Shown here piece by piece: positions 1 through 64,000 of a stretch of 64,000 bases of DNA (positions are counted from its first letter, which is position 1; every line of letters starts with the position of its first letter). Where the stretch lies: contig NZ_SWMU01000001.1 in assembly GCF_006120725.1 (NCBI RefSeq), positions 124,001-188,000 on the forward strand, given 5' to 3'. The notes beneath the pieces are model-generated. The model ran no database searches. It had not been told where the DNA came from and saw only the letters and a list, made by a program, of their open reading frames with translations. Source of the DNA: Mesohalobacter halotolerans. Lineage in GTDB: Bacteria > Bacteroidota > Bacteroidia > Flavobacteriales > Flavobacteriaceae. A program made the translations under genes and the position numbers.

Positions 1-406
1 TGGGTTTAAAAAAGCCAGTTCCAATAATGATTAGACCTAAACCAATATAAAGCGAAGCTTCAGTTTCCAAAGCCATACTCGCGTGACCAGCAGTCATTAA
101 GATAGAGCCAATAACCACAGCCCAATTATAACCAGTTAATTTATCGGCAATGATACCACCCAAAATTGGGGTAATGTAAAGTAACATGGCATAGGTTCCA
201 AACAATGCCGTAGCATTTTCTGGCACCCATTCCCAGCCGGGATTATAGCTAATGACGGCCATAGTTAAAAAATTGACCAAAAGCACGCGCATCCCATAAA
301 AGGAAAAACGTTCCCACATCTCTGTAAAAAACAAAACAAAAAGCCCAGCCGGGTGACCAAGCACTTTAGAATCAAAAAAATCGGGTTGGTTGGTGGTTGG
401 TTTCAT
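1..406 (-). CDS. POT/PTR2-family peptide transporter, N-terminal part (runs off the left edge)
   Basis: Only the first 135 codons are inside the window. They begin MKPTTNQPDFFDSKVLGHPAG and carry the proton-dependent oligopeptide transporter signature FTEMWERFSFYGMR, whose ExxER motif in the first membrane helix belongs to proton coupling. Three to four hydrophobic segments follow. The protein is a close paralogue of the complete transporter at 512-2392, and the two genes are consecutive on the minus strand about 105 bp apart. The expected role is proton-driven import of di- and tripeptides across the inner membrane, fed by the DPP-IV-type peptidase at 3180-5354. The remainder of the gene is outside the window, so its integrity cannot be judged. 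Confidence 0.9.
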   Translation of the reverse strand, partial: MKPTTNQPDFFDSKVLGHPAGLFVLFFTEMWERFSFYGMRVLLVNFLTMAVISYNPGWEWVPENATALFGTYAMLLYITPILGGIIADKLTGYNWAVVIGSILMTAGHASMALETEASLYIGLGLIIIGTGFFKP

Positions 407-511
407 GATTTTTATATTTCTATTTAAAAATTAAAAAATTTAAGAGCTTAAAATGTTTTCTCAAATTTACTACTGGCTAAAGTTTCGCAAACATTACTAC
501 TCAGTAATCAA

Positions 512-2392
512 TCATTTAACTTCATCATCTGCCAGCTCAAAGCCTTCTTGTTCTAAACCTTCTATTTCTTTTTCTTCAGCACCGTGGGTCAAGCGTTTGA
601 GTGGTTTTAATAACAAAATAACCAAAACGCCAAAAATCACGCAAAAAATAGTAATCCCGGCAAAAGTCCTAAACTCTAAGTCGGTTTGAAACTGATCAAC
701 TACAATCTGACCTATATATTTATCATTTTTATAATCAAAATTTAGAAATACAGTTAATGACTCACTTGATGAAGCCTCATACCCATTCAAACGATTAACA
801 AATTCTTCTTTAGATTTTGCTTCTTTAAATTTAAAAATTTCTGAAATATCACTTTTGTCAAAAGCAAAATTACCATTGCTCACAAAGGCTTGGCTTTCAA
901 TTGTAAAAGCCTTGTTTTTAGCAAAAATACTGTCAGTTTTATTTTCGGTCAACAAAGGTTTAACTTGATCTGCAGATGCATTTAACTCAATTCGAATGGG
1001 TTCTGCTTGTGAAGATTCGCCTATAATTCCAGCCACTTTGTTTCCTAAGCCGGTAGCTGCAAAATAGACCCCCATCATCAATGCCCCATATTTGACCGGA
1101 GCTAATTTGGTGATAAAGGACAAAGCAACAGGAGAAGCCGATAACTCTCCTATGGTATGAAGTAAATACGCAAAAATTAACCAATACAGTGCTGCTGAAC
1201 CATTTGCTGCATATTGTTGTGTGGCAAACACCATAAAAACAAAGCCAAGCCCCATGATAATAACACCTACCGCCATTTTAAAAATAGAGGAGGCTTCTTT
1301 CCCTTTATTTTTTATCCACTGCCAAAAAATAGCTACCGGCAAACCAAATATAATGATATAAGTCGGGTTTAAAGATTGAAAAAATGCCGCAGGAATTTCC
1401 CAACCACCTAGCATTCTATCTGTCTTCTGCTGCGCATAAATATTTAACAATCCTCCAGCTTGTTCAAAAGCGCCCCAAAACACTATCACAATTAAAAAAG
1501 AAAGTAACAAAACCAAGTATCGGTCTTTTTGAATTTTGGATTCTAAGTCTTGATAAACCGTCATCATAAATCCGACAACTAAAGTGAGGAATAGAAAGAA
1601 TATGACATAGGCCGAGACTTCAGTTTCCATAAAATTAAGTGGAATAAATACTGATGTAGCAGCCAATAAAACAATAACAATCAAAGTGTTTTTAGTGCTA
1701 AACATTTGACTAAAAATTTGATTGAGCGACACATCGTGGTCGCTAGCCGTGGCTTTTGTAGGTTTATTACCTACGTGGGTTAAAAATCGTGTCCCATAAA
1801 CGTAGACCAATTGACCAAGAACCATTCCAATGGCTGCAAGTCCAAAGCCGTAGTGCCAACCGTATTCGGCAGCAACCCAACCTACTAATATACTGGCTAC
1901 AGCCGCACCGACATTAATACCGATATAAAATATTGAAAAGCCTTTATCACGTCTCGGATCGCCTTCTTTATAAAGACCACCAACCATGGTTGAAATATTG
2001 GGTTTTAACATTCCAACTCCTAAAACGATAAGCAATAAACCGGTGTAAAACGCCCAACTTTGCTCTATAGACAACACTCCATGACCAGCAACGAGCAACC
2101 AACCGCCAACCATTACCGATTTTCGCTGCCCGAGGATCTTATCAGCAATAATTCCACCAGGAATAGAGGCAACATACACCAACATAGTGTACCAACCATA
2201 AATAGCTAAAGCTTTACCTTCGTCCCAACCCAGACCTGGATTTTCATCGCTGACTTTGGCGAGCATGTATAAAGTAAGAATAGCTCGCATCCCGTAATAT
2301 GAAAAACGCTCCCATAATTCTGTAAAAAACAAGATGTAAAGTCCGGTAGGGTGTCCGAAGAGTTCTTTTTGGTGTGCTGGTTTTGTTGACAT
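512..2392 (-). CDS. POT/PTR2-family proton-dependent peptide transporter
   Basis: A 626-residue inner-membrane protein with the family signature FTELWERFSYYGMRA at residues 23-37, including the E25xxE28RF motif, and about 12-14 hydrophobic segments. A soluble, charged stretch at roughly residues 470-560, before the last helix, makes it longer than the enterobacterial DtpA type (about 500 residues). Such an insert is common in Bacteroidota members of the family. The start is MSTKPAHQKELFG. It sits upstream of a second POT gene and downstream of a DPP-IV peptidase, which fits a dipeptide release and import module. Substrate range cannot be read from the sequence. Confidence 0.93.
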   Translation of the reverse strand: MSTKPAHQKELFGHPTGLYILFFTELWERFSYYGMRAILTLYMLAKVSDENPGLGWDEGKALAIYGWYTMLVYVASIPGGIIADKILGQRKSVMVGGWLLVAGHGVLSIEQSWAFYTGLLLIVLGVGMLKPNISTMVGGLYKEGDPRRDKGFSIFYIGINVGAAVASILVGWVAAEYGWHYGFGLAAIGMVLGQLVYVYGTRFLTHVGNKPTKATASDHDVSLNQIFSQMFSTKNTLIVIVLLAATSVFIPLNFMETEVSAYVIFFLFLTLVVGFMMTVYQDLESKIQKDRYLVLLLSFLIVIVFWGAFEQAGGLLNIYAQQKTDRMLGGWEIPAAFFQSLNPTYIIIFGLPVAIFWQWIKNKGKEASSIFKMAVGVIIMGLGFVFMVFATQQYAANGSAALYWLIFAYLLHTIGELSASPVALSFITKLAPVKYGALMMGVYFAATGLGNKVAGIIGESSQAEPIRIELNASADQVKPLLTENKTDSIFAKNKAFTIESQAFVSNGNFAFDKSDISEIFKFKEAKSKEEFVNRLNGYEASSSESLTVFLNFDYKNDKYIGQIVVDQFQTDLEFRTFAGITIFCVIFGVLVILLLKPLKRLTHGAEEKEIEGLEQEGFELADDEVK

Positions 2393-2401
2393 GTTTATCT
2401 T

Positions 2402-2878
2402 TTATTGTTTATCAGTTATTTGTTTTAATTGATGAATATCGAGTAAATCTTTTGGCCTTGAAGATTTTATTTTACTGGTAATAAGATCTTCTAAGCTTAA
2501 AATATTCCATCTAACAAGTTTTTCTCCTTTCTTAAAATCTACTGAACTTTCTTTATAAGCTTCATCAAATGATTTAGCCACATTAAACTTCGTAATTAAT
2601 TCTAAATCCAGATCATGAGGGGAAAATTTAATCGAAATATTTTGCTTTTTACTCATGACTTTATCAGGAAAGCTTTCAATCTCGTAGCCTAAATCTTTAA
2701 AAACTTTGATCAATTTACCCATATTTTCTCGATCTGTATCTATCCAAAAGTCAACATCAGCAGAATGTCTTTGATAGCCATGAAAATTGACAGCACCTCC
2801 ACCCACTAAAATCATCCTAACTTTATATTTGTTTGCCAATTTTACAAATTCTTTAATATTATCACCCCACTTCATCAT
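2402..2878 (-). CDS. Nucleotidyltransferase-fold protein (DUF6036/AbiEii-like)
   Basis: A 158-residue protein with a minimal nucleotidyltransferase core: the GGG loop at residues 26-28 followed by SADVDFW with D41 and D43, the usual metal-binding pair. A further acidic residue lies in the DLDLELI segment. The fold is shared by AbiEii-type toxins, MNT proteins and other small polymerase-beta-like enzymes. The upstream 71-residue gene overlaps its start by 17 bp, so the two are probably translated together, a layout typical of toxin-antitoxin or modification pairs. It separates the DPP-IV gene from the POT genes and may be an acquired pair. Function in this family is not settled, and I infer only the fold. 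Confidence 0.75.
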   Translation of the reverse strand: MMKWGDNIKEFVKLANKYKVRMILVGGGAVNFHGYQRHSADVDFWIDTDRENMGKLIKVFKDLGYEIESFPDKVMSKKQNISIKFSPHDLDLELITKFNVAKSFDEAYKESSVDFKKGEKLVRWNILSLEDLITSKIKSSRPKDLLDIHQLKQITDKQ

Positions 2879-3077
2879 CTTTCAAATCTTTATGAATCAA
2901 TAAAAAGTTACCTTTATTTCTTTCTTCAAAAGCCAGTCTGTTTTTTACGGGCATGATTTTATTGATAGCTCTCGACATTTCCAAAAACCTAAAAAAACGC
3001 TCCGCACCAGTAAGCTTCAAAAACTCTTCCTGTTGTTGGCGTTTGCTTTCGGCTTTGGTTTGAAAGGTGACTTGCAT
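2862..3077 (-). CDS. Small protein preceding the nucleotidyltransferase
   Basis: A 71-residue charged, helical protein starting MQVTFQTKAESKRQQQEEF, with no membrane segment or signal peptide. Its 3' end overlaps the nucleotidyltransferase start by 17 bp in another frame, which argues for a real, co-expressed gene. It could be an antitoxin-like partner or a substrate-recognition subunit. I do not recognise a named family. Its size and position fit a two-gene cassette, but no DNA-binding motif is evident. Confidence 0.6.
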   Translation of the reverse strand: MQVTFQTKAESKRQQQEEFLKLTGAERFFRFLEMSRAINKIMPVKNRLAFEERNKGNFLLIHKDLKDDEVG

Positions 3078-3136
3078 AGATTTCGTTTTCTATAATTTTT
3101 TAAATGCTATTAAAATTCTTATTTTCAGTTTCTCAT

Positions 3137-3169
3137 AGACCTCACAGGTTTCAAAAACCTGTGAGGTCT
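3137..3169. repeat. Perfect 15-bp inverted repeat (dispersed palindrome)
   Basis: AGACCTCACAGGTTT, a 3-nt loop CAA, then the exact reverse complement. A sister element with the same outer arm AGACCTCACA lies at 26303-26335. It lies 10 bp beyond the stop codon of the DPP-IV gene and could act as a terminator or mRNA-end hairpin, but it has no T-tract. The second copy marks it as a dispersed element. Confidence 0.85.
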
Positions 3170-3179
3170 GATTATTTAA

Positions 3180-5354
3180 CTATAATTGCTCCATCAAAAA
3201 TTCCGTCATCACATTATACAAATGCAATCGGGTATTTCCACCGTAAATCCCATGATTTTTATCGGGGTAAATCCGCCAGTCAAATTGCTTATTAGCTTGC
3301 ACTAAAGCTTCAATCAATTGCATGGTATTTTGAACATGAACATTGTCATCGGCACTGCCGTGAATAAGTAAATAATCACCTTTATCAAATTCATTAACAT
3401 GTGTGATAGGCGAATTATCATCATAACCAGAGGCGTTTTCCTGAGGTGTCGTCATATAACGCTCGGTGTAAATGGTATCATAAAACCGCCAGCTAGTTAC
3501 TGGTGCCACAGCTATGGCAAAGCTAAAGACATCATTAGCTTGAAAAATAGCATTAGAGGACATAAAACCGCCATAACTCCAACCCCAAATCCCAATTCTA
3601 TCGGCATCAATGTAAGATTCCTGACCTAATTTATAAGCCGCTGCAATTTGGTCTTCTAGTTCATATTTGCCTAATTCTAATTGTGTAACTTTTTTAAAAT
3701 CGCGCCCTTTATAACCTGTGCCACGTCCATCTACACAAGCTATTATATAACCTTTGTCAGCAAGCATTTGATACCAATAATCATTCGTCCCAAAAAAACT
3801 GTTGGATACTGACTGCGAACCTGGTCCAGAATATTGATACATTAATAAAGGATAAACTTTAGATGGGTCAAAATCTTTGGGTTTAATCATCCACATGTTG
3901 AGATTATTTCCATTAATTTTGATGGTGCTGAGCTCTTTTTCAGACAAATTGTAAGCTTCTAATTTGTCTAAAAGCTTTTGATTATCTTTAATTTTTCTAA
4001 GGAGTTTACCATTTTTAGCATCATGTAAAGTAAAGCGTCTTGGGGTTTCCGCATTACTAAAGGTGTTGATAAAATAGCTGAAGTCGGCACTAAAGTCGGC
4101 AGAATTTGTTCCTGATTTATCAGCAAGAGCTGTTTTAGACTTTCCGTTAATTTTGATGCTATACACCGCGCGGTTAACGCTACCTGCTTCGGTACTTTGG
4201 TAAAAAATGCGTTTCGTTTTTGAGTCATAACCGTAATAATTGGTTACTTCCCAGTTGCCATCAGTCACTTGATTAATAAGTTTTCCGTTTTCGCTGTAGT
4301 GGTAAATATGATTCCATCCATCTTGTTCACTTGTCCAAATAAAAGAATTGTCTTCGAGAAAAGTCAAATCATCATCAACATCAACATAAGCTTTGTCTGT
4401 TGCGGTGAGAATAGTTTCGACTGAAAAATTATCAGTATTAACCAAATGCAACTTAAGTTCATTTTGATGTCGATTGGTGGTTTGAGCGGACAACAAATTA
4501 GTTTTTTGACTCCATTTTAATCTTGGTATATAGTGGTAATCGCCTAGATTTATTTCAGTTGAACGATCCGATTTCACATTATAAATATGCAGTGAAACTT
4601 CTGCGTTTTTTTCACCAGCTTTTGGGTATTTAAACACGTCTTGTTTAGGATACAAGTCATTACCATAAGTGCCATAAATGTCCATTGAAAATTCAGGCAC
4701 TTCAGACTCATTAAATTTTAGGTAAGCCAAATACTTTCCGTCTGGACTCCACTCAAAAGCTTTGACAAAAGCAAATTCTTCTTCGTAAACCCAATCGGTA
4801 AGACCGTTGATGATTTTGTTTTTTTGGCCATCTGCAGTAACTTGTGTTGTAGTATTGTTGTCTATATTTTTAATGAATACATTGTTGTTTTTCACAAAAG
4901 CTACTTGAGAATTGTCAGGAGAAAAATGCGGTTCTTGAATTTTATCAACATCAATTTGGGTAAGATTATTGGTTTTAATGTTGTAAACAAAGTATTGACC
5001 TTTGACAGAGCGCCTGTAAATGGTCTCGATTTGCACCCCAAGAATAGCTTTGGTCTCATCTTGACTTAGGCTAAAGGTTTGGAAAAAATTTAGACCTTCA
5101 ATTTTACTGCTATTAATAAGCTCACCAGTTTTTTCTCCAGTTTTGTATTCAAAAATATCGACGCGCATCTCACCTTTGGCGCGGTTGTAATCTTGAACGA
5201 TATAGGATTGTCCGTTATTTAAGGATTGAAGCGATTGTAGTCGGTCATGAGAGAAATTGCCGGACCATATCTCTTCTAGTGTAATCTCTTTGTTTTGAGC
5301 AACGAGATTTGAAACAATTATAAAAAACAGAACAAAAAACCTATACGTATTCAT
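3180..5354 (-). CDS. S9 family peptidase, dipeptidyl peptidase IV type
   Basis: 724 residues with a signal peptide (MNTYRFFVLFFIIVSNLVAQ), an N-terminal beta-propeller domain (DPPIV_N, about residues 90-440) and a C-terminal alpha/beta hydrolase domain (about 510-724). The catalytic triad is visible: Ser593 in GWSYGG, Asp669/670 in HGSADDNVH and His701 in PDKNHG. The EE pair in DWVYEEEFAF matches the N-terminal-binding double Glu of DPP-IV. It should cleave X-Pro or X-Ala dipeptides from peptide N-termini in the periplasm. Two POT transporters lie downstream on the same strand and would import the products. Length and motifs are normal for the family. Confidence 0.93.
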   Translation of the reverse strand: MNTYRFFVLFFIIVSNLVAQNKEITLEEIWSGNFSHDRLQSLQSLNNGQSYIVQDYNRAKGEMRVDIFEYKTGEKTGELINSSKIEGLNFFQTFSLSQDETKAILGVQIETIYRRSVKGQYFVYNIKTNNLTQIDVDKIQEPHFSPDNSQVAFVKNNNVFIKNIDNNTTTQVTADGQKNKIINGLTDWVYEEEFAFVKAFEWSPDGKYLAYLKFNESEVPEFSMDIYGTYGNDLYPKQDVFKYPKAGEKNAEVSLHIYNVKSDRSTEINLGDYHYIPRLKWSQKTNLLSAQTTNRHQNELKLHLVNTDNFSVETILTATDKAYVDVDDDLTFLEDNSFIWTSEQDGWNHIYHYSENGKLINQVTDGNWEVTNYYGYDSKTKRIFYQSTEAGSVNRAVYSIKINGKSKTALADKSGTNSADFSADFSYFINTFSNAETPRRFTLHDAKNGKLLRKIKDNQKLLDKLEAYNLSEKELSTIKINGNNLNMWMIKPKDFDPSKVYPLLMYQYSGPGSQSVSNSFFGTNDYWYQMLADKGYIIACVDGRGTGYKGRDFKKVTQLELGKYELEDQIAAAYKLGQESYIDADRIGIWGWSYGGFMSSNAIFQANDVFSFAIAVAPVTSWRFYDTIYTERYMTTPQENASGYDDNSPITHVNEFDKGDYLLIHGSADDNVHVQNTMQLIEALVQANKQFDWRIYPDKNHGIYGGNTRLHLYNVMTEFLMEQL

Positions 5355-5488
5355 AAAAATTTAAATTAGAGACTTCAATTTTACTAAAAAAACATCAAAT
5401 GGCATTGATACATGAGTTTAAAAACCCAGAATATTTGGCTACATCTCTTAATACTGTTTGATACGAGTGGTTTTTGATGTGGCTATTC

Positions 5489-6313
5489 TTAGGGTTCTTT
5501 TGCATAAGTAAAGTCTAAAACCTCTTGTGTAAGATCAGATTTTATAATTTTACCATTATTAGTACTTGAATTTTCAAATAAAGGCGGTTTAAGGTTTAGC
5601 GCTTTTGCTTTATCAACGTAATACGTTTCTCTTTCTGTATGTTTGGGGAAAACCCCATGAAAAACACTTTGATCAACAGCTTTAGTTTCAATAATTTTTA
5701 CAATTAACTCTACAGCATCTGTTTTTTCTATCAAATTTATAGGGGCTTTAGGGTTTGGAACATTTGGTTTACCACTTAAAAAATGTATAGGGTGTCTTCC
5801 GCCATTTTCAAATAAACCACCTAACCTGAGAATAAAAGTATCTTGAATTTGTTTTTGTGCTCTAATTGTATTTTCTAGACTTATCAATGCTTTACCTCTT
5901 AAACTTTTATTATTAGGTGTAGAGTTTTCATCATAAATCTGGTTGAGTCCATTAGCAAAAACTCCAGTAGAACTCACATATATGAGTTTACTTATCGCAG
6001 AAAGTTCTTTTTTTTGAAAAATATTTTCAAGACCTTTTTTTAAGTTTGTTTCTCCTCTATTAATTTTTGGTGGAATGGCAATAATTAATATATCTAAATG
6101 TTTCAAAAATGACTTGAGGTCACCTTTGATATGATCAGGATAAATTTTGACAAGATTGGCTTCGATGGCTAATTCATTTAGTACTTTAAGTTTTTCTTTT
6201 TGTGTGGTTGTCCCTTTTACTGTGTATGATTTGGCATTTAGTGTTTTTGCAAGTGCTTGACCTAGCCAGCCACATCCCAGTATACCGACAGTGCAATTAT
6301 TTGGTGCTTTCAA
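5489..6313 (-). CDS. NAD(P)-binding Rossmann protein, SDR/YeeZ-like
   Basis: 274 residues with a dinucleotide-binding loop GCGWLG at residues 13-18 near the N-terminus, followed by alternating hydrophobic strands. YVSSTGVFANG is the strand and catalytic-loop region of extended SDR proteins. The family (E. coli YeeZ type) has no firmly known substrate. The start overlaps the end of the M28 peptidase gene by 17 bp, so translation is probably coupled. The third member of this minus-strand operon is the zinc-ribbon gene at 8611-8967. The substrate is unknown. Confidence 0.75.
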   Translation of the reverse strand: MKAPNNCTVGILGCGWLGQALAKTLNAKSYTVKGTTTQKEKLKVLNELAIEANLVKIYPDHIKGDLKSFLKHLDILIIAIPPKINRGETNLKKGLENIFQKKELSAISKLIYVSSTGVFANGLNQIYDENSTPNNKSLRGKALISLENTIRAQKQIQDTFILRLGGLFENGGRHPIHFLSGKPNVPNPKAPINLIEKTDAVELIVKIIETKAVDQSVFHGVFPKHTERETYYVDKAKALNLKPPLFENSSTNNGKIIKSDLTQEVLDFTYAKEP

Positions 6314-8618
6314 ATTCTACGGTGTTTTTGATGACAATAGCGTCGTTTACAACAAAAGGCTTAGGAATCATGCTAGGTGTACGTTTGGGTACATTCAGTT
6401 TTTCATTTTTCAAAAGGTCAAAGCGGGTTTCGTAAATTTTTATTGGCGGGATAGGTAATTTGCCTTCAAATTCTATATTTAACTCTTCCTGATTGACAAC
6501 GTGATATGTTAACAATCTGGTCCATGCTCGTTTTTTAAATACGTGGTATTGAGTATCTTTAATTTTTAAACTATCTGCCTGCTGTTGATTTACTTTAAAT
6601 TCTCTAAAGTTGTAATTTTTATCCATATAAAGTTCAATCCTTTTGGTTTGAGATAAAGGAGAAATATTTAGCTTTATTCTGGCATAGTCATTTTCTAAAC
6701 TGTCTATAACTATATCATAATCAGAACTTTTAAGATTAAGGTATTGTGCTTTTGAAGTGTATGTAAAGCCCGTCAAGTATTTGCTCTGTAATATTGGTTT
6801 TTCTGATGCAATGGTATCTTCAAAAAATTTCTGATTCCAGCTGTCTAGTGTATTATCATAAGTATTCCAATAGGCTTTTTGATCAGTTTTATCAAGTAGG
6901 TAAACCAAGCTATTAGGTTTGGGTTGTGATCTATTAAAATCTGAATTGACATGGGCTACTATTAAAAATGATACGCCTAGAAGGAAAAAAATAATAGCTA
7001 ATGTCTTTTTGAATGGCAGATATCCTATAAAACTGTATAAAATTCCAAAAACTAAAACACTAAAAACGGTTGATATTACCAACATATTGAGTCCTAGACC
7101 TACAGGAAAAAATTGAATGAGTGGGACAATTAGACCAATACACGGCAAACCCAAAGTCCAAATAACAAACAGATTTGGGATTTCTTTAAAAGTACTCATC
7201 GCAAAGGCAATTATGCCAAATCCAAGTGGTAATATAAAATAAGAAGCGCCGGGAAGATAAATATTTATTATTGCACAAATCAAAAACCATAGGACAATAG
7301 GTGCGACTAAGGCGTTATGCGGGTTGAGTTTATGATGAAATCGCCTGTAAACTAGAAATGCTACCCAAAGCGATAGGCTGACAAATGCAAAAATATAATT
7401 GTGTCCGTTGTAAGGAAACCCTTGCAAAATTTCTGAATATTGGGGATAAAACCAAAGCAAAGCTTTCCAACCAAAAAAGCCTAATAGAAATGCACAAGTT
7501 AATGAAATTGTAAAAGGTAAAATCCCAAGAAATACCTCACGCCTATTAATGGATTTGGTTTTAAGCCCAAAATATAAAACAGCCAAAAACAGCAAGGCAT
7601 TGGCTGTATACAACCACCACATCCAATCAAAGGGATAATAAAACGTCCCTAATTCCGGTAAATTGAAATAAACCATTTCTACATTGCTCTTTAAGTTATT
7701 GTCTAGTGAGATTTGACTAAAGTGATTTAAAAGACCAAATGCGTATTCACCTTGATGAGATAATGAGCTCTTATCTAACCGTTGAGGGATATCTAAAGCG
7801 GTATGGTAATCATAGTGGTCATCGATAAAAGCAAAAAAGAAGCTAGGTATATCAGCCTTTTCTCTGAATACCGTTGAGTCTGTATCGTTTGGCAGAATTT
7901 TATAAACACTATACATGAGTGAGGTCGCAAGTGGATGATTAATCTCTGCCTCTGCAAAGGCCTTTATCATTTTTGAATTACCGTGATTAGTTTCTAAAAT
8001 CATGTTACTCGGACCACCACTTCCACGTGATTCAAAATTTAAAACCAATCCAATATTTTTGGCCCAAGGATGTTGATCTACAAAAAGGGTTGCACCAAGA
8101 AGCCCCACTTCCTCAGCATCAGTAAAGCAAATGATAATATCATGCTTGGGTTTTTTGCCATTTTCTAAAAATGCTCTGGTAGCTTCTAGTATGGCAGCTA
8201 TGCCACTAGCCGCATCACTTGCACCAAAGGACGAATGCGGTTCTGAATCGTAATGAGATAGGAGTAAAAGTGATTTTGCCTTTGGGTTTTGACCCTCTAT
8301 TTTGGCAATGATATTTTCTGGGATTGTAAATTCACCTAATGCGTTTAAACTAAAGCCTTGCTGTGTATGAACCTTTAAGCCTAAATCTTCTAATTGTTCT
8401 ACAATGTAGTTTCTAGTTAAACTATGTTGGGCAGTCCCAACAAAATGCTCTTGATCTGCAATTGCTTCGACATGTTTAAAAGCACGATCCGTCGAAAATT
8501 TGTTTGATTTAGCATTAAAATCTGTGCTGTATTGCGGTGAAAAATCGTAGAACACATACCAAATACTGAACACAAAAACAATAATGGCAACGATTGGATA
8601 TAACTTTTGTCTAATCAT
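6297..8618 (-). CDS. M28 family zinc aminopeptidase with C-terminal membrane domain
   Basis: 773 residues: an N-terminal membrane anchor (about 5-25), an extracytoplasmic M28 domain (about 40-300), then eight or so membrane helices (about 325-560) and a C-terminal soluble domain. Metal and catalytic residues are visible: H122 in SHYDS, D135 in ASDAASG, E169/E170 in DAEEVG, E196 in NFESRG and H272 in DYHT. The architecture resembles the ER metallopeptidase 1 (Fxna-like) branch of M28. It should remove N-terminal residues from peptides at the cell envelope. Its start overlaps the zinc-ribbon gene by 8 bp and its end overlaps the SDR gene, giving a tight three-gene operon. Confidence 0.9.
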   Translation of the reverse strand: MIRQKLYPIVAIIVFVFSIWYVFYDFSPQYSTDFNAKSNKFSTDRAFKHVEAIADQEHFVGTAQHSLTRNYIVEQLEDLGLKVHTQQGFSLNALGEFTIPENIIAKIEGQNPKAKSLLLLSHYDSEPHSSFGASDAASGIAAILEATRAFLENGKKPKHDIIICFTDAEEVGLLGATLFVDQHPWAKNIGLVLNFESRGSGGPSNMILETNHGNSKMIKAFAEAEINHPLATSLMYSVYKILPNDTDSTVFREKADIPSFFFAFIDDHYDYHTALDIPQRLDKSSLSHQGEYAFGLLNHFSQISLDNNLKSNVEMVYFNLPELGTFYYPFDWMWWLYTANALLFLAVLYFGLKTKSINRREVFLGILPFTISLTCAFLLGFFGWKALLWFYPQYSEILQGFPYNGHNYIFAFVSLSLWVAFLVYRRFHHKLNPHNALVAPIVLWFLICAIINIYLPGASYFILPLGFGIIAFAMSTFKEIPNLFVIWTLGLPCIGLIVPLIQFFPVGLGLNMLVISTVFSVLVFGILYSFIGYLPFKKTLAIIFFLLGVSFLIVAHVNSDFNRSQPKPNSLVYLLDKTDQKAYWNTYDNTLDSWNQKFFEDTIASEKPILQSKYLTGFTYTSKAQYLNLKSSDYDIVIDSLENDYARIKLNISPLSQTKRIELYMDKNYNFREFKVNQQQADSLKIKDTQYHVFKKRAWTRLLTYHVVNQEELNIEFEGKLPIPPIKIYETRFDLLKNEKLNVPKRTPSMIPKPFVVNDAIVIKNTVEFESTK

Positions 8619-8967
8619 TATCTAAGCGTTTGACAATAGCATAATACTCATTTCCTAGTGGTAAGTAACCTTGATCGTAAACAAAATAATAGACCTTACC
8701 GGTTTTAGTTTTATAGATACTTGTAAAATAATTAAAATTAAATCCCTTTCTCAACATGTTATCTTTAGTGGTTTTGGTTTTTTGCTGAGGATTAATTTTA
8801 TTGAGAATTCTATAATTTTTCCGCAATAAGTTATTGGTATTTCTTATAATATTTTTTGTACTTCTGTTTTTTTTATTGTTATAGGAATTACGGCAATAGT
8901 CAGAGCAAAATTTTTTATCGACTCTGCCCATCAATTCTGCCCCACATTCCAAACAATTTTTTTTCAT
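8611..8967 (-). CDS. Small zinc-ribbon protein
   Basis: 118 residues. Four cysteines, C5xxC8 and C22xxxC26 (CLECG and FCSDYC), form a zinc ribbon like that of small DUF2116-type proteins, followed by a basic linker rich in Asn, Lys and Arg and a C-terminal beta-rich part ending in YYAIVKRLDND. It is the first gene of an operon with the M28 peptidase, overlapping it by 8 bp. I recognise the zinc ribbon but no characterised function. Confidence 0.7.
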   Translation of the reverse strand: MKKNCLECGAELMGRVDKKFCSDYCRNSYNNKKNRSTKNIIRNTNNLLRKNYRILNKINPQQKTKTTKDNMLRKGFNFNYFTSIYKTKTGKVYYFVYDQGYLPLGNEYYAIVKRLDND

Positions 8968-8992
8968 AAGTTATAATCATATGTAAATTTAA

Positions 8993-9023
8993 CAAAAAAA
9001 CCCCAACCATGAGTAGGTTGGGG
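8993..9023 (-). terminator. Rho-independent terminator after the OmpA/PD40 gene
   Basis: An 8-bp GC-rich stem (CCCCAACC/GGTTGGGG, 9001-9008 and 9016-9023) with a 7-nt loop, followed on the minus strand by a run of seven T. It lies 22 bp past the stop of the gene at 9046-10932 and closes the T9SS surface-protein block. Confidence 0.88.
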
Positions 9024-9045
9024 TTTGGTTTTTAAATATTTATAG

Positions 9046-10932
9046 CTATTCTACGATGATAAATTTAGAACGTCTATTTTGCTCGTGTTCTTCTTCTGTA
9101 CATCCATCAGCACAGTCGTTGAGTGGTTCAGATTCACCTTTGCCTTCAGCAGAAAGTCTTGACTCATCAATACCTTTTTCAATTAAGTATTTCATAGTAT
9201 TCTGTGCTCTAGCTTCCGAAAGGTTTTGATTATAAATTTCTGGACCTCTTCTATCCGTATGACTCTCAATTTTAATAATCAAGTCGGGATACTTTTTAAG
9301 TGTTGCAACAATTTTGTCTAATTCAAAGGCCGCCTCTGGTCTTATGGTAGCCTTATCAAAATCGAAAAGTACATTTGAGAACGTAATTTCCCTATCTTCG
9401 ATAATTTTCTTAATAGGTTTCAATTTGAGGTTTATTTCCATGGCATCACCTTTGGCAGAAACTGTTTTGGATACGCTTTCGTACTCATCGAGGTTAGCTT
9501 GAATATCGTACTCCAAATTACTGATAACTATTTCTTTAGCTTCACCCTTAGGATTTGTTTTTAATGAAGCAATTTGGTTGTCTTCGTCATCGTAAATATT
9601 GACATCGACATTACTCAATGGTTCGTCTGTATCTGCATTTGTGACACTTACAATAAAGTTGGTTTCGTCAAGAGGTTTAAGTAGTTGAACTTGGTAAATG
9701 TTGTCATTAAGTGGATTTTCTCCTCTATTACTGGACACATAACCTCTATCAACCTGATTGAAATAGGTGAAAGCAAAGTCGTCTTTTGAACTATTGATAG
9801 GCGCTCCCAAATTTTCAGGTTCTACGTAAGAGCCATCTTTATTTTTAGTGTAAAATACATCTAAGCCGCCAAGACCAAGGTGACCATCAGATGAAAAAAA
9901 CAATTTCCCATCACTATCTATAAATGGAAAGCTTTCTCGACCTTCAGTATTAATCATAGCTCCTAAATTCTGTGGCTCACCAAAACTGCCATCGTCATTT
10001 ATGCTAACTTTATACAAGTCAGATTGTCCATAACCGCCATCCATATCACTTGAGAAATACAAGGTGCTGTCGTCAGTACTTAAGGCTGGATGACTTACAG
10101 AGTATTCAGAGCTTGTAAATGGAAGAGCTTTGATATCTTTCCACTCTTCACCTACTTTTTGGGCTTGATAAATTTTTAATTTACTAATGCCTTCTTCACT
10201 TTTATTATAGTCACCATCGACGTAGTCATTTCTTGTAAAATAGGCTGTTTTTCCATCGTTTGAAAAGACAATTGTACCTTCATTAAATTTTGAATTGATA
10301 TCGCCTTTAAGCATTTTTTCGTTCTTAAACGTACCAGCTACATTTTCAGCTTTATAAATATCTGTTGTAGGTTGGTCATTCCACCCATATGTTCTTCTAG
10401 ACTTATTTCGAGCGGTGACAAAGTAGAGATAAGTATCGTACTCATAGGCTCCAAAGTCAGAATACTCAGAATTTAAATTCATGGGTTGAGCATTGTAATT
10501 TGGCTCCTTACCGCTTAAATCTTGAACAAAATTTGGATTAGATTTAAAGGCCTTAGCTCTTGAATCGTTAGGTGCTTTAGATGCAAAATCTTTAAATGCA
10601 GATTTGGCTTCATCATAATTTTCATTAGATAATAAAATTTGAGCATATCTAAAGTAATCTTCAGCTGAAGCATCATCAGTATTTTTAAGATATTGCTTAA
10701 AATACCTTGCTGATTCTGTGGTATTTGAAATATTGTAGTTTGCTACAGCCAATTGTTTATAGACATAAGCATTGGCTTTTCCTTTTGAAATTAGTTTTTC
10801 ATAGTCTTTAATAGCATCTACAAACTCTAGTCTGTTAAAGTGCTTGTCTGCTTTTTTTGTATCATCGTTTTGTGCGCTTACAATTTGAATTGTAAGCAAT
10901 AAGATGAATATGGTTTGAATTATATTTTTCAT
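9046..10932 (-). CDS. OmpA-family protein with TPR and PD40 propeller (PorE-like)
   Basis: 628 residues: signal peptide (about 1-20), TPR-like helices (about 25-140), WD40-like PD40 propeller blades (about 150-420, with repeats such as TLYFSSDMDGGYGQSDLY), a carboxypeptidase-regulatory-like beta-sandwich (about 430-510) and a C-terminal OmpA peptidoglycan-binding domain (about 520-628, with IESHTDRRG and NLSEARA). Proteins of this build sit at the inner face of the outer membrane. In T9SS bacteria they accompany PorP/SprF proteins and help anchor or stabilise the machinery. The gene lies directly downstream of such a porP/sprF gene (21 bp) and of a type B substrate, and ends at a strong terminator. 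Confidence 0.9.
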   Translation of the reverse strand: MKNIIQTIFILLLTIQIVSAQNDDTKKADKHFNRLEFVDAIKDYEKLISKGKANAYVYKQLAVANYNISNTTESARYFKQYLKNTDDASAEDYFRYAQILLSNENYDEAKSAFKDFASKAPNDSRAKAFKSNPNFVQDLSGKEPNYNAQPMNLNSEYSDFGAYEYDTYLYFVTARNKSRRTYGWNDQPTTDIYKAENVAGTFKNEKMLKGDINSKFNEGTIVFSNDGKTAYFTRNDYVDGDYNKSEEGISKLKIYQAQKVGEEWKDIKALPFTSSEYSVSHPALSTDDSTLYFSSDMDGGYGQSDLYKVSINDDGSFGEPQNLGAMINTEGRESFPFIDSDGKLFFSSDGHLGLGGLDVFYTKNKDGSYVEPENLGAPINSSKDDFAFTYFNQVDRGYVSSNRGENPLNDNIYQVQLLKPLDETNFIVSVTNADTDEPLSNVDVNIYDDEDNQIASLKTNPKGEAKEIVISNLEYDIQANLDEYESVSKTVSAKGDAMEINLKLKPIKKIIEDREITFSNVLFDFDKATIRPEAAFELDKIVATLKKYPDLIIKIESHTDRRGPEIYNQNLSEARAQNTMKYLIEKGIDESRLSAEGKGESEPLNDCADGCTEEEHEQNRRSKFIIVE

Positions 10933-10953
10933 GTTTATGCTATATTTTTATGA

Positions 10954-11859
10954 TTAGAAATAACGTGGTGATAAAAAAGTTTTCTTTTTGAAATAAATAT
11001 CAAATATGATAAATGCTTCATAAGAATCTGTATCTAGAGCACTAGATACACTATCGTAGGCAAAACCAACTTGTAACCAATCGGTTGGTCTAAATCCGAC
11101 TAAACCACTGAAGGAATCTTCTGTTCTGTATGAAGCTCCTATTTCGAATTTCTCATAAAACAAAAAATTGGTATTGATATCAAATGTTGCTTCTGTATTA
11201 AAATCTGTTTTGATCAATGTAGATGGTTTAAATTTAACATTGTCTGAAAGGTCAAATACATAACCCGCTGTGGCAAACAAATGCTGTGTTTCTGAACCAA
11301 ATGATCGATCATCAACATCTAAATGCTCTGAATCTAAAAAATTAGGCATAGATATACCTACATAATATTTATCAGAATAAAAGAAGAATCCTGCACCAAT
11401 ATTAACAAAGGTTTCATTGATATTTGAACTAAAAGCGTCATCAATATCATCTTGAAGTGATAAGTCTATCAAACCTACGTCAAAAAATGTGGCTCCGGCT
11501 TTTACGCCAAAAGCTAGCTTATGTTTGGCACCTAAATCGATAGTATAAGAAATATCAGCATACAAATTATTTTCTTCTACGGGTCCAATTTCGTCAGAAA
11601 TAGCACTTAAACCTACGCCAAGACCATTTCCTAATGGCGAGTGTGCCGCAAATGTAAAAGTTTGCGGTCCACCATCAATATCAGTGTATTGATCTCTGTA
11701 GAGTAATCCTACTGATAAGCTTTCTTTAGATCCAGCATAAGCTGGGTTAACAACGTTCATATTATACATATACTGCGTATATTGTGGATCTTGTTGAGCA
11801 AGCGCATCTGGTAAGGTTAAAACCCCTATTAGACTTGCTATTATTAATATTTTCTTCAT
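10954..11859 (-). CDS. PorP/SprF family type IX secretion membrane protein
   Basis: 301 residues with a signal peptide (MKKILIIASLIGVLTLPDALAQ) followed by DPQYTQYMYNMNVVNPAYAGS, the hallmark start of PorP/SprF proteins. Alternating amphipathic strands of an outer-membrane barrel follow. Family knowledge: SprF-like proteins are needed for secretion or attachment of partner substrates with type B tails. It lies between the type B protein at 11891-14506 and the OmpA/PD40 gene, the standard substrate, SprF-like, OmpA order. It probably serves the two type B proteins just upstream. Confidence 0.92.
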   Translation of the reverse strand: MKKILIIASLIGVLTLPDALAQQDPQYTQYMYNMNVVNPAYAGSKESLSVGLLYRDQYTDIDGGPQTFTFAAHSPLGNGLGVGLSAISDEIGPVEENNLYADISYTIDLGAKHKLAFGVKAGATFFDVGLIDLSLQDDIDDAFSSNINETFVNIGAGFFFYSDKYYVGISMPNFLDSEHLDVDDRSFGSETQHLFATAGYVFDLSDNVKFKPSTLIKTDFNTEATFDINTNFLFYEKFEIGASYRTEDSFSGLVGFRPTDWLQVGFAYDSVSSALDTDSYEAFIIFDIYFKKKTFLSPRYF

Positions 11860-11890
11860 GATATAAGTCGTTAAAAAATTAGTTGGTTGA

Positions 11891-14506
11891 TTATTGTTGT
11901 TCTAGGTTTATGTAAACCCATCCTTTAACTACACGTTCAAAGCGTTGGTCTGAATTTGCCAAGTTAATGACATAAAAATAGGTGCCTGTTGAAAGCTCGT
12001 CACCATTGTCATCTTGACCACAAAACGTGTCTTCATAATTGGTTTCATCAAATACTTTTCTCCCATAGCGGTTAAAAACTTGAAACCTATCAATACCGAG
12101 TTGGTCATTTAACCAAGTAAGGTCCATACAATCATTGGCTCCATCTTCGTTGGGTGAAATGCCTTGAGTAATCACACAATTATCAACATCATAACCAGAA
12201 ACTTCTGCAGTAGCAGTACTTGTACAACCTTGATTATCAACTGTTATAATGTAAGTTCCTTCTTCACTAGCATTAAAGCTGGGACTATTATCTCCTACGG
12301 GATTACCGTTAAGCGTCCAAGAATACGTGATATTAGGATCATCATCAGGTAAACCGGTGTCTAAAACTACTTCATCTTCTGGGCACTTCAAAATATCCTG
12401 AAGGCTCACATCAATGGTTTCTACAATACTTACGCTAACTTGAGCAGTTTGAATACAGCCGTTAACATCAGTTTCTAAAGTGTAAGTGCCACTTTCTGAA
12501 ACCGTTAAAGTTTCTTCTGTCGACCCATCACTCCAGGTGTAAAGTATTTGATTTTGTTGTACTGAAGTTAATCCCGTAATATCTGGTGTCAGCGTAATGT
12601 TTTGTGGACCACCATCACCAGTACATAAATTTTGATCATCACCTAAATCTAATGTGTAGCTAACAAAGTCAACCTCTAATTGGTCTGAAGATGTACAGCC
12701 ATTATTATCGATTGTAACTTCATAAAGTCCACCTTCATTGATATCTATTACTGGAGTGGTTTCAGGTAAGGGATTACCGTCTAAAGTCCATGCATAAGTT
12801 GGTGAATCTAAATCGTTTACATTTACAGGTGTTGCATCAAGTGTATTGACATCGCCATCGCATAAAGTCGGTGAACCGGCTATACTTACTTGTGGATTAT
12901 TAAAAAATGTAAAAGTCTCTGTGACTGACTCTTCACAACCTTCGTAAGTTGTCGTTACTGAAACCGTACCGGCCTCAGAGAGTTGGATGGTAGGTGTCGT
13001 TTCTCCTGTACTCCATTCGTAAGTCACTTGACTGATTTCACTATCTGTTAATCCTGTGAATTCTGGGACAACTTCAACAGTTTCGCCTTGACCTACACAA
13101 TTTTGAGGTGGTATAGGTAGACTAACTTGATAATCTACAAGATTCACATCAAATGTATTGGGTACATCATCACAAGCATTGGCATCGATAACGACTTGAT
13201 ATTGACCGCTATCGTCAACCGTTAGTGTTGGATTGGTTTCTCCTGTTAACTCAACACCATCTTTAAACCATTGGTAATCTATACTTGTAAATGCTGAGGC
13301 GTTAGTTGGTGTTCCGTCTAGAACCGTGGTTTCTCCTTGACAAAGATTAATTGGGTCTGATGGATCGAATGTGGGTTCCGGATAAAATTCTACAGTTACC
13401 AGGTTGGATACTCCAAAGCAAGCCGTACCTCCGGCGCCTATTTGAATACCGACTTCATATTCTCCATTCTCGGTGACTTCAAGGGTTTGACCATTTTCAC
13501 CTGGAATAATATTACCATCTTGTGCCCAAAAGTATTGAATATTGGCTGCACTAAAACCAGCGTCAAGTGTAACGGTTTCGCCTTCGCATGGTGCATTCCC
13601 ATTTTCAATAGTAATATCTGGTCCTAAATCTATGCCTCCCAGATCGAATGATTCCGATTCTAAAAACACAGCAGAATTTAAGATGGTATCACCTCTATCA
13701 GCAATCACTAGTTTTATGTTGTAGGTTTGGCCTGGAATAACAGAAGCCGTAGCTGTAAGTGGTACGGTTTGTCCACCGTACATAGTGGTTCCATTATTAG
13801 AGTTTGTTTGGTCAAATAGTTGCGGTACAGCAAACTCCCCTAAACTTCCAGCGCCACAGGCAGTATTGGTATGAATATTAACCGGACTTACCGGAATAGT
13901 TGTGCCGGGAATGACTGCAATATTTTGACCTCCAAGATCTAGTGAAAGTTCAGGGGTGTTAGGATTGGCGTCATGATCATAATTATTGACATCAGAAATA
14001 CCCGGCCCACTTAAAATAAAGGCAAAAGTATCAGCAAACGTGCATACAAAAGATGGGTACTCGTCTGAAGCTAAGAGATAGTTAAAACTAATTTGATCGA
14101 CGAAAGGGATAAATTCAAACTCAATAATTGTAGCATTATTTGTTCCGTTTGGCTCTGAGATTAATGCATCTAGATCAGCATCTCCTAACCATGGTGGGTT
14201 ACCACCATTCTGATTGGGCAACCCTGTAGGTACCATATCAATCCCATTGGTGGCTAAGATGATCCCTCCGTCGAACGGGAATCCTGGTGTTGAGGTGGTT
14301 CCATCGAACGCACCAAAACTATCGAAGCCCAATCCGGCAAAGTCACTGTTCATTGGTGAAGTCACATTATTAACCTCAGCACACTGACCAAGTACTAAGA
14401 CGTCATCGACTAACTGTTGAACGGTTAGTGTGTTATCTACCGTGATCTGGCTTTGTGCGGAAAACACTCCTAAGCCAAAGAGTAATAAGAGTAATATTCT
14501 TTTCAT
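11891..14506 (-). CDS. T9SS type B substrate with choice-of-anchor L domain (adhesin-like)
   Basis: 871 residues: signal peptide (MKRILLLLLFGLGVFSAQSQ), an N-terminal choice-of-anchor L domain (about 25-290, with FNYLLASDEYPSFVCTFADT), five or six PKD/Ig-like beta-sandwich repeats (about 300-770, each near 85 residues with pairs such as YAWTLDG or YQWFKDG) and a C-terminal type B sorting domain (gliding-motility CTD, about 775-871, starting ISPNEDGANDCMDL and ending VVKGWVYINLEQQ). It should be exported through T9SS and displayed on, or released from, the surface. The 31-bp gap to the downstream porP/sprF gene supports a substrate-helper pair. Confidence 0.92.
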   Translation of the reverse strand: MKRILLLLLFGLGVFSAQSQITVDNTLTVQQLVDDVLVLGQCAEVNNVTSPMNSDFAGLGFDSFGAFDGTTSTPGFPFDGGIILATNGIDMVPTGLPNQNGGNPPWLGDADLDALISEPNGTNNATIIEFEFIPFVDQISFNYLLASDEYPSFVCTFADTFAFILSGPGISDVNNYDHDANPNTPELSLDLGGQNIAVIPGTTIPVSPVNIHTNTACGAGSLGEFAVPQLFDQTNSNNGTTMYGGQTVPLTATASVIPGQTYNIKLVIADRGDTILNSAVFLESESFDLGGIDLGPDITIENGNAPCEGETVTLDAGFSAANIQYFWAQDGNIIPGENGQTLEVTENGEYEVGIQIGAGGTACFGVSNLVTVEFYPEPTFDPSDPINLCQGETTVLDGTPTNASAFTSIDYQWFKDGVELTGETNPTLTVDDSGQYQVVIDANACDDVPNTFDVNLVDYQVSLPIPPQNCVGQGETVEVVPEFTGLTDSEISQVTYEWSTGETTPTIQLSEAGTVSVTTTYEGCEESVTETFTFFNNPQVSIAGSPTLCDGDVNTLDATPVNVNDLDSPTYAWTLDGNPLPETTPVIDINEGGLYEVTIDNNGCTSSDQLEVDFVSYTLDLGDDQNLCTGDGGPQNITLTPDITGLTSVQQNQILYTWSDGSTEETLTVSESGTYTLETDVNGCIQTAQVSVSIVETIDVSLQDILKCPEDEVVLDTGLPDDDPNITYSWTLNGNPVGDNSPSFNASEEGTYIITVDNQGCTSTATAEVSGYDVDNCVITQGISPNEDGANDCMDLTWLNDQLGIDRFQVFNRYGRKVFDETNYEDTFCGQDDNGDELSTGTYFYVINLANSDQRFERVVKGWVYINLEQQ

Positions 14507-14532
14507 AATATTTAATTTTTATAAGTTATTAA

Positions 14533-17500
14533 TTATTGTTCTTGATTTATATATATCCATCCTTTTTGAATAATTCCAAAGGATTCATCTTCTTTGTCAA
14601 ATTTAATGACATAAAAGTAAGTTCCTGTTTCTAGGTTGTTGCCATTATCAGATTGGCCAAAAAATTCATCTCTATAATTAGCTTTTTCATAAACTTTTTG
14701 CCCATATCTGTTAAACACTTCAAAAGAAGTGATACCTGTTCTATCATCTAAAAATCTAAGGTCTAAATTATCGTTTTGTCCGTCTCCATTAGGCGATAAG
14801 CCTTGACTAATTACACAATTATCGATAGCATACAAATTGAATGTGAGTTGCTCTGATGCAAGGCATTCATTTCCAATAGATACTTCAACCGAAACGCTTT
14901 GACTTGTTTGGTTACTCGTAATGCTATAGTTTTCTAAAGTTGCCGAATTATTATTTTGATTTTCTCCATTGACAAACCACTCAAAATTGGCTTCTGCCGG
15001 TTCTGCGTCTTGTAAACTTGCTGAAAACGTGACTTTATCATCTACACAAAATAAATTGTCGGAGTCATCTGAAGAAATATCAACGCTTATTTGTCTTTGT
15101 GAAAATGAAATATTATCCACGGTATTACAATTTGGATTGTCAAAATAGACATTGACTTCGTAATTACCAAATCCAAAATCATCGGGATTAATGACTGCAA
15201 CATCATCATTGACATTTAGAGGTTGCCCATCTAAAGTCCATTCGTAGGTCACGCTAGCGCCTGTGTCTAAATTACTCGGCGTCGCGTCCAATTCAAATAA
15301 CGTCAAATCACAAGTAGTGGTATCTGGTCCAAGTGCTATGACTGGCGATTCATTAAACTTATACTCAACAGATTCTGTAACTGTACAACCTTCAATAGTA
15401 ACGCTGACTTCATAGATACCGCTATCACTAACATCGATAGAAGCTGTTGTGTCGCCTGTATTCCAAAAGTAAGTTGCATTAGTGTCATCAGCACCGTTAA
15501 CATTAGCAGTTATAGCTTGTGAACCGGCATCACAAAAAGTTTGATCTTCACCTAAATCTACGGTAAAATCTGCTGAATTAACTTGGATATCAAAAATATT
15601 GACGCATGTAAGATCATTACCATCGGCGTCAATATTAAGATTTGTTGTGCTAATTTCTACAGTATAGTTTCCTGGTTGGTCAACATCTAATGTTGCTTGA
15701 GTTTCTCCAGAAATGGGATTATTATTTAAAAACCACTGGTATTCAAAACTATCATAATCATCAGGGTTTTGTGCTGTGGCATCCAAAATAATGGTCTGAT
15801 TATTACATACTGCGGTTTCAGTGGGCAAACTATTTTCTGGTTCGGGAATTATAGTCACATCAAACTCTTCAGTACTAACATCGGCCCCATTAAGCGTCAA
15901 TACCTGATATAGACCTGACTCAGTTACAGCTAGTGTGGGTTGGTCTTCCCCGGTAATGGGATCAAACTGTTGCGTGGACTCGTTAAATAATAACCATTGG
16001 TATTGATCAGCAGCACTATCAGTTGCAGTTAACACTGCGCCATCAGCTTGGCAAGCTGTAACTTGATTTTGTAGAACAATATCACAATTCGTAGAGCCAC
16101 TATTGGGATCATCAAAATTGGTTTGGCCTAAACTGATAAATCCTGGATCACCATTAAAGTTGGTAATAAGCACAGCATATATTTCACCAACTTGAGCATT
16201 TGGAATGGTAAAGGTTTCTGTAGGGGCAGCAGAATAGCTACAATCCATAACATTGCCGTAAGGATAATTGTTATCAAAAGTATTGCTTTCGCATTGGGTA
16301 CAACTATCTAGATCGTTACAAAATTGGGTGTCTGTAAACGGTCCCCATGCAATAAAATCAACATCTAAAGGTGTACCTGTCGGGTTCCCTTGGTTGTCAA
16401 ATTGGGTATTTTGAACAATTTCAAAAACAAGTTCCCCAGAATCTTCAACCTGCATAAAAAACCACACCGGGTTAGGTTGGGTAGCCAAACAGCCATAATT
16501 ACTTAGGTTAGGATCAGCCTCTGTACTACTAGAGTCGTCTACATTTTCAAAAATTAATGCTTCACCAGGCTCAGGTGCACAAAATGGATCTGACCCAAAG
16601 CAACCACAAGTTTCTAAAGTCTGATTTGGACTCGTAATTATACAATTGACATCGTCTACATTTTCTACGGTAAAAACGACATCTGTCCCTAAAGGATAAG
16701 GTCCATAAGTCAGCGTTGTGGGAAAAGTAACATTTTGAAGCGGATCACCTTGGTTATTAGTAATATCAAGGGATGGAGCTGTTCCTAGATCTACAATTTC
16801 TACCTCTACGGTAAATTCTTCATTACCATTACCACAGTTACCTATAAGATTATAATTAACTTGTGGGTTAACACAGGTCGCACAACTCACCGTTAAATCT
16901 ATCGGGTTGATATTACTTGAACTTTGACAGTCTATAGAACCGTCAGGTGTGACTTGGACAGTAATTTCATCGCCAGTGGATTGGAAGGTCAAACCGGCTA
17001 AGTCACCGGCGTTTCCATAACCATTGTAAAGTTCAGTACCGTTAGAATCTAACACAATGAATTCGTCAAAATTGTTTTCAACATTTCCTGAATTCACGGT
17101 TAGATTCAAAGGCGAACCGTTACTGCTCACATATGTGAATTCTTCAGTGACACCGGAATCGTAACAGAAATTGGTGTTGACCGACCCGACTGCACAATCG
17201 ACTAAGTTTAATGTACAATTGTCTTGAGTGATTACTCCGGATTGTACCTGACAATTAATATCTTGATTATTTGATGCAGTCAATTCTACTAATGTCCCAT
17301 TAGGATAAGGACCAAAAGTAAAAACTCCAGTAGCTGAGGCTGTTTGTGATGGGTTGCCTTGGTTATCAGTAATATCTAAATCTGTCGCTGAACCTAAATC
17401 AATTACATTGACCTCCACAAAAAACTGTGGCGCATTTAAACAGTCGTCCACTAATGTAAAATCGACTTGTGGGTTGGTACAGGTCGCACAACTCACCGTT

Positions 17501-18501
17501 AAATCTATCGGGTTGATACTACTTGAACTTTGACAGTCTATAGAACCGTCAGGTGTAACTTGTACTGTAATTTCATCACCGGTAGATTGGAAGGTCAAAC
17601 CTGCTAAATCCCCTGCATTTCCATAACCATTGTAAAGTTCAGTACCGTTAGAATCTAACACAATGAATTCGTCAAAATTGTTTTCAACATTTCCTGAATT
17701 CACGGTTAGATTTAAAGGCGAACCGTTACTGCTCACATATGTGAATTCTTCAGTGACACTGGAATCGTAACAGAAATTGGTGTTGACCGACCCGACTGCA
17801 CAATCGACTAAGTTTAATGTACAATTGTCTTGAGTGATTACTCCGGATTGTACCTGACAATTAATATCTTGGTTATTTGATGCAGTCAATTCTACTAATG
17901 TCCCATTAGGATAAGGACCAAAAGTAAAAATACCCGTAGCAGAAGCTGTTTGAGCAGGGTTGCCTTGGTTGTCTATGATATCTAAATCTGTCGCTGAACC
18001 TAAATCAATTACATTGACCTCCACAAAAAACTGTGGCGCATTTAAACAGTCGTCCACTAATGTAAAATCGACTTGTGGGTTGGTACAGGTCGCACAACTC
18101 ACCGTTAAATCTATCGGGTTGATACTACTTGAACTTTGGCAACTTATAGAAAAATCAGGTGTGACTTGAACAGTAATTTCATCACCAGTGGATTGGAAGG
18201 TCAAACCGGCTAAGTCACCGGCGTTTCCATAACCATTGTAGAGTTCTGTCCCGTTGGTATCAAGCACTATAAACTCATCAAATCCTTCTTCTACATCTCC
18301 AGAATTTACTGTTAAATTTAAAGATGAACCATTACTACTCACGTAAGTAAATTCTTCTACCACATTTGAATCATAGCAAAAGGTGTTGTTTACCGGGCCG
18401 ACTGCGCAATCAACAGTAGTTTGAGCTTTTACAAAACAAGTAAAAACCAAAAAAAATAAGAGCCAAAAAAAAGTTGATTTCCCCATTAAATTTTTTTTCA
18501 A
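14533..18501 (-). CDS. Large T9SS type B repeat protein (adhesin-like)
   Basis: 1322 residues with a signal peptide (about 1-26), two full and one partial copy of a roughly 202-residue module (about 29-550; each opens DCAVG and contains FDEFIVLD and LYNGYGNAG), a central region holding a choice-of-anchor-like domain (about 640-800), several PKD/Ig-like repeats (about 830-1215) and a type B sorting domain at the C-terminus (about 1225-1322, with LSPNGDGQNDNLDL and IIQKGWIYINQEQ). It is a secreted surface protein. The repeated module looks like a CUB-type beta-sandwich with paired cysteines; I infer this from pattern only. It lies 26 bp upstream of a second type B gene in the same direction. 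Confidence 0.9.
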   Translation of the reverse strand: MKKNLMGKSTFFWLLFFLVFTCFVKAQTTVDCAVGPVNNTFCYDSNVVEEFTYVSSNGSSLNLTVNSGDVEEGFDEFIVLDTNGTELYNGYGNAGDLAGLTFQSTGDEITVQVTPDFSISCQSSSSINPIDLTVSCATCTNPQVDFTLVDDCLNAPQFFVEVNVIDLGSATDLDIIDNQGNPAQTASATGIFTFGPYPNGTLVELTASNNQDINCQVQSGVITQDNCTLNLVDCAVGSVNTNFCYDSSVTEEFTYVSSNGSPLNLTVNSGNVENNFDEFIVLDSNGTELYNGYGNAGDLAGLTFQSTGDEITVQVTPDGSIDCQSSSSINPIDLTVSCATCTNPQVDFTLVDDCLNAPQFFVEVNVIDLGSATDLDITDNQGNPSQTASATGVFTFGPYPNGTLVELTASNNQDINCQVQSGVITQDNCTLNLVDCAVGSVNTNFCYDSGVTEEFTYVSSNGSPLNLTVNSGNVENNFDEFIVLDSNGTELYNGYGNAGDLAGLTFQSTGDEITVQVTPDGSIDCQSSSNINPIDLTVSCATCVNPQVNYNLIGNCGNGNEEFTVEVEIVDLGTAPSLDITNNQGDPLQNVTFPTTLTYGPYPLGTDVVFTVENVDDVNCIITSPNQTLETCGCFGSDPFCAPEPGEALIFENVDDSSSTEADPNLSNYGCLATQPNPVWFFMQVEDSGELVFEIVQNTQFDNQGNPTGTPLDVDFIAWGPFTDTQFCNDLDSCTQCESNTFDNNYPYGNVMDCSYSAAPTETFTIPNAQVGEIYAVLITNFNGDPGFISLGQTNFDDPNSGSTNCDIVLQNQVTACQADGAVLTATDSAADQYQWLLFNESTQQFDPITGEDQPTLAVTESGLYQVLTLNGADVSTEEFDVTIIPEPENSLPTETAVCNNQTIILDATAQNPDDYDSFEYQWFLNNNPISGETQATLDVDQPGNYTVEISTTNLNIDADGNDLTCVNIFDIQVNSADFTVDLGEDQTFCDAGSQAITANVNGADDTNATYFWNTGDTTASIDVSDSGIYEVSVTIEGCTVTESVEYKFNESPVIALGPDTTTCDLTLFELDATPSNLDTGASVTYEWTLDGQPLNVNDDVAVINPDDFGFGNYEVNVYFDNPNCNTVDNISFSQRQISVDISSDDSDNLFCVDDKVTFSASLQDAEPAEANFEWFVNGENQNNNSATLENYSITSNQTSQSVSVEVSIGNECLASEQLTFNLYAIDNCVISQGLSPNGDGQNDNLDLRFLDDRTGITSFEVFNRYGQKVYEKANYRDEFFGQSDNGNNLETGTYFYVIKFDKEDESFGIIQKGWIYINQEQ
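16865..18414 (-). repeat. Tandem intragenic repeat, period 606 bp (2.5 copies)
   Basis: Matching positions such as TTGTGGGT at 16861 and 17467, and its equivalent at 18073, are exactly 606 bp (202 codons) apart. Copies at about 17203-17808 and 17809-18414 are nearly identical, and the third (about 16865-17202) matches over 340 bp before diverging. Synonymous sites are also conserved over long stretches, pointing to recent duplication or gene conversion within the adhesin gene. Confidence 0.9.
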
Positions 18502-18580
18502 GGATGTGAATATAAATAAAATGTTATTGATACGTTAAATTTAAGAAGATAAAAAATAAGTTGAAAAAAATTTTAACAAA

Positions 18581-18607
18581 AAAACCACCTCGCCTGAGGT
18601 GGTTTTT
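18581..18607 (-). terminator. Rho-independent terminator after the T9SS type A gene
   Basis: An 11-bp stem (AAAACCACCTC with GAGGTGGTTTT) and a 4-nt loop, followed on the minus strand by an A/T-rich tract. It is 23 bp past the stop of the gene at 18630-19880, so that gene is a separate transcription unit from the type B genes. Confidence 0.88.
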
Positions 18608-18629
18608 AAAATAACAATAAGCTGTAAGA

Positions 18630-19880
18630 TTATTTTTTAACTATCTTAAATGTTTTTGTGCTATCATTAATTTGCACCTGGGCTAGATACACCCCACTTG
18701 ATAGATTATTTAAGTCTACGCTTTCGTTTTGATTAGAAAGTTCTTGGCTTAAAACCTGTTGTCCAAGTAAGTTGTGTAAAGTAACTTGGTCAAAAGCTTG
18801 ATTTGCAGATAGGTTTAGTTTATTTTGAACATCTACAAAATAATTAAAATTAAAAGTTTCGAAATCTTCTGTTGAAAGTGTTTCATCAATAGAATATTCA
18901 AAAACGAGTAAAAAACCTGTAGTTCCACCTATTTGTGCAGGAGAACCAGTACTTTTAAATACTATATGATAATCACCAGATGTTGAAGGCACAAATTGAC
19001 CAGTTCCAGTTAAAGCCTGAGCTTCAACATCAGCGAAAGCACCATTCTGGCTGATATTAGTATCAGTAAATACAGATGTTCCACTGTTAGCGTCTGCAAC
19101 AGTATTACCTGAAGCAACTAAAACTTCTAAGTCTTCATTAGCTGCTGCACCATTTGCAGTATCAGCACCGTTGTAAGATACTGAAATATCATAAGTATTA
19201 CCAGCTGTCATAGTTAAAGCAGGTGAGAATAAATAATCTTCTTTTTGTGCATCATTAGTCCCATTAGTAGCAAAATATGAAGGTGTTAACGGCTGTAATT
19301 CTAATTCTTGTTGTATCCATGCCGTACCATTACCATCTTCATCTATTACAGTATAGCACCCAACAAAATCTACCGCATTGTCAAAGTCTTCAACATATGG
19401 AAAACTTGTTGTACAATTTGGTATATCTGTGCTTAAATTAAAATCAAAACCATTTGGGTTCCATCTGTTATCCCAGGCGATATAATAAGTAACTCCGGAT
19501 TCTGCTAGAAATTGAACCTCAGATAGAAAGTTACCGCCACCAATATCATCATTCCCTGCAACACAGGTTAAACTTCCACAAGAACCCGTATAAATATGAA
19601 CTCTGGTATCATTAGAATTCGTCATACCATCATTTTGAGGAAGATCAGTTGTAACAGTTACGACCTCATCCTGTGATGAGGTGTAAGAATACCATTCTCC
19701 AGCCGGATTTGTATCTACAGTTCCATTTAATGCACATATCGGAGATGGCACATCCGTACCATCAATTGTACCTACAGTCGTAATACCAGGCGTTACCGCT
19801 ACTGCACCAGCACAAGTGTCTTGTGCGTTTAAGCTGTAAGCCGTTAAAATCATAAAACATAAAAGTGTAATTTTCTTCAT
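18630..19880 (-). CDS. T9SS type A secreted protein
   Basis: 416 residues with a signal peptide (about 1-19), an N-terminal beta-rich domain starting DTCAGAVAVTPG (about 20-155, resembling pre-peptidase C-terminal folds with DTRVHIYTG), a second jelly-roll domain (about 157-330) and a C-terminal type A sorting domain (about 345-416, with LSSGVYLAQVQI and TFKIVKK). It is exported by T9SS and probably anchored by lipopolysaccharide. No catalytic motif is evident. It has its own terminator and is divergent from the polyprenyl synthase gene. Upstream, TATATTTAC on the minus strand resembles the Bacteroidota -7 box. Confidence 0.88.
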   Translation of the reverse strand: MKKITLLCFMILTAYSLNAQDTCAGAVAVTPGITTVGTIDGTDVPSPICALNGTVDTNPAGEWYSYTSSQDEVVTVTTDLPQNDGMTNSNDTRVHIYTGSCGSLTCVAGNDDIGGGNFLSEVQFLAESGVTYYIAWDNRWNPNGFDFNLSTDIPNCTTSFPYVEDFDNAVDFVGCYTVIDEDGNGTAWIQQELELQPLTPSYFATNGTNDAQKEDYLFSPALTMTAGNTYDISVSYNGADTANGAAANEDLEVLVASGNTVADANSGTSVFTDTNISQNGAFADVEAQALTGTGQFVPSTSGDYHIVFKSTGSPAQIGGTTGFLLVFEYSIDETLSTEDFETFNFNYFVDVQNKLNLSANQAFDQVTLHNLLGQQVLSQELSNQNESVDLNNLSSGVYLAQVQINDSTKTFKIVKK

Positions 19881-19978
19881 AATTGTCTTAATTTAAGATT
19901 AATAATATGTAAATATAAAAAAAATGAGAGCATAGGGAAAAATAATGTTTTAATTTTAGCATTTCAAAATTTATTCTA

Positions 19979-20956
19979 TTGAAAGTTGTCGCCCAAATAA
20001 AATCGCCCATTAGTCATGAAATGGAGTTGTTTGAAAAGAAGTTTTCGCTCTTCATGTCCTCTAAAGTGGCTTTACTCAATAAAATTACTCACTTTATTGT
20101 TAATCGTAAGGGGAAACAAATGCGACCTATGTTTGTATTTCTTGTGGCAAAAATGGTGTCTGATGGTGAAGTCAATGATCGGGTTTATCGCGGTGCCTCG
20201 GTCATAGAACTCATTCATACCGCTACATTGGTGCATGATGATGTAGTGGATGACTCCAATAGGCGTCGTGGGTTTTTCTCCTTGAATGCCCTTTGGAAAA
20301 ACAAAATTGCTGTCTTGGTCGGCGATTACTTGTTGTCAAAAGGTTTGCTTCTCTCTATTGACAATGACGATTTTGATTTGCTTAAAATCATATCGATAGC
20401 TGTTAGAGAAATGAGTGAAGGTGAACTCTTACAAATAGAAAAAGCCAGAAAACTGGATATTACCGAAGATATTTACTACGACATTATCCGTCAAAAAACA
20501 GCGACTTTAATTGCTGCGTGTTGTAGTCTTGGTGCGGCTGCCGTCAAACCGGATTCAGAACACGTCGAAAACATGAGAAAATTTGGGGAACTCATCGGTA
20601 TGGCCTTTCAGATCAAAGACGATTTATTTGACTATGGCGAACGCAAAATCGGTAAACCCACTGGTATTGACATCAAAGAGCAAAAAATGACTTTGCCCTT
20701 AATTTACGTCCTTAATCATGCTGAACCAAAGGACAAAAAATGGCTCATCAATTCAGTTAAAAATCACAATAAAGACAAAAAAAGAATTAACCAAGTTATA
20801 GATTTTGTAAAATCTCATGGTGGGTTAGACTATGCCGTTAAGCAAATGAAGGTCTATCAAAAAGAGGCGCTTAAAATTCTCGAAAACTATCCTGAGTCTG
20901 AATATAAGTCTTCACTTATGGATATGGTAGATTATGTGATTGAACGGGAAAAGTAA
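19979..20956 (+). CDS. Polyprenyl diphosphate synthase (TTG start)
   Basis: 325 residues of the trans-isoprenyl diphosphate synthase family. The first aspartate-rich motif is HDDVVDDS, the second is IKDDLFDY, and GKQMRP is the isopentenyl diphosphate-binding segment. It makes the long side chain of menaquinone or undecaprenyl-type carriers in the cytoplasm. The start is TTG at 19979: the first residues, MKVVAQIKSPISHEMELF, match the usual beginning of flavobacterial homologues, and the next ATG (20021) would remove that conserved segment. It is convergent with DUF4286. The call of octaprenyl-type length is inferred from family and not directly visible. Confidence 0.9.
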   Translation: MKVVAQIKSPISHEMELFEKKFSLFMSSKVALLNKITHFIVNRKGKQMRPMFVFLVAKMVSDGEVNDRVYRGASVIELIHTATLVHDDVVDDSNRRRGFFSLNALWKNKIAVLVGDYLLSKGLLLSIDNDDFDLLKIISIAVREMSEGELLQIEKARKLDITEDIYYDIIRQKTATLIAACCSLGAAAVKPDSEHVENMRKFGELIGMAFQIKDDLFDYGERKIGKPTGIDIKEQKMTLPLIYVLNHAEPKDKKWLINSVKNHNKDKKRINQVIDFVKSHGGLDYAVKQMKVYQKEALKILENYPESEYKSSLMDMVDYVIEREK

Positions 20957-20987
20957 AGCATTTTTACTATTTGTGTACTTAATAGTT

Positions 20988-21296
20988 TTAAGCCTTTTCA
21001 CCAATGACTCGCATCGGCGTTTGAAAAAACAAAACTTTACCACTGTAAGCTCTTACCCATTGTTCAATAGTTTGATTATGAAATTTTTGAAATTGCGTCA
21101 GGTGTGCTTTTGTACTGTAAAATAATTGAAGGCTAAATGTTTTCCCAGATTGATCCTGACTAAGAACTTCAGTTAATATCGCTTTTTCAATTAAGCCAGT
21201 GTCCAGCAGATCAGAAATTAAATTGAATTCAATTTCCTTTACACACTGATCTACCAGTTTAAGCTCAATATTGAAGGTCGTATTGAAAATATACAT
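20988..21296 (-). CDS. DUF4286 family protein
   Basis: 102 residues starting MYIFNTTFNIELKL with a ferredoxin-like alternation of strands and helices, recognisable as the DUF4286 family common in Bacteroidota. The function is unknown. Its ATG overlaps the stop codon of the upstream TPR gene by one base (TAATG), so the two are probably translationally coupled. It is convergent with the polyprenyl synthase gene, with 31 bp between the stops. Confidence 0.8.
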   Translation of the reverse strand: MYIFNTTFNIELKLVDQCVKEIEFNLISDLLDTGLIEKAILTEVLSQDQSGKTFSLQLFYSTKAHLTQFQKFHNQTIEQWVRAYSGKVLFFQTPMRVIGEKA

Positions 21297-23089
21297 TATT
21301 GTAAGTTTTGATCGCCTCTGATTTTACGGTACAATTTTCGAGCTTCTGTAAAATATATACTGTCTTGATAGTTAAAAATTAAAGTCTCAAGATTTTTTTG
21401 AGCATCTTCAGTTAAATTGAGCTTATCGTATTGAATATTTGCCATTGAAAACAATGCATTATCTACCAAAAAACTATCTGAATGCTCATTCACTAATTTG
21501 TCATATTGTTCTACAGCACGCTGATATTTTTGTTGTTTTTCAAAAATTTGAGCTTTTTTAAAATGGGCTTGATCTAAGAGGTGAAAATTATCTGTGTTTT
21601 GTATAACTTCATCGAGTTGTTCAAGGGCTTGATTAAGTTTGTTTTGATAAGTTAACAAATCAACTTTTGCAATGGCTTTTAAGGCTTGTTGAGTAGAATC
21701 AATTTCAGATTTTCCATCTTTTATAAATCTAGACATTTCCAGTGCATCATTTGCAATGGTTTGTGTTGTCGCTTTTTTAAGGACTTTAAGTTGCGTGAGT
21801 GCCCAATCAAAATCTCCTTTGTAATAGCTTGTCATGGCGGTTTTGTATTTTGCCTCTTGAGCTAAAGTCGTATTTTTGACTTGTTTGCTTACTAAACTGT
21901 ATTTGATAAGTGCCCGATTATACTGTTCTTGCGCGACTAATACGTCAGCCATAAGCATTTGAGTTTTGGCCTGCTGAAATCTATTAAGGTCATAAGTTAA
22001 AGACTGCTCTAAAATTTTCAAGGCTTCTTCTTTGTCATCAATTGTAAAAGCTTTAAACGCTGCATAACTTAATTGAAGGTCGATAGTCTGATTACTGTAG
22101 CCAAAAAGTTCAAAGTAAGATTTAAAGTTATTATCAATCTCAGATTTGTCTCTGCCCTGTAATATTTGAATATCCATTAAATTCTCAACCGCTTTGAGTT
22201 TTATGTTTAAATTTGGGGTTGCTTCATAAATAAATGTGTAAACTTTTAAGGCTTCATCAAAGCTTTTGGCGTTTTTAGCAACTTCCCCTAAGCTAAATAA
22301 GCGGTTAAAAGTCTGGTCTTGAGTCCTTTTGTAAATGGCCTTTTCTTGAGCAAAGGCTTTGTTAAATGAATTTTCTTGTATAAAAGTCCAACTCAAAATT
22401 TGGTTATATATCACATTTTGAGATTGTTGTAAGCGTTTTATAAGTAAGCGCTTGAGAGTGACGTTGCTTTCATTTTGTGGATTACTGTCAATATATGAAC
22501 TAAAGTTACGTTGTATCACGTTGAGGTATTTCTCATTTTGCAGAATCAAATCTAAGTAGCTTTCAAACATTTTTTCTTCATTACCATTTTCACCATAAAG
22601 TCTTGCCAATTGAATGTTGTAATTTATTCTAGGTTCATGAGCTTTTGCAATTTCATAAGTTTTGATGGCTAAGTCTAAAAGGTTATGCTTTTGAAAAGTC
22701 TGTCCGGTAGTGTATGCAAAAACAGATCTTTTTTTGACGATGTCAATAGCTTTATCATACCATATATTTGCTTTTAAACTATCGCCTTCTAGTTGAAAGA
22801 CATAGCCTAATTCGACCATGAGGTTAGGATATCTATTAGATGATGCTATATGGTTTTTTAAAAGTTTTTGGGCGTTTTCATATTCTTGAAGTTGAACGTG
22901 AACATTAACCAAACCGAGGAGGTAATCTTGTTTTCTAGAATTTTTATAATATAATTTTTCATATATGCTTTTGGCCTTTTCGTATTCGCCTTGGTCTACG
23001 TAATTCATTGCAAGGCTTATGCTTTGGGCATGAGACATAGATGCCAGTAGGAGCAAAATTATGATAGCAGTAAATTTAAAATACCTCAT
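21296..23089 (-). CDS. Periplasmic/outer-membrane TPR repeat protein
   Basis: About 597 residues with a signal peptide (MRYFKFTAIIILLLLASMSHAQ) and tetratricopeptide repeats along nearly the whole length, clearest at about 25-190 and 480-590 (for example KYQRAVEQYDKLV and QYNRALIKYSLVS). I place the start at the second Met (23089), because signal peptides do not usually carry the extra MFICVS; the longer frame begins at 23107. It is translationally coupled to DUF4286. The family is often found near envelope or secretion systems as a scaffold; no enzymatic motif is seen. Confidence 0.82.
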   Translation of the reverse strand: MRYFKFTAIIILLLLASMSHAQSISLAMNYVDQGEYEKAKSIYEKLYYKNSRKQDYLLGLVNVHVQLQEYENAQKLLKNHIASSNRYPNLMVELGYVFQLEGDSLKANIWYDKAIDIVKKRSVFAYTTGQTFQKHNLLDLAIKTYEIAKAHEPRINYNIQLARLYGENGNEEKMFESYLDLILQNEKYLNVIQRNFSSYIDSNPQNESNVTLKRLLIKRLQQSQNVIYNQILSWTFIQENSFNKAFAQEKAIYKRTQDQTFNRLFSLGEVAKNAKSFDEALKVYTFIYEATPNLNIKLKAVENLMDIQILQGRDKSEIDNNFKSYFELFGYSNQTIDLQLSYAAFKAFTIDDKEEALKILEQSLTYDLNRFQQAKTQMLMADVLVAQEQYNRALIKYSLVSKQVKNTTLAQEAKYKTAMTSYYKGDFDWALTQLKVLKKATTQTIANDALEMSRFIKDGKSEIDSTQQALKAIAKVDLLTYQNKLNQALEQLDEVIQNTDNFHLLDQAHFKKAQIFEKQQKYQRAVEQYDKLVNEHSDSFLVDNALFSMANIQYDKLNLTEDAQKNLETLIFNYQDSIYFTEARKLYRKIRGDQNLQ

Positions 23090-23293
23090 ACTAACACAAA
23101 TAAACAAAATTTAACTTTTAGATGAGCTGGATTTAAGAATAGCTTAGTGATATAAATTAAAATTTGTGATGTACGTCTCTGTTTTCTTTGGCTTAGGGAT
23201 TGCAGTTCGAAAAGTTCACCAACCAGTTAAATGAATTTGAATATTTTTACAGAAAGCCCGCAGATGCCAGTTTGGAGCAGCTGAAGCCCCAAA

Positions 23294-24184
23294 TTAACCA
23301 ACAGATTTAGACTGCAAATATTTTTTGGGTGTCGTTCCAAATTTTTTCTTAAAAGCCGCTATAAAATGGCTCGCCGTACTATATCCCAAAGTCAAGCCTA
23401 TTTCGTTTACATTTTTATTGCCCTTTTCAAGGAGCTTTCTTGCATACTCCATTTTATGATTAAGAATGTAAGCGTATACCGTATTACCGTATATTTCTTT
23501 AAAACCTTCCTTGAGTTTTTTAAGACTTAAGTCTACTTCGTCAGCCAATTCTTTTAAGCTTGGTGGGTTGGCCATATGTTGAATTGCAATTTCTTTGGCC
23601 ATCTTTATTTTTCTCACATTATCTTCATCAATCAAAAAAGGACACTGTTCAATATTTGCAGCTTCCGGTTTATTAAAAAACAAACCTAAAAGTTCATAAA
23701 TTTTGGCTTTGAGATATATTTTTTCAACAGAAGGATGCAGGTTAAAATTTAGAATCTGACTCAACACAACAGCCATTGAGGCTGAAACTTGGTCTTCACT
23801 ATAATACTTTTTGTCACGGTTATCTTCAGTTAAAAAATCAATATAGTGTGTTGATGCACTGAAAAGTTCGTGTAGTTTTTTTAGTGAAATAAAAGCCGAA
23901 ACACCAGAAGATACTGGACTTAATTCTAAATTTACTGGCAGCCTTTGATTGGGATTATACAACAAAAGGCTTTTGTCTTCCTGAATGCTTAAGCTGTATT
24001 GTCCTTCATTAAAGCCAAAAGATATACTGCCTTTAAGACAAAAATGAAATTGAATATAACTTTCATCTATAGGATACTCAAATACCACTTTATCATCTGA
24101 AGGGTTTTGCAATCTTGCTAAAATCACATGAGGTTCGATTTCAAACACAGCTTCTGAACTTATAGCGTTATTTTTTGAATTCAT
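23294..24184 (-). CDS. AraC family transcriptional regulator
   Basis: 296 residues with an N-terminal cupin-like sensor part (about 10-165) and a C-terminal double helix-turn-helix of AraC/XylS type (about 190-290, with LADEVDLSLKKLKEGFKE and LGYSTASHFIAAFKKKFG). It is divergent from hemA across a 204-bp intergenic region, a pairing found in flavobacteria, which suggests it senses a signal linked to heme or iron and controls hemA and perhaps itself. That regulatory link is inferred from position. The start is consistent with the AT-rich leader upstream. Confidence 0.88.
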   Translation of the reverse strand: MNSKNNAISSEAVFEIEPHVILARLQNPSDDKVVFEYPIDESYIQFHFCLKGSISFGFNEGQYSLSIQEDKSLLLYNPNQRLPVNLELSPVSSGVSAFISLKKLHELFSASTHYIDFLTEDNRDKKYYSEDQVSASMAVVLSQILNFNLHPSVEKIYLKAKIYELLGLFFNKPEAANIEQCPFLIDEDNVRKIKMAKEIAIQHMANPPSLKELADEVDLSLKKLKEGFKEIYGNTVYAYILNHKMEYARKLLEKGNKNVNEIGLTLGYSTASHFIAAFKKKFGTTPKKYLQSKSVG

Positions 24185-24357
24185 TTCAATTTGTTTTAGT
24201 AATTTTTATTTAGAATTAATCTAAACAATTGCCTCTTAAACGGGTTTTATAGCTGTAAAAATACAATTTTAGGTTGATATTTATCAGTTTTTAAAGAAAT
24301 TCACGATAAACGATACAAATAGGACTTTTATCGTTATTTTTAAAAATGCTTATGTCT

Positions 24358-24365
24358 TAATTTTG
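24358..24365 (+). promoter_or_regulatory. Candidate -7 box for hemA
   Basis: TAATTTTG matches the Bacteroidota -7 consensus TAnnTTTG and would place the transcription start near 24372, 17 bp before the hemA ATG. No clear TTG -33 element is visible, which would fit activation by the divergently encoded AraC protein; that part is inference. Confidence 0.5.
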
Positions 24366-24388
24366 TAAAGCAATTTTTTGTTTGATCA

Positions 24389-25648
24389 ATGATAGAATAC
24401 AAAGTTTCAAAATATCCACACTTTTGTGTGATTGGGCTAAATTACGAAAAGGCTGATGCGAAGACAAGAGGATTATTTAGTCTAAACCAAAGTCAAAAAT
24501 CGGCATTACTCGAAGACGCTAAATCTCAAGATTTAGACAGCGTTATGGTGGTGTCGACTTGTAATAGAACAGAGGTTTACGGCTTTGCAAGCCAAGTAGA
24601 AACGCTTATAAATTTGCTATGCAAACACTCAAATGGTGATACAATCACTTTTCAAGATGTAGGGTATACCTTAATCGACGACAGTGCTATCAATCATCTT
24701 TTTAGCGTTGCAGCAGGTCTTGATAGTCAAATTTTAGGTGATTTTGAAATTATCAGTCAAATCAAATCTTCGTTTAATCTCTCCAAAAAGAAACAAATAA
24801 GTAACGCATTTTTAGAACGCTTGGTGAATTCCTTAGTTCAAACCAGTCGAAAAATAAAAAATCAAACTCAAATTTCTTCAGGAATTACTTCAGTCTCTTT
24901 TGCCTCTGTACAGTACATACTAGATACTGTTGAACAAATATCTTCTAAAAATATTTTGCTATTTGGAACGGGTAAAATTGGTCGAAACACCTGTGAAAAT
25001 TTGGTCAAACATACCCAAAACAAAAACATTACCTTAGTTAATCGAACAAAAAATAAGGCAGAAAAAATTGCCGGAAAATTTAACTTGAATGTTAAAGATT
25101 TTTCAGAACTTCAAGCAGAAATTAGACAAACAGATGTGCTGATTGTGGCTACTGGTGCTCAACAACCCACCATTACAAAAGAATTGATTTATCCTAAAAA
25201 AGAATTGCTCATTTTAGACCTTTCAATACCAAAAAATGTTGCCGATGATGTTGCAGATTTGCACAATGTGAGTCTATTGCATTTAGACCATTTGTCTAGA
25301 ATGACCGATGAAACTCTAGAACGCAGAAAACAGTGTATTCCCAAAGCAAAAAATATTATTGAAGCGCAAAAAGAAGAGTTTTACGAATGGCTTCACACCC
25401 GTAAATTTGCGCCTACACTTCAAGCCATAAAGTCTAAATTGCAAACTTTGGCCGAAGATGAGATTGATTACCAATCTAAGAAAATAGAGGATTTTGACGC
25501 GCAACAAGCCGAAATTATTCAAGAGCGCATGATTCATAAAATCACCCGTCAGTTTGCTAGTCATCTGCGTTATGCCAACGGCACTACTGAGGAAGGCATA
25601 TCTTGGCTAGAAAAAATGTTTGATTTAGAAACTGAATCTTCATCTTAG
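24389..25648 (+). CDS. hemA: Glutamyl-tRNA reductase
   Basis: 419 residues. The catalytic-domain signature STCNRTEVYGF contains the nucleophile Cys58. The LDSQILGD stretch, the NADPH-binding Rossmann motif LLFGTGKIG (about 190-198) and the C-terminal helical dimerisation domain follow in the normal order, and length is normal. It reduces glutamyl-tRNA(Glu) to glutamate-1-semialdehyde, the first committed step of C5-pathway tetrapyrrole synthesis. It is divergent from an AraC regulator. HemJ, another heme-pathway protein, lies about 3 kb away on the other strand. Confidence 0.97.
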   Translation: MIEYKVSKYPHFCVIGLNYEKADAKTRGLFSLNQSQKSALLEDAKSQDLDSVMVVSTCNRTEVYGFASQVETLINLLCKHSNGDTITFQDVGYTLIDDSAINHLFSVAAGLDSQILGDFEIISQIKSSFNLSKKKQISNAFLERLVNSLVQTSRKIKNQTQISSGITSVSFASVQYILDTVEQISSKNILLFGTGKIGRNTCENLVKHTQNKNITLVNRTKNKAEKIAGKFNLNVKDFSELQAEIRQTDVLIVATGAQQPTITKELIYPKKELLILDLSIPKNVADDVADLHNVSLLHLDHLSRMTDETLERRKQCIPKAKNIIEAQKEEFYEWLHTRKFAPTLQAIKSKLQTLAEDEIDYQSKKIEDFDAQQAEIIQERMIHKITRQFASHLRYANGTTEEGISWLEKMFDLETESSS

Positions 25649-25663
25649 AAACCAATTACATTT

Positions 25664-26101
25664 CTATTTTAAGTATAAAGCTTTTTGCTTATAATCAATT
25701 ACAGCTTTACCCTCTTTGAGAATATCAGCTCCAATGATGCCATCAACTTCTGTAGCTTTATGGTTGAGGAGTGCTTCATTGACGTGACTAAGGTCAAAAA
25801 CTACAATATCGGCATCAGGTTCAAGCCAATCGCCAAGACTGAGTTTATTGTTTTCTGAAACATGTGTCATCATATTTGTTGCTCCGGCGCCAGCGGCTTT
25901 GACTTCACTTTCTCTGGCAAAGAGTTTAAAGAATTTCACCCGACTGAAGTCAACACAAGTGCTCGATGCTCCGGTATCTAATATAAATCGTCCTTCTACG
26001 TCGTTAATAAAAGCTTTAACTTCAAAATGATCGGTTTCTGTATAACGCAACTTTATGCGTTTAAAACCTTTTTTCAACATAAACTCTCGCAATGATGCCA
26101 T
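25664..26101 (-). CDS. Retropepsin-like aspartic protease
   Basis: 145 residues with a single aspartic-protease motif, LDTGASSTCVD (D42-T43-G44), and a downstream hydrophobic-hydrophobic-Gly element, IIGADIL (about 122-128), as in retropepsins. This is the size of one lobe, so it should act as a homodimer. No signal peptide is seen, so it may be cytoplasmic. It is convergent with hemA, with 15 bp between the stops. Substrates of this bacterial family are not known. Confidence 0.82.
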   Translation of the reverse strand: MASLREFMLKKGFKRIKLRYTETDHFEVKAFINDVEGRFILDTGASSTCVDFSRVKFFKLFARESEVKAAGAGATNMMTHVSENNKLSLGDWLEPDADIVVFDLSHVNEALLNHKATEVDGIIGADILKEGKAVIDYKQKALYLK

Positions 26102-26170
26102 CTGTTTTTGGGCAAATATACACCAGTATTAAAATATAAAACCCTAGACTTTTGTTTAAATCTTTACAAT

Positions 26171-26281
26171 TTGGGCGTTCCCCTGACGAGAGCAAGCTCT
26201 GTCAGGGTCGGGCTTTACGTTCCAATTCCTCGTCGCTCCACTTTGTCGCTCCTGCGGGATTTCCACTGCAATCCCTAACGC
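26171..26281. repeat. Dispersed flavobacterial intergenic repeat with hairpin
   Basis: Sequence from TTGGGCGTTC to CAATCCCTAACGC, of a kind seen at many intergenic sites in Flavobacteriaceae (recognised from memory, not searched). It contains a strong hairpin at 26181-26207 (CCCTGAC with GTCAGGG and an inner AGAGC with GCTCT). A 14-bp opposite-orientation match (TTAGGGATTGCAGT) lies at 23193-23206. Confidence 0.65.
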
Positions 26282-26302
26282 GAACATCACTCATCTAAAG
26301 TC

Positions 26303-26335
26303 AGACCTCACAAGTCTGTGAGACTTGTGAGGTCT
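26303..26335. repeat. Perfect 15-bp inverted repeat, sister of 3137-3169
   Basis: AGACCTCACAAGTCT, loop GTG, then the exact reverse complement. The outer ten bases of the arm are the same as in the element at 3137-3169 and the inner five differ by compensating changes, so pairing is kept. It lies 48 bp past the stop codon of the enoyl-CoA hydratase gene. Confidence 0.85.
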
Positions 26336-26383
26336 TAGAAACTGTAAGGCCTTGAAGCCTAGAAGTAATATTTGAAACCCAAA

Positions 26384-27166
26384 TTATTTTCCAGGAAAAT
26401 CAGGCTTGCGTTTCTTTAAAAACGCTTGTGTGCCTTCTTTAAAATCTTCGGTGCCAAAAGCTTTACCAAAGGCTTTGATTTCTGTTGCATAACCATCCTT
26501 ATTATATGAAAACCCGGCATTTACCGCTTCAACTGCAGATGTGATAGCCACTATAGAATTTTTTGAAATCTTGTTTGCTATCCTTTGAGTTTGATCTAAT
26601 AAGTCTTCGGGTGCAAATACATGGTTGACTAAACCGAGACGGTGAGCTTCATCTGCATTTATCATCCCCGCAGTCATAATCATTTCCATAGCTTTGCCTT
26701 TTCCGACCAACTGTGCTAAACGCTGCGTTCCACCATAACCGGGAATGACCCCAAGAGATGTTTCAGGTAAACCCATTTTGGCATTAGTTGACGCTGTTCT
26801 AAAATGGGCTGCCATGGCCAATTCTAAACCACCACCAAGTGCAAATCCATTTATTGCAGCTATCACCGGTTTAGGGAAGTTTTCTACGATATTAAATAAT
26901 TTCTTTTGCCCATTGGCTGCAAGCGCTTCTCCTTCTTCAACCGAATAATCTGCAAATTCGGCAATATCTGCACCAGCCACAAAAGCTTTTTCTCCAGCTC
27001 CTGTCAATATAGTTACAGCGACTTGGTCGTCGTCTTGAATTTCCAACAAGGCTTTGTGAAGTTCTTGAATGGTATCGCGATTTAAAGCATTAAGTTTTTT
27101 GGGCCGGTTTATACGTAAAATTGCAGTCAGGTCTTCATAGTTTAATGTAATGTTTTGATAACTCAT
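26384..27166 (-). CDS. Enoyl-CoA hydratase/isomerase family protein
   Basis: 260 residues of the crotonase fold. The oxyanion-hole segments are AGADIAEF (about 64-71) and the GFALGGGLELAMA motif, with the two expected catalytic glutamates E115 and E135 (GLPETSLGVIPG). With both glutamates present it is best called a hydratase acting on short-chain 2-enoyl-CoA in fatty- or amino-acid degradation. The start overlaps the end of the sensor kinase gene by 4 bp. The CoA-transferase genes nearby support a catabolic setting. Confidence 0.9.
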   Translation of the reverse strand: MSYQNITLNYEDLTAILRINRPKKLNALNRDTIQELHKALLEIQDDDQVAVTILTGAGEKAFVAGADIAEFADYSVEEGEALAANGQKKLFNIVENFPKPVIAAINGFALGGGLELAMAAHFRTASTNAKMGLPETSLGVIPGYGGTQRLAQLVGKGKAMEMIMTAGMINADEAHRLGLVNHVFAPEDLLDQTQRIANKISKNSIVAITSAVEAVNAGFSYNKDGYATEIKAFGKAFGTEDFKEGTQAFLKKRKPDFPGK

Positions 27167-28623
27167 GTCTGTTTTATTTTAGGTAATGTGATTATAAATG
27201 TTGTATAAGTATTTGATTGTGATTTAACTTCAATATTTCCATTATGGTTGTTTACAATTTTTTTTACCATACTTAAACCTAAGCCCATACCAGAATTTTT
27301 GGTGGTAAATTGAGGTTCAAAAATACGGTTTATAATATCATCGGGAATCCCTATACCATTGTCACTAACTTTTATCATAGCTTGGTTTTGAAACGCTTTG
27401 ACATCAATTGTGATTTTAGCATTATCAATGTCTTGAGTCGCTTGTATAGCATTTTTAATTAAATTGGTTATAATTCTTATTAACTGTGTTTTATCAATTT
27501 GAACAAATATTGGTTTTGATGAGGTTTTAAAACTTATATTTTCGCCTTTAAAAATATCTAAAGCCAATTTTATTACTTCATTAATTTCAATAACTTGATT
27601 TTCATTGACCGGCATTTTAGCAAAATCTGAAAATGCAGTGGCAATTGTACTTAAGGTGTCGATTTGATGAATCATGGTATTGGCAAATTCATCAATATCG
27701 GTTTTTGAAACTGTTTTGTTTTTAAATTGATTTTGAAAGCTTTGCACTGACAAGCGCATCGGTGTTAGTGGATTTTTAATTTCATGCGCCACCTGTCTGG
27801 CCATAAGTTGCCATGCCTCTTCGCGTTCGGTTTTTGCCAGCTTTTGTGCACTGTCTTCAAGCTGATCTATCATGTCATTGTAAGCTGTAATTAACGGTCT
27901 GAGTTCACTGCCCGCCTTTTTAAAACTAATCTTTGGGTTAGGTTTATCTAGGCTGGTCGATTTTATTTTTTGACTAATTTGGCTTAAAGATTTAGTAATG
28001 TACTTCGATAAAAATAATGCCAATATAATTGCCACAATTAAGATAATAAGATTGACCGTCAATAATAGATTTAAAAAATCCTCAAGCTCTTTGTCCATAA
28101 ACTCATCGTCTTCAACATAAGCAAGGTTTAAAATTCCAATAGGTTTAAAGTAGTTATCTAATATGTAAGAATACGAAGATTTGAATTTTTGGTTATTTTC
28201 TGTAAAGTTTTTGACATACTTTTTACGAGAAGAATTGGCTAAGCTGTCTAAAATTTCGTCTTTTATGCGTGTTTCGTAACTATCTTTATAAAAACTCGCT
28301 TTAGAGGATTTTAACAGATTCCCTTTCAAATCATATATATTAATTGAAGTCTCATGGATATCTTGAATTTCATAGATTTTATCTCTAAATATTAAATGAA
28401 GGTTTTCTGTTTTTACAGGATAAGTAGTAACACGTTTAATATATTCAATATGAGATTTTATGGCATTTTCTTTTCGCTCAAGTTTATCTTGATGAAGTTG
28501 CTCGGCTTCTTTTTTGTAGTGGTAGGAAGTGACAATAACAAGTAAACCCGCAGCCAGAATCACTAAAGCGATCATGGATAAAAATATCCTGAGTTGAAGT
28601 GAATGCCTTAATGAAAATTTCAT
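27163..28623 (-). CDS. Membrane sensor histidine kinase with HAMP domain
   Basis: 486 residues: membrane segment (about 10-32), extracytoplasmic sensor part (about 35-182), second membrane segment (about 186-206), HAMP linker (about 207-260), HisKA with phospho-acceptor H280 (ARQVAHEIKNPLTPMR) and a HATPase_c domain (N-box NLIKNAIQA, G1 DNGIGIPD, G2 GMGLGLSM). The layout resembles NtrY-type kinases. No response regulator is adjacent, so its partner must lie elsewhere. The signal is unknown. Confidence 0.92.
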   Translation of the reverse strand: MKFSLRHSLQLRIFLSMIALVILAAGLLVIVTSYHYKKEAEQLHQDKLERKENAIKSHIEYIKRVTTYPVKTENLHLIFRDKIYEIQDIHETSINIYDLKGNLLKSSKASFYKDSYETRIKDEILDSLANSSRKKYVKNFTENNQKFKSSYSYILDNYFKPIGILNLAYVEDDEFMDKELEDFLNLLLTVNLIILIVAIILALFLSKYITKSLSQISQKIKSTSLDKPNPKISFKKAGSELRPLITAYNDMIDQLEDSAQKLAKTEREEAWQLMARQVAHEIKNPLTPMRLSVQSFQNQFKNKTVSKTDIDEFANTMIHQIDTLSTIATAFSDFAKMPVNENQVIEINEVIKLALDIFKGENISFKTSSKPIFVQIDKTQLIRIITNLIKNAIQATQDIDNAKITIDVKAFQNQAMIKVSDNGIGIPDDIINRIFEPQFTTKNSGMGLGLSMVKKIVNNHNGNIEVKSQSNTYTTFIITLPKIKQT

Positions 28624-28630
28624 CTTAAAT

Positions 28631-29176
28631 TTATTCTTCGCCCTTTTTTAAGCGGTAATTTTTATAGGCTTTAATACCTATCATTAGTAATATGCCTAAA
28701 GCTATTATGCCAACTACACCAAAAACCCAGCCAATACTTGTTTTGAGGACTGCTAAAAAGACAACTGCAAACAAAACTATAGTAGCCACTTCATTCCAAA
28801 TGCGCATTTTAGAAGATGACCACGTCAGTTTGTTATGTTTCATTTTTAAATACAATTGATGATTTTTGAGATGATATAACCATAGAATCACAATAAAAAG
28901 TAATTTGATATGCATCCAACCTAAAGCTAAGAGAGAAGGATTTAACACCAACAACCAAACTCCAAAAATTAAGGTAATTATGGCTGAAGGCCAAGTAATA
29001 ATATACCACAAGCGTTTTGTCATCAATATTAATTGAGGAGTCAAGACATCTCGTTCAACTTTTGGTTTTTTTTGCGCTTCAATGTAGTAGATAAATAAAC
29101 GAGGGATATAAAACAACCCTGCAAACCATGTCACTACAAATATGATGTGCAAAGCTTTGATGTAGAGATATGTCAT
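28631..29176 (-). CDS. hemJ: HemJ-type protoporphyrinogen IX oxidase (CopD-like membrane protein)
   Basis: 181 residues with four or five membrane helices. It keeps the conserved His near the N-terminus (H10 in YIKALHIIFVVTWFAGLFY) and the conserved Lys (K91 in GWMHIKLLF) of the HemJ family. It oxidises protoporphyrinogen IX to protoporphyrin IX in heme synthesis at the inner membrane. The C-terminal helix and basic tail extend past the compact HemJ core. It lies between the kinase gene and scoB on the same strand, with gaps of 7 and 5 bp, so it is co-transcribed. The CopD name is sometimes used for this family in Bacteroidota. Confidence 0.85.
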   Translation of the reverse strand: MTYLYIKALHIIFVVTWFAGLFYIPRLFIYYIEAQKKPKVERDVLTPQLILMTKRLWYIITWPSAIITLIFGVWLLVLNPSLLALGWMHIKLLFIVILWLYHLKNHQLYLKMKHNKLTWSSSKMRIWNEVATIVLFAVVFLAVLKTSIGWVFGVVGIIALGILLMIGIKAYKNYRLKKGEE

Positions 29177-29181
29177 AGGTT

Positions 29182-29835
29182 TTAAAATTTCATTTCAGGA
29201 ATATCACCCTCAATAATTAAATCACCAGCAGTAGCTTTTTTAATGTCTTCAATACTTACTCTAGGCGCGCGTTCTAGTAATCTAAAACTGTCATTTACAA
29301 TGTCTAACACAGCCATATTGGTCACAATTTTAGTAACGCACTTGACCCCTGTAATGGGTAAAGAACATGACTTTAACAGTTTTGACTTGCCAGCCTTATT
29401 GGTATGCATCATCGCCACAATAATATTTTTGGCCGATCCGACCAGATCCATGGCACCGCCCATCCCTTTGACCATTTTGCCCGGGATTTTCCAATTGGCA
29501 ATATCACCATTTTGAGCAACTTCCATAGCGCCCAGGATTGTTAGATCGACGTGTTGACCACGAATCATTCCAAAACTCATTGCTGAGTCGAAAAAACTCG
29601 CTCCGGGTAGCGCAGTAATGGTTTGTTTGCCTGCGTTAATGAGGTCGGCATCTTCTTGACCCGCAAGTGGGAATGGTCCCATGCCTAAAATGCCGTTCTC
29701 GCTTTGAAATTCTACTTCTATATCGTCTCTTACAAAATTGGCTACCAAAGTCGGAATACCAATACCAAGATTGACATAATAGCCGTCTTTGACTTCTTTA
29801 GCGATGCGTTGTGCAATTCCGTTTTTATCTAACAT
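29182..29835 (-). CDS. scoB: 3-oxoacid CoA-transferase, subunit B
   Basis: 217 residues with the class I CoA-transferase beta-subunit signature: GYYVNLGIGIPTL near the N-terminus and the SENG motif with catalytic glutamate E46 (FQSENGILG), which forms the glutamyl-CoA thioester. It transfers CoA between succinyl-CoA and 3-oxoacids such as acetoacetate. Its partner subunit A is at 30274-30966, but the two are separated by an inserted helix-bundle gene with flanking arrays. In most relatives the A and B genes are adjacent. Confidence 0.94.
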   Translation of the reverse strand: MLDKNGIAQRIAKEVKDGYYVNLGIGIPTLVANFVRDDIEVEFQSENGILGMGPFPLAGQEDADLINAGKQTITALPGASFFDSAMSFGMIRGQHVDLTILGAMEVAQNGDIANWKIPGKMVKGMGGAMDLVGSAKNIIVAMMHTNKAGKSKLLKSCSLPITGVKCVTKIVTNMAVLDIVNDSFRLLERAPRVSIEDIKKATAGDLIIEGDIPEMKF

Positions 29836-29842
29836 ACTTTTT

Positions 29843-30232
29843 TTAATTTGAAAATTTGGTGATTTGATGATTTGAAAATTTTGTTTTCTTGGAAGACGAC
29901 AAGATTTTACTGATTATTTTAATTATAGCTTCAAGTTCTTCAAATAATTCGTTTTCTGGGTTTGGATAGTGTTTTGAAACTTTACATAATTCTAACCAAT
30001 ACTCTGTTTCATCTGCTTCTTTTGCAGAAATTTTAAATTTGTGAATAAAATCCGCTTTACTCTCTGCATTCTGAGCCTCTCTAATATTTGCTCCTATCGA
30101 AGTTCCACTTTTAAACAGTTGGGTGGCCATTTCAAATTTATTAAGTGACCTGAGCTTTTCGGTATATTCAATAATTTTCAACGCAAATTTGAATGTTAAT
30201 TTTACAATTAGGTTTTCTTTATCATTTCTCAT
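29843..30232 (-). CDS. Four helix bundle protein (23S rRNA intervening-sequence family)
   Basis: 129 residues, the expected length for the four-helix-bundle/23S-IVP family (related in fold to Avd, the accessory protein of diversity-generating retroelements). Motifs are LFKSGTSIGANIREAQNAES and the following FKISAKEADETEYWL helix. The last residues, KFSNHQITKFSN, are encoded by the flanking 8-bp array, and the stop codon lies at the array's first unit. The gene sits between scoA and scoB, so it is an insertion into an operon. It is basic and probably binds nucleic acid; that is inference from the family. Confidence 0.88.
   Translation of the reverse strand: MRNDKENLIVKLTFKFALKIIEYTEKLRSLNKFEMATQLFKSGTSIGANIREAQNAESKADFIHKFKISAKEADETEYWLELCKVSKHYPNPENELFEELEAIIKIISKILSSSKKTKFSNHQITKFSN
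29845..29884. repeat. Degenerate 8-bp tandem array on the 3' side of the helix-bundle gene
   Basis: Five units in exact 8-bp register: AATTTGAA, AATTTGGT, GATTTGAT, GATTTGAA, AATTTTGT (core RATTTG with two variable bases). The stop codon of the helix-bundle gene and its last dozen codons lie in this array. The array at the other end has the same core in inverted orientation. Confidence 0.85.
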
Positions 30233-30244
30233 CTTAATAAACTT

Positions 30245-30276
30245 TCAAATTATCACATTTTCAAATTACCAAATTA
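30245..30276. repeat. Degenerate 8-bp tandem array on the 5' side of the helix-bundle gene
   Basis: Four units in exact 8-bp register: TCAAATTA, TCACATTT, TCAAATTA, CCAAATTA. The reverse complement has the core TAATTTGA, so it is inverted relative to the array at 29845-29884. The stop codon of scoA (30274-30276) lies in the last unit. Confidence 0.85.
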
Positions 30277-30966
30277 CCTAACCGTACGTTGTTCAATTCG
30301 TTTTTCATAGTGTTTCCCTTCATAAATGCGTTGCACGAAAATGCCCGGGATATGAATAAAGTTGGGATCGAGTTCGCCAGGTTTAACCAACTCTTCAACC
30401 TCAACGACCGTTATTTTTGCCGCGCCACACATATTGGCATTAAAATTTCTTGCGGTACCTTTAAAGACTAAATTCCCAGCCTCATCTCCTTTCCAGGCTT
30501 TGATAAATGCAAAATCGGCTTTGAAAGCTTTTTCGAGAATATGTGGTTTTCCATCAAATTCACGAACTTCTTTGCCTTCTGCAACTTCTGTACCGTAGCC
30601 TGCTGGTGTATAAAATGCTGGGACTCCATGCTGTGCTGCTCTACAGCGTTCAGCTAAAGTGCCTTGCGGAATTAAATCGACTTCCAAATCTCCGCTCAGC
30701 ATTTGCCTTTCAAACTCAGCGTTTTCACCAACGTAAGAAGAAATCATTTTTTTGATTTGTTTATTTTGAAGAAGTAGCCCCAAACCAAAATCATCAACAC
30801 CGGCATTGTTTGAGATACAAGTCACACCTTTGATTTTTCGGTTGACGAGTTCGGCGATACTGTTTTCTGGAATGCCGCTTAAGCCAAATCCTCCAAGCAT
30901 CAATGTCATATCATCAGAGACACCCTCTAAAGCGGATTGAGCGTTTTTCACAACTTTGTTTATCAT
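30274..30966 (-). CDS. scoA: 3-oxoacid CoA-transferase, subunit A
   Basis: 230 residues with the class I CoA-transferase alpha-subunit glycine loop [13 protein letters not shown] (about 26-38) and conserved segments [13 protein letters not shown] and FYTPAGYGT. It pairs with ScoB (29182-29835). It is the first gene of this minus-strand run (scoA, helix-bundle insert, scoB, hemJ, kinase, hydratase). The C-terminus EQRTVR lies next to the inserted array, whose first unit supplies the stop codon, so the insertion may have trimmed or replaced the original end. Confidence 0.93.
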
Positions 30967-31129
30967 AAGTTCATATTTGATGGACTAAAATACAAATTTT
31001 AAAAGTTGAATATTGCTAAGAGTCTGTTTTTTTAAAATAGATCAGTAAAAAAACAATGTATTGTTTGGTAAATGTCTTCAGTCAATTTATATTTGCACCC
31101 GCTTAAGAAAAAACGTTCATAAAAATATT

Positions 31130-31213
31130 GGAGAGGTGGCAGAGTGGTAATGCAGCAGATTGCTAATCTGTAGACGGTAACACGTCTCCAGGGTTCGAGT
31201 CCCTGTCTCTCCG
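31130..31213 (+). tRNA. tRNA-Ser (GCT)
   Basis: 84 nt with acceptor stem GGAGAGG pairing to TCTCTCC (one G-U), discriminator G, anticodon loop TTGCTAA giving anticodon GCT, the long variable arm expected for serine, and T-loop GGTTCGAGTCC. No CCA is encoded. Confidence 0.95.
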
Positions 31214-31228
31214 CAGAAAAAAATAAAA

Positions 31229-31254
31229 GTTCACTTCGACTTCGCTCAGTGAAC
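31229..31254. repeat. REP-like inverted repeat
   Basis: GTTCACT, a 12-nt loop TCGACTTCGCTC, then AGTGAAC. A related element with GCACT/AGTGC arms and nearly the same loop lies at 63222-63243. It may end the tRNA-Ser transcript, but no T-tract follows. Confidence 0.7.
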
Positions 31255-31298
31255 ACAAAGATTTCAGAACAACTCTATAAAAAAGTTCTAAACACTTT

Positions 31299-31373
31299 CG
31301 GGGTGTAGCGTAGCCCGGTCATCGCGCCTGCTTTGGGAGCAGGAGGTCGCAGGTTCGAATCCTGCCACCCCGA
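31299..31373 (+). tRNA. tRNA-Pro (TGG)
   Basis: 75 nt with acceptor stem CGGGGTG pairing to CACCCCG, discriminator A, anticodon stem CCTGC/GCAGG around loop TTTGGGA with anticodon TGG, and T-arm GCAGGTTCGAATCCTGC. It is followed 10 bp later by a terminator. A partial second copy lies at 31425-31465. Confidence 0.95.
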
Positions 31374-31383
31374 CAAAGAAAAG

Positions 31384-31411
31384 CCAGCAATTTTTTATTG
31401 CTGGTTTTTTT
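31384..31411 (+). terminator. Terminator of tRNA-Pro
   Basis: An 8-bp stem CCAGCAAT/ATTGCTGG with a 5-nt loop, then seven T. Confidence 0.88.
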
Positions 31412-31424
31412 ATTATAAAATTAA

Positions 31425-31465
31425 AGGTCGCAGGTTCTCCCGAAACTTCGGGACTGCCACCCCGA
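31425..31465 (+). pseudogene. 3' part of a second tRNA-Pro interrupted by a palindrome
   Basis: AGGTCGCAGGTTC and CTGCCACCCCGA match the tRNA-Pro variable loop, T-arm and acceptor 3' strand exactly. Between them, in place of GAATC of the T-loop, is the 16-nt palindromic TCCCGAAACTTCGGGA. The following CAAAGAAAAGCCA is also shared with the intact gene. The 5' two thirds of the tRNA are missing. It looks like a truncated tandem tRNA duplicate that took up a dispersed palindrome. Confidence 0.75.
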
Positions 31466-31472
31466 CAAAGAA

Positions 31473-31506
31473 AAGCCAATAATCTTTTGATTGTTGGCTT
31501 TTTTAT
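31473..31506 (+). terminator. Terminator of the broken tRNA-Pro copy
   Basis: Stem AAGCCAATAATC with GATTGTTGGCTT (one G-U) and loop TTTT, then a T-tract. It is homologous in position to the terminator at 31384-31411. From 31507 to about 31775 I see no gene, only AT-rich sequence. Confidence 0.85.
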
Positions 31507-31775
31507 TTGTGAGCGTTCAAAGCTCTGCTTTGATAAGTGAATCAAATAAAAAAAGACATAGGCACCGACAGGTGCTGGCTTTTCTTTAGCATCAACCCCA
31601 TATTTAGGATCATGTTAATAATCCTGCCACTCCAAAAATAGAACCGTTAAAACTTTTTTTTGAAGAGAAAAGCTCTAAATTAATGCTAAAGTGATGATCT
31701 CTCTTTGACTCGGCTAATATTAGCAATTTGAACCTCTTTATGTTGTAATATCATTACAGAAAGTTGTTTCCTTAT

Positions 31776-32541
31776 TTACTTAAAATCTGTTGAAATGGTA
31801 GTAATTCCACCTGCTGTGATTTCTTTGAGAACAGTTTCATTAAAAGAAATGACGCCGTAATCTCGAGCCAGTTCAAAACCTTTTAAAATTCCAACCGATT
31901 GCTTTTTTGAAGAATAAATGAGTTTAAAGTTTTTATACCTTTCAATTTTGGGTTGTAGGAGCCTTAAAGCTTTATAAATGTCGTTCTCATAATCTTGATA
32001 GACTGCAGAATATTTTGATAATTCGGGGGCGTAGTTGGTCTAAAATGTAAACCTTATCGTCTTCCAGTAAATCGATACAGGCTTCAATATCCCTCAGATT
32101 AGCAGGCATAATGACGTAATAATTATAGGTATCTAAATTTTTTTTAATGATATCAGCAAATAATTGTTGGTCATAATGATGGAAAAATACATCAATCTGC
32201 ACTTCATTTGCTAAATATCTGATCAAAGCCTTATATAAATCTTCCTTTATGGCATTTAATTCGTCAAACAATAAGAAAACTTTGCTTTGTATCCGGATAT
32301 TGTTATTCACAACATAATATCCTTTACCACCAGTGGAGTTGATGATGCCCCTGTTCTTGAGTTCTGAAAAAGCAGTTAAGACCGTATCCCTAGAAATCTG
32401 ATATTTGCTTTTTAAAGCATTTAAAGAAGGAAGCTAATCTCTGGTTTTTAACTCGCCATTGCTGATAGACTCTTCGATTGAAGCTATAATTTGTTTTTAG
32501 GTAGGTATACTTTTATCAATGCCGGTAGAAATCTTATTCAT
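31776..32541 (-). pseudogene. GntR-type regulator with sugar-binding-like sensor domain (decayed)
   Basis: Read from ATG at 32541, the frame encodes MNKISTGIDKSIPT, a stop, then a winged-helix with KSKYQISRDTVLTAFSEL and a second stop just before SLNALKSK. It continues into a periplasmic-binding-protein-like ligand domain (intact stretch 31987-32310) and is then frameshifted; the end of the sensor domain (GILKGFELARDYGVISFNE) continues in another frame to a stop at 31776. Two nonsense codons and one frameshift make it a pseudogene. Regulators of this build often precede surface-sugar genes in Bacteroidota, which fits the sugar transferase just upstream at 32562. Confidence 0.8.
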
Positions 32542-32561
32542 TGATTAAATATATCTTTGAT

Positions 32562-33173
32562 TTATCCTAAAATAGTCTTGATCACGTACATAAGATCATT
32601 TTTAAAGCTATAATTTTCAACATAGGCTTTATTGATCTTGACTTTTTGAGGCCAGATGACCTCATCATTATACTGCTTTGGGTTATCTTTTTGGGCTAGC
32701 AATTCTTCTTCATCTCTAAAAGCTAAAGATGCCGGACCAGTAATTCCGGGTTTAACAGATAAGATGATTTTATCGTCACCTTCCAATTGATCAGCATAGC
32801 CTGAGACATCGGGTCGCGGGCCAACAAAGCTCATTTCCCCAAAAAGCACATTCCATAACTGAGGGAGTTCATCGAGTTTGGTTTTTCGAAGAAAATGTCC
32901 AAATTTGGTAATACGCGGATCTTTAGAAGTGGTGATAAACGTAGTGTCTTCACCATCAATTATCATAGTTTTCAATTTTAGTAATTGAAAAGGTTTACCG
33001 TATTGACCGATACGGGTTTGGCTTAGAAGACCAAAGGATTTTGTGTGGATTGAAGTCAAAATCAATAAAATTCCTAAAAAAAGAAAACTCAATATTAGAC
33101 CTATTAAGGAAAGACTGATATCGAGTAGTCTTTTAATAAATTTTTGTTTAATGCTTAAAGGCTCACTAATCAT
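32562..33173 (-). CDS. Initiating sugar-phosphate transferase (bacterial sugar transferase family)
   Basis: 203 residues of the PF02397 family: an N-terminal membrane segment (about 15-40), then KLKTM, RKTKLDELPQLWNVLFG and SFVGPRPDVSGY, the conserved catalytic and binding motifs. It moves a sugar phosphate from a UDP-sugar to undecaprenyl phosphate at the inner membrane. It is isolated from the main cluster by decayed DNA and an OmpA gene. A second family member lies at 36446-37000. The extra charged segment FRDEEELLAQKDNPKQY resembles longer family members found in flavobacterial polysaccharide loci. Confidence 0.9.
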   Translation of the reverse strand: MISEPLSIKQKFIKRLLDISLSLIGLILSFLFLGILLILTSIHTKSFGLLSQTRIGQYGKPFQLLKLKTMIIDGEDTTFITTSKDPRITKFGHFLRKTKLDELPQLWNVLFGEMSFVGPRPDVSGYADQLEGDDKIILSVKPGITGPASLAFRDEEELLAQKDNPKQYNDEVIWPQKVKINKAYVENYSFKNDLMYVIKTILG

Positions 33174-33413
33174 TCAATTATTACATATTAATTTTTTTAA
33201 AACATCAGCATTGAGAAAATATCCTAATTTATAATTCTTATTCAGTATTGTTCGATAAGAAAGAAATGACCGCTTCGCTGTTTGAAACAAGAACTTAGAC
33301 TCAACTTTAACTATCATATACACAGCTGAAAAAATACACCTAAAATAACTGTTTTTTATGATATGAGCTAATTTTTTAAAAACAAGGTATAAAAAGGAAC
33401 ATACATACTCAGA

Positions 33414-33548
33414 CTATATTTCATCGATGATTAAAAGTATTTCCTTTATTTTAATCGGACAATAATAATTCTTATTTATTTCTTCAATTAGCGTTGACTT
33501 ACCCGATCCGTTAGGACCGCAAAACAATCTAAGATGTTTCGTTGCCAT
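33414..33548 (-). pseudogene. Zeta-toxin-like kinase, N-terminal fragment
   Basis: 44 codons starting MATKHLRLFCGPNGSGKST, a Walker A P-loop (GPNGSGKST) in the context usual for zeta-toxin/UDP-GlcNAc kinase-like ATPases. The frame stops at 33414, so most of the kinase domain is missing. It directly follows a decayed antitoxin-like reading frame. This looks like the remains of a toxin-antitoxin pair. Confidence 0.6.
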
Positions 33549-33560
33549 TATTGATTTTGA

Positions 33561-33752
33561 TCATCTTTTTATTCTTTTTTTCGTGCCGAAAGTCGCTTTC
33601 CTTAGCTTTATTTGTTTTCCATCCGGGTCTACACGATATAAAAATTTTTTTTAAAGTAATATAAGGCTGACCCAAGGCTTTTGTAATACTAATAGATTCT
33701 TTACTAGCTTTTTCTTTGCTTTGATCAAATCTTTTGTTTTTAATTCACTCAT
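33561..33752 (-). pseudogene. Antitoxin-like small gene preceding the zeta fragment (frameshifted)
   Basis: From ATG at 33752 the reading is MSELKTKDLIKAKKKLVK and then, after a frameshift, a segment ending in a basic KKRIKR tail that stops at 33561, 13 bp before the zeta-like ATG. The spacing is that of an antitoxin-toxin operon. Identification rests on position and size only, and homology is not proven. Confidence 0.45.
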
Positions 33753-34423
33753 CTTGCAAAATTAATTTAAATATGTTGAAATTATCTGGTTTGCGTATTT
33801 CTTTTCAAAGTCAAAGAATGAAATGCCCGATATCATCCCATCTGGAAACTTCAAAATTACTTGATCTTTCAATTGTTGTCAAAAGATTCCTACTATCATC
33901 AGAATTATGTTGTCATACTGAACGTAGTGAAGTATCTTTCCTTAGTAAATTTCATTTGTCCACAAGAAATACCTCTGCCTATTTGCATCTTATATGAGAT
34001 ACAGAGCAGGTAGGCATGAGCAACGAAGTTTTCCTGACGGCTAGATGCTTCTCCGGTAGGACAAAAGATTATGAGAAGGAGATCACAACGACTGCCCCTG
34101 TGAGTTTCCCAAAATAGCGTTGACTGTTTTGGTTAATATACTCAATTGAGTTTTAACATAATGTTTTAAAACCTAAAATTTTTAAAGACGGCCTACTTTT
34201 TATGGAAGCCTACAACTTAGTTGGGTGTTTTTATATTAAACTAGGTCTCGATACTTTTTCTTTGTCAAAAACAAAGAAAAAACTCGAAGTGACAGTTCTC
34301 GATAATGAAATCCAGTAAGGATCAACATACATTTCGCTAAAAAACACACCCATACTTACTCTTGAATCACCAAACCTAAAAACCTAGAGGAAACCAAAGT
34401 TGACCATCACTATATACAAAAAA
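33753..34423. other. Non-coding, decayed stretch with dispersed repeats
   Basis: No supportable gene. It contains a REP-like unit (TGTCATACTGAACGTAGTGA, 33911-33930 and a few bases beyond) of the widespread flavobacterial type, and a segment near 34242-34300 (CTCGATACTTTTTCTTTGTC, later CTCGAAGTGACAGTTCTCGA) of the same kind. Short open frames here translate repeat sequence and are not genes. The 230 bp at 33174-33413 also show no gene. Confidence 0.6.
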
Positions 34424-34448
34424 TCCCCGTGAGCAGAGCTCACGGGGA
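34424..34448 (-). terminator. Hairpin terminator after the OmpA porin gene
   Basis: An 11-bp stem TCCCCGTGAGC/GCTCACGGGGA with a 3-nt loop, followed on the minus strand by an A/T-rich tract. It is 27 bp past the stop codon. Confidence 0.85.
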
Positions 34449-34475
34449 ATTCATATTTAAAATAGGTATTAAATA

Positions 34476-35765
34476 TTATTTCAATTCAAACGTGACACGT
34501 CTTACCATTTGTCTTGCTGTTTCAGAATCTTTACTCACTGAGTTATCAATTCCTCCAGCTTTATAGCTTAGACGATCAGCGTCGATCCCAGCAGCTATGA
34601 CTACATCATAGACACGCTTCGCACGGTTCTCAGATAAGGTAGTATTGTACTCTGAGTTGCCAATTTCATCGGCATAACCAGTTAATACAGCTTCAGATCC
34701 TGGATTGGCTTTCATGAACTTTACAATCTGGAAGATGGCATTCACTGAGTAATATTCCGGTTGTGTACTGTCAAATTGGAAGTACACATTGATCATACCC
34801 TCATTGGCTAATGACTTCACGATACTGGATCCATCGGCAGACATCGCATCACTGGCATAAGCTTTAGAAACGTAATTTTCATCTAAGGCAGTTTCCAGCT
34901 CATCCGGAATTCCATTTTTGTTTTGATCAATAGACTCCCCTTTTGTATTGACTGCAACACCAGCAACGGTATTAGGCTCTCTGTCCAGATAATCCGGCAC
35001 GCCGTCTCTATCGGTATCCATCATACCATTTTGGATTTCATCCAGTTCATTCTCTAATTGAGTAATACGCTCTCCGAATACTTTAGCAGAATAATTATCA
35101 ACCCAGTCTGCATGCTTGTCGTTGCTTCCTAGGTAAAAAGTTACCCCAGCACTAGCCATTGCAACAAACCCATCAAAATCTCTACGGGTGGGTCTTGGGT
35201 TTCCATCGATCCCCGCATTATGTTTTGCATTGGCGATAACACTTAAATCAGCAAATAAAGCCACGCGATCTGAAAGTTTGACCTGTGGAGTTAAGCCTGC
35301 AACCAATCCAATGGTGTTGTCGTTATCTGAACTGGTGATGGCATCGTCAAAATTAAAAGAAGAGACCTGTACCCCGGCATGACCTAAGACATTTAACCAG
35401 TCTGCAAATTCATTGAAGTTCAGGATTGAGCCTAAACCGACAACCGCTTCTCCTGTAAAGGTCGTCAGCCTTGTCTCAAAAGGAGTTGATCCTCCGCTGT
35501 TTTCGAGTTGCGAATAAAATCCACCCACTTTAAGTCCAAACTTTTCGTTGAACATATACCGGACAGACAGATTGTAAGATAAATCGCCAAACTCAGCAGT
35601 CTTATATCCTCCCGTAAATGGCGTAAAGGCTTTAACAAGCCCTAAGCCTGCATCTACCGACCATTTATTGTAATCTTCTGGAGTATCCACGTTCATATCG
35701 TCCTGAGCAAATCCGAATTGTGTGAATACTACTAAGGCGAGTGTGTAAAAAGTGATTTTTTTCAT
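34476..35765 (-). CDS. OmpA-family outer-membrane porin with TSP3 linker
   Basis: 429 residues: signal peptide (about 1-20), an eight-stranded-barrel-like N-terminal domain (about 30-220), a short coiled stretch (about 225-245), a calcium-binding thrombospondin type 3 repeat (DTDRDGVPDYLD, about 250-262) and a C-terminal OmpA domain (about 315-429, with AVLTGYADEIGNSEYN and LSENRAKRVYDVV). It links the outer membrane to peptidoglycan. It is a single-gene unit with its own terminator between two sugar-transferase loci. The leader upstream (35766-36005) has no other gene. Confidence 0.92.
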   Translation of the reverse strand: MKKITFYTLALVVFTQFGFAQDDMNVDTPEDYNKWSVDAGLGLVKAFTPFTGGYKTAEFGDLSYNLSVRYMFNEKFGLKVGGFYSQLENSGGSTPFETRLTTFTGEAVVGLGSILNFNEFADWLNVLGHAGVQVSSFNFDDAITSSDNDNTIGLVAGLTPQVKLSDRVALFADLSVIANAKHNAGIDGNPRPTRRDFDGFVAMASAGVTFYLGSNDKHADWVDNYSAKVFGERITQLENELDEIQNGMMDTDRDGVPDYLDREPNTVAGVAVNTKGESIDQNKNGIPDELETALDENYVSKAYASDAMSADGSSIVKSLANEGMINVYFQFDSTQPEYYSVNAIFQIVKFMKANPGSEAVLTGYADEIGNSEYNTTLSENRAKRVYDVVIAAGIDADRLSYKAGGIDNSVSKDSETARQMVRRVTFELK

Positions 35766-36005
35766 AATGTGTTTTTAAATAATGTTTAAAAATAAGTTTT
35801 TTTACTGAATACAAGAAACAGAAACTTAAATTTTTAAAAACTTTATGTAAGCTTACCCTAATACCGAACTTGTAAGCTTTCTCTAAAAAATTAAGCCAAA
35901 TTGCTTTTAATATTTAAAAAGGGTTTGTAGGGTTTTGATTTAAATAGAGTTGGTATTTATCACTTATTAATCAGTGTAAGCAGCATCCAACAAAGATAAC
36001 CTGAC

Positions 36006-36443
36006 TTACATAAACGAGTCATAATACCACCTATCGCTGTCAAAGCGGTAATCATCTTTAACTGATTCTTCTACTTTTTTATCAGAAAAAACCTGTAATG
36101 ATGAATTATCCTTTAAGGATTTAATAGCTGATACATAGCCGGCCGGGATGAATAAAATGCCGTGATCTTCTGCTTTAAGAATATATTCTTGGGGTGAGAG
36201 ATTGAAGGACGGGCTTACCCAGTCATCAGGCTTAACCAAAAGTATCTTTAACATTCCTGAAGTGACCTTAAACCAGTTGTTCTCCTGCTGATGTCCATGC
36301 CAGCCTCTAAAACTTTCCACCTCTATAGAAAATGTCCGAATAATATTTAGTTCTTGCAAATTAAAATCATTATAAGCATAGAGAACACCTCTTTCATCTT
36401 TAAAAGTTTCAGGTTGAATTACGAAGGGGGTTTTATTTTCCAT
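36006..36443 (-). CDS. WxcM/FdtA-like cupin sugar isomerase
   Basis: 145 residues forming a single cupin with metal- or base-type histidines H49 and H51 (GWHGHQQENNWF) and the double-stranded beta-helix pattern. The family includes sugar 3,4-ketoisomerases (FdtA, QdtA) and dTDP-sugar epimerase-like proteins acting on dTDP-4-keto-6-deoxyglucose. dTDP-4-keto-6-deoxyglucose is the product of RmlB, encoded at 53826-54887. It is the last gene of the polysaccharide run and lies 2 bp from the sugar transferase. Whether it isomerises C3/C4 or epimerises C3/C5 cannot be told from the sequence. Confidence 0.78.
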   Translation of the reverse strand: MENKTPFVIQPETFKDERGVLYAYNDFNLQELNIIRTFSIEVESFRGWHGHQQENNWFKVTSGMLKILLVKPDDWVSPSFNLSPQEYILKAEDHGILFIPAGYVSAIKSLKDNSSLQVFSDKKVEESVKDDYRFDSDRWYYDSFM

Positions 36444-36445
36444 AT

Positions 36446-37000
36446 TTAGTATGTTTTGATGCGATCTCCTTTTCCTTTGCCACTCACCGTTGCAAAGATA
36501 TAATAAAAGTAGGTTCTTAAGCTGTAAGCGTCAATCATTTTTTTATCGGAAATGGCGAGTTCCTTAGGGGTGGACATGTCAATTTCATTAACCTGAGAAA
36601 GTCCTGTTATGCCCGGAAGGACGTCATAAACTTGTCTTTTGTCCCGTTCCTCGATCAATTCTTCCTGATTAAACAAATTGGGTCTTGGCCCAACAAGGCT
36701 CATGTCTCCTTTGAACACATTGACTAGCTGAGGCAACTCGTCTAACTTCGATTTTCTTAGGAAACTACCAAATTTGGTAATAGAACTCTGACTCGCCAAA
36801 TGCGTCGCCACACTTTTGGTATTGGGGTGCATGGTTCTGAATTTAATCAGCTGAAAAGGCTTTTTATACTGACCCACCCGAGTTTGGATAAATAAAGGCT
36901 TACCCGTATCAAAAAACCCTATGATCATTAATATAAGTAAAATAGGAGAAAGCAGCAGTAAACCAAAAAATGAAAATAAAAAATCAAAAAGTCTAGTCAT
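36446..37000 (-). CDS. Initiating sugar-phosphate transferase (PglC/WcaJ-like)
   Basis: 184 residues, the short monotopic form: one N-terminal membrane segment (about 5-28), then IKFRTM, RKSKLDELPQLVNVFKGD and SLVGPRPNLF. It transfers a sugar phosphate to undecaprenyl phosphate to begin repeat-unit assembly at the inner leaflet. It overlaps the epimerase gene by 8 bp and is followed 2 bp later by the cupin gene. The pair of epimerase and sugar transferase is the usual one for making and loading a modified N-acetylsugar. Confidence 0.9.
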   Translation of the reverse strand: MTRLFDFLFSFFGLLLLSPILLILMIIGFFDTGKPLFIQTRVGQYKKPFQLIKFRTMHPNTKSVATHLASQSSITKFGSFLRKSKLDELPQLVNVFKGDMSLVGPRPNLFNQEELIEERDKRQVYDVLPGITGLSQVNEIDMSTPKELAISDKKMIDAYSLRTYFYYIFATVSGKGKGDRIKTY

Positions 37001-37901
37001 GCTTATAATGTTGTACTGTTTTCCTTAAGCCTTCTTCGGTAGACAAAGGTAATTTTTTAATCCCTAATTCCTGCTTTATTTTCAAATTCGATACTTCATA
37101 AGTGCCTGTGATTTTGTTTAGAACCTGGCTATTGATAGGAAGTTTTAACCTGTCTCCAAATTTGGTGAGCGTGAGCAGTATTAGCTTAGGAACATTAAGC
37201 TGAATTGATCGTTTGCCAAGTGCATTAGCAATAATACTAATGAGCTTATTTGTACTGATGCTGGTGTCGTCGGCTATATGATATAGGCCTGATTTCATTG
37301 ATGGCGTATTCAATATTCTATCCACTACAAAACAAAGGTTATCTATGCTACAATAAGATCTTTTGTTCTCAAATCTTCCAAAGATCCAGGGGATATGGTA
37401 ACTCACGGCTTTAAGGAGTAGGTTCAAATTGCCTTTGTTCTCAGGACCGTGGATCATACAAGGTCTTAAGATGATCACCGTTTTATTGGAAGGTAAGTTA
37501 TCAAGGATATAATTTTCAGCTAACAATTTAGACTTCCCGTACACCGTTTTTGGTTGAGGAGGTAGGCCTTCGGTGAGGATTTGCTCAGGTTGATCCGCCA
37601 AAGCTTTTATAGAGCTAAAAAAAATGAAGGTTTTTGCTTTCTCATCTTTAAGGAAGCAATTATAAATATCTTTAGTAAGTTCAAAATTAACCTCATAGTA
37701 GATGTTGTCATCGTTTTTATTGGATAAGTCGTGAGCAATGCCTGCTAAATGAATATAGGCATCATTCGTATTCTGCTGAATTTGATTTGGCCACTGTTCA
37801 TCCCTCAGATTTAGTATGCTGAATTTGTATTTTGAGGGATCAAGCCTATTGGTGAGGTTTTTCCCTACAAAGCCCGTACTTCCGGTTATGAGAATGTTCA
37901 T
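36993..37901 (-). CDS. NAD-dependent epimerase/dehydratase (extended SDR)
   Basis: 302 residues with the Rossmann loop GSTGFVG (about 7-13) and YGKSKLLAE (the YxxxK catalytic pair). The C-terminal substrate domain is present. In polysaccharide loci this WbpV/WcaG-like branch usually sits directly before the sugar transferase and acts as a UDP-GlcNAc 4-epimerase or 4-ketoreductase such as the FnlB/WbjC/QuiNAc-type enzymes. The coupling to the transferase (8-bp overlap) supports the same sugar, but the specificity is not determined. Confidence 0.85.
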   Translation of the reverse strand: MNILITGSTGFVGKNLTNRLDPSKYKFSILNLRDEQWPNQIQQNTNDAYIHLAGIAHDLSNKNDDNIYYEVNFELTKDIYNCFLKDEKAKTFIFFSSIKALADQPEQILTEGLPPQPKTVYGKSKLLAENYILDNLPSNKTVIILRPCMIHGPENKGNLNLLLKAVSYHIPWIFGRFENKRSYCSIDNLCFVVDRILNTPSMKSGLYHIADDTSISTNKLISIIANALGKRSIQLNVPKLILLTLTKFGDRLKLPINSQVLNKITGTYEVSNLKIKQELGIKKLPLSTEEGLRKTVQHYKHD

Positions 37902-37988
37902 TATGATAATAAATCTTTGTAACTATTCATATACTTATCAGCTGCGGCATTAACTTCAAACCTGACTTAAATTTTTTTAGAGGTTTCA

Positions 37989-38404
37989 TCAATTAAGCGC
38001 TAAATCTAGGTTTAATTGGATAACTTCTATTGTTTTAGTTTTTTGTTGCGATTCATAGCATTCCTTTAGTAAGTTCATTCTCTTTTTAATTTTTTCCTCG
38101 TTAATGATTTTAGGAAATGTAATAAATATAGATTGCAACTTTTTCATTTGTTTTTTTGGCTCAGTAAATAGTCTATAAATCCATACTACATGTGCTTTTT
38201 TTGTCCATGATGAAATGTCCATAATTTCTACAGAAAAATAATTGTTTGCTGTACCCTTAACATAACACCCCTGTTAATATGAGGAAGTAACTTGCTCATA
38301 AAAAACTCTTGTTTCGGAGCACCTAAAGACTCCCTAATATAATCTGGATTTAGATTGTTTATAACACCACTAATTTTAAAGTAATTAAATTCATCTACAA
38401 TTAA
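37989..38404 (-). pseudogene. WecG/TagA/CpsF-family glycosyltransferase (decayed)
   Basis: The minus strand reads INNLNPDYIRESLGAPKQEF followed by FMSKLLPHINRGVML, the core of the GT26 (TagA/WecG) family with its SLGAPKQE motif, then hits a stop. In another frame from 38222 it continues SSWTKKAHVVWIYRLFTEPK, the family's C-terminal helix. The N-terminal half is missing and there is a frameshift in the middle. This family includes the UDP-ManNAcA transferase WecG, while the window's wecB and wecC genes still make UDP-ManNAcA. From 38405 to 38646 nothing further is recognisable. Confidence 0.78.
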
Positions 38405-38646
38405 AAAAAGGCACAGGTAAATAACTTAAATTATTTGTGTACCCGTTTTTTTTCTAAGACCTTAAGTTTAATTTTTTTTTTAAACCTCTTCAGTATTTCC
38501 AATGATTAAATACTTGTTATTCTTGTAGATGAATTTTAAAAAAATGGTCTTATCCGTATCGTACTCTTTTAAAATTTTTGCAACTTACTAAGGTTAAAAT
38601 TTACTTCGACTTATTATACTGCCCAATTTGATTAGCTGGATAAAAA

Positions 38647-39492
38647 TCAAAAACGAAATACTTCCGCTTTATCCCAATCTACTTGTTTGGAAGCTTGCTC
38701 AACATCAACAAATTCAAAGTTTTTCAAAAGTTTTTCAAGCTTTGCCAATGATTTTTTAGTGCCAATTCTACTCTTGATATGTCGAGACAATGTTAATGAT
38801 TTAAATGGCTGTTGATTATCAAAATCTCTTGGATGTAAATAGGTCATCAAATATTCAGAGTTTGCAACTAGTGATTTAATAATTTGATAAGGTAATATCC
38901 TGAAAAAACCACCACCTGAAAAAACTATTTGCTTACCAAATATATTAGCTGAGTTCATCGGGAATTCTCTCAAAATGGATCCATTTTTCTCAATTATAAA
39001 TGGTTTATTTGATGGCATACCTTTAATTCCTCCAAATCTTCTTTCAATCGGAAATACAGAACTATCATATAATATACCGTTCTTAATTAATGAATCAAAA
39101 GCCCATAAATTATCCTGTGTAATTGAAAACCCTGGCGCCCTATATGAAATAACCTTTTTGCTAATTAATTGTTCAATTGAATCAATAGAGGATTTTAAAT
39201 CACTATCGAATTCTTTTGGCGTTAATGTATAAGCAAGTTTATGAAGGTCTGAATGACTACCTATTTCGAAACCTAAGTCATCTATTTTTTTAATAATCTC
39301 AGGATATTCCCTTACGATCCAACCTACACAAAAAAAGGTTGCCTTAATCTTGTTCTTAGCTAATAAAGAAAGAATCGAATCAATCATATAGGGCAACCTC
39401 TTTTCAAAAGTCGCCCATTCAGTCTCATTCGTATTGTTGTGGTTTTCAAATACATGAAACCATTCTTCTATGTCGAAAGTTAGGATGTTCAT
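38647..39492 (-). CDS. Polysaccharide deacetylase family protein
   Basis: 281 residues with the NodB-type catalytic core: the FDIEEWFHV segment supplies the first Asp (D7), GSHSDLHKL gives the metal-binding histidines, and RAPGFSI and PMNSANIFG follow. The layout is that of the PF01522/DUF3473 type found in exopolysaccharide loci. It should remove acetyl groups from amino sugars of the exported glycan. Its ATG abuts the stop codon of the ATP-grasp gene, so the two are coupled. Confidence 0.87.
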   Translation of the reverse strand: MNILTFDIEEWFHVFENHNNTNETEWATFEKRLPYMIDSILSLLAKNKIKATFFCVGWIVREYPEIIKKIDDLGFEIGSHSDLHKLAYTLTPKEFDSDLKSSIDSIEQLISKKVISYRAPGFSITQDNLWAFDSLIKNGILYDSSVFPIERRFGGIKGMPSNKPFIIEKNGSILREFPMNSANIFGKQIVFSGGGFFRILPYQIIKSLVANSEYLMTYLHPRDFDNQQPFKSLTLSRHIKSRIGTKKSLAKLEKLLKNFEFVDVEQASKQVDWDKAEVFRF

Positions 39493-40635
39493 TTATCGGC
39501 CTTTAAAAAGTTTAAATAGTCCTTCGAGAGTAAAGAATATACTTGGTAAAGGGTCAGATAATGAAATGATTTGGTCTGATGATGTACCATCAAAAAAATT
39601 GAACCAACTTGGTTTTGCTATAAAGCGATCTGAAGATTTGATAAACCATAAAATATCTTTATGAAACATTCTTAACCCTATTCCTGTTTCATATTCAACT
39701 GGTACAATTTTTTTTCCAAAAGCATCATCCACAATCATGTTAGCAAAATTAACACCGGCATCAAAAGCTATTTTTACACTGCCGGTAATTCTAGGATTTA
39801 TTTCCATTACTTTAGCAACTCCGGTACGTGGATCCTGAATAAGATCAACATCAGCATAGCCTTTCCATTCCATCTTTTTTAATAGCTTAGTGCAAGTATT
39901 AACAATATCGGAACGTGAAACTGTAAGGTTAAATGTACTTGAGCCCCCATCAACCGGATACCATCTGACTTTACTAAAAACAACTGCTGCTTTAACTTCA
40001 TTGTCATTACCAATAAAAACTTCGCATTTATACTGAATATCTGTTTGTGGTATATATTCCTGAATTAATGTTTTTCCATATTGTTTTACTACTTCATCAA
40101 AAATACTTTCAATTTGATCTGGATTTTCAATTTTATGAAAACCTCTTGCACTTTCTGCAAATACTGGTTTTATGACAACAGGATATTCAATATGATTTAA
40201 TATGTTTTTTGGTATTGGATTTTCCCCAGAGTAATAAGTTTTGGTATGAGGAATATTATTTTCCATGCAAAGTCTCATTGTTTCAGATTTATCCCTTGCT
40301 TTCATGAAAATATTAAAATCATTAACTGCCAATTTTGAATATTTTGAAAGTATATCTTTATTTTCAGAAATAATTTTTGCAGAATAATCAAAATGTGGAA
40401 TTACCAAATCATATGTTTCTTTTTTCAAGATTACTGTGAGCTTCTGAATGAAATCTTGTGGATGAGTTTTAGCATCTGGACATATAAATTTTCTATCAGG
40501 CCATCGCGAAACATAGCCCATACACACTTTATTAGGACATAATAATGTAACAAAATGACCTGCTTTTTTTAAAGCTTTACTCATTGGCAGTGTTTGTCTT
40601 GTGTGACCATCCAGTATTAATATTTTTTTAATCAT
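39493..40635 (-). CDS. ATP-grasp carboxylate-amine ligase
   Basis: 380 residues: an N-terminal pre-ATP-grasp Rossmann part (MIKKILILDGHTRQTLPMSKA), then an ATP-grasp fold with VVIKPVFAESARGF (phosphate/adenine clamp), IQEYIPQTDIQY and the metal-binding EINPRITGSV (about 290-299). Such proteins in glycan clusters attach amino acids or other carboxylates to amino groups of sugars. It lies between a glycosyltransferase and the deacetylase, overlapping the former by 8 bp. The deacetylase could expose the amine that is ligated; that link is inference. Confidence 0.84.
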   Translation of the reverse strand: MIKKILILDGHTRQTLPMSKALKKAGHFVTLLCPNKVCMGYVSRWPDRKFICPDAKTHPQDFIQKLTVILKKETYDLVIPHFDYSAKIISENKDILSKYSKLAVNDFNIFMKARDKSETMRLCMENNIPHTKTYYSGENPIPKNILNHIEYPVVIKPVFAESARGFHKIENPDQIESIFDEVVKQYGKTLIQEYIPQTDIQYKCEVFIGNDNEVKAAVVFSKVRWYPVDGGSSTFNLTVSRSDIVNTCTKLLKKMEWKGYADVDLIQDPRTGVAKVMEINPRITGSVKIAFDAGVNFANMIVDDAFGKKIVPVEYETGIGLRMFHKDILWFIKSSDRFIAKPSWFNFFDGTSSDQIISLSDPLPSIFFTLEGLFKLFKGR

Positions 40636-41863
40636 AGTTTTTTAAATTTATGATCTTATTTAAAAAATGAATTGCCAAATTTTTACGATCAAAATTATTT
40701 TTGCAAAATACATAACCATTCTTCCCATGCTCATCAGCTAATTTTTTATCAGAAATGTATTTGTCCATATTAATAACTAGTCTATTCACATCTTCCGGGG
40801 GACTTATTAAACCTGCTTGAATATTTTTAACTATCTCTTCAGCTTCACCACCGGCACTAAATAATAGAGGACGATTGCTTGCCATAGATTCGTATATTTT
40901 TGAAGGAATCGTGTGTCTGTCTTTTCTTCTTTTTAAAGTTATGAGAATAGCTCTTGCTTTCTTAAGACTACTAAATACAGTTTCTTTTGGTTTAATGCCT
41001 AAAATATGAACATTAGATGTATTTAGTTCAGTTTTTAATTGTTCAATTTTTATTCTTTCAGATCCATCACCAATTAATATTACACCAAATTTCTTCTGGT
41101 TTTGGTATTTTTCGTTTAATATTTTTGTTGCTTTTACGATTACAGATAAACCCTGTGACGGATTAAATACACCAGCATAAAGAAAATTAATTTCATATTT
41201 GGAAAATAGTTTGATTAATTCAACATCTTCAAGCTGTGCAGTATCAATTGCATCTATATCAACACCGTTTGATATAACTTCTATGGGCTTATCTATTTCT
41301 CTTTTAATTAAATTTTCTTTTTTTCCGTTGGTCACAACGGTTATCAAAGATGAATTAGAATATATTTTTTTCTCAAGCCATGTCAAAAAGTTGATTATGT
41401 ATTTGTTTTTTAAACGACCACTATTAATTAATCCCTCAGGCCACAAATCACGCATGTCAACTATTAAGGGGATTTTTTTGATTTTTTTTACAATTAATGC
41501 TGGAATTCCAACATTTGGAGGAGGACAGGTTGCTATAACTAGGTCATATCTGATTCTGTTGAATATTAAATAAAGAGAACTTGAAATGGTAAACGTAATA
41601 TAACCAAGTGTTTTATCTATAAACCTTAGCTTTGGACTTGCCCAAATGTAAGTCCGTATTATATTAACGTTGTTTATTTTTTCCTTTTGAAGAAACTTCC
41701 ATTTGTATTTTTTGTCAATTTTACCATCCGGGAAATTAGGAAAGGCTGTAACGACAGTAACTTTATGGCCTTTTTCTATCCAATACTTTGAGAAATCATA
41801 ATATCTGGCTGCTGGGGCACCCATTTCCGGATAATAATGCTGAGAAATTACAAGAATATGCAT
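40628..41863 (-). CDS. Glycosyltransferase family 4 (WbuB-like)
   Basis: 411 residues of GT-B fold. The start MHILVISQHYYPEMGAPAAR and the WPEGLINSGRLK region are typical of WbuB/fucosaminyl-type GT4 enzymes, and the nucleotide-binding domain contains LYAGVFNPSQGL and PSKIYESMASNRPLLFS with the conserved E. It uses a nucleotide sugar to extend the lipid-linked repeat unit in the cytoplasm. The acceptor is unknown. It precedes the ATP-grasp gene with an 8-bp overlap. Confidence 0.9.
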   Translation of the reverse strand: MHILVISQHYYPEMGAPAARYYDFSKYWIEKGHKVTVVTAFPNFPDGKIDKKYKWKFLQKEKINNVNIIRTYIWASPKLRFIDKTLGYITFTISSSLYLIFNRIRYDLVIATCPPPNVGIPALIVKKIKKIPLIVDMRDLWPEGLINSGRLKNKYIINFLTWLEKKIYSNSSLITVVTNGKKENLIKREIDKPIEVISNGVDIDAIDTAQLEDVELIKLFSKYEINFLYAGVFNPSQGLSVIVKATKILNEKYQNQKKFGVILIGDGSERIKIEQLKTELNTSNVHILGIKPKETVFSSLKKARAILITLKRRKDRHTIPSKIYESMASNRPLLFSAGGEAEEIVKNIQAGLISPPEDVNRLVINMDKYISDKKLADEHGKNGYVFCKNNFDRKNLAIHFLNKIINLKNYD

Positions 41864-41957
41864 TCGTTTAAATTTATTTTTTAAGATAATTAATGGAACT
41901 CAAATGTTCAAATCAATTGCGGTTGTGGTTTGCGCCGAACCATGCGTGGTACATTGG

Positions 41958-43574
41958 CTATAAATTAAAAATATTTATATATGTATGAAGCTTGTTTTTG
42001 AATGAAATCTCAATTTTAAAGTTTTTTGAAAATTGATTATAACCTACAGGTATTTTGGTTGGGATTAATTTAATATTTAATACATTTTCAAATTTGAAAA
42101 CTGCATCTTGAATTTCAATATAATTATCGCCTTTTATTGGTTTTTGTTGAGATGAAATCCAGATATGGGATTTACCCTCTTGCTCTTTACCAATTAATGT
42201 ATCTATTATTTCAATTGCATTGTCGGTAAAATGCCATTCGCGCTGATGCACCGTACCTAATTTTTTGTAGCCATCGTGTTGAGCTATGATGTTATTCTTA
42301 TCGTTCTTTAGTACATTAACTTTTGCACGTCGGGCTACCCGGAACGACGACCAAACTTCTGATGAGTTTTTATCCTGTACCGTTACGGTATTGTGTGCTG
42401 CGGTTTCCCTTTCTTTTAAACGGGTTTCTCCGGAATCATAAGTGGATATTCCGGTATCGACAATAACTGGTTCATTTTTTACATTCAATATCAAGTTGAA
42501 GGTATCGGCATGGGCATGACCGGGTTGGTAGGAAGGACCGATTTGGCCAATGTCGATGATGCATTCGTAGGAGGGGGTGGAGAATTTGCGGTAGCCGGAA
42601 GCACCAAGTTGCAGGTTGCAGGTTGCAGGTTGCAATTTTAGGCTTAATGCGTATTTGTTAAGTTGTTGCGTTGTTGGTGCAATGCATGGGGCTGAGTCAT
42701 TAAGTAAGGGTATTTCGCCGGTGGAGAAGGTCATGTTGTTGAGCCACGAAAGCATTTTTTGGGTTTTCTCTTTCATTAACTCTAACAGTTGTTGCTGGTT
42801 GTTAAATCGTTGGTTGTTTTTCACAAGGTTAATACAATCGAGCAGCCGGTCGAGGATGATTTGATGGTACATTGGGCTGAGCTCGAAATGGGCGCCATCG
42901 TCAAGAATTTGTTCTTTTAGCTCTTTCTCAACAATTTCTTTGCCTTTGTTGTAAAGTTTTTGGTCCAAAAAATAGAAGCCTCCAAATAAAAGGCTGAAGC
43001 CGTCTTCGAGAAGGTGATTGGCTAGGAGGTGATATTCGATGTTGTCGAAAAGGATGAGGTATTGGGAATAGAGGGAAGAGTTGATGTGCTGGATTTCGGC
43101 TGGTTGCTTCGCTTCCCTAGCAATGACGTTGCTACTTAGGAACTTAATCCAGTTGATTCCTCTTAATGCGATGGGATAGGGTTCTAAAGCGGTTGGGTTT
43201 TGGGGCAGGTATTGGATGAAATTTTCAATGAGTTGTAGGCCGGTTTGTTTGTCCATGCCGGGTTGGAGCAGGTAATCCATGTAGTTGAGATTGTAGGCCC
43301 AGAGTTTGCCGTGATCCGGTTCGTTCCAATTAATGTTTCCAGCTACATATTTTTTTGAAAGGTTTAATAATGTGAATGACCCATCAGAAAAAGAAACCGG
43401 TTTTTCAAACCACGGTTGGAGTCTTGCCGGAATACCCTGCTTTTCAATTGAAAGAGGATACTTAAAACCAGTTGCTTTTCGCCACATCCTGCGCAGCCTA
43501 TACCAGAGTTGGTAGAGGATTTGGATGGGTTGAAGATGTTTTACCGTGTGAAGAATTAAGTGAAGTTTATTCAT
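41958..43574 (-). CDS. Heparinase II/III family protein (alginate-lyase-like)
   Basis: 538 residues: an N-terminal alpha/alpha barrel (about 70-330) and a C-terminal heparinase II/III beta-sandwich (about 335-530) with GPSYQPGHAHADTFNLIL and TGISTYDSGETRL, containing the conserved H-A-H of the lyase. It probably cleaves or edits the uronic-acid-containing glycan, as is usual for this gene in Bacteroidota polysaccharide loci. The frame contains two inserted dispersed repeats that stay in frame (about residues 149-158 and 312-325). No signal peptide is apparent, so it may act in the cytoplasm or need another export route. Confidence 0.88.
   Translation of the reverse strand: MNKLHLILHTVKHLQPIQILYQLWYRLRRMWRKATGFKYPLSIEKQGIPARLQPWFEKPVSFSDGSFTLLNLSKKYVAGNINWNEPDHGKLWAYNLNYMDYLLQPGMDKQTGLQLIENFIQYLPQNPTALEPYPIALRGINWIKFLSSNVIAREAKQPAEIQHINSSLYSQYLILFDNIEYHLLANHLLEDGFSLLFGGFYFLDQKLYNKGKEIVEKELKEQILDDGAHFELSPMYHQIILDRLLDCINLVKNNQRFNNQQQLLELMKEKTQKMLSWLNNMTFSTGEIPLLNDSAPCIAPTTQQLNKYALSLKLQPATCNLQLGASGYRKFSTPSYECIIDIGQIGPSYQPGHAHADTFNLILNVKNEPVIVDTGISTYDSGETRLKERETAAHNTVTVQDKNSSEVWSSFRVARRAKVNVLKNDKNNIIAQHDGYKKLGTVHQREWHFTDNAIEIIDTLIGKEQEGKSHIWISSQQKPIKGDNYIEIQDAVFKFENVLNIKLIPTKIPVGYNQFSKNFKIEISFKNKLHTYINIFNL
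42609..42637. repeat. 7-bp tandem repeat inside the heparinase coding frame
   Basis: TTGCAGG-type heptamers: TGCAGGT three times (42610, 42617, 42624), then TGCAATT. On the coding strand this encodes LQPATCNLQLG, an out-of-character stretch within the lyase domain. Its build resembles the other short-period arrays in this window. Confidence 0.8.
43101..43129. repeat. Dispersed REP-like element inside the heparinase coding frame
   Basis: GGTTGCTTCGCTTCCCTAGC followed by AATGACGTT. On the coding strand this encodes VIAREAKQP, the well-known translation product of the flavobacterial repeat GTCATTGCGAGGNACGAAGC (recognised, not searched). It is in frame and does not stop translation. Confidence 0.75.
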
Positions 43575-43798
43575 TTAAATTAATATTCAAAAGAGTTATT
43601 AAAATCCGCTTAGTAGTTTTATTGTTTCACAGTTTTGGAATGCTGCATTTTCTCAAGCTTGTATAGAATGTATTTTATTATATTTGGGATAGAAAAAAAC
43701 TCAATTAAAAAAATGGAACTAAAAAGGCCCCAGATTTGTTAATTTCAAATTAGAAAAATATTTAGTAAACATTCAATAATTAACTTGCTGTATCTATA

Positions 43799-44845
43799 CT
43801 ATTTTTCCATCATTATCTTAATAACATTTTCATATACAGTTTTTTCTTCAAAATTACCAAATTGAACAAAAGCATTCTTACTAAATTCAAAATAATTTTT
43901 ATTAGTAATTGAAGTAATTGCTTTATATAATTCAGGTGAATTTTGAGGCTCTATTAAAAGTCCTTCTCTACCATTTTCAATGATTTCAGGTATAGCATTC
44001 CAATTAGTCGAAATTACAGGTATCCCAAGCGAAAGAGCCTCAATAATAATTCCAGGATATCCCTCACCTGGATGATAAGTAGGTAACAATAATATATCAT
44101 ATTGCGCTAATGTTAAAATAACCTCTTGAGGTTGTAAAGTGCCTTTATATTTTACTATACAATTACTGAAAACATCTTTTGTTATAATTTTATCTGTAAT
44201 TGGACCATAAACATCAATAGTATATTCATCAGAAAGTCTTTTGGCCGCATCGCGTATTTCAAAAATCCCTTTCGTTCTTTTAACATGGCTAATAAATACA
44301 AATCTACGTTGGTAATTATTTGATTGCTTTGAAACTTCCGTTTTTTTCCGAACATTTGGAAACCAATGTACTTTATTTTTATCGACAACTAATTTTTTGA
44401 AAAAGGTAACCATTTCAATTGTTTCAAAAAATATAAGGTCAGCATTTAATATTCCATACTTAACTATTTTTTTCTTCCAATTTGGACTATTTTGATATAG
44501 TAAATGGAAATTACCACCAAATTTTCTGAATACGATTTTTTTTTTGAACACCCTTGAAAAAATAAGTAATAATGGAGATAAGAAAAAGGCAGGTCTCAAT
44601 GTTGCATTTAACATTATAATTTGAGCCGAATGAATTTTAAGCATTATTTGAATAAAAATGAAACCAATTCTTTTTATCGTAGCAAAATACCCAAGATATT
44701 TATTAGATTGTATGAAATCATAATTAATGTCATTAGTTTTGCAGTATTCAACAAATGACTTCATTAAAACAGTTGAGCCCCCAATAGTACTTTCAATCCC
44801 TACGATAGGAATTGGTCCAATAATAAGAATTTTTTTACTATGCAT
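43799..44845 (-). CDS. Glycosyltransferase family 4
   Basis: 348 residues, GT-B fold. The N-terminal domain opens KKILIIGPIPIVGIESTIGG with the glycine-rich loop. The C-terminal domain has FISHVKRTKGIFEI and LPTYHPGEGYPGIIIEALSLG with the EGYPGIIIEA nucleotide-binding motif. It adds a sugar to the repeat unit at the cytoplasmic membrane. Its start overlaps the acetyltransferase gene by 8 bp. The donor and acceptor are unknown. The 224 bp between it and the heparinase gene hold no recognisable gene. Confidence 0.9.
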   Translation of the reverse strand: MHSKKILIIGPIPIVGIESTIGGSTVLMKSFVEYCKTNDINYDFIQSNKYLGYFATIKRIGFIFIQIMLKIHSAQIIMLNATLRPAFFLSPLLLIFSRVFKKKIVFRKFGGNFHLLYQNSPNWKKKIVKYGILNADLIFFETIEMVTFFKKLVVDKNKVHWFPNVRKKTEVSKQSNNYQRRFVFISHVKRTKGIFEIRDAAKRLSDEYTIDVYGPITDKIITKDVFSNCIVKYKGTLQPQEVILTLAQYDILLLPTYHPGEGYPGIIIEALSLGIPVISTNWNAIPEIIENGREGLLIEPQNSPELYKAITSITNKNYFEFSKNAFVQFGNFEEKTVYENVIKIMMEK

Positions 44846-45278
44846 AATCAGACATTTTTATTTCTGTTTTGATTATTCTACCAGGTACACCAACAACTAA
44901 TGATTTGGATGGGATATCTTTGACAACTACCGCATTTGCACCTATTACAACATTATCTCCTATTATTACTGGACCTATTACCTTTGCACCAGCACCAATA
45001 TAAACGTTGTTACCAATTACAGGTACTTCGTATTTTTTAGAAGTACCACCTAAAGTGACATTTTGGTCAATATGACAATTATCTCCTATAATACATCTAT
45101 TATGTATCACAATTCCTAATCCACCATAACCGAGCTTTAAACCCTTACCTGCTTTTAAACTGGCTGGAAGATAACACGCATACAAAAAACGGATAACAAT
45201 TGTTATTATTTTAGGTAAAAAGGGAATGCTATGTTTAAAAAGAAAATGTGAGAATCTAAATAAAATTATTGGCTTCAT
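44838..45278 (-). CDS. Left-handed beta-helix acetyltransferase (serine O-acetyltransferase-like)
   Basis: 146 residues with hexapeptide repeats (IGDNCHIDQNVTLGGTS, IGNNVYIGAGAKVIGPV and VIGDNVVIGANAVVVKDI), ending in VPGRII. It acts as a trimer that acetylates a sugar or a serine-like hydroxyl group using acetyl-CoA. The N-terminal helix is short, unlike full CysE, which points to the glycan-modifying branch. It is coupled to the GT4 gene by an 8-bp overlap. Confidence 0.85.
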   Translation of the reverse strand: MKPIILFRFSHFLFKHSIPFLPKIITIVIRFLYACYLPASLKAGKGLKLGYGGLGIVIHNRCIIGDNCHIDQNVTLGGTSKKYEVPVIGNNVYIGAGAKVIGPVIIGDNVVIGANAVVVKDIPSKSLVVGVPGRIIKTEIKMSDYA

Positions 45279-45322
45279 AATTATTATTACGCTTTAAATA
45301 CGTACTTGTATGTTTTTTGTTA

Positions 45323-46360
45323 TTATATTTTTATGTCAAAGTCATTCTCTAAAAGGTATTTTTCCCATGTATATTTCTGTGAAAAATTAATTAGCTTTTG
45401 TTTCTTCAATCTCATGTTTTGAATCATTTCAATCTGATTAACCATATCATCTGTGCTATTTTTATATATAAGCCCTATATCCTCTTTTATAACTAATTTT
45501 GAAAAGTCACCAACATTTTCACTTATTACAGGTAAAACACCAGCAGCACAATATTCAAGAAATTTAACAGGAGAAGCAACATTATTTAACAAAATATTGT
45601 CGCGTAACAAGAATCCAAAATCATAGTTAATCAATGTTTTCATAACATCATTCTGATCAATTGAAAAACATCTTATTTTATCTTTGTTTTTCGCTGAGTT
45701 AATTAATTTATTTGCAGTATTCAAATCTTTAGTGATGATATCCAATGTGGAATCATAAGATTTTGAAATTTCATCAAATATTTTAATTATTTCATCTACT
45801 TTTTGCCATTTACTTAAACCTCCAATATAAACAAACTTATTTTTGCTTTCAGCAATAGAAATATTATTAGATGTAACTAGCTTTTGAGATATTAAGCTTG
45901 GTATAACATGTATTTTTCTTTTTACTAAATATTTTTTTTTTAGAGTTTTGGAAAATTGATTTGAAACAGTGAAAATATTTGTTGCCGTTAAGTAACAAAT
46001 ACCTTCTAAAAAATATACTACGAGAAATTTAATTATAGATTTATGTTTGAGGTAGGATTCATAAGCAACAAATCCTCTAAAATCATATACCATCTTAATT
46101 CCTAAAAATCGAAATGGTTGAAGAAAGATATAATCCATAAAGCTCCTGATATATAAAACATCTCCTTTTACCAAAAAGCTATTGAATGTTTTATAATCAC
46201 TAATTTTAGAAATAGTTTCACCATTTATTGAATCGAATCTACCCCGACTAACAAATTTATATTTTGTATCATAGATTGCAGAAAATGATTTCGCACGATC
46301 TATAACCTGAGACTTAACAATCTCACTTTTCAATCCATTCGGGATAATATATATATTCAT
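45323..46360 (-). CDS. Glycosyltransferase (GT-B fold)
   Basis: 345 residues. It starts MNIYIIPNGLKSEIVKSQVI, and the C-terminal half has FVYIGGLSKWQKVDEI and ASPVKFLEYCAAGVLPVISE, the nucleotide-binding loop with the conserved E. It extends the repeat unit. Its start overlaps the end of the polymerase-like gene by 4 bp, so it is translated with it. The sugar specificity is unknown. Confidence 0.8.
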   Translation of the reverse strand: MNIYIIPNGLKSEIVKSQVIDRAKSFSAIYDTKYKFVSRGRFDSINGETISKISDYKTFNSFLVKGDVLYIRSFMDYIFLQPFRFLGIKMVYDFRGFVAYESYLKHKSIIKFLVVYFLEGICYLTATNIFTVSNQFSKTLKKKYLVKRKIHVIPSLISQKLVTSNNISIAESKNKFVYIGGLSKWQKVDEIIKIFDEISKSYDSTLDIITKDLNTANKLINSAKNKDKIRCFSIDQNDVMKTLINYDFGFLLRDNILLNNVASPVKFLEYCAAGVLPVISENVGDFSKLVIKEDIGLIYKNSTDDMVNQIEMIQNMRLKKQKLINFSQKYTWEKYLLENDFDIKI

Positions 46361-47580
46361 TTTCTGAAATTAATAGCATTTAAATTATTACTTGCAATTG
46401 AAATAAAAAATAACATTGTTAAAAATAAAACTGAATTATGCCTCATTAACGAATCAATATTGATCGAAGCAATGAAAAATAAGAAAAAGATATATTGATA
46501 CAATTTTGACTTATTTACTCTAAGCATTTTATAAAAAATTTGAAAAATAATAAGTAGGGGTAATATCCCATATCGTAATAAAATATTTATGAAAGAAGTA
46601 TCAGTTAGTGAAGCAATATGGAGTGAAGCAGTAGAATCCAAATGCGAATATTTTACCATTATTGCATCATAAGGTAATCCAAAAACCCAATGTCCCTTGA
46701 TTATATTATTTAATGTTGCTTCAATAATATAGTCCCGATTTCCTTCAAAAGCAGAACTAAAAACAGTTTTTTCTCCTATTAAAATCGAAACTATTCTTCT
46801 ATCAACTTGATTTTTTATAGCATCAAAATTATAATATGCAAATTGAAAAATGAAAAATGAAATTATTAAAATAAGTATTGCCTTGATAAAATATTTTGCA
46901 CCAAAGTTTTTAAAAATTAAAAAAAAAACTAGAAATAGAGCTAAAATTAGATAAGTCCGGTTAAAGGAAATTAATAAACTTATAATACTAAGAAATGATG
47001 TTAGTTTTACTAGTAGCCCTTTATTATACCATCCTTTATTTTTTGACATGAGTAAGTAGATGCCAATTAAACCAAAAGAAGAATTAGAATTTATTATCCG
47101 TCCTTGCACAGCATCTAAATAGTCCATCCCTTCCATGTTTTGGTAAATCGGTATATTTATAAAGATTGAGATAAATGAAAGAATAAAAGAAATACTTAAA
47201 GTAATTAATAATATCTGCCAAACTAATTTTAGGTTTGTTTTAATTTTTTGTAAAATTATAATTAATGATGAAAATAAAGGAAATCCAAATTTAATGCTAA
47301 CTAAAAAACCGTATAGTCCATATCCAAAATATAGCATTTTTAAAGATTCTGTCAAAGTGACTATTATTAATAAAATATAAATAGAACTTTTAATTTTTTT
47401 ACTGTTAGTTGGGTAACTATTTTGATTTACACTTAAGAAATTAAAAATTGGTAATAAAAAAAATGCTAATTCCCTTATTCGTAAATTGAAACCGCCAATT
47501 GACAAGATAAAGTTTGAGTTGTTTGGAAGAAAAAAGCCTAAAAATATGGCTAAAAGAAATAAATAGTTAAATATTTTCAT
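46357..47580 (-). CDS. O-antigen polymerase-like membrane protein (Wzy candidate)
   Basis: 407 residues with about ten to twelve membrane helices and a larger periplasmic loop (about 255-315: KGHWVFGLPYDAIMVKYSHLD), the layout of Wzy polymerases. Sequence conservation in this family is weak, so the call rests on topology and position between glycosyltransferases and the flippase. It would join repeat units on the periplasmic side. Confidence 0.72.
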   Translation of the reverse strand: MKIFNYLFLLAIFLGFFLPNNSNFILSIGGFNLRIRELAFFLLPIFNFLSVNQNSYPTNSKKIKSSIYILLIIVTLTESLKMLYFGYGLYGFLVSIKFGFPLFSSLIIILQKIKTNLKLVWQILLITLSISFILSFISIFINIPIYQNMEGMDYLDAVQGRIINSNSSFGLIGIYLLMSKNKGWYNKGLLVKLTSFLSIISLLISFNRTYLILALFLVFFLIFKNFGAKYFIKAILILIISFFIFQFAYYNFDAIKNQVDRRIVSILIGEKTVFSSAFEGNRDYIIEATLNNIIKGHWVFGLPYDAIMVKYSHLDSTASLHIASLTDTSFINILLRYGILPLLIIFQIFYKMLRVNKSKLYQYIFFLFFIASINIDSLMRHNSVLFLTMLFFISIASNNLNAINFRK

Positions 47581-47832
47581 ATCGTGTTCCCGAATAATGT
47601 AAAATTAAAAAAATAGTTAAGAAGAACTTAAGAACGTTAAAAATTGATTTTTATCACTCCATCAATCTTCAGCATATAATTTTTACAATCATTTTTAAAT
47701 TGATCGTGTCCATTCAACAACTGATTGCCTTTTTAAAAAAACTATCCATAAATGTTTTAAACACAGAATTTGTTTTGTATTTACCTTCAAGCATGTTTGA
47801 ATTACCAACATTAAATATTCGGTGAATTAATT

Positions 47833-48003
47833 TTAATTCCCAAATTTTGAATAAGCTAGAGGTACAAGTTTTAAGTCCTCGTTTACTACTGAATAATCCG
47901 GTTTGCTTAGATAACGAAAATCTTTATTGCTTTGAACATGCTCTCCAATATGCTCAAATTCTGTTCTGCCCTTTTGGAATGTTATCTTTAGTTCCCTATT
48001 CAT
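47833..48003 (-). CDS. Hypothetical short ORF (56 codons)
   Basis: An open frame of 56 residues (MNRELKITFQKGRTEFEHIG, ending VPLAYSKFGN), charged, with no membrane segment, in the gap between the polymerase and flippase genes. I do not recognise a family. It could be the C-terminal remnant of a lost gene, since neighbouring frames on the same strand are interrupted. The rest of 47581-48260 holds no recognisable gene; it contains an inverted TTGCAATGCAATTGCAA-like stretch near 48024-48040. Confidence 0.3.
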   Translation of the reverse strand: MNRELKITFQKGRTEFEHIGEHVQSNKDFRYLSKPDYSVVNEDLKLVPLAYSKFGN

Positions 48004-48260
48004 GATTATCTATGCAACCTTAGTTGCAATGCAATTGCAAATTAATTTAATCTAACAAGTACTGAACTTTGACGTTTATACCTTTAACTTAAAGTCATTA
48101 TTTGTATTTTCATGAAAGATCAGTATAAGAATTGAACTTAAAATACTCAGAGCAACCCCACAGCATTTAAAATTTACATGCTGCTTTTGTAAGTTCAACT
48201 TAGAATAAATAAAAATTTGAATTAGAAAAAAAATAAAATTAAGGGGTTTCATTTTATAGT

Positions 48261-49556
48261 TTACAAGGCTTTTATTAGTCGAATCATTTTTCCCCATTTC
48301 GGTACAAAACTACCGAAATATTCAAGCATTGTAGCACCACAAAGCCTATTTATTAAAAGCTTCCATGCTGGTATCAATAATATTGTCATTGCTAAAAGTA
48401 TGGACAATGCAACTATCTCAATCGAAAATTGTGCTCCAATATAAATTGAAATCGGCATAATTAAAAGCACGAATAGATTCCAGTAAAATTCATAATCGGT
48501 TCTCCCCGTGGCAATCACTAAACTCCCCACCGGACTTGATACAGAGCGAATAAACATATAAGCTGAAAGTATCTGCACCAGAACATAAATGTCTGTAAAC
48601 TCTGAGCCATATAATAAAAAAACTATTGGATAGGCAAATAATGCCAATAAGCCATAAGCCGTGAGATTTGCCGTTGCTACAATATTAATTAACTTTAAAA
48701 ATCTCCTTTTTAACTGAACATCATCACCTTGGCTTAATGACAATACTGGACTAGCAACTTTTGAAATGATAGGGTTTAAAATTTGCATTGGTCTTTGAAC
48801 TAACTGTTTTGCCAAACTATAACCCCCTAAAATCTCAGCTCCAAAAAACTTACCAATTAATAAAATATCTAGATCTCTGTTAAAATAATTAACTATTTGC
48901 CCACCAACTTGATAGATGCCAATTTTGAGAAAAAACTTTGTTTCCTGATATTTAAAATGGAAAATCATTCCACGATTCTTTACACCTTTAGCAAAATAAA
49001 TAGCATTTGATATTGCATATTGAGTAAGTGCCGCATAAACCAAAGCATACACACCAAAGCCTTGGATTGCCATTATTAGACCTACTCCAAGACCAAAAAC
49101 AGCACCGATAATATCTGTTATTGCTATATACTTAAAGTTAAGATTTTTCTGTTCTATGGTTTTAAATTGTTTTCCTAAAGCTGACAACATAATACTAACT
49201 GCCATAATGGGTATAAGGGTCTTCAGTTCTGCCTCATCGTAAAAAAAAGCTATGGCAGGACTCGATAAGCTAATTAGCCCAAAAAGAATCAAACTAAAAG
49301 TTATATTGATCCAATATAAACTAGCATATTCTTGGTTTGTTATACCTTGCTTATGGAGTATAGCAGAAGTAAGACCCATGTCCATAAACAAATTCATGAA
49401 GCCAAGAACGAAGGTTACTAAGGCCATTAATCCGAAGTCTTCAGCATCTAAAAACCGTGCTAAGACTGAAATTTTCAATAAACCTACAATCGCAATAGTA
49501 ATAGTAGAGACAGCAGACCATTTCACTCCACTAACTGCTTGCTTTTTAAGACTCAT
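48261..49556 (-). CDS. Polysaccharide flippase (Wzx, MOP family)
   Basis: 431 residues with about twelve membrane helices. The N-terminal segment (SLKKQAVSGVKWSAVSTI) and FGLMALVTFVLGFMNLFMDM are typical for MOP/PST exporters of undecaprenyl-linked units. It is a little shorter than many flavobacterial homologues (about 480), so the C-terminus may have lost its last helices; the 48.0-48.3 kb gap is consistent with that. Its start overlaps the WecF stop codon by one base. Confidence 0.88.
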   Translation of the reverse strand: MSLKKQAVSGVKWSAVSTITIAIVGLLKISVLARFLDAEDFGLMALVTFVLGFMNLFMDMGLTSAILHKQGITNQEYASLYWINITFSLILFGLISLSSPAIAFFYDEAELKTLIPIMAVSIMLSALGKQFKTIEQKNLNFKYIAITDIIGAVFGLGVGLIMAIQGFGVYALVYAALTQYAISNAIYFAKGVKNRGMIFHFKYQETKFFLKIGIYQVGGQIVNYFNRDLDILLIGKFFGAEILGGYSLAKQLVQRPMQILNPIISKVASPVLSLSQGDDVQLKRRFLKLINIVATANLTAYGLLALFAYPIVFLLYGSEFTDIYVLVQILSAYMFIRSVSSPVGSLVIATGRTDYEFYWNLFVLLIMPISIYIGAQFSIEIVALSILLAMTILLIPAWKLLINRLCGATMLEYFGSFVPKWGKMIRLIKAL

Positions 49557-50728
49557 TAATTGGTTATCTTATTTAAAAATACTTCTAATTCATGAAGTAA
49601 AAAATCCTGACCTATTTCTTGAAGTAAGATTTTACGATTATGTAATTGTTGATCCCTGGTAAGTATAGAACTTAACTCGTTTTCATTTAAGTCTAGTTTT
49701 ACGCTAAACACATAAATATTTAGTCTTTTTAAATAGTGATATAAAGTATTGCGTTCATCCAAAAATACTTTAGCCCCCATCCACAACATAACCATAACAT
49801 TACCAACAGCCTGTTGCCGGTAATGGTTCATGATTACAAAACCACATTTTTCTAAGTATAGATTATACTCTTGAAGAGGCATAAAATCAACTAAAGCTTT
49901 GAAAGAGTCTTTTAATTTTAATTGACCCTCCAATCTTATTTTTTCTGCGTACAATTCATTACCATAACTTAGTGGACAGATTATTTTTTTGTTTGTAATA
50001 TTTAGCTTGGAAAGTAAATCAATTACATCTAAATGATTATTGGTGTAACTAGCCGAATTTCCTAATAATATATTATCTCCTGAAACGAATTTTTCTGTAT
50101 CGTTGAGCATTTTCTCAATGGGGTAGTAAGAAAATTTAAAATATTGTAAAGTTTTATTATTAACTTTTGACTTTATAAAATTGAACTCATCTTTATACAG
50201 TAAACCAAGAAAATCAGCACTTTCAATAGCATCTTTGATTTCTAGTCCAGGATTTTTAGTTTTATTTTTTATCTTATAATAGCTATTTCTAAACAAATTT
50301 TTAAATACACTGATTCTGGAAGTTTCCTTTCTGAATAACAAATTAGTCCTATGACCTAACAACTTTCTACTATTAAATAAATAAGAGTTTTGATAAAATT
50401 CAGCACCAAATAATATCCAACATCGAAAAGAACCTCTAGGCAATCGATTAAAAATAACACTTTGTGTATAACCTAAACCATGAAATATAAAATGCTCATA
50501 TTTTTCAATTTTTTTTAAAAAAATACGAACATTATTAAGATTGTTTTTAATTAAAACCATGTGCTCTTCTAACTTAAGATACTTCAATTGTTCTGAATTG
50601 GTAGTATTAACAAGTATATAAAAAAGATTTTGAGAAGGTAGAGCCTGTTCAAATTGCCAGTAAGCATTATTGATGAATTTTTCATCAGTAGCAATATGTA
50701 TTAATTTATTTTTAGCTGTAAAACTCAT
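49556..50728 (-). CDS. wecF: dTDP-Fuc4NAc lipid II Fuc4NAc transferase (WecF-like)
   Basis: 390 residues of glycosyltransferase family 56 (4-alpha-L-fucosyltransferase/WecF). Conserved segments are HIATDEKFINNAYWQFEQ at the N-terminus and VMLWMGAKVFLDERNTLYHY near the C-terminus. In enterobacteria the enzyme adds Fuc4NAc to ManNAcA-GlcNAc-PP-undecaprenol. It overlaps the WecE gene by 17 bp, and the dTDP-Fuc4NAc synthesis genes follow upstream in order, so this end of the pathway is coherent. Confidence 0.85.
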   Translation of the reverse strand: MSFTAKNKLIHIATDEKFINNAYWQFEQALPSQNLFYILVNTTNSEQLKYLKLEEHMVLIKNNLNNVRIFLKKIEKYEHFIFHGLGYTQSVIFNRLPRGSFRCWILFGAEFYQNSYLFNSRKLLGHRTNLLFRKETSRISVFKNLFRNSYYKIKNKTKNPGLEIKDAIESADFLGLLYKDEFNFIKSKVNNKTLQYFKFSYYPIEKMLNDTEKFVSGDNILLGNSASYTNNHLDVIDLLSKLNITNKKIICPLSYGNELYAEKIRLEGQLKLKDSFKALVDFMPLQEYNLYLEKCGFVIMNHYRQQAVGNVMVMLWMGAKVFLDERNTLYHYLKRLNIYVFSVKLDLNENELSSILTRDQQLHNRKILLQEIGQDFLLHELEVFLNKITN

Positions 50729-51845
50729 GTATACTGTCGATAATGTATTTCTGTTTATTCAGATCAAGCTCAAAAAATAGTGGTAAACGCACGAGACAAT
50801 CTGTATATTTATCTGTCTCAGTTAGATTTAAACCATTGTATTTCCCTTCAAAGAAACGACTCTTATGTAAGGATAGATAATGAAATACTGCTAATATTCC
50901 TTTGCCTTTAAGATGGCTTAGTAAAGTATTTCGTTCTTCTGGGGAAGCGCATGTTAAGTAATACATATGTGCATTATTGGTCGCAAAATCAGGTATAACA
51001 GGTAGCCTTACTCCTTTATTTTTATCTAAAACACCTCTGAACGAAGCATCATATTTATCCCATATTTTTTTCCGTGTTGATTGTATCTTTTGTAAATTCT
51101 CCAACTGTGAATATAAAAATGCTGCTATCATATCTGAAGGTAAAAATGAGGAACCAAGATCTACCCAGCCGTACTTATCAACTTCTCCTCTAAAAAAGGA
51201 GGACCGATTCGTCCCCTTTTCTCTTATAATCTCTGCTCTTTTAGCAAAGCTTTCATCATTAATTACTAACATCCCTCCTTCTCCTGAAATAATATTTTTA
51301 GTTTCGTGAAACGAAAACGCCGCTAAATGCCCAATACCTCCAAGAGGTTTACCTTTATAGTAAGAGTCTATAGCCTGAGCCGCATCCTCCACAACAAATA
51401 AATTATGTCGATCAGCGATATCCATAATAATGTCCATGTCACATGCAACTCCTGCATAATGTACTGGAACAATAGCTTTTGTTTTAGATGTAATTAAAGC
51501 TTCTAAGCTATTTTCATCCATGCCAGGATGATCTTTTCGGCTATCCGCAAAAACTATTTTAGCTCCTCTTAAGGCAAAAGCATTTGCAGTTGATACGAAT
51601 GTATAAGAAGGCATAATAACTTCATCACCGGGTTTTATATCAATTAGAATAGCAGCCATTTCTAAGGCATCCGTACAGGATGTAGTCAATAGAACTTTTT
51701 TGAATTCATAAGTCTCTTCAAAGAAAGTATGGCATTTTTTAGTAAAAATTCCATCTCCTGAAATTTTTCCAGATTCTACAGATTCGGAAATATATTTAAA
51801 TTCATTTCCAGAAATATATGGTTTATTAAACGGTATTATTGCCAT
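50712..51845 (-). CDS. wecE: dTDP-4-amino-4,6-dideoxygalactose transaminase (WecE/RffA)
   Basis: 377 residues of the DegT/DnrJ/EryC1 PLP-dependent sugar aminotransferase family. The PLP-binding lysine is K183 in FSFHETKNIISGEGG, with conserved TTSCTDALEM and VPVHYAG. The HETKN motif is characteristic of the WecE/RffA branch, which converts dTDP-4-keto-6-deoxyglucose to dTDP-4-amino-4,6-dideoxygalactose. It overlaps the acetyltransferase gene (10 bp) and WecF (17 bp). Confidence 0.93.
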   Translation of the reverse strand: MAIIPFNKPYISGNEFKYISESVESGKISGDGIFTKKCHTFFEETYEFKKVLLTTSCTDALEMAAILIDIKPGDEVIMPSYTFVSTANAFALRGAKIVFADSRKDHPGMDENSLEALITSKTKAIVPVHYAGVACDMDIIMDIADRHNLFVVEDAAQAIDSYYKGKPLGGIGHLAAFSFHETKNIISGEGGMLVINDESFAKRAEIIREKGTNRSSFFRGEVDKYGWVDLGSSFLPSDMIAAFLYSQLENLQKIQSTRKKIWDKYDASFRGVLDKNKGVRLPVIPDFATNNAHMYYLTCASPEERNTLLSHLKGKGILAVFHYLSLHKSRFFEGKYNGLNLTETDKYTDCLVRLPLFFELDLNKQKYIIDSIHEFYS

Positions 51846-52504
51846 AAATGATATATATAAGTGGTTTTCTTAAGACTGAAACCGGTTTTTTTGTATAAAT
51901 TAACAGCAGGTTGATTTAAACCTTGTGTAGCAACTTCAATAAACTTATATTCATTTAAAAAACATTCATTTATAGCCTGTTCAATAAGTTTCTTCCCAAT
52001 CCCTTTTCCTCTTTCAGTTTCTTTAACAGCAATCAAGCCTATTGAAGCAGTTGAATTGTCATTTTCTTCTAACGTAACGAAACCTAACAACTCCTCATTT
52101 TCTAAGAAAGCAAGTACCTCCCAAGAAATTTCGAATTTGATAGATTTTTCAAACCACTTTGTATATAGTTTTTCATATTCATTATTTCTAAAATTAGAGT
52201 CAAGATTGAACCGCGATAGTTTACCACTTTGAAATGTTAACTCTTTCATTCTTAACTTATCAAAAGTAAAGTCCTTTATTGACATAATGTTAGAATACCT
52301 TTTAAAAGAGCCTGTTTTTCTTTGAAATATTTGCTTTTGGTCCATCAGAGTCAATGGAAGTTTATTTTCTGAAAAAATATAAACTAAATCAAAATCTTTA
52401 GAAAATGATATTTTGTTGTAATGAAATTTATCCTTAACAACTAGTTTCCCAACATTATAACCAAAAAGTTCTGTATCAAAATCTAACTTTGTAATCATAT
52501 TCAA
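51836..52504 (-). CDS. wecD: GNAT N-acetyltransferase, likely dTDP-4-amino-4,6-dideoxygalactose acetyltransferase (WecD-like)
   Basis: 222 residues with a GNAT domain in the C-terminal half. The acetyl-CoA-binding motif is [19 protein letters not shown] (about 155-173), and [20 protein letters not shown] forms the end. The N-terminal half matches the short domain of WecD/RffC. Position between WecE and RmlA makes the acetyl transfer that forms dTDP-Fuc4NAc the natural role. It overlaps RmlA by 4 bp. Confidence 0.8.
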
Positions 52505-53373
52505 TAGTTTAGATTTAATAAGTATTTTCCATAAGTGCTCTTATTTAATTTCTTGCCTAATTCAAGTAAAAGATTTTTATCTATGTACCCCATCCTGAAA
52601 GCAATTTCCTCCAAACAGGCGATTTTAAGACCTGTACGCTTCTCCATCGCTTTCACAAATTCTGTTGCTTCAGTTAAAGCTTCATGAGTGCCGGTATCTA
52701 GCCAGGCGAAGCCTCTACTAAGAATTTGCATTTTTAAGTTTCCTTTATTTAGATAAGTTTGATTTATAGATGTGATCTCTAACTCTCCGCGATTCGATGG
52801 TTTGACATTTTTAGCGACTTCAACCACTGAATTGGGATAGAAATAAAGCCCGACCACCGCATAGTTGGATTTTGGCTGGATTGGCTTTTCTTCTATACTT
52901 ACCACGTTTTTATTTTTATCAAATTCGGCTACCCCATAGCGTTCAGGATCGTTTACATAGTTACCAAATACTACTGCCTTTTGTTCTTCCTTAACCGTTT
53001 TTACAGCATTTGCTAATAAATTCTGTAATCCAGCTCCGTAAAAAACGTTATCACCTAGCACTAAACATACATCATCAGTTCCAATAAATTCTTCACCCAG
53101 AATAAAAGCCTGAGCCAAACCTTCAGGGCGTGGCTGCTCTTTATAAACTAATTTTATTCCAAATCGACTACCGTCCCCTAGAAGCCTTTCAAAATTAGGT
53201 AGATCGTGAGGTGTGGATATAATTAATATTTCTCTAATTCCAGCTAACATGAGTACCGACAACGGATAATAAATCATCGGTTTATCATATATGGGTAAGA
53301 GTTGCTTGCTTACGGCAAGTGTTAGGGGATGCAACCTGGTGCCTGAGCCTCCGGCTAGAATTATTCCTTTCAT
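52501..53373 (-). CDS. rmlA: Glucose-1-phosphate thymidylyltransferase (RmlA/RffH)
   Basis: 290 residues. The nucleotidyltransferase signature [11 protein letters not shown] (about 8-18) is followed by [20 protein letters not shown] and VVGLYFYPN, all typical of RmlA/RffH. It makes dTDP-glucose from glucose-1-phosphate and dTTP. It lies upstream of WecD-like in the same operon. Between it and rmlB lies the inserted GxxExxY gene. Confidence 0.95.
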
Positions 53374-53382
53374 TTTTTTAAA

Positions 53383-53422
53383 GATTTTCGCGGATTAAGT
53401 CGGATTTGCACGGATTATTTGG
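53383..53422. repeat. Degenerate 10-bp tandem array on the 3' side of GxxExxY
   Basis: Four units in 10-bp register: GATTTTCGCG, GATTAAGTCG, GATTTGCACG, GATTATTTGG (core GATT plus variable bases). It starts 9 bp beyond the rmlA start codon and contains the stop codon of the GxxExxY gene (53415-53417). Confidence 0.82.
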
Positions 53423-53801
53423 TATTTATAAATCTTTTCCAAGTTAAGCTTGATTGACCAAAGTTTAGCAATAAACCTAATTTATAATTAGTGGATTTAA
53501 GATAGTTTATAGTTTGAGCTTCTGTGTCTTTATGTAAGAATGAGGCTGCTTTGATTTCAATAATTATTTTATTAAAACAGATAAAGTCAGCTATAAAATA
53601 TTTTTTCAATGGAACATTATTATAATAAACTTGAAGTTTTCTCTTACTGTCAAATTCTATTTCCTGATTTTCAAACTCTTTCTCTAGAGCTTCATGATAA
53701 ACAGATTCTAGAAAACCCGCACCTAAAGCCGTATGAACTTTCATACATGCACCAATAATTCTGAAGCTTTCTTCTTTGTATAAAATATTCTCGAAATCCA
53801 T
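53415..53801 (-). CDS. GxxExxY protein (PDDEXK_3-like)
   Basis: 128 residues of the GxxExxY family (PDDEXK_3). The family motif is GAGFLESVYHEAL (about 27-39), and YFIADFICFNKIIIEIKAAS has the D-hydrophobic-E-x-K pattern of a nuclease core. Such proteins are small and widespread, often between unrelated genes. The ATG (53799-53801) abuts a 10-bp array and the stop lies inside another. It separates rmlB and rmlA, which normally are adjacent. Activity is not proven; the nuclease assignment follows from the family and motif. Confidence 0.88.
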   Translation of the reverse strand: MDFENILYKEESFRIIGACMKVHTALGAGFLESVYHEALEKEFENQEIEFDSKRKLQVYYNNVPLKKYFIADFICFNKIIIEIKAASFLHKDTEAQTINYLKSTNYKLGLLLNFGQSSLTWKRFINTK

Positions 53802-53833
53802 TTGTGAAATTCGATTTAATTTGTGTTAATTAG
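53801..53833. repeat. Degenerate 10-bp tandem array on the 5' side of GxxExxY
   Basis: Units AATTCGATTT (53808) and AATTTGTGTT (53818), then AATTAG, in 10-bp register, directly after the GxxExxY start codon. The stop codon of rmlB (53826-53828) lies inside the array. Confidence 0.75.
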
Positions 53834-54887
53834 AAGAATACTGCCCATTATAATATTTCTGATAAGCTCCACTCGTAACATTTTCCATCCATTCCTCATT
53901 ATCAAGGTACCAGTCAATTGTCTTTGAAAGCCCTTCTTCAAAGGTAACACTCGGTTTCCAGCCTATTTCTTTATTTATTTTCGAAGCATCAATGGCGTAG
54001 CGCAAATCGTGCCCTGGTCGGTCTTTGACATAGGTAATTAATTTTTCACTCTCCCCTATTGGACGGCCTAGTTTTTTGTCCATGATCTGACAAAGCAATT
54101 TGATAAGATCGATATTTTTCCATTCATTAAAACCTCCGATATTGTAGGTTTCCTTATTTTTCCCTTTGTGCAAAACAAGATCAATTGCTCTGGCATGGTC
54201 AATCACATATAACCAATCTCTGGTATAATTGCCATCACCATAAACTGGCAAGGCTTTATTGTTCATAATATTATTAATAAACAGAGGAATTAATTTTTCC
54301 GGAAATTGATTTGGTCCATAATTATTAGAACAATTAGAAATCACATAAGGCATACCGTAAGTTTCGCCGTAAGCCCTGACAAAATGATCGGAACCTGCTT
54401 TGGAAGCAGAATAAGGAGAATTGGGGTCATAAGCAGTGGTTTCTTCAAATAAACCGGTATCACCAAGTGTTCCATAAACTTCATCTGTGCTAATGTGATA
54501 AAATAATTTATCTTTAAAATTACCATTCCAAAGCTTTTTGGCAGCTTCCAACAAATTTAAAGTCCCCATGATATTGGTCCTGGCAAAAGAAAGAGGATCT
54601 TTAATAGATCGATCCACATGAGATTCTGCTGCCAGATGTATAACCATATCAAAATTATATTTCTGAAAAGCCTGATCTACAGTCTTTGCATCTGTTATGT
54701 CAATTTTGAGAAATTTAAAATTATCATAATTCTCTATATCTCTAAGGTTCTCCAAATTCCCTGCATAGGTCAAAAAATCTAGATTGTAAATATGGTCATC
54801 TGGGTATTTCTGAACAAACAAACGTACCACGTGAGACCCTATAAATCCTGCGCCACCTGTAATTAATATATTCCTATTATTTGTCAT
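53826..54887 (-). CDS. rmlB: dTDP-glucose 4,6-dehydratase (RmlB/RffG)
   Basis: 353 residues. The NAD-binding loop is GGAGFIG (11-17), with ESHVDRSI, HISTDEVYG and YSASKAGSDHFVRAY holding the YxxxK pair. It converts dTDP-glucose to dTDP-4-keto-6-deoxyglucose, feeding RffA/WecE for Fuc4NAc and possibly the WxcM-like cupin. Its stop codon lies in the array that precedes the inserted GxxExxY gene. It is 50 bp after WecC, on the same strand. Confidence 0.95.
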   Translation of the reverse strand: MTNNRNILITGGAGFIGSHVVRLFVQKYPDDHIYNLDFLTYAGNLENLRDIENYDNFKFLKIDITDAKTVDQAFQKYNFDMVIHLAAESHVDRSIKDPLSFARTNIMGTLNLLEAAKKLWNGNFKDKLFYHISTDEVYGTLGDTGLFEETTAYDPNSPYSASKAGSDHFVRAYGETYGMPYVISNCSNNYGPNQFPEKLIPLFINNIMNNKALPVYGDGNYTRDWLYVIDHARAIDLVLHKGKNKETYNIGGFNEWKNIDLIKLLCQIMDKKLGRPIGESEKLITYVKDRPGHDLRYAIDASKINKEIGWKPSVTFEEGLSKTIDWYLDNEEWMENVTSGAYQKYYNGQYSSN

Positions 54888-54937
54888 AAATATTTTACGT
54901 AATCTACAAATTATCTCAATATCATTTTATAAAGAGA

Positions 54938-56146
54938 TCATACCATAACTCCGGCAAAGTCTAATACTACTTTATCAGTATTCCGTTCAAGTGTTTTGAA
55001 CTCTTTATGGGCTACTAAAAAAACAATAATATCAGCTTTTTGAACAGCTTCTTTGTAATTGGTTAATTTAAACACATTATGGTCTTCAATATTAGGCTCA
55101 ACGACAAAATAGTCTTCATTTTGAGCATCCTGCATGATCTTTTGGGCGATATACTTGGCTGGAGATTCTCTTAAGTCGTCTATATTGGGCTTAAAAGCTA
55201 GGCCCATGATGGCTATAGATGGTTTTCGGCCTTTTTTGATCTCAAATTCTAATTTAGCGGTTTTTACTTTTTCCGCACACCAAAAGGATTTATAATTATT
55301 CACTTCCCTGGCCGTCCCTATAATTCTACTTTCCATGGGATATTCAGAAGTGATAAAATAAGGATCTACAGCAATGCAATGTCCTCCAACACCACACCCA
55401 GGTTGAAGTATATTCACTCTGGGGTGTTTATTCGCCAGCTTTATCAGTTCCCATACATTAATTTCTGCTTTATCACAGATCAAAGACAATTCGTTGGCGA
55501 ATGCTATCTGAACATCTCGGCTTGAATTCTCAACCAATTTACACATTTCCGCTGTACGGGCGTTAGTGGCATGTAAGTCCCCTTGTACAAACTGTCGGTA
55601 AAAAGCCAAAGCTTTTTTAGTAGCCTCTTCATTCACCCCACCAATCACTCTATCATTATGGACCAGTTCATGCATAACATTACCAGGCAATACACGTTCC
55701 GGACAGTAAGCCAAATGAATCTTACCTTCAAGCTCAGGGCGTTTCGAAAAGATCAATTTCATCATTTTTTCGGTCGTACCCACCGGTGATGTGGATTCAA
55801 TGATATATAGGTCCCCCTCTTTTAACAGGGGGATGATGCCTTCCGTAGCAGCCTGTACATATGAAATGTCCGGCTCATGATTGCCTTTAAATGGAGTGGG
55901 CACCACTATAAGATATGTATCAGCTACTATTGGTTTTGTGTCCGCCTTAAGATAACCTTCATTCACGGCTTTTTCGACAGCTTTATCTAGATCCGGTTCT
56001 ACAATATGAATTTTTCCGGCATTAATCGTATCTACTACTTTTTGAGAAATATCTACCCCGTGAACAGGTATTTGACTATTTGCAATGAGTGCTGATGTAG
56101 GAAGTCCGATATATCCAAGACCTATGGTGACAACTTGTGGGTTCAT
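54938..56146 (-). CDS. wecC: UDP-N-acetyl-D-mannosamine dehydrogenase (WecC-like)
   Basis: 402 residues. The NAD-binding start is GLGYIGLPT (about 9-17), and the catalytic loop GCGVGGHC holds C251 and the nucleophile C257, as in UDP-ManNAc/UDP-sugar dehydrogenases. The central dimer and C-terminal substrate domains have normal length. It oxidises UDP-ManNAc to UDP-ManNAcA. WecB is directly upstream, separated from it only by a helix-bundle element. A WecC assignment is preferred over WbpA because of this pairing with WecB. Confidence 0.9.
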   Translation of the reverse strand: MNPQVVTIGLGYIGLPTSALIANSQIPVHGVDISQKVVDTINAGKIHIVEPDLDKAVEKAVNEGYLKADTKPIVADTYLIVVPTPFKGNHEPDISYVQAATEGIIPLLKEGDLYIIESTSPVGTTEKMMKLIFSKRPELEGKIHLAYCPERVLPGNVMHELVHNDRVIGGVNEEATKKALAFYRQFVQGDLHATNARTAEMCKLVENSSRDVQIAFANELSLICDKAEINVWELIKLANKHPRVNILQPGCGVGGHCIAVDPYFITSEYPMESRIIGTAREVNNYKSFWCAEKVKTAKLEFEIKKGRKPSIAIMGLAFKPNIDDLRESPAKYIAQKIMQDAQNEDYFVVEPNIEDHNVFKLTNYKEAVQKADIIVFLVAHKEFKTLERNTDKVVLDFAGVMV

Positions 56147-56171
56147 TTTATTTATTTTTATTTAATGATTT

Positions 56172-56219
56172 GCGTATTTGCACATCTGCTTAACTGCATA
56201 TTCGCGTATTTGCGAATTC
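56172..56219. repeat. Degenerate 8-bp tandem array on the 3' side of the helix-bundle gene
   Basis: Six units in exact 8-bp register: GCGTATTT, GCACATCT, GCTTAACT, GCATATTC, GCGTATTT, GCGAATTC. The stop codon of the adjoining helix-bundle gene (56218-56220) overlaps the last unit. It is in direct orientation relative to the array on the other side (56584-56639). Confidence 0.85.
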
Positions 56220-56577
56220 ACTTTTCAAATTTATTATATAAACTGTTTAACTTGTTGGTTATTTTCTCTAATTCACTTCTTATAGCATTATACTCTTGAC
56301 TCTCAATAAGTTTTAAGTCATTTGCTATAATTATCAGATTAATCACTTCAATTGCAGAACTAAAAGCCTGGTTTATGAACCGTGCTTTATCTTTTTCTGT
56401 AATCCGTGACATACCTTCTGCAATATTTGCAGCGATACTTACTGACGCTCTCTTTAACTGGCTGGTTATACCATACTTTTCTTCAACAGGAAAGCCTGTC
56501 GTCATCTCATAAATTTGTTTGACAAACGCTCGTGTATCCTGCCAAACTTCTAATTTTTCGAAATAATAGGTTTTCAT
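56218..56577 (-). CDS. Four helix bundle protein (23S-IVP family)
   Basis: 119 residues from the ATG at 56577 (an earlier in-frame ATG at 56595 would add six residues encoded by the array, so I prefer the later one). Motifs are KLEVWQDTRAFVKQIYEM, LKRASVSIAANIAEGMSR and FSSAIEVINLIIIAN, the standard helices of the family. It is bracketed by 8-bp arrays and lies between wecB and wecC. Paralogues are at 29843 and 60181; their sequences differ clearly, so they are not recent copies of each other. Confidence 0.9.
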   Translation of the reverse strand: MKTYYFEKLEVWQDTRAFVKQIYEMTTGFPVEEKYGITSQLKRASVSIAANIAEGMSRITEKDKARFINQAFSSAIEVINLIIIANDLKLIESQEYNAIRSELEKITNKLNSLYNKFEK

Positions 56578-56583
56578 TTTCCA

Positions 56584-56639
56584 GCGTATTCGCAAATTTG
56601 CTTATTCGCGTATCTGCATATTCGCACATTTGCTTTTTA
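56584..56639. repeat. Degenerate 8-bp tandem array on the 5' side of the helix-bundle gene
   Basis: Seven units in exact 8-bp register: GCGTATTC, GCAAATTT, GCTTATTC, GCGTATCT, GCATATTC, GCACATTT, GCTTTTTA. It starts 6 bp from the helix-bundle start codon. The stop codon of wecB (56637-56639) lies in the last unit. Confidence 0.85.
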
Positions 56640-57758
56640 CTCTCTTAACTCTTTAATGTATTCGACAATACGTTGACAAGCTTTTCCATCTCCATAGGGA
56701 TTGTGTAATTCACTCATCGATTTATACCTCTCTTCATCCTCTAACAAACTTCGTGTTTCCTGTATGATTTTTTCTTTATCTGTACCCACCAGTATTACTG
56801 TTCCTGCTTCAACTGCTTCCGGTCGTTCTGTAGTGTCACGCATGACTAATACAGGCTTTCCAAGACTAGGAGCCTCCTCCTGCACACCACCAGAATCAGT
56901 TATGATCATGTACGATTGATTCATCAACCATATAAACTCGGGATATGCCAACGGATCAATAAGTTTAATGTTACTTATATCAGAAAGTAGATCGTAGACT
57001 GGTTTTTGTATCTTAGGATTAAGATGCACAGGATAGATGATTTGAACATCAGGCTTGGTTACTGCTATTTCTTTTAGAGCTTCACAAATGTTTATAAAGC
57101 CCTGTCCGTGATTTTCACGGCGATGCCCGGTAACCAAAATAAGCTTTTTGTCTGTATCGACCATTTCTTTTAGCCGATTGATCTTTTTATTATTGAGATC
57201 CTTTACTTTTTCAGTACTAAATAAGAGGGCATCGATGACCGTGTTTCCTGTCACTAAAACCTGATCTTCAATCACATTTTCCTTCAATAAATTTTCCTTG
57301 GCCGTTTTTGTCGGAGCAAAATGAAAATCGGTGATACGCCCGGTCACCTGCCGGTTCATTTCTTCAGGGAAAGGAGACCATTTATTCTGAGTTCGTAGAC
57401 CAGCTTCGATATGACAAACTTTTGCACCACTATAAAAGGCAGCAATACTAGCCGCCATGGTTGTAGTAGTGTCTCCATGAACATATACATAATCAGGTTT
57501 GAAATCTTCCAAAACCGCTTTAAGTTCAGTAATGATCGTGGCGGTTAATGTGTAAAGATTCTGATTTGGTCGCATTAAGTTTAAATCGTAATCGGGTTTA
57601 ATTTCAAAAAAATCAAGCACCTGGTCGAGCATTTCACGATGCTGAGCTGTCACACAAACTTTAGTCGACATCTGATCATTCCTTAAAAATTCCTTAACCA
57701 GAGGTGCCATTTTAATGGCTTCTGGGCGCGTTCCGAAAATAATAAGGTTTTTTTTCAT
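56637..57758 (-). CDS. wecB: UDP-N-acetylglucosamine 2-epimerase (WecB-like)
   Basis: 373 residues of the non-hydrolysing UDP-GlcNAc 2-epimerase family. Motifs are GTRPEAIKMAPL near the N-terminus, GDTTTTMAASIAAFYSGAKV, HIEAGLRT and GVQEEAPSLGKPVL. It interconverts UDP-GlcNAc and UDP-ManNAc, the substrate for WecC. It is the first intact biosynthetic gene of the polysaccharide operon after the mosaic region. The 240 bp upstream (57759-57997) hold no recognisable gene. Confidence 0.94.
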   Translation of the reverse strand: MKKNLIIFGTRPEAIKMAPLVKEFLRNDQMSTKVCVTAQHREMLDQVLDFFEIKPDYDLNLMRPNQNLYTLTATIITELKAVLEDFKPDYVYVHGDTTTTMAASIAAFYSGAKVCHIEAGLRTQNKWSPFPEEMNRQVTGRITDFHFAPTKTAKENLLKENVIEDQVLVTGNTVIDALLFSTEKVKDLNNKKINRLKEMVDTDKKLILVTGHRRENHGQGFINICEALKEIAVTKPDVQIIYPVHLNPKIQKPVYDLLSDISNIKLIDPLAYPEFIWLMNQSYMIITDSGGVQEEAPSLGKPVLVMRDTTERPEAVEAGTVILVGTDKEKIIQETRSLLEDEERYKSMSELHNPYGDGKACQRIVEYIKELRE

Positions 57759-57997
57759 AGGATTATTGCTTTTTACTGGCGATTGATGAATAATGACATT
57801 ATCACCTTCTCAGCCTCTGGAGTATTGACTATATTTAGTCCTAGTCTTGGTCTTTCTTTTTGTTATATCCGAGATTATAGGTAGCTAACACTTTTACAAA
57901 AGTCAGGGTACTCAGCTATGATTTTATGCTAACTAAAAATAAGGTTTCCTTTCGTTTTAGTCTTTTTCACAAACTTAATTATTCATTTATGATTAAA

Positions 57998-58190
57998 TCA
58001 TACATGCCCTATCGTATAGATTTTAAAACCTATGTCTTCAAGTTGTGTTCTATCCAATAGTCTTCTCCCATCAAACACAAACGCAGGTTTTTTCATGTGG
58101 TCATAGATACGTTGCCAGTCATAGGTTTTAAACTCATCCCATTCGGTTAAAATGGCTATGGCGTGTGCGTCTTTGCAGGCTTCATCTGCT
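57998..58190 (-). pseudogene. UDP-glucose dehydrogenase, C-terminal remnant
   Basis: The minus strand reads [19 protein letters not shown] and continues with the FVFDGRR and IGHV end of UDP-glucose/GDP-mannose dehydrogenases, ending in a stop at 57998. Only about 63 codons remain; the catalytic Cys region is gone. At about 58190 the sequence changes abruptly to the tail of a different sugar gene. Confidence 0.8.
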
Positions 58191-58350
58191 TAATTTTATT
58201 TTCATTCTCCAGGTACCATTTAAGCGTCTTTTTAATACCCTCTTCTAATTCATTCTTCGCTTCCCAAGCAATATCATCCATCAAACTTCGACTAAAATTT
58301 AGAGTAGTTTGCTGTATTCTTCGCTGAAATTTTTCTTGAAAACTATTCAT
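58191..58350 (-). pseudogene. Nucleotide-sugar SDR gene, 3'-end remnant (tail copy 1)
   Basis: The frame opens MNSFQEKFQRRIQQTTLNFS and ends WEAKNELEEGIKKTLKWYLE, then runs into Ugd remnant sequence at 58190. The final segment matches the C-terminal helix of GDP-fucose-synthase-like SDR enzymes (E-x-GIKKT-x-x-W-x-L-E-N). The same N-terminal part occurs again at 62723-62902. Confidence 0.65.
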
Positions 58351-58520
58351 TTATGCTTACTAGATTAATCAAATTTAGTATTTTTTGCTTATTGAGACAA
58401 TCACTTTATTGTTAATCTGGAGTCGAGGGTCTGTTTCGTTTATTCGTGTATTCGTGTATTCGTGTATTCGTGTATTCGTTTATTAGAGTATTCGTGTATT
58501 CGTGTATTCGTGTATTCGTG
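58252..58520. repeat. Duplicated block (copy 1; partner at 62804-63072)
   Basis: About 269 bp, nearly identical and without indels in the two places. It runs from the SDR tail through TTTCTTGAAAACTATTCATT and the GAGTCGAGGGTCTGTTTCGT leader into the first ten units of the TATTCGNN array, after which the arrays diverge. Confidence 0.88.
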
Positions 58521-58688
58521 TATTCGATTATTCGGGTGTTCGAGTATTCGTTTATTCGTGTATTCGTGTATTCGTGTATTCGGGTGTTCGTGTATTCGAC
58601 TATTCGAGTATTCGTTTATTCGAGTATTCGTGTATTCGAGTGTTCGATTATTCGAGTATTCGACTATTCGACTATTCGATTATTCGGT
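58441..58688. repeat. TATTCGNN degenerate octamer array A (31 units)
   Basis: Thirty-one consecutive units of exactly 8 bp with no insertion or deletion. The core TATTCG is nearly constant (TGTTCG three times, TATTAG once), while positions 7-8 vary: TG in 13 units, AG in 6, TT, AT and AC in 3 each, GG in 2, GT in 1. Position 7 is never C. The array is open in all three plus-strand frames because 8 bp is not a multiple of three. The stop codon of the ATPase gene (58672-58674) lies inside it. Confidence 0.93.
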
Positions 58689-59877
58689 TCGCCAACCACT
58701 TCAGCGCATTCAATTTGCGTATTCCTCCAAAGTTTTGTTCGGGAAGTACTGTGTCCATGGTTAAAAGTAGTTTAGGGTAATTATCTTTTATACGTTCCAG
58801 TGGTCGGAGTTCACGTTTCAAGGTGTTCTCTTGTTCTGTAGAGTAGGCCACTTGTATGTAGAGTCGTTCTTCCCCTGAGCCAATAGCTAAAAAATCTACT
58901 TCTAGATTATCAATAACACCAACAAACACTTGATATTCCCTTCTCAACAATTCTAAATAGATGATATTTTCAAGGATATGACCATAATCTTCTGTTCTAT
59001 CTCCAGCTATTAATCGGCGAAGACCAATATCCACCGCATAATATTTGGAATTACTTGAGAAAACTTTTCTTCCCTTGACATTGAAACGATTTGCACGATA
59101 AACCAGCATGCTGTCTTCAATGCCGCTCATATAGTTGGCGACAGTTTTGTTGGTAATCTTACTTCCCGAACTGTTTAAGGTATTTGTTATTTTATTAATA
59201 CTATGCAAGTTACCTATTTCAGCATACATATAACGAATTAACTGCTCCAAAACACTAACATCAGTTACATTTAATCGCTTCACAATATCTTTCAATACCA
59301 CTGTTGAATAAATGCCTTCGAGGTAATGGCGTTTTTTTATATCATCGATCATTATTGCATAAGGAAAACTAGACTTCAGGTAAGTATTGTAGGCTTGCTG
59401 TAGGTTTTCGTCCTTGTTCACCGAAAGGAATTCCTTAAATGATAAGGGCAACATTTTTAATTCAACATACCTTCCAGTTAATAAAGTAGCTAATTCACCG
59501 CTTAAAAAGTATGCATTAGAACCTGTTAAATAGATATCTAAATTTTTATTCAGTTGCAAGCTATTTACTACACGCTCAAATTCAGTTACATTTTGAATTT
59601 CATCCAGAAAAAGATAATATTTCACATTTTCTTTAATTCTTTCCTTGATGTAGGTATTTAAGGCTATAGGATTTCGCAGTTCATCAAAATCAATATTCTC
59701 AAAGTTTATGCTTATAATTTGTTTCTCATCAATTCCATCTTCAATCAGATGATTTTTAAACATTTCAAATAAAGTAGATTTACCACAGCGTCTCACCCCA
59801 GATACCACTTTGATTACATGTTCGTCTTTCCAATCTGTTAGAAATTGTAAATATGTAGGTCTATTTATTTGTATCAC
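58672..59877 (-). CDS. ATP-binding protein, AAA_14/DUF4143 type
   Basis: 401 residues: Walker A GVRRCGKST (27-35), Walker B in YYLFLDEIQN (about 89-98), sensor region LTGSNAYFLSGELATLLTGR, then a DUF4143 domain (about 200-370) including LLRREYQVFVGVIDNLEVDF, which resembles a PD-(D/E)XK nuclease-like end. The last residues (ANRIIE) are encoded by the TATTCG array. The upstream region has TATATTTG on the minus strand (59882-59889), matching the -7 box very close to the ATG, so the leader is very short. Functions of the family are unclear; some members act in phage defence or toxin-like systems. A homologue is at 61176-62426. Confidence 0.85.
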   Translation of the reverse strand: MIQINRPTYLQFLTDWKDEHVIKVVSGVRRCGKSTLFEMFKNHLIEDGIDEKQIISINFENIDFDELRNPIALNTYIKERIKENVKYYLFLDEIQNVTEFERVVNSLQLNKNLDIYLTGSNAYFLSGELATLLTGRYVELKMLPLSFKEFLSVNKDENLQQAYNTYLKSSFPYAIMIDDIKKRHYLEGIYSTVVLKDIVKRLNVTDVSVLEQLIRYMYAEIGNLHSINKITNTLNSSGSKITNKTVANYMSGIEDSMLVYRANRFNVKGRKVFSSNSKYYAVDIGLRRLIAGDRTEDYGHILENIIYLELLRREYQVFVGVIDNLEVDFLAIGSGEERLYIQVAYSTEQENTLKRELRPLERIKDNYPKLLLTMDTVLPEQNFGGIRKLNALKWLANRIIE

Positions 59878-59948
59878 ACTACAAATATATTGATAAATTT
59901 ATACGTTTTTGGAATTGAATCCAATTTTATCTATTTAGTTGTTCGGTA

Positions 59949-59975
59949 CTCGCCTGAACGTTGTAGACGGGCAGG
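59949..59975. repeat. CGCCTGAACGTTGTAG insert unit, copy 1 (variant)
   Basis: CTCGCCTGAACGTTGTAGAC followed by GGGCAGG, one of four copies of an insert found within or at the edge of the TATTCG arrays (others at 60600, 63097 and 63172). It lies just before array B. Confidence 0.75.
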
Positions 59976-59981
59976 TTCGGG

Positions 59982-60189
59982 TGTTCGTGTATTCGAGTAT
60001 TCGTGTATTCGAGTATTCGATTAATCGTGTATTCGTTTATTCGTGTATTCGAGTATTCGATTATTCGGGTATTCGGGTGTTCGTGTATTCGAGTATTCGA
60101 GTATTCGATTATTCGAGTGTTCGTGTGTTCGTGTATTCGTGTATTCGATTATTCGATTATTCGATTATTCGAGTGTTCGATTATTCCAT
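59982..60189. repeat. TATTCGNN degenerate octamer array B (26 units)
   Basis: Twenty-six units in exact 8-bp register from TGTTCGTG (59982) to TATTCCAT (60182), with TG, AG, AT, GG or TT at positions 7-8 and no indels. It is in direct orientation with arrays A, C and D. The stop codon of the helix-bundle gene (60181-60183) lies at its end. Confidence 0.92.
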
Positions 60190-60540
60190 TTTACTTTTGA
60201 CAAATTTCTTATATCCGGATAATAATTTTCTAGTCTTTTCTATCATAGGAAATAAGGTTGTTTCTGCTTCAGGGTTTAGATAATTTAAATGTTTAGCTAT
60301 AATTAATTGCGTGTCTAATTCAGCGGCAGAACCAATTGAATAACTTACAAACTTATGTAGCTCTTTCCAACTGTTCCTACCACTTCCCTCAGCTATATTT
60401 GATGAAATGGATATGACTGAGCGCCTTATTTGATTGGTTAAACCAAATTGCTCACTTCTAGGAAAGTTTTCTGTGTGTTTATAAACTAGAGTAACTAAAT
60501 CTATTGACACTTTCCATACATCTAAATCTTTATGATTCAT
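60181..60540 (-). CDS. Four helix bundle protein (23S-IVP family)
   Basis: 119 residues. Motifs are DLDVWKVSIDLVTLVYKHTE, QIRRSVISISSNIAEGSGR and IGSAAELDTQLIIA, standard for the family. The ATG (60538-60540) lies 4 bp from array C and the stop lies at array B, so the coding region fills the gap between the two TATTCGNN arrays. This is the only member not inside an operon. It is more similar to other flavobacterial IVP proteins than to the two paralogues in this window, judged by eye. Confidence 0.9.
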   Translation of the reverse strand: MNHKDLDVWKVSIDLVTLVYKHTENFPRSEQFGLTNQIRRSVISISSNIAEGSGRNSWKELHKFVSYSIGSAAELDTQLIIAKHLNYLNPEAETTLFPMIEKTRKLLSGYKKFVKSKME

Positions 60541-60543
60541 GAT

Positions 60544-60658
60544 TATTCGGGTGTTCGGTTGTTCGTTTATTCGATTATTCGACTATTCGACTATTCGATT
60601 ACCCGCCTGAACGTTGTAGTCGGGCAGGTTCGTGTATTCGTGTATTCGTTTATTCTGG
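60544..60658. repeat. TATTCGNN degenerate octamer array C, with one insert unit
   Basis: Seven units (60544-60599), then a 35-bp insert starting TACCCGCCTGAACGTTGTAG (60600-60634), then three more units (60635-60658). In the first seven units the last two bases are GG, GT, TT, AT, AC, AC and AT. The ATG of the helix-bundle gene abuts its left end. Confidence 0.88.
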
Positions 60659-60719
60659 TGTTTAGTGTGCGCCATTCCCCAAGCCCTAAAGGGTGTGACG
60701 CATATCATACCCTTACATT

Positions 60720-60790
60720 TTATCTTACTACTTTAAAGTTTTTATCATTCTCCAAGAATCACTTATAAGTTTCTCTAATTTCATCTTTTT
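60720..60790 (-). pseudogene. Nucleotide-sugar SDR gene, 3'-end remnant with nonsense codon (tail copy 2)
   Basis: The minus strand reads KKDEIRETYK, a TGA codon where homologues have Trp, then FLENDKNFKVVR and a stop. The pattern is that of the final helix of GDP-fucose-synthase-like SDRs. It begins at the TTGAC array. Between 60659 and 60719 nothing else is recognisable. Confidence 0.6.
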
Positions 60791-60999
60791 TTGACAGTTG
60801 ACTTTTCGCCATTGGCCATTGGCTTTTGATTGTTGACTGTTGACCCTTGACCAAAAAACTGATAGCTGCTGACTGTTATACCATTTCACCAATCACTATT
60901 CACTGCATCACTTTATGTAGACATCCTTAAATTCATCTTCATTCTCTAAAAACCACAGATACGTCTTTTTGATACTTTTTTCTAATTTAATCTTCGCTT
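60777..60999. repeat. Duplicated block (copy 1; partner at 62592-62814)
   Basis: About 223 bp at a constant offset of 1815 bp, nearly identical, covering part of the SDR tail, the TTGAC heptamer array and the end of the next SDR tail. Confidence 0.87.
60791..60874. repeat. TTGACNN degenerate heptamer array (copy 1)
   Basis: Twelve units in exact 7-bp register: TTGACAG, TTGACTT, TTCGCCA, TTGGCCA, TTGGCTT, TTGATTG, TTGACTG, TTGACCC, TTGACCA, AAAAACT, GATAGCT, GCTGACT. The core is TTGRC with variable last bases. The block recurs almost identically at 62606-62689. Confidence 0.85.
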
Positions 61000-61155
61000 T
61001 CCAGACCTGGTTCTTCATTTTGGAAACATCCATGTGCTTACGTGGTGTGCCATCGGGTTTGGAGCTGTCCCAGATGATTTCACCTTGGTGTCCTACAATT
61101 TTTTGAATGGTTTCAGCGAGTTCTTTTATCGTGAGGTTTTTCACTGTGCCGATAA
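60908..61155 (-). pseudogene. GDP-L-fucose synthase, C-terminal remnant (tail copy 3)
   Basis: About 82 codons starting near TVKNLTIKELAETIQKIVG, with GEIIWDSSKPDGTPRKHMDV, the C-terminal substrate-binding signature of GDP-L-fucose synthase, and the final helix SIKKTYLWFLENEDEF. The Rossmann half is missing. The ATPase gene at 61176 starts within 20 bp of the break. Confidence 0.85.
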
Positions 61156-61175
61156 ATGAAATGGATAAGTCAATT

Positions 61176-62426
61176 TTATTTATGTGTTAACAGCCACAAC
61201 CACACGGGCATTATCCTTATTATTTTATCATCAACCCTGAGCCTATCGTTTTCGGCTTCGGTTAAAATGAGACCTTCTTTGAGTTGATAAGCTGCCATGG
61301 CATCGAGCAATCCATTCATTTCGCGTTGTTTTGTTTTGGTATCGTGCATCGTCCAGCATACCTGAATCGCTTGGGTAATGCTGTTTTTTTCTTTGATTAC
61401 AAAGTCACATTCTGATTTATCGTGATGATAATAAATTGTTTTAGACTGCCTTTTCAATGCTAAAAACACCAGGTTTTCGAGTAATCGTCCTTGGTCTTCG
61501 CTGTGTTGAAAACTAAGTTGACGCATTAAGCCCAAGTCTATACCGTATACTTTTTTAGGGTTATGCAACTGCTTTTTGACAGAAATAGCATATTTTGGTA
61601 CTAAGCTCAACATATATGCATCTTCCAAGAAACCAAGATATTGTTTTACGGTAGTTGCATTCTTAACGCCAATTACTTTTGCCAAACTGTTATAAGAAAT
61701 TAATTTACTGGTATTGCTCGTTACAAAAAACATCAATTCCAAGAGTTCTTGTTCGTTTGTAATACCGTTTCTTACCATGACGTCGCGATACAAAACACTT
61801 TCGTAAAGCGATTTTAAGTATTCCGAATGCTTTGACTTTAAAAAAGCAGGAAATCCACCCAATTTAAAATAGTCATTAAATGCTGTTTTGAGTATTACTT
61901 TATCGTCTGTACTGAAATGGTCTAATGCATTAGGTTCAATTTTATTCAATTTTAAATATTCCAAGAAGGAAAATGGATATAGCTCCACCTGTTGATAGCG
62001 TCCTGTTAAATGTGTACCTAATTCTTTACTCAACATCGAAGCATTGGATCCAGTAATATATACTTTGTTTCCGTAGTCATGCAGACGTCGTACAAAGCGC
62101 TCCCAACCGGAAATGTTTTGTATTTCATCAAAATAAAACGTTTTCTGTTTACCATAACGCTCACCAAAAAGTTCTAAAAGTTGTTGAAAGTCTTCTACCT
62201 TAAAGTGAACTAAACGTTCGTCATCAAAATTCAGGTAATAGTCTTGTTCTTTATTTTTTGCACGTATTGCTTGTAACAAAGTAGATTTTCCACAACGTCG
62301 AATACCAGAGATGACAACAACGCTATCGTCTTCAACAATAGAAATATGTTGACGCTTAATATCTGAAGGCTGCCATTTAAGTACTTTTTGGTCACTTATT
62401 ACGGCCTGTAGTATTGATTTTTGCAT
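61176..62426 (-). CDS. ATP-binding protein, AAA_14/DUF4143 type
   Basis: 416 residues: Walker A GIRRCGKST (41-49), Walker B TFYFDEIQN, YITGSNASMLSKELGTHLTG and a C-terminal DUF4143 domain (about 220-390, with YYHHDKSECDFVI as the nuclease-like part). The start has AAGGAG six bases upstream, unusual in Bacteroidota, and TAAATTTG (62441-62448, minus strand) as a -7 box. It sits between 3' remnants of two SDR genes and may have replaced the missing parts. It is diverged from the homologue at 58672-59877, so the two are separate acquisitions or an old duplication. Confidence 0.85.
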   Translation of the reverse strand: MQKSILQAVISDQKVLKWQPSDIKRQHISIVEDDSVVVISGIRRCGKSTLLQAIRAKNKEQDYYLNFDDERLVHFKVEDFQQLLELFGERYGKQKTFYFDEIQNISGWERFVRRLHDYGNKVYITGSNASMLSKELGTHLTGRYQQVELYPFSFLEYLKLNKIEPNALDHFSTDDKVILKTAFNDYFKLGGFPAFLKSKHSEYLKSLYESVLYRDVMVRNGITNEQELLELMFFVTSNTSKLISYNSLAKVIGVKNATTVKQYLGFLEDAYMLSLVPKYAISVKKQLHNPKKVYGIDLGLMRQLSFQHSEDQGRLLENLVFLALKRQSKTIYYHHDKSECDFVIKEKNSITQAIQVCWTMHDTKTKQREMNGLLDAMAAYQLKEGLILTEAENDRLRVDDKIIRIMPVWLWLLTHK

Positions 62427-62489
62427 GTTAACTCCTTGTGCAAATTTAAAATCATTCTATTAAAAAAAGAAACTTTTTATATTTAATTG

Positions 62490-62605
62490 CTATTTAGAAT
62501 AGTAATTTAGAGTGTTCATTCTATTTTCTTCATCTATGTTCACCTGATTGAACTTTCCTTCATACTCCAAGAACCAGTGATAGGTGTCTTTAATTTCATC
62601 TTTTT
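62490..62605 (-). pseudogene. Nucleotide-sugar SDR gene, 3'-end remnant (tail copy 4)
   Basis: The minus strand reads KKDEIKDTYHWFLEYEGKF and then NQVNIDEENR, ending at a stop at 62490. The helix is that of GDP-fucose-synthase-like or mannose-dehydratase-like SDRs. It starts at the TTGAC array, as does tail copy 2, and is intact at its end. Confidence 0.6.
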
Positions 62606-62814
62606 TTGACAGTTGACTTTTCGCCATTGGCCATTGGCTTTTGATTGTTGACTGTTGACCCTTGACCAAAAAACTGATAGCTGCTGACTGTTATAACATT
62701 TCACCAATCACTATTCACTGCATCACTTTATCTTGACTTCCTTAAATTCATCTTCATTCTCTAAAAACCACAGATACGTCTTTTTGATACTTTTTTCTAA
62801 GTTAATCTTCGCTT
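62592..62814. repeat. Duplicated block (copy 2 of 60777-60999)
   Basis: Same sequence as 60777-60999 at constant offset 1815 bp. It overlaps the start of the other duplicated block (62804-63072) by 11 bp in a TTCGCTTTCCA segment that encodes the WKAK of the SDR tail, so the region is a joined mosaic of two source blocks. Confidence 0.87.
62606..62689. repeat. TTGACNN degenerate heptamer array (copy 2)
   Basis: Same twelve 7-bp units as at 60791-60874, without indels. Confidence 0.85.
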
Positions 62815-62902
62815 TCCAAGCAATATCAACCATCAAACTTCGACTAAAATTTAGTGTAGTTTGCTGTATTCTTCGCTGAAATTTTTCTTGAAAACTATTC
62901 AT
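62723..62902 (-). pseudogene. Nucleotide-sugar SDR gene, 3'-end remnant (tail copy 5)
   Basis: 59 codons, MNSFQEKFQRRIQQTTLNFS, then SLMVDIAWKAKINLEKSIKK and the YLWFLENEDEFKEVKIK end. The first part equals tail copy 1 and the last part equals tail copy 3, joined at WKAK, so it is a recombinant of the two. Confidence 0.7.
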
Positions 62903-63072
62903 TTCTGCTTACTAGATTAATCAAATTTAGTATTTTTTGCTTATTGAGACAATCACTTTATTGTTAATCTGGAGTCGAGGGTCTGTTTCGTTTATTCGTG
63001 TATTCGTGTATTCGTGTATTCGTGTATTCGTTTATTAGAGTATTCGTGTATTCGTGTATTCGTGTATTCGTG
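62804..63072. repeat. Duplicated block (copy 2 of 58252-58520)
   Basis: Partner of 58252-58520, with the same first ten array units (four TG, TT, TATTAGAG, four TG) before divergence. Confidence 0.88.
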
Positions 63073-63214
63073 TATTCGAGTATTCGTGTATTCGATTACC
63101 CGCCTGAACGTTGTAGTCGGGCAGGTTCGTGTATTCGTGTATTCGAGTATTCGATTATTCGTTTATTCGATTACCCGCCTGAACGTTGTAGTCGGGCAGG
63201 TTCGTGTATTCGGT
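62993..63214. repeat. TATTCGNN degenerate octamer array D, with two insert units
   Basis: Thirteen units (62993-63096), a 35-bp insert starting TACCCGCCTGAACGTTGTAG (63097-63131), five units (63132-63171), a second identical insert (63172-63206) and one final unit (63207-63214). No indel occurs inside the unit runs. Confidence 0.9.
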
Positions 63215-63221
63215 GTTCTCG

Positions 63222-63243
63222 GCACTTCGGCTTCGCTCAGTGC
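63222..63243. repeat. REP-like inverted repeat at the end of array D
   Basis: GCACT, loop TCGGCTTCGCTC, then AGTGC; related to 31229-31254. Confidence 0.7.
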
Positions 63244-63423
63244 AGGCAAACTTAAAACTTGAAAATGTAATTATTATTTAGCTTTTCTAAGTAAATAAAA
63301 CGTTTTTATGTTTGATCAGGTATGTTGAACTCCTTAGTTTTCATTGTGTTTATAACTTACAGTAAAAATAATGAAAGTTATAGTTATACTTACAACTTTT
63401 AATTACTTAAATATATCATAATT

Positions 63424-63471
63424 TGCATTCATAGAGTGCATTTATTGTATTTTTTGCACTATTGTAGTGCA
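63424..63471. promoter_or_regulatory. Two spaced inverted repeats, possible operator
   Basis: TGCATTCATAGAGTGCA (63424-63440) and TGCACTATTGTAGTGCA (63455-63471) are both 6-5-6 inverted repeats, the first with one mismatch. Their centres are 31 bp apart, about three helix turns. They lie in the gene-free stretch 63244-63616, downstream of the NusG-like gene in the transcription direction. A regulator site is inference; the rest of that stretch shows no gene. Confidence 0.4.
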
Positions 63472-63616
63472 TTCTATCTTGTTTTGAAATTCTGTAGGCA
63501 TGGTTGCCTGGTGGCTGGTGACTTTTCACTCAAAACTCATAACTTCTAAAAACAGCTCCGCCTCAGCGAGTCCCATAAGAATTCGCTAAAGCATTGTAAA
63601 TAAGTAAATTAAGCCT

Positions 63617-64000
63617 TTAACGTTTCACCTTAACAACAACTCCCAATTGTTCAAGTTCAATATAGTCATGGGTTTTGCTGCTATATTTTAAATGGCCGTT
63701 TTGGGGCTCTGTTCCCAAACCTTTGAGTTTAACTTTGGAGGTTTTGGAATGTATTTTTTCAATTTCAATAGCTTTATAATTGCTTCTTAAAGCCGATTGT
63801 AATTGTTTAATTTCTTGTTCAGTTACCGTCGCTGGTTTCTTTAACCAATACAAATATCGCACTGCCGTAGGCGTTTCAAAGACCCGTTGCCTATTGATTT
63901 CAGCAACATACACCAAAACCATTGATGGTAAAACAGGAACCTGAACTTTCTTTTTACGATCGCTCCATTGTCGCATCTGCACTTGTGTGGGACAATAACA
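63617..64000 (-). CDS. NusG/UpxY-like transcription antiterminator, C-terminal part (runs off the right edge)
   Basis: At least 121 residues inside the window; the frame stays open to the edge (CYCPTQVQMRQWSDRKKKVQ), so the true start is outside. The NGN domain end QVPVLPSMVLVYVAE and RYLYWLKKPATVTEQEI and a C-terminal KOW-like part (GVVVKVKR at the end) are those of UpxY/LoaP-type NusG paralogues. Such proteins ride with RNA polymerase and allow read-through of long surface-polysaccharide operons. It is on the same strand as all downstream glycan genes, so it is the likely operon head. The array and ATPase region separates it from wecB. Confidence 0.88.
   Translation of the reverse strand, partial: CYCPTQVQMRQWSDRKKKVQVPVLPSMVLVYVAEINRQRVFETPTAVRYLYWLKKPATVTEQEIKQLQSALRSNYKAIEIEKIHSKTSKVKLKGLGTEPQNGHLKYSSKTHDYIELEQLGVVVKVKR

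What the first reader, a model, noticed from the sequence alone, without database searches (positions are those of the whole stretch)
29836..60658. Small orphan genes that each fill the gap between two short-period degenerate arrays
All four small orphan genes (helix bundle at 29843, 56218 and 60181; GxxExxY at 53415) share one design seen directly in the sequence. There is an array, then the start codon at or within about 13 bp of it, the gene, a stop codon lying inside or touching a second array, then the array. For the helix-bundle genes both flanking arrays of one gene use the same core, but cores differ between elements: RATTTGNN at 29.8 kb, GCNNATTY at 56.2 kb and TATTCGNN at 60 kb. The arrays are in exact 8-bp register for the helix-bundle genes and 10 bp for GxxExxY. 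This argues that the gene arrived inside, or creates, the array. A helix bundle related to Avd, or a PDDEXK-like nuclease, may be the only protein the unit encodes. I know of no named element of this design.
Basis: partly seen in the sequence, partly recalled or inferred. Interest (0 to 1): 0.88.

Follow-up and report, generated by a model that had tools for sequence, protein, structure and literature searches.

The report
Array-flanked helix-bundle genes in operons
Small genes for a helix-bundle protein sit between the genes of bacterial operons as self-contained units whose ends are short repeated arrays, often mirror images of each other, and the repeat goes with the protein lineage, which suggests a widespread mobile element that recognises its own ends.

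Summary
The helix-bundle part of the finding is real and general. At 29.8, 56.2 and 60.2 kb the 8-bp arrays exceed shuffles; the 10-bp repeats of GxxExxY do not (p 0.20, 0.11). In the genus (Psychroflexus, by a contig match) 53 of 101 sampled PF05635 genes have arrays on both sides, against 1 of 301 control genes; of 76 named loci from many phyla, 50 do. At two operon sites 16 of 25 relatives without a recognised gene show no array, 7 show arrays and 2 another hairpin (by eye). In 11 of 16 picked pairs at unrelated sites, shared DNA stops at the unit. The repeat core follows the protein lineage. Arms are mostly inverted in loci not titled Bacteroidota (28 of 32), mixed in the genus; inverted arms keep a strand polarity and tend to pair in predicted RNA. 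This resembles the 23S rRNA intervening sequence, whose ORF encodes the same family, here between protein genes. Best reading: an IVS-type element whose protein, pentameric in relatives, recognises its array; recognition, processing and movement are inferred. Arrays without a gene also occur.

The parts
30239..30281 (-). 5' arm (gene strand) of the 29.8 kb unit, 8-bp AATTTGNN array
   Evidence: TRF; 0/1000 shuffles and scan; inverted relative to the 3' arm (by eye)
29843..30232 (-). helix-bundle gene (PF05635/TIGR02436) between scoA (30274-30966) and scoB (29182-29835)
   Evidence: neighbours
29845..29881 (-). 3' arm of the 29.8 kb unit; lies in the last ~12 codons of the gene, next to its stop
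   Evidence: p 0.008
56587..56635 (-). 5' array of the 56.2 kb unit, 8 bp, near-palindromic GC[GA]AATNN
   Evidence: 0/1000
56218..56595 (-). helix-bundle gene (TTG start as listed; ATG at 56577) between wecB (56637-57758) and UDP-ManNAc dehydrogenase (54938-56146) genes
56168..56218 (-). 3' array of the 56.2 kb unit
   Evidence: 0/1000
60541..60655 (-). 5' array of the 60.2 kb unit, CGAATANN (TATTCGNN on +), interrupted by a CCCGCCTGAACGTTGTAGTCGGGCAGG palindrome
60181..60540 (-). helix-bundle gene of the TATTCG class
59976..60190 (-). 3' array of the 60.2 kb unit, about 26 copies, direct orientation; holds the stop codon
53415..53801 (-). GxxExxY gene (TIGR04256/PF13366) between rmlA and dTDP-glucose 4,6-dehydratase genes; its flanking 10-bp repeats are not beyond chance
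58435..58686 (.). TATTCGNN array without a helix-bundle gene, overlapping the 3' end of an AAA_14/DUF4143 gene
62987..63212 (.). second TATTCGNN array without a gene, in a segment shared (by eye) with 58.28-58.69 kb

Best explanation
Each unit is one small mobile element: 5' array, one PF05635 helix-bundle gene, 3' array, lying in sense between genes of an operon. It is an mRNA-operon counterpart of the 23S rRNA intervening sequence (IVS). Shown: arrays and gene are mostly present or absent together; the core repeat goes with the protein lineage; arms are mostly inverted in loci outside Bacteroidota and mixed in the genus; in inverted units the 5' arm is G-rich on the gene strand; own arms pair in predicted RNA more than swapped arms; the protein is under purifying selection in the pairs tested. 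Inferred: in the operon transcript the arms form a long imperfect stem that RNase III or another nuclease can open, freeing the gene's message and sparing the neighbours; the protein, a homopentamer in solved relatives, binds the array, about one protomer per 7-9 nt repeat, and this recognition serves the element's control, its movement, or both. How it inserts is unknown; no transposase or reverse transcriptase is encoded in the unit.
For: Arrays on both sides: 53/101 genus genes v 1/301 controls (0/74 when both gaps are >=60 bp); 12/30 phylum sample; 50/76 named loci; ParE genes 0/28 upstream and 2/27 downstream. Gene-less sites without arrays: 9 at scoA-scoB, 7 at the thiolase site; units of at least three array classes, by eye, at the thiolase site. 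In 11 of 16 picked non-syntenic pairs shared DNA stays within about 125 bp upstream and 95 bp downstream of the gene. Core v protein: 96 non-syntenic pairs >=60% identical, mean similarity 0.468 v 0.233 permuted, 0/500. Inverted 28/32, direct 1, in loci not titled Bacteroidota. Polarity 72/82 and 70/79. RNA arms with >=12 pairs: 26/32 v 11 with a swapped arm, 29/44 v 18, 20/30 v 6, 21/40 v 9. Co-directional with both neighbours 94/101 v 139/264 in the own genome. dN/dS 0.03-0.12 in 13 pairs. Unit counts peak at 4-5. Solved relatives 2gsc and 2rld have 5 chains each. PMC4990558 (abstract and passages) reports, for the Coxiella IVS, terminal inverted repeats, a variable number of heptameric repeats in the region upstream, RNase III excision, and a homopentameric Xanthomonas relative.
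Against: About a third of genus units (32/101) are direct and pair little; the 60.2 kb unit has 0 arm-arm pairs, and the 29.8 kb unit as a whole folds little better than shuffles (z -1.09, 10 of 100 as good). By a stricter test (own arms above the 98th percentile of mismatched arms) only 24 inverted, 31 direct and 3 both of 101 genus units, and 10, 3 and 1 of 30 phylum units, pass; 25 inverted and 15 direct of 76 named. Arrays without a gene occur: TAACTGA x3 arrays have a helix-bundle gene within 1.5 kb at 1 of 12 sites looked at; TATTCG clusters at 4 of 11; one ATTTG array in 400 kb of the own genome. No near-identical copies within a genome among the sampled genes (best 63% of 218 pairs), so no sign of recent transposition; most close pairs are syntenic. 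The G-rich 5' arm could simply be a ribosome-binding region. PMC4990558 argues that the Coxiella ORF is decaying and probably not translated. No binding or processing data.
Confidence: 0.6

Rival explanations
1. The arrays are a general class of intergenic heptamer/octamer repeats that expand by slippage and spread independently; helix-bundle genes insert into or persist next to them.
For: Arrays occur without the gene. PMC4679880 (abstract, passages, one section) describes TAACTGA arrays in Beggiatoaceae, Cyanobacteria and Bacteroidetes; 'intervening', 'helix bundle' and 'S23' do not occur in its text.
Against: 16 of 25 gene-less relatives at two sites lack arrays. Insertion into an array would leave direct, not inverted, arms (28/32 inverted in loci not titled Bacteroidota). 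The core follows the protein across unrelated sites. A scan of 400 kb of the own genome gave 3 strong 7-9 bp arrays.
Confidence: 0.2
2. A DNA-level element: the protein, with a host or partner enzyme, recognises the arrays as transposon ends; RNA pairing is incidental.
For: Direct-orientation units share cores as well as inverted ones; shared DNA between units at unrelated sites ends in or near the arrays in 8 of 16 picked pairs.
Against: Sense orientation in 94/101 and strand polarity point to the transcript; no enzyme in the unit; no near-identical copies within a genome in the sample.
Confidence: 0.3
3. Inverted arrays are a translational control of the helix-bundle gene only: the G-rich 5' arm is a ribosome-binding region that the 3' arm masks, with no mobility.
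For: Polarity, pairing, synteny of most close pairs.
Against: Different unit classes at one site and unit-limited similarity at unrelated sites.
Confidence: 0.15

Closest known systems
23S rRNA intervening sequence (IVS) with S23p/IVP ORF
   Same: Same protein family (PF05635); terminal inverted repeats forming a stem around the ORF; in Coxiella a variable number of heptameric repeats in the region upstream (PMC4990558, abstract and passages seen)
   Different: Lies between protein-coding genes of operons, not in rRNA; the stem is built from degenerate arrays; the core differs by protein lineage; some units have direct arrays
Avd of diversity-generating retroelements
   Same: Related helix bundle: weak profile matches at 56.2 and 60.2 kb (E 1e-4 to 5e-4, below cut-off), none at 29.8 kb; PMC10053308 (passage seen) notes the resemblance of PF05635 to Avd
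   Different: No reverse transcriptase or template repeat in the unit
Heptamer repeats (TAACTGA of Beggiatoaceae; STRR of cyanobacteria, the latter recalled)
   Same: Short-period intergenic arrays, many next to start codons; shorter repeat-free intergenic regions in some relatives (PMC4679880)
   Different: No encoded protein linked to them; TAACTGA x3 arrays checked here have a helix-bundle gene within 1.5 kb at 1 of 12 sites
REP/RAYT systems and MITEs (recalled, not tested)
   Same: Small palindromic units between genes
   Different: Here a helix-bundle gene and no transposase; the ends are arrays with lineage-specific cores

Membership tests
PF05635 / TIGR02436 helix-bundle (IVP) family | profile match above the curated cut-off | tested here: met
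   80.3, 117.4 and 118.9 bits v 33.8; 92.7, 111.8 and 109 v 24
23S rRNA IVS | ORF of the S23p/IVP family inside the element | tested here: met
23S rRNA IVS | terminal inverted repeats pairing around the ORF | tested here: inconclusive
   >=12 arm-arm pairs in 96 of 146 folded units (26+29+20+21); at 29.8 and 56.2 kb 17 and 36 pairs, at 60.2 kb 0
23S rRNA IVS | located inside an rRNA gene | tested here: not met
   Rfam at gathering threshold finds no rRNA in the window or in 16 sampled loci; window neighbours are protein genes
23S rRNA IVS | excised from the transcript by RNase III | not testable with these tools
   needs RNA data
Avd / diversity-generating retroelement | Avd equivalog match | tested here: not met
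   21.5 and 20.5 bits v cut-off 80, none for the 29.8 kb gene
Avd / diversity-generating retroelement | reverse transcriptase and TR/VR repeats nearby | not tested
   none encoded within the unit; the surroundings were not searched for it
Insertion sequence / transposon | encodes its own transposase or recombinase | tested here: not met
   the unit has room only for the PF05635 gene
Insertion sequence / transposon | target-site duplication | tested here: inconclusive
   by eye, empty and filled sites are too diverged to define edges
GxxExxY as the same kind of unit | flanking arrays beyond chance | tested here: not met
   p 0.195 and 0.108; either side in 6 of 29 in the genus. For it: arms above the 98th percentile of mismatched arms in 8 of 29 (6 direct, 2 inverted)

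The most novel reading that the evidence does not exclude
PF05635 units are a distinct, ancient class of mobile element present in Bacteroidota and many other phyla, in which a pentameric ring protein reads a lineage-specific 7-9 nt repeat, one repeat per protomer, at both ends of its own gene. rRNA intervening sequences would be the special case that landed in rRNA, and part of the solo heptamer and octamer arrays in genomes would be scars of lost units.
Probability: 0.35. Interest if true: 0.92.

Novelty: new variant of a known kind. Interest (0 to 1): 0.78.

Why it matters
PF05635 proteins are common (116 of 148 genomes sampled from the phylum) and, to my knowledge and in the passages seen, have no established function. 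A recurring architecture, a repeat that changes with the protein lineage, and clean empty sites turn an orphan family into a testable system: which nucleic acid does the protein bind, is the stem processed, and how does the unit move? It would also give rRNA intervening sequences a family of relatives in ordinary operons, and offer a source for part of the degenerate heptamer and octamer arrays seen in bacterial genomes.

Tried and rejected
GxxExxY as the same design: rejected, though a weak excess remains (6 of 29 v 21 of 301 controls; 8 of 29 share arm sequence above the 98th percentile). AAA_14/DUF4143 genes as array genes: 1/29 upstream and 5/29 downstream at p<=0.02; one of these arrays (L240) has the core of a helix-bundle unit about 1 kb away (L044); rejected. 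Arrays as a mark of any small mobile gene: ParE toxins 0/28 and 2/27; rejected. Arrays as a general feature of this genome: 301 control genes and a scan of 400 kb (3 strong arrays, of which only L163 was looked at); rejected for that sample. Claim that published-type TAACTGA arrays are helix-bundle scars: 1 of 12 sites, not supported. Whether cognate arrays always lie next to a gene: no for TATTCG (4 of 11 clusters); for the 9-bp class 5 of 6 clusters with three or more pattern hits adjoin a helix-bundle gene (one search places against one search places; one gene is broken, one is of another class), and places with one or two hits were not checked. Target-site duplications could not be defined. 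A solved-structure search also listed cholera-toxin-type B chains at E 0.03-0.4; taken as chance and not followed. No structure was predicted.

Rows dropped and sampling: the genus set is a part, taken from the higher-scoring, mostly uninterrupted places, whose list was itself capped; one search kept 101 of 113 profile hits (near full length, distinct protein). The phylum set is 30 top-scoring places, one per genome. Of the 32 loci not titled Bacteroidota three are untitled bacteria, and the archaeal bin L346 has no array. One search counted 29 of 31 GxxExxY loci given; one search gave 29 of 30 ParE loci and counted 28 (27 downstream), and counted 29 of 30 DUF4143 loci; one search used a random 40 of the 101 genus units; one search used 16 pairs that I picked; one search looked at 12 of at least 17 listed sites. 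The site searches covered 27 genus genomes and gave 25 and 24 loci that I compared. Of the 7 TATTCG clusters without a gene within 1.5 kb, 5 were searched by profile (one cut by a contig end) and 2 were judged from the capped list.
Full report
OBSERVATION. The window is contig C1:124001-188000 of a 2.65-Mb genome. The genes at 29.8, 56.2 and 60.2 kb match PF05635/TIGR02436 (23S rRNA intervening sequence protein, helix bundle); 53.4 kb matches GxxExxY. Six arrays at the helix-bundle genes have period 8 and beat 1000 local shuffles (p 0.008 for one, 0/1000 for five); the two GxxExxY flanks do not (p 0.195 and 0.108).

IS IT GENERAL. The genus has 27 genomes held, 26 with PF05635 matches. In a sample of 101 distinct near full-length genes, arrays (p<=0.02 v 60 shuffles each) lie upstream in 65, downstream in 72, on both sides in 53 and on either side in 84. 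Controls from 400 kb of the own genome: 13, 9 and 1 (both) of 301; with gaps of at least 60 bp on both sides 5, 2 and 0 of 74. ParE genes: 0 of 28 and 2 of 27. Phylum sample: 12 of 30 both, 27 of 30 either. Of 76 usable named loci 50 have both and 67 either; among the 32 not titled Bacteroidota (Balneolota, Verrucomicrobia, Gastranaerophilales, Planctomycetes, proteobacteria, candidate phyla and others by record title; three untitled; one archaeal bin, itself without an array) 21 and 30. Where significant, the best period is 7 in 79 arrays, 14 in 22, 8 in 15 and 9 in 1.

ONE UNIT. At scoA-scoB (names) 25 genomes were compared: 9 have gaps of 15-48 bp without arrays, 13 have gaps of 295-563 bp (intact or decayed units by eye; G016 and G019 look like a different allele), G009 has two arrays head to head without a gene, and G010 and G012 keep only what looks like a right arm. 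Downstream of a thiolase gene 24 genomes were compared: 6 have gaps of 3-17 bp and one of 54 bp without visible arrays; 10 match the helix-bundle profile (some only in part), with at least three array classes by eye; 4 hold arrays without a recognised gene; 2 hold other hairpins; 1 could not be read to the next gene. In 16 hand-picked pairs at mostly unrelated sites, similarity is confined in 11 to within about 125 bp upstream and 95 bp downstream of the gene (array-to-array matches aside): 8 include array sequence (5 of these are TATTCG-class pairs), 3 only gene sequence; in about 5 it runs out further on one side. Most close pairs are syntenic and thus probably vertical. No pair within a genome exceeds 63% identity among the sampled genes (218 pairs).

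CORE FOLLOWS PROTEIN. Ordered on a protein tree, cores and periods cluster by eye: TATTCGNN (8), TTGACCAG (8), CTATNGNNN (9), TTNTCNG, TAGGTNN, TTAGANN and others (7). For 206 units, 96 pairs without homologous neighbours at >=60% identity (79 units) have mean core similarity 0.468 v 0.233 in 500 permutations, none reaching it. Pairs are not independent, so this is an association, not a precise probability.

ORIENTATION AND RNA. Inverted similarity exceeds direct by 5 or more in 28 of 32 loci not titled Bacteroidota (direct in 1), 23 of 44 Bacteroidota named loci (direct 10) and 36 of 101 genus units (direct 32). By the stricter test against mismatched arms, 24 inverted, 31 direct, 3 both and 43 neither of 101 genus units; 10, 3, 1 and 16 of 30 phylum units; 25 inverted and 15 direct passes in 76 named. 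In inverted units the 5' arm has more G than C in 72 of 82 arrays (the reverse in 4) and the 3' arm more C than G in 70 of 79 (the reverse in 7); control flanks show no such bias (134 v 145 upstream, 155 v 131 downstream, of 301). Predicted RNA of the whole unit has at least 12 arm-arm pairs in 26/32, 29/44, 20/30 and 21/40, v 11, 18, 6 and 9 after swapping the 3' arm. The Pirellula-titled locus L331 has a stem of about 30 bp enclosing the gene, z -6.45; the 29.8-kb unit shows the stem but z is only -1.09. Genes are co-directional with both neighbours in 94 of 101 v 139 of 264 in the own genome, in 23 of 30 of the phylum sample and in 61 of 76 named loci.

PROTEIN. dN/dS is 0.03-0.12 in 13 pairs, with dS above 1 in two. 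Solved relatives 2gsc and 2rld have five chains each; PMC4990558 states that the Xanthomonas protein is a homopentameric toroid. Unbroken repeat counts peak at 4-5 per arm, which fits but does not prove one repeat per protomer; the idea of RNA wrapped on a ring, as in TRAP, is recalled and inferred.

LITERATURE. PMC4990558 (abstract and passages): Coxiella IVS with inverted ends, a variable number of heptameric repeats in the region upstream, RNase III excision; it also argues that the Coxiella ORF is decaying and probably not translated. PMC4679880 (abstract, passages, one section): TAACTGA repeats, no link to this protein. PMC10053308 and PMC11270868 (passages): resemblance to Avd; IVP ORFs in rRNA insertions of CPR. 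PMC10910872: one figure-legend passage. Nine searches of the held library (several lists capped) showed among the listed titles and abstract starts no paper that describes array-flanked PF05635 units in operons; that library lacks most subscription papers, so this is weak evidence of novelty.

AGAINST. Arrays without genes exist: 11 of the 12 TAACTGA sites looked at, 7 of 11 TATTCG clusters (one of the seven, in G026, lies about 5 kb from a helix-bundle gene) and an ATTTG array after a gene in the own genome. Some may be scars (G005, G009, G012, G020 at the two sites), others may not be. Direct units do not fit a stem model. The mechanism of movement is not shown.

VERDICT. The helix-bundle observation is real, general and partly explained: an IVS-type unit in operons with array ends whose core goes with its protein. 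GxxExxY does not belong to it on this evidence.

Noticed in passing
window 60541-60655, 59930-59990, 63090-63212: A palindrome CCCGCCTGAACGTTGTAGTCGGGCAGG interrupts the TATTCG arrays; similar pieces appear in other loci of the genus.
   Followed up: no
window 60791-60852 and 62606-62667: Stretches of TTGACTG/GCCATTG heptamers, alike in the 62 bases shown, in two copies.
   Followed up: no
window 58280-58690 and 62840-63212: Segment duplication (by eye) that carries a TATTCGNN array, beside two AAA_14/DUF4143 genes (58672-59877, 61176-62426).
   Followed up: partly
L163 (G000:C5) about 790-842: ATTTGANN array starting at the stop codon of a gene, with no helix-bundle gene found within the 2.6 kb searched; same core as the 29.8-kb unit.
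   Followed up: partly
G003 and G019, thiolase site (L379, L368): A different hairpin insert (CTCTCCTTTGGAGAGG type) occupies the place where relatives have helix-bundle units.
   Followed up: no
L010, L011, L198-L225: Several GxxExxY genes have 2-3 copies of a GC-rich unit (CTTTGCGNN, CGCAGAGNN) at one or both ends; weak, but possibly another kind of unit.
   Followed up: partly
G007:C4 (L115) and G004:C9 (L103): Broken helix-bundle pieces lie among TATTCG arrays upstream of a glycosyltransferase-like gene in G007; G004 has the array before a similar gene with no helix-bundle piece found within 1.5 kb (gene name by eye).
   Followed up: no
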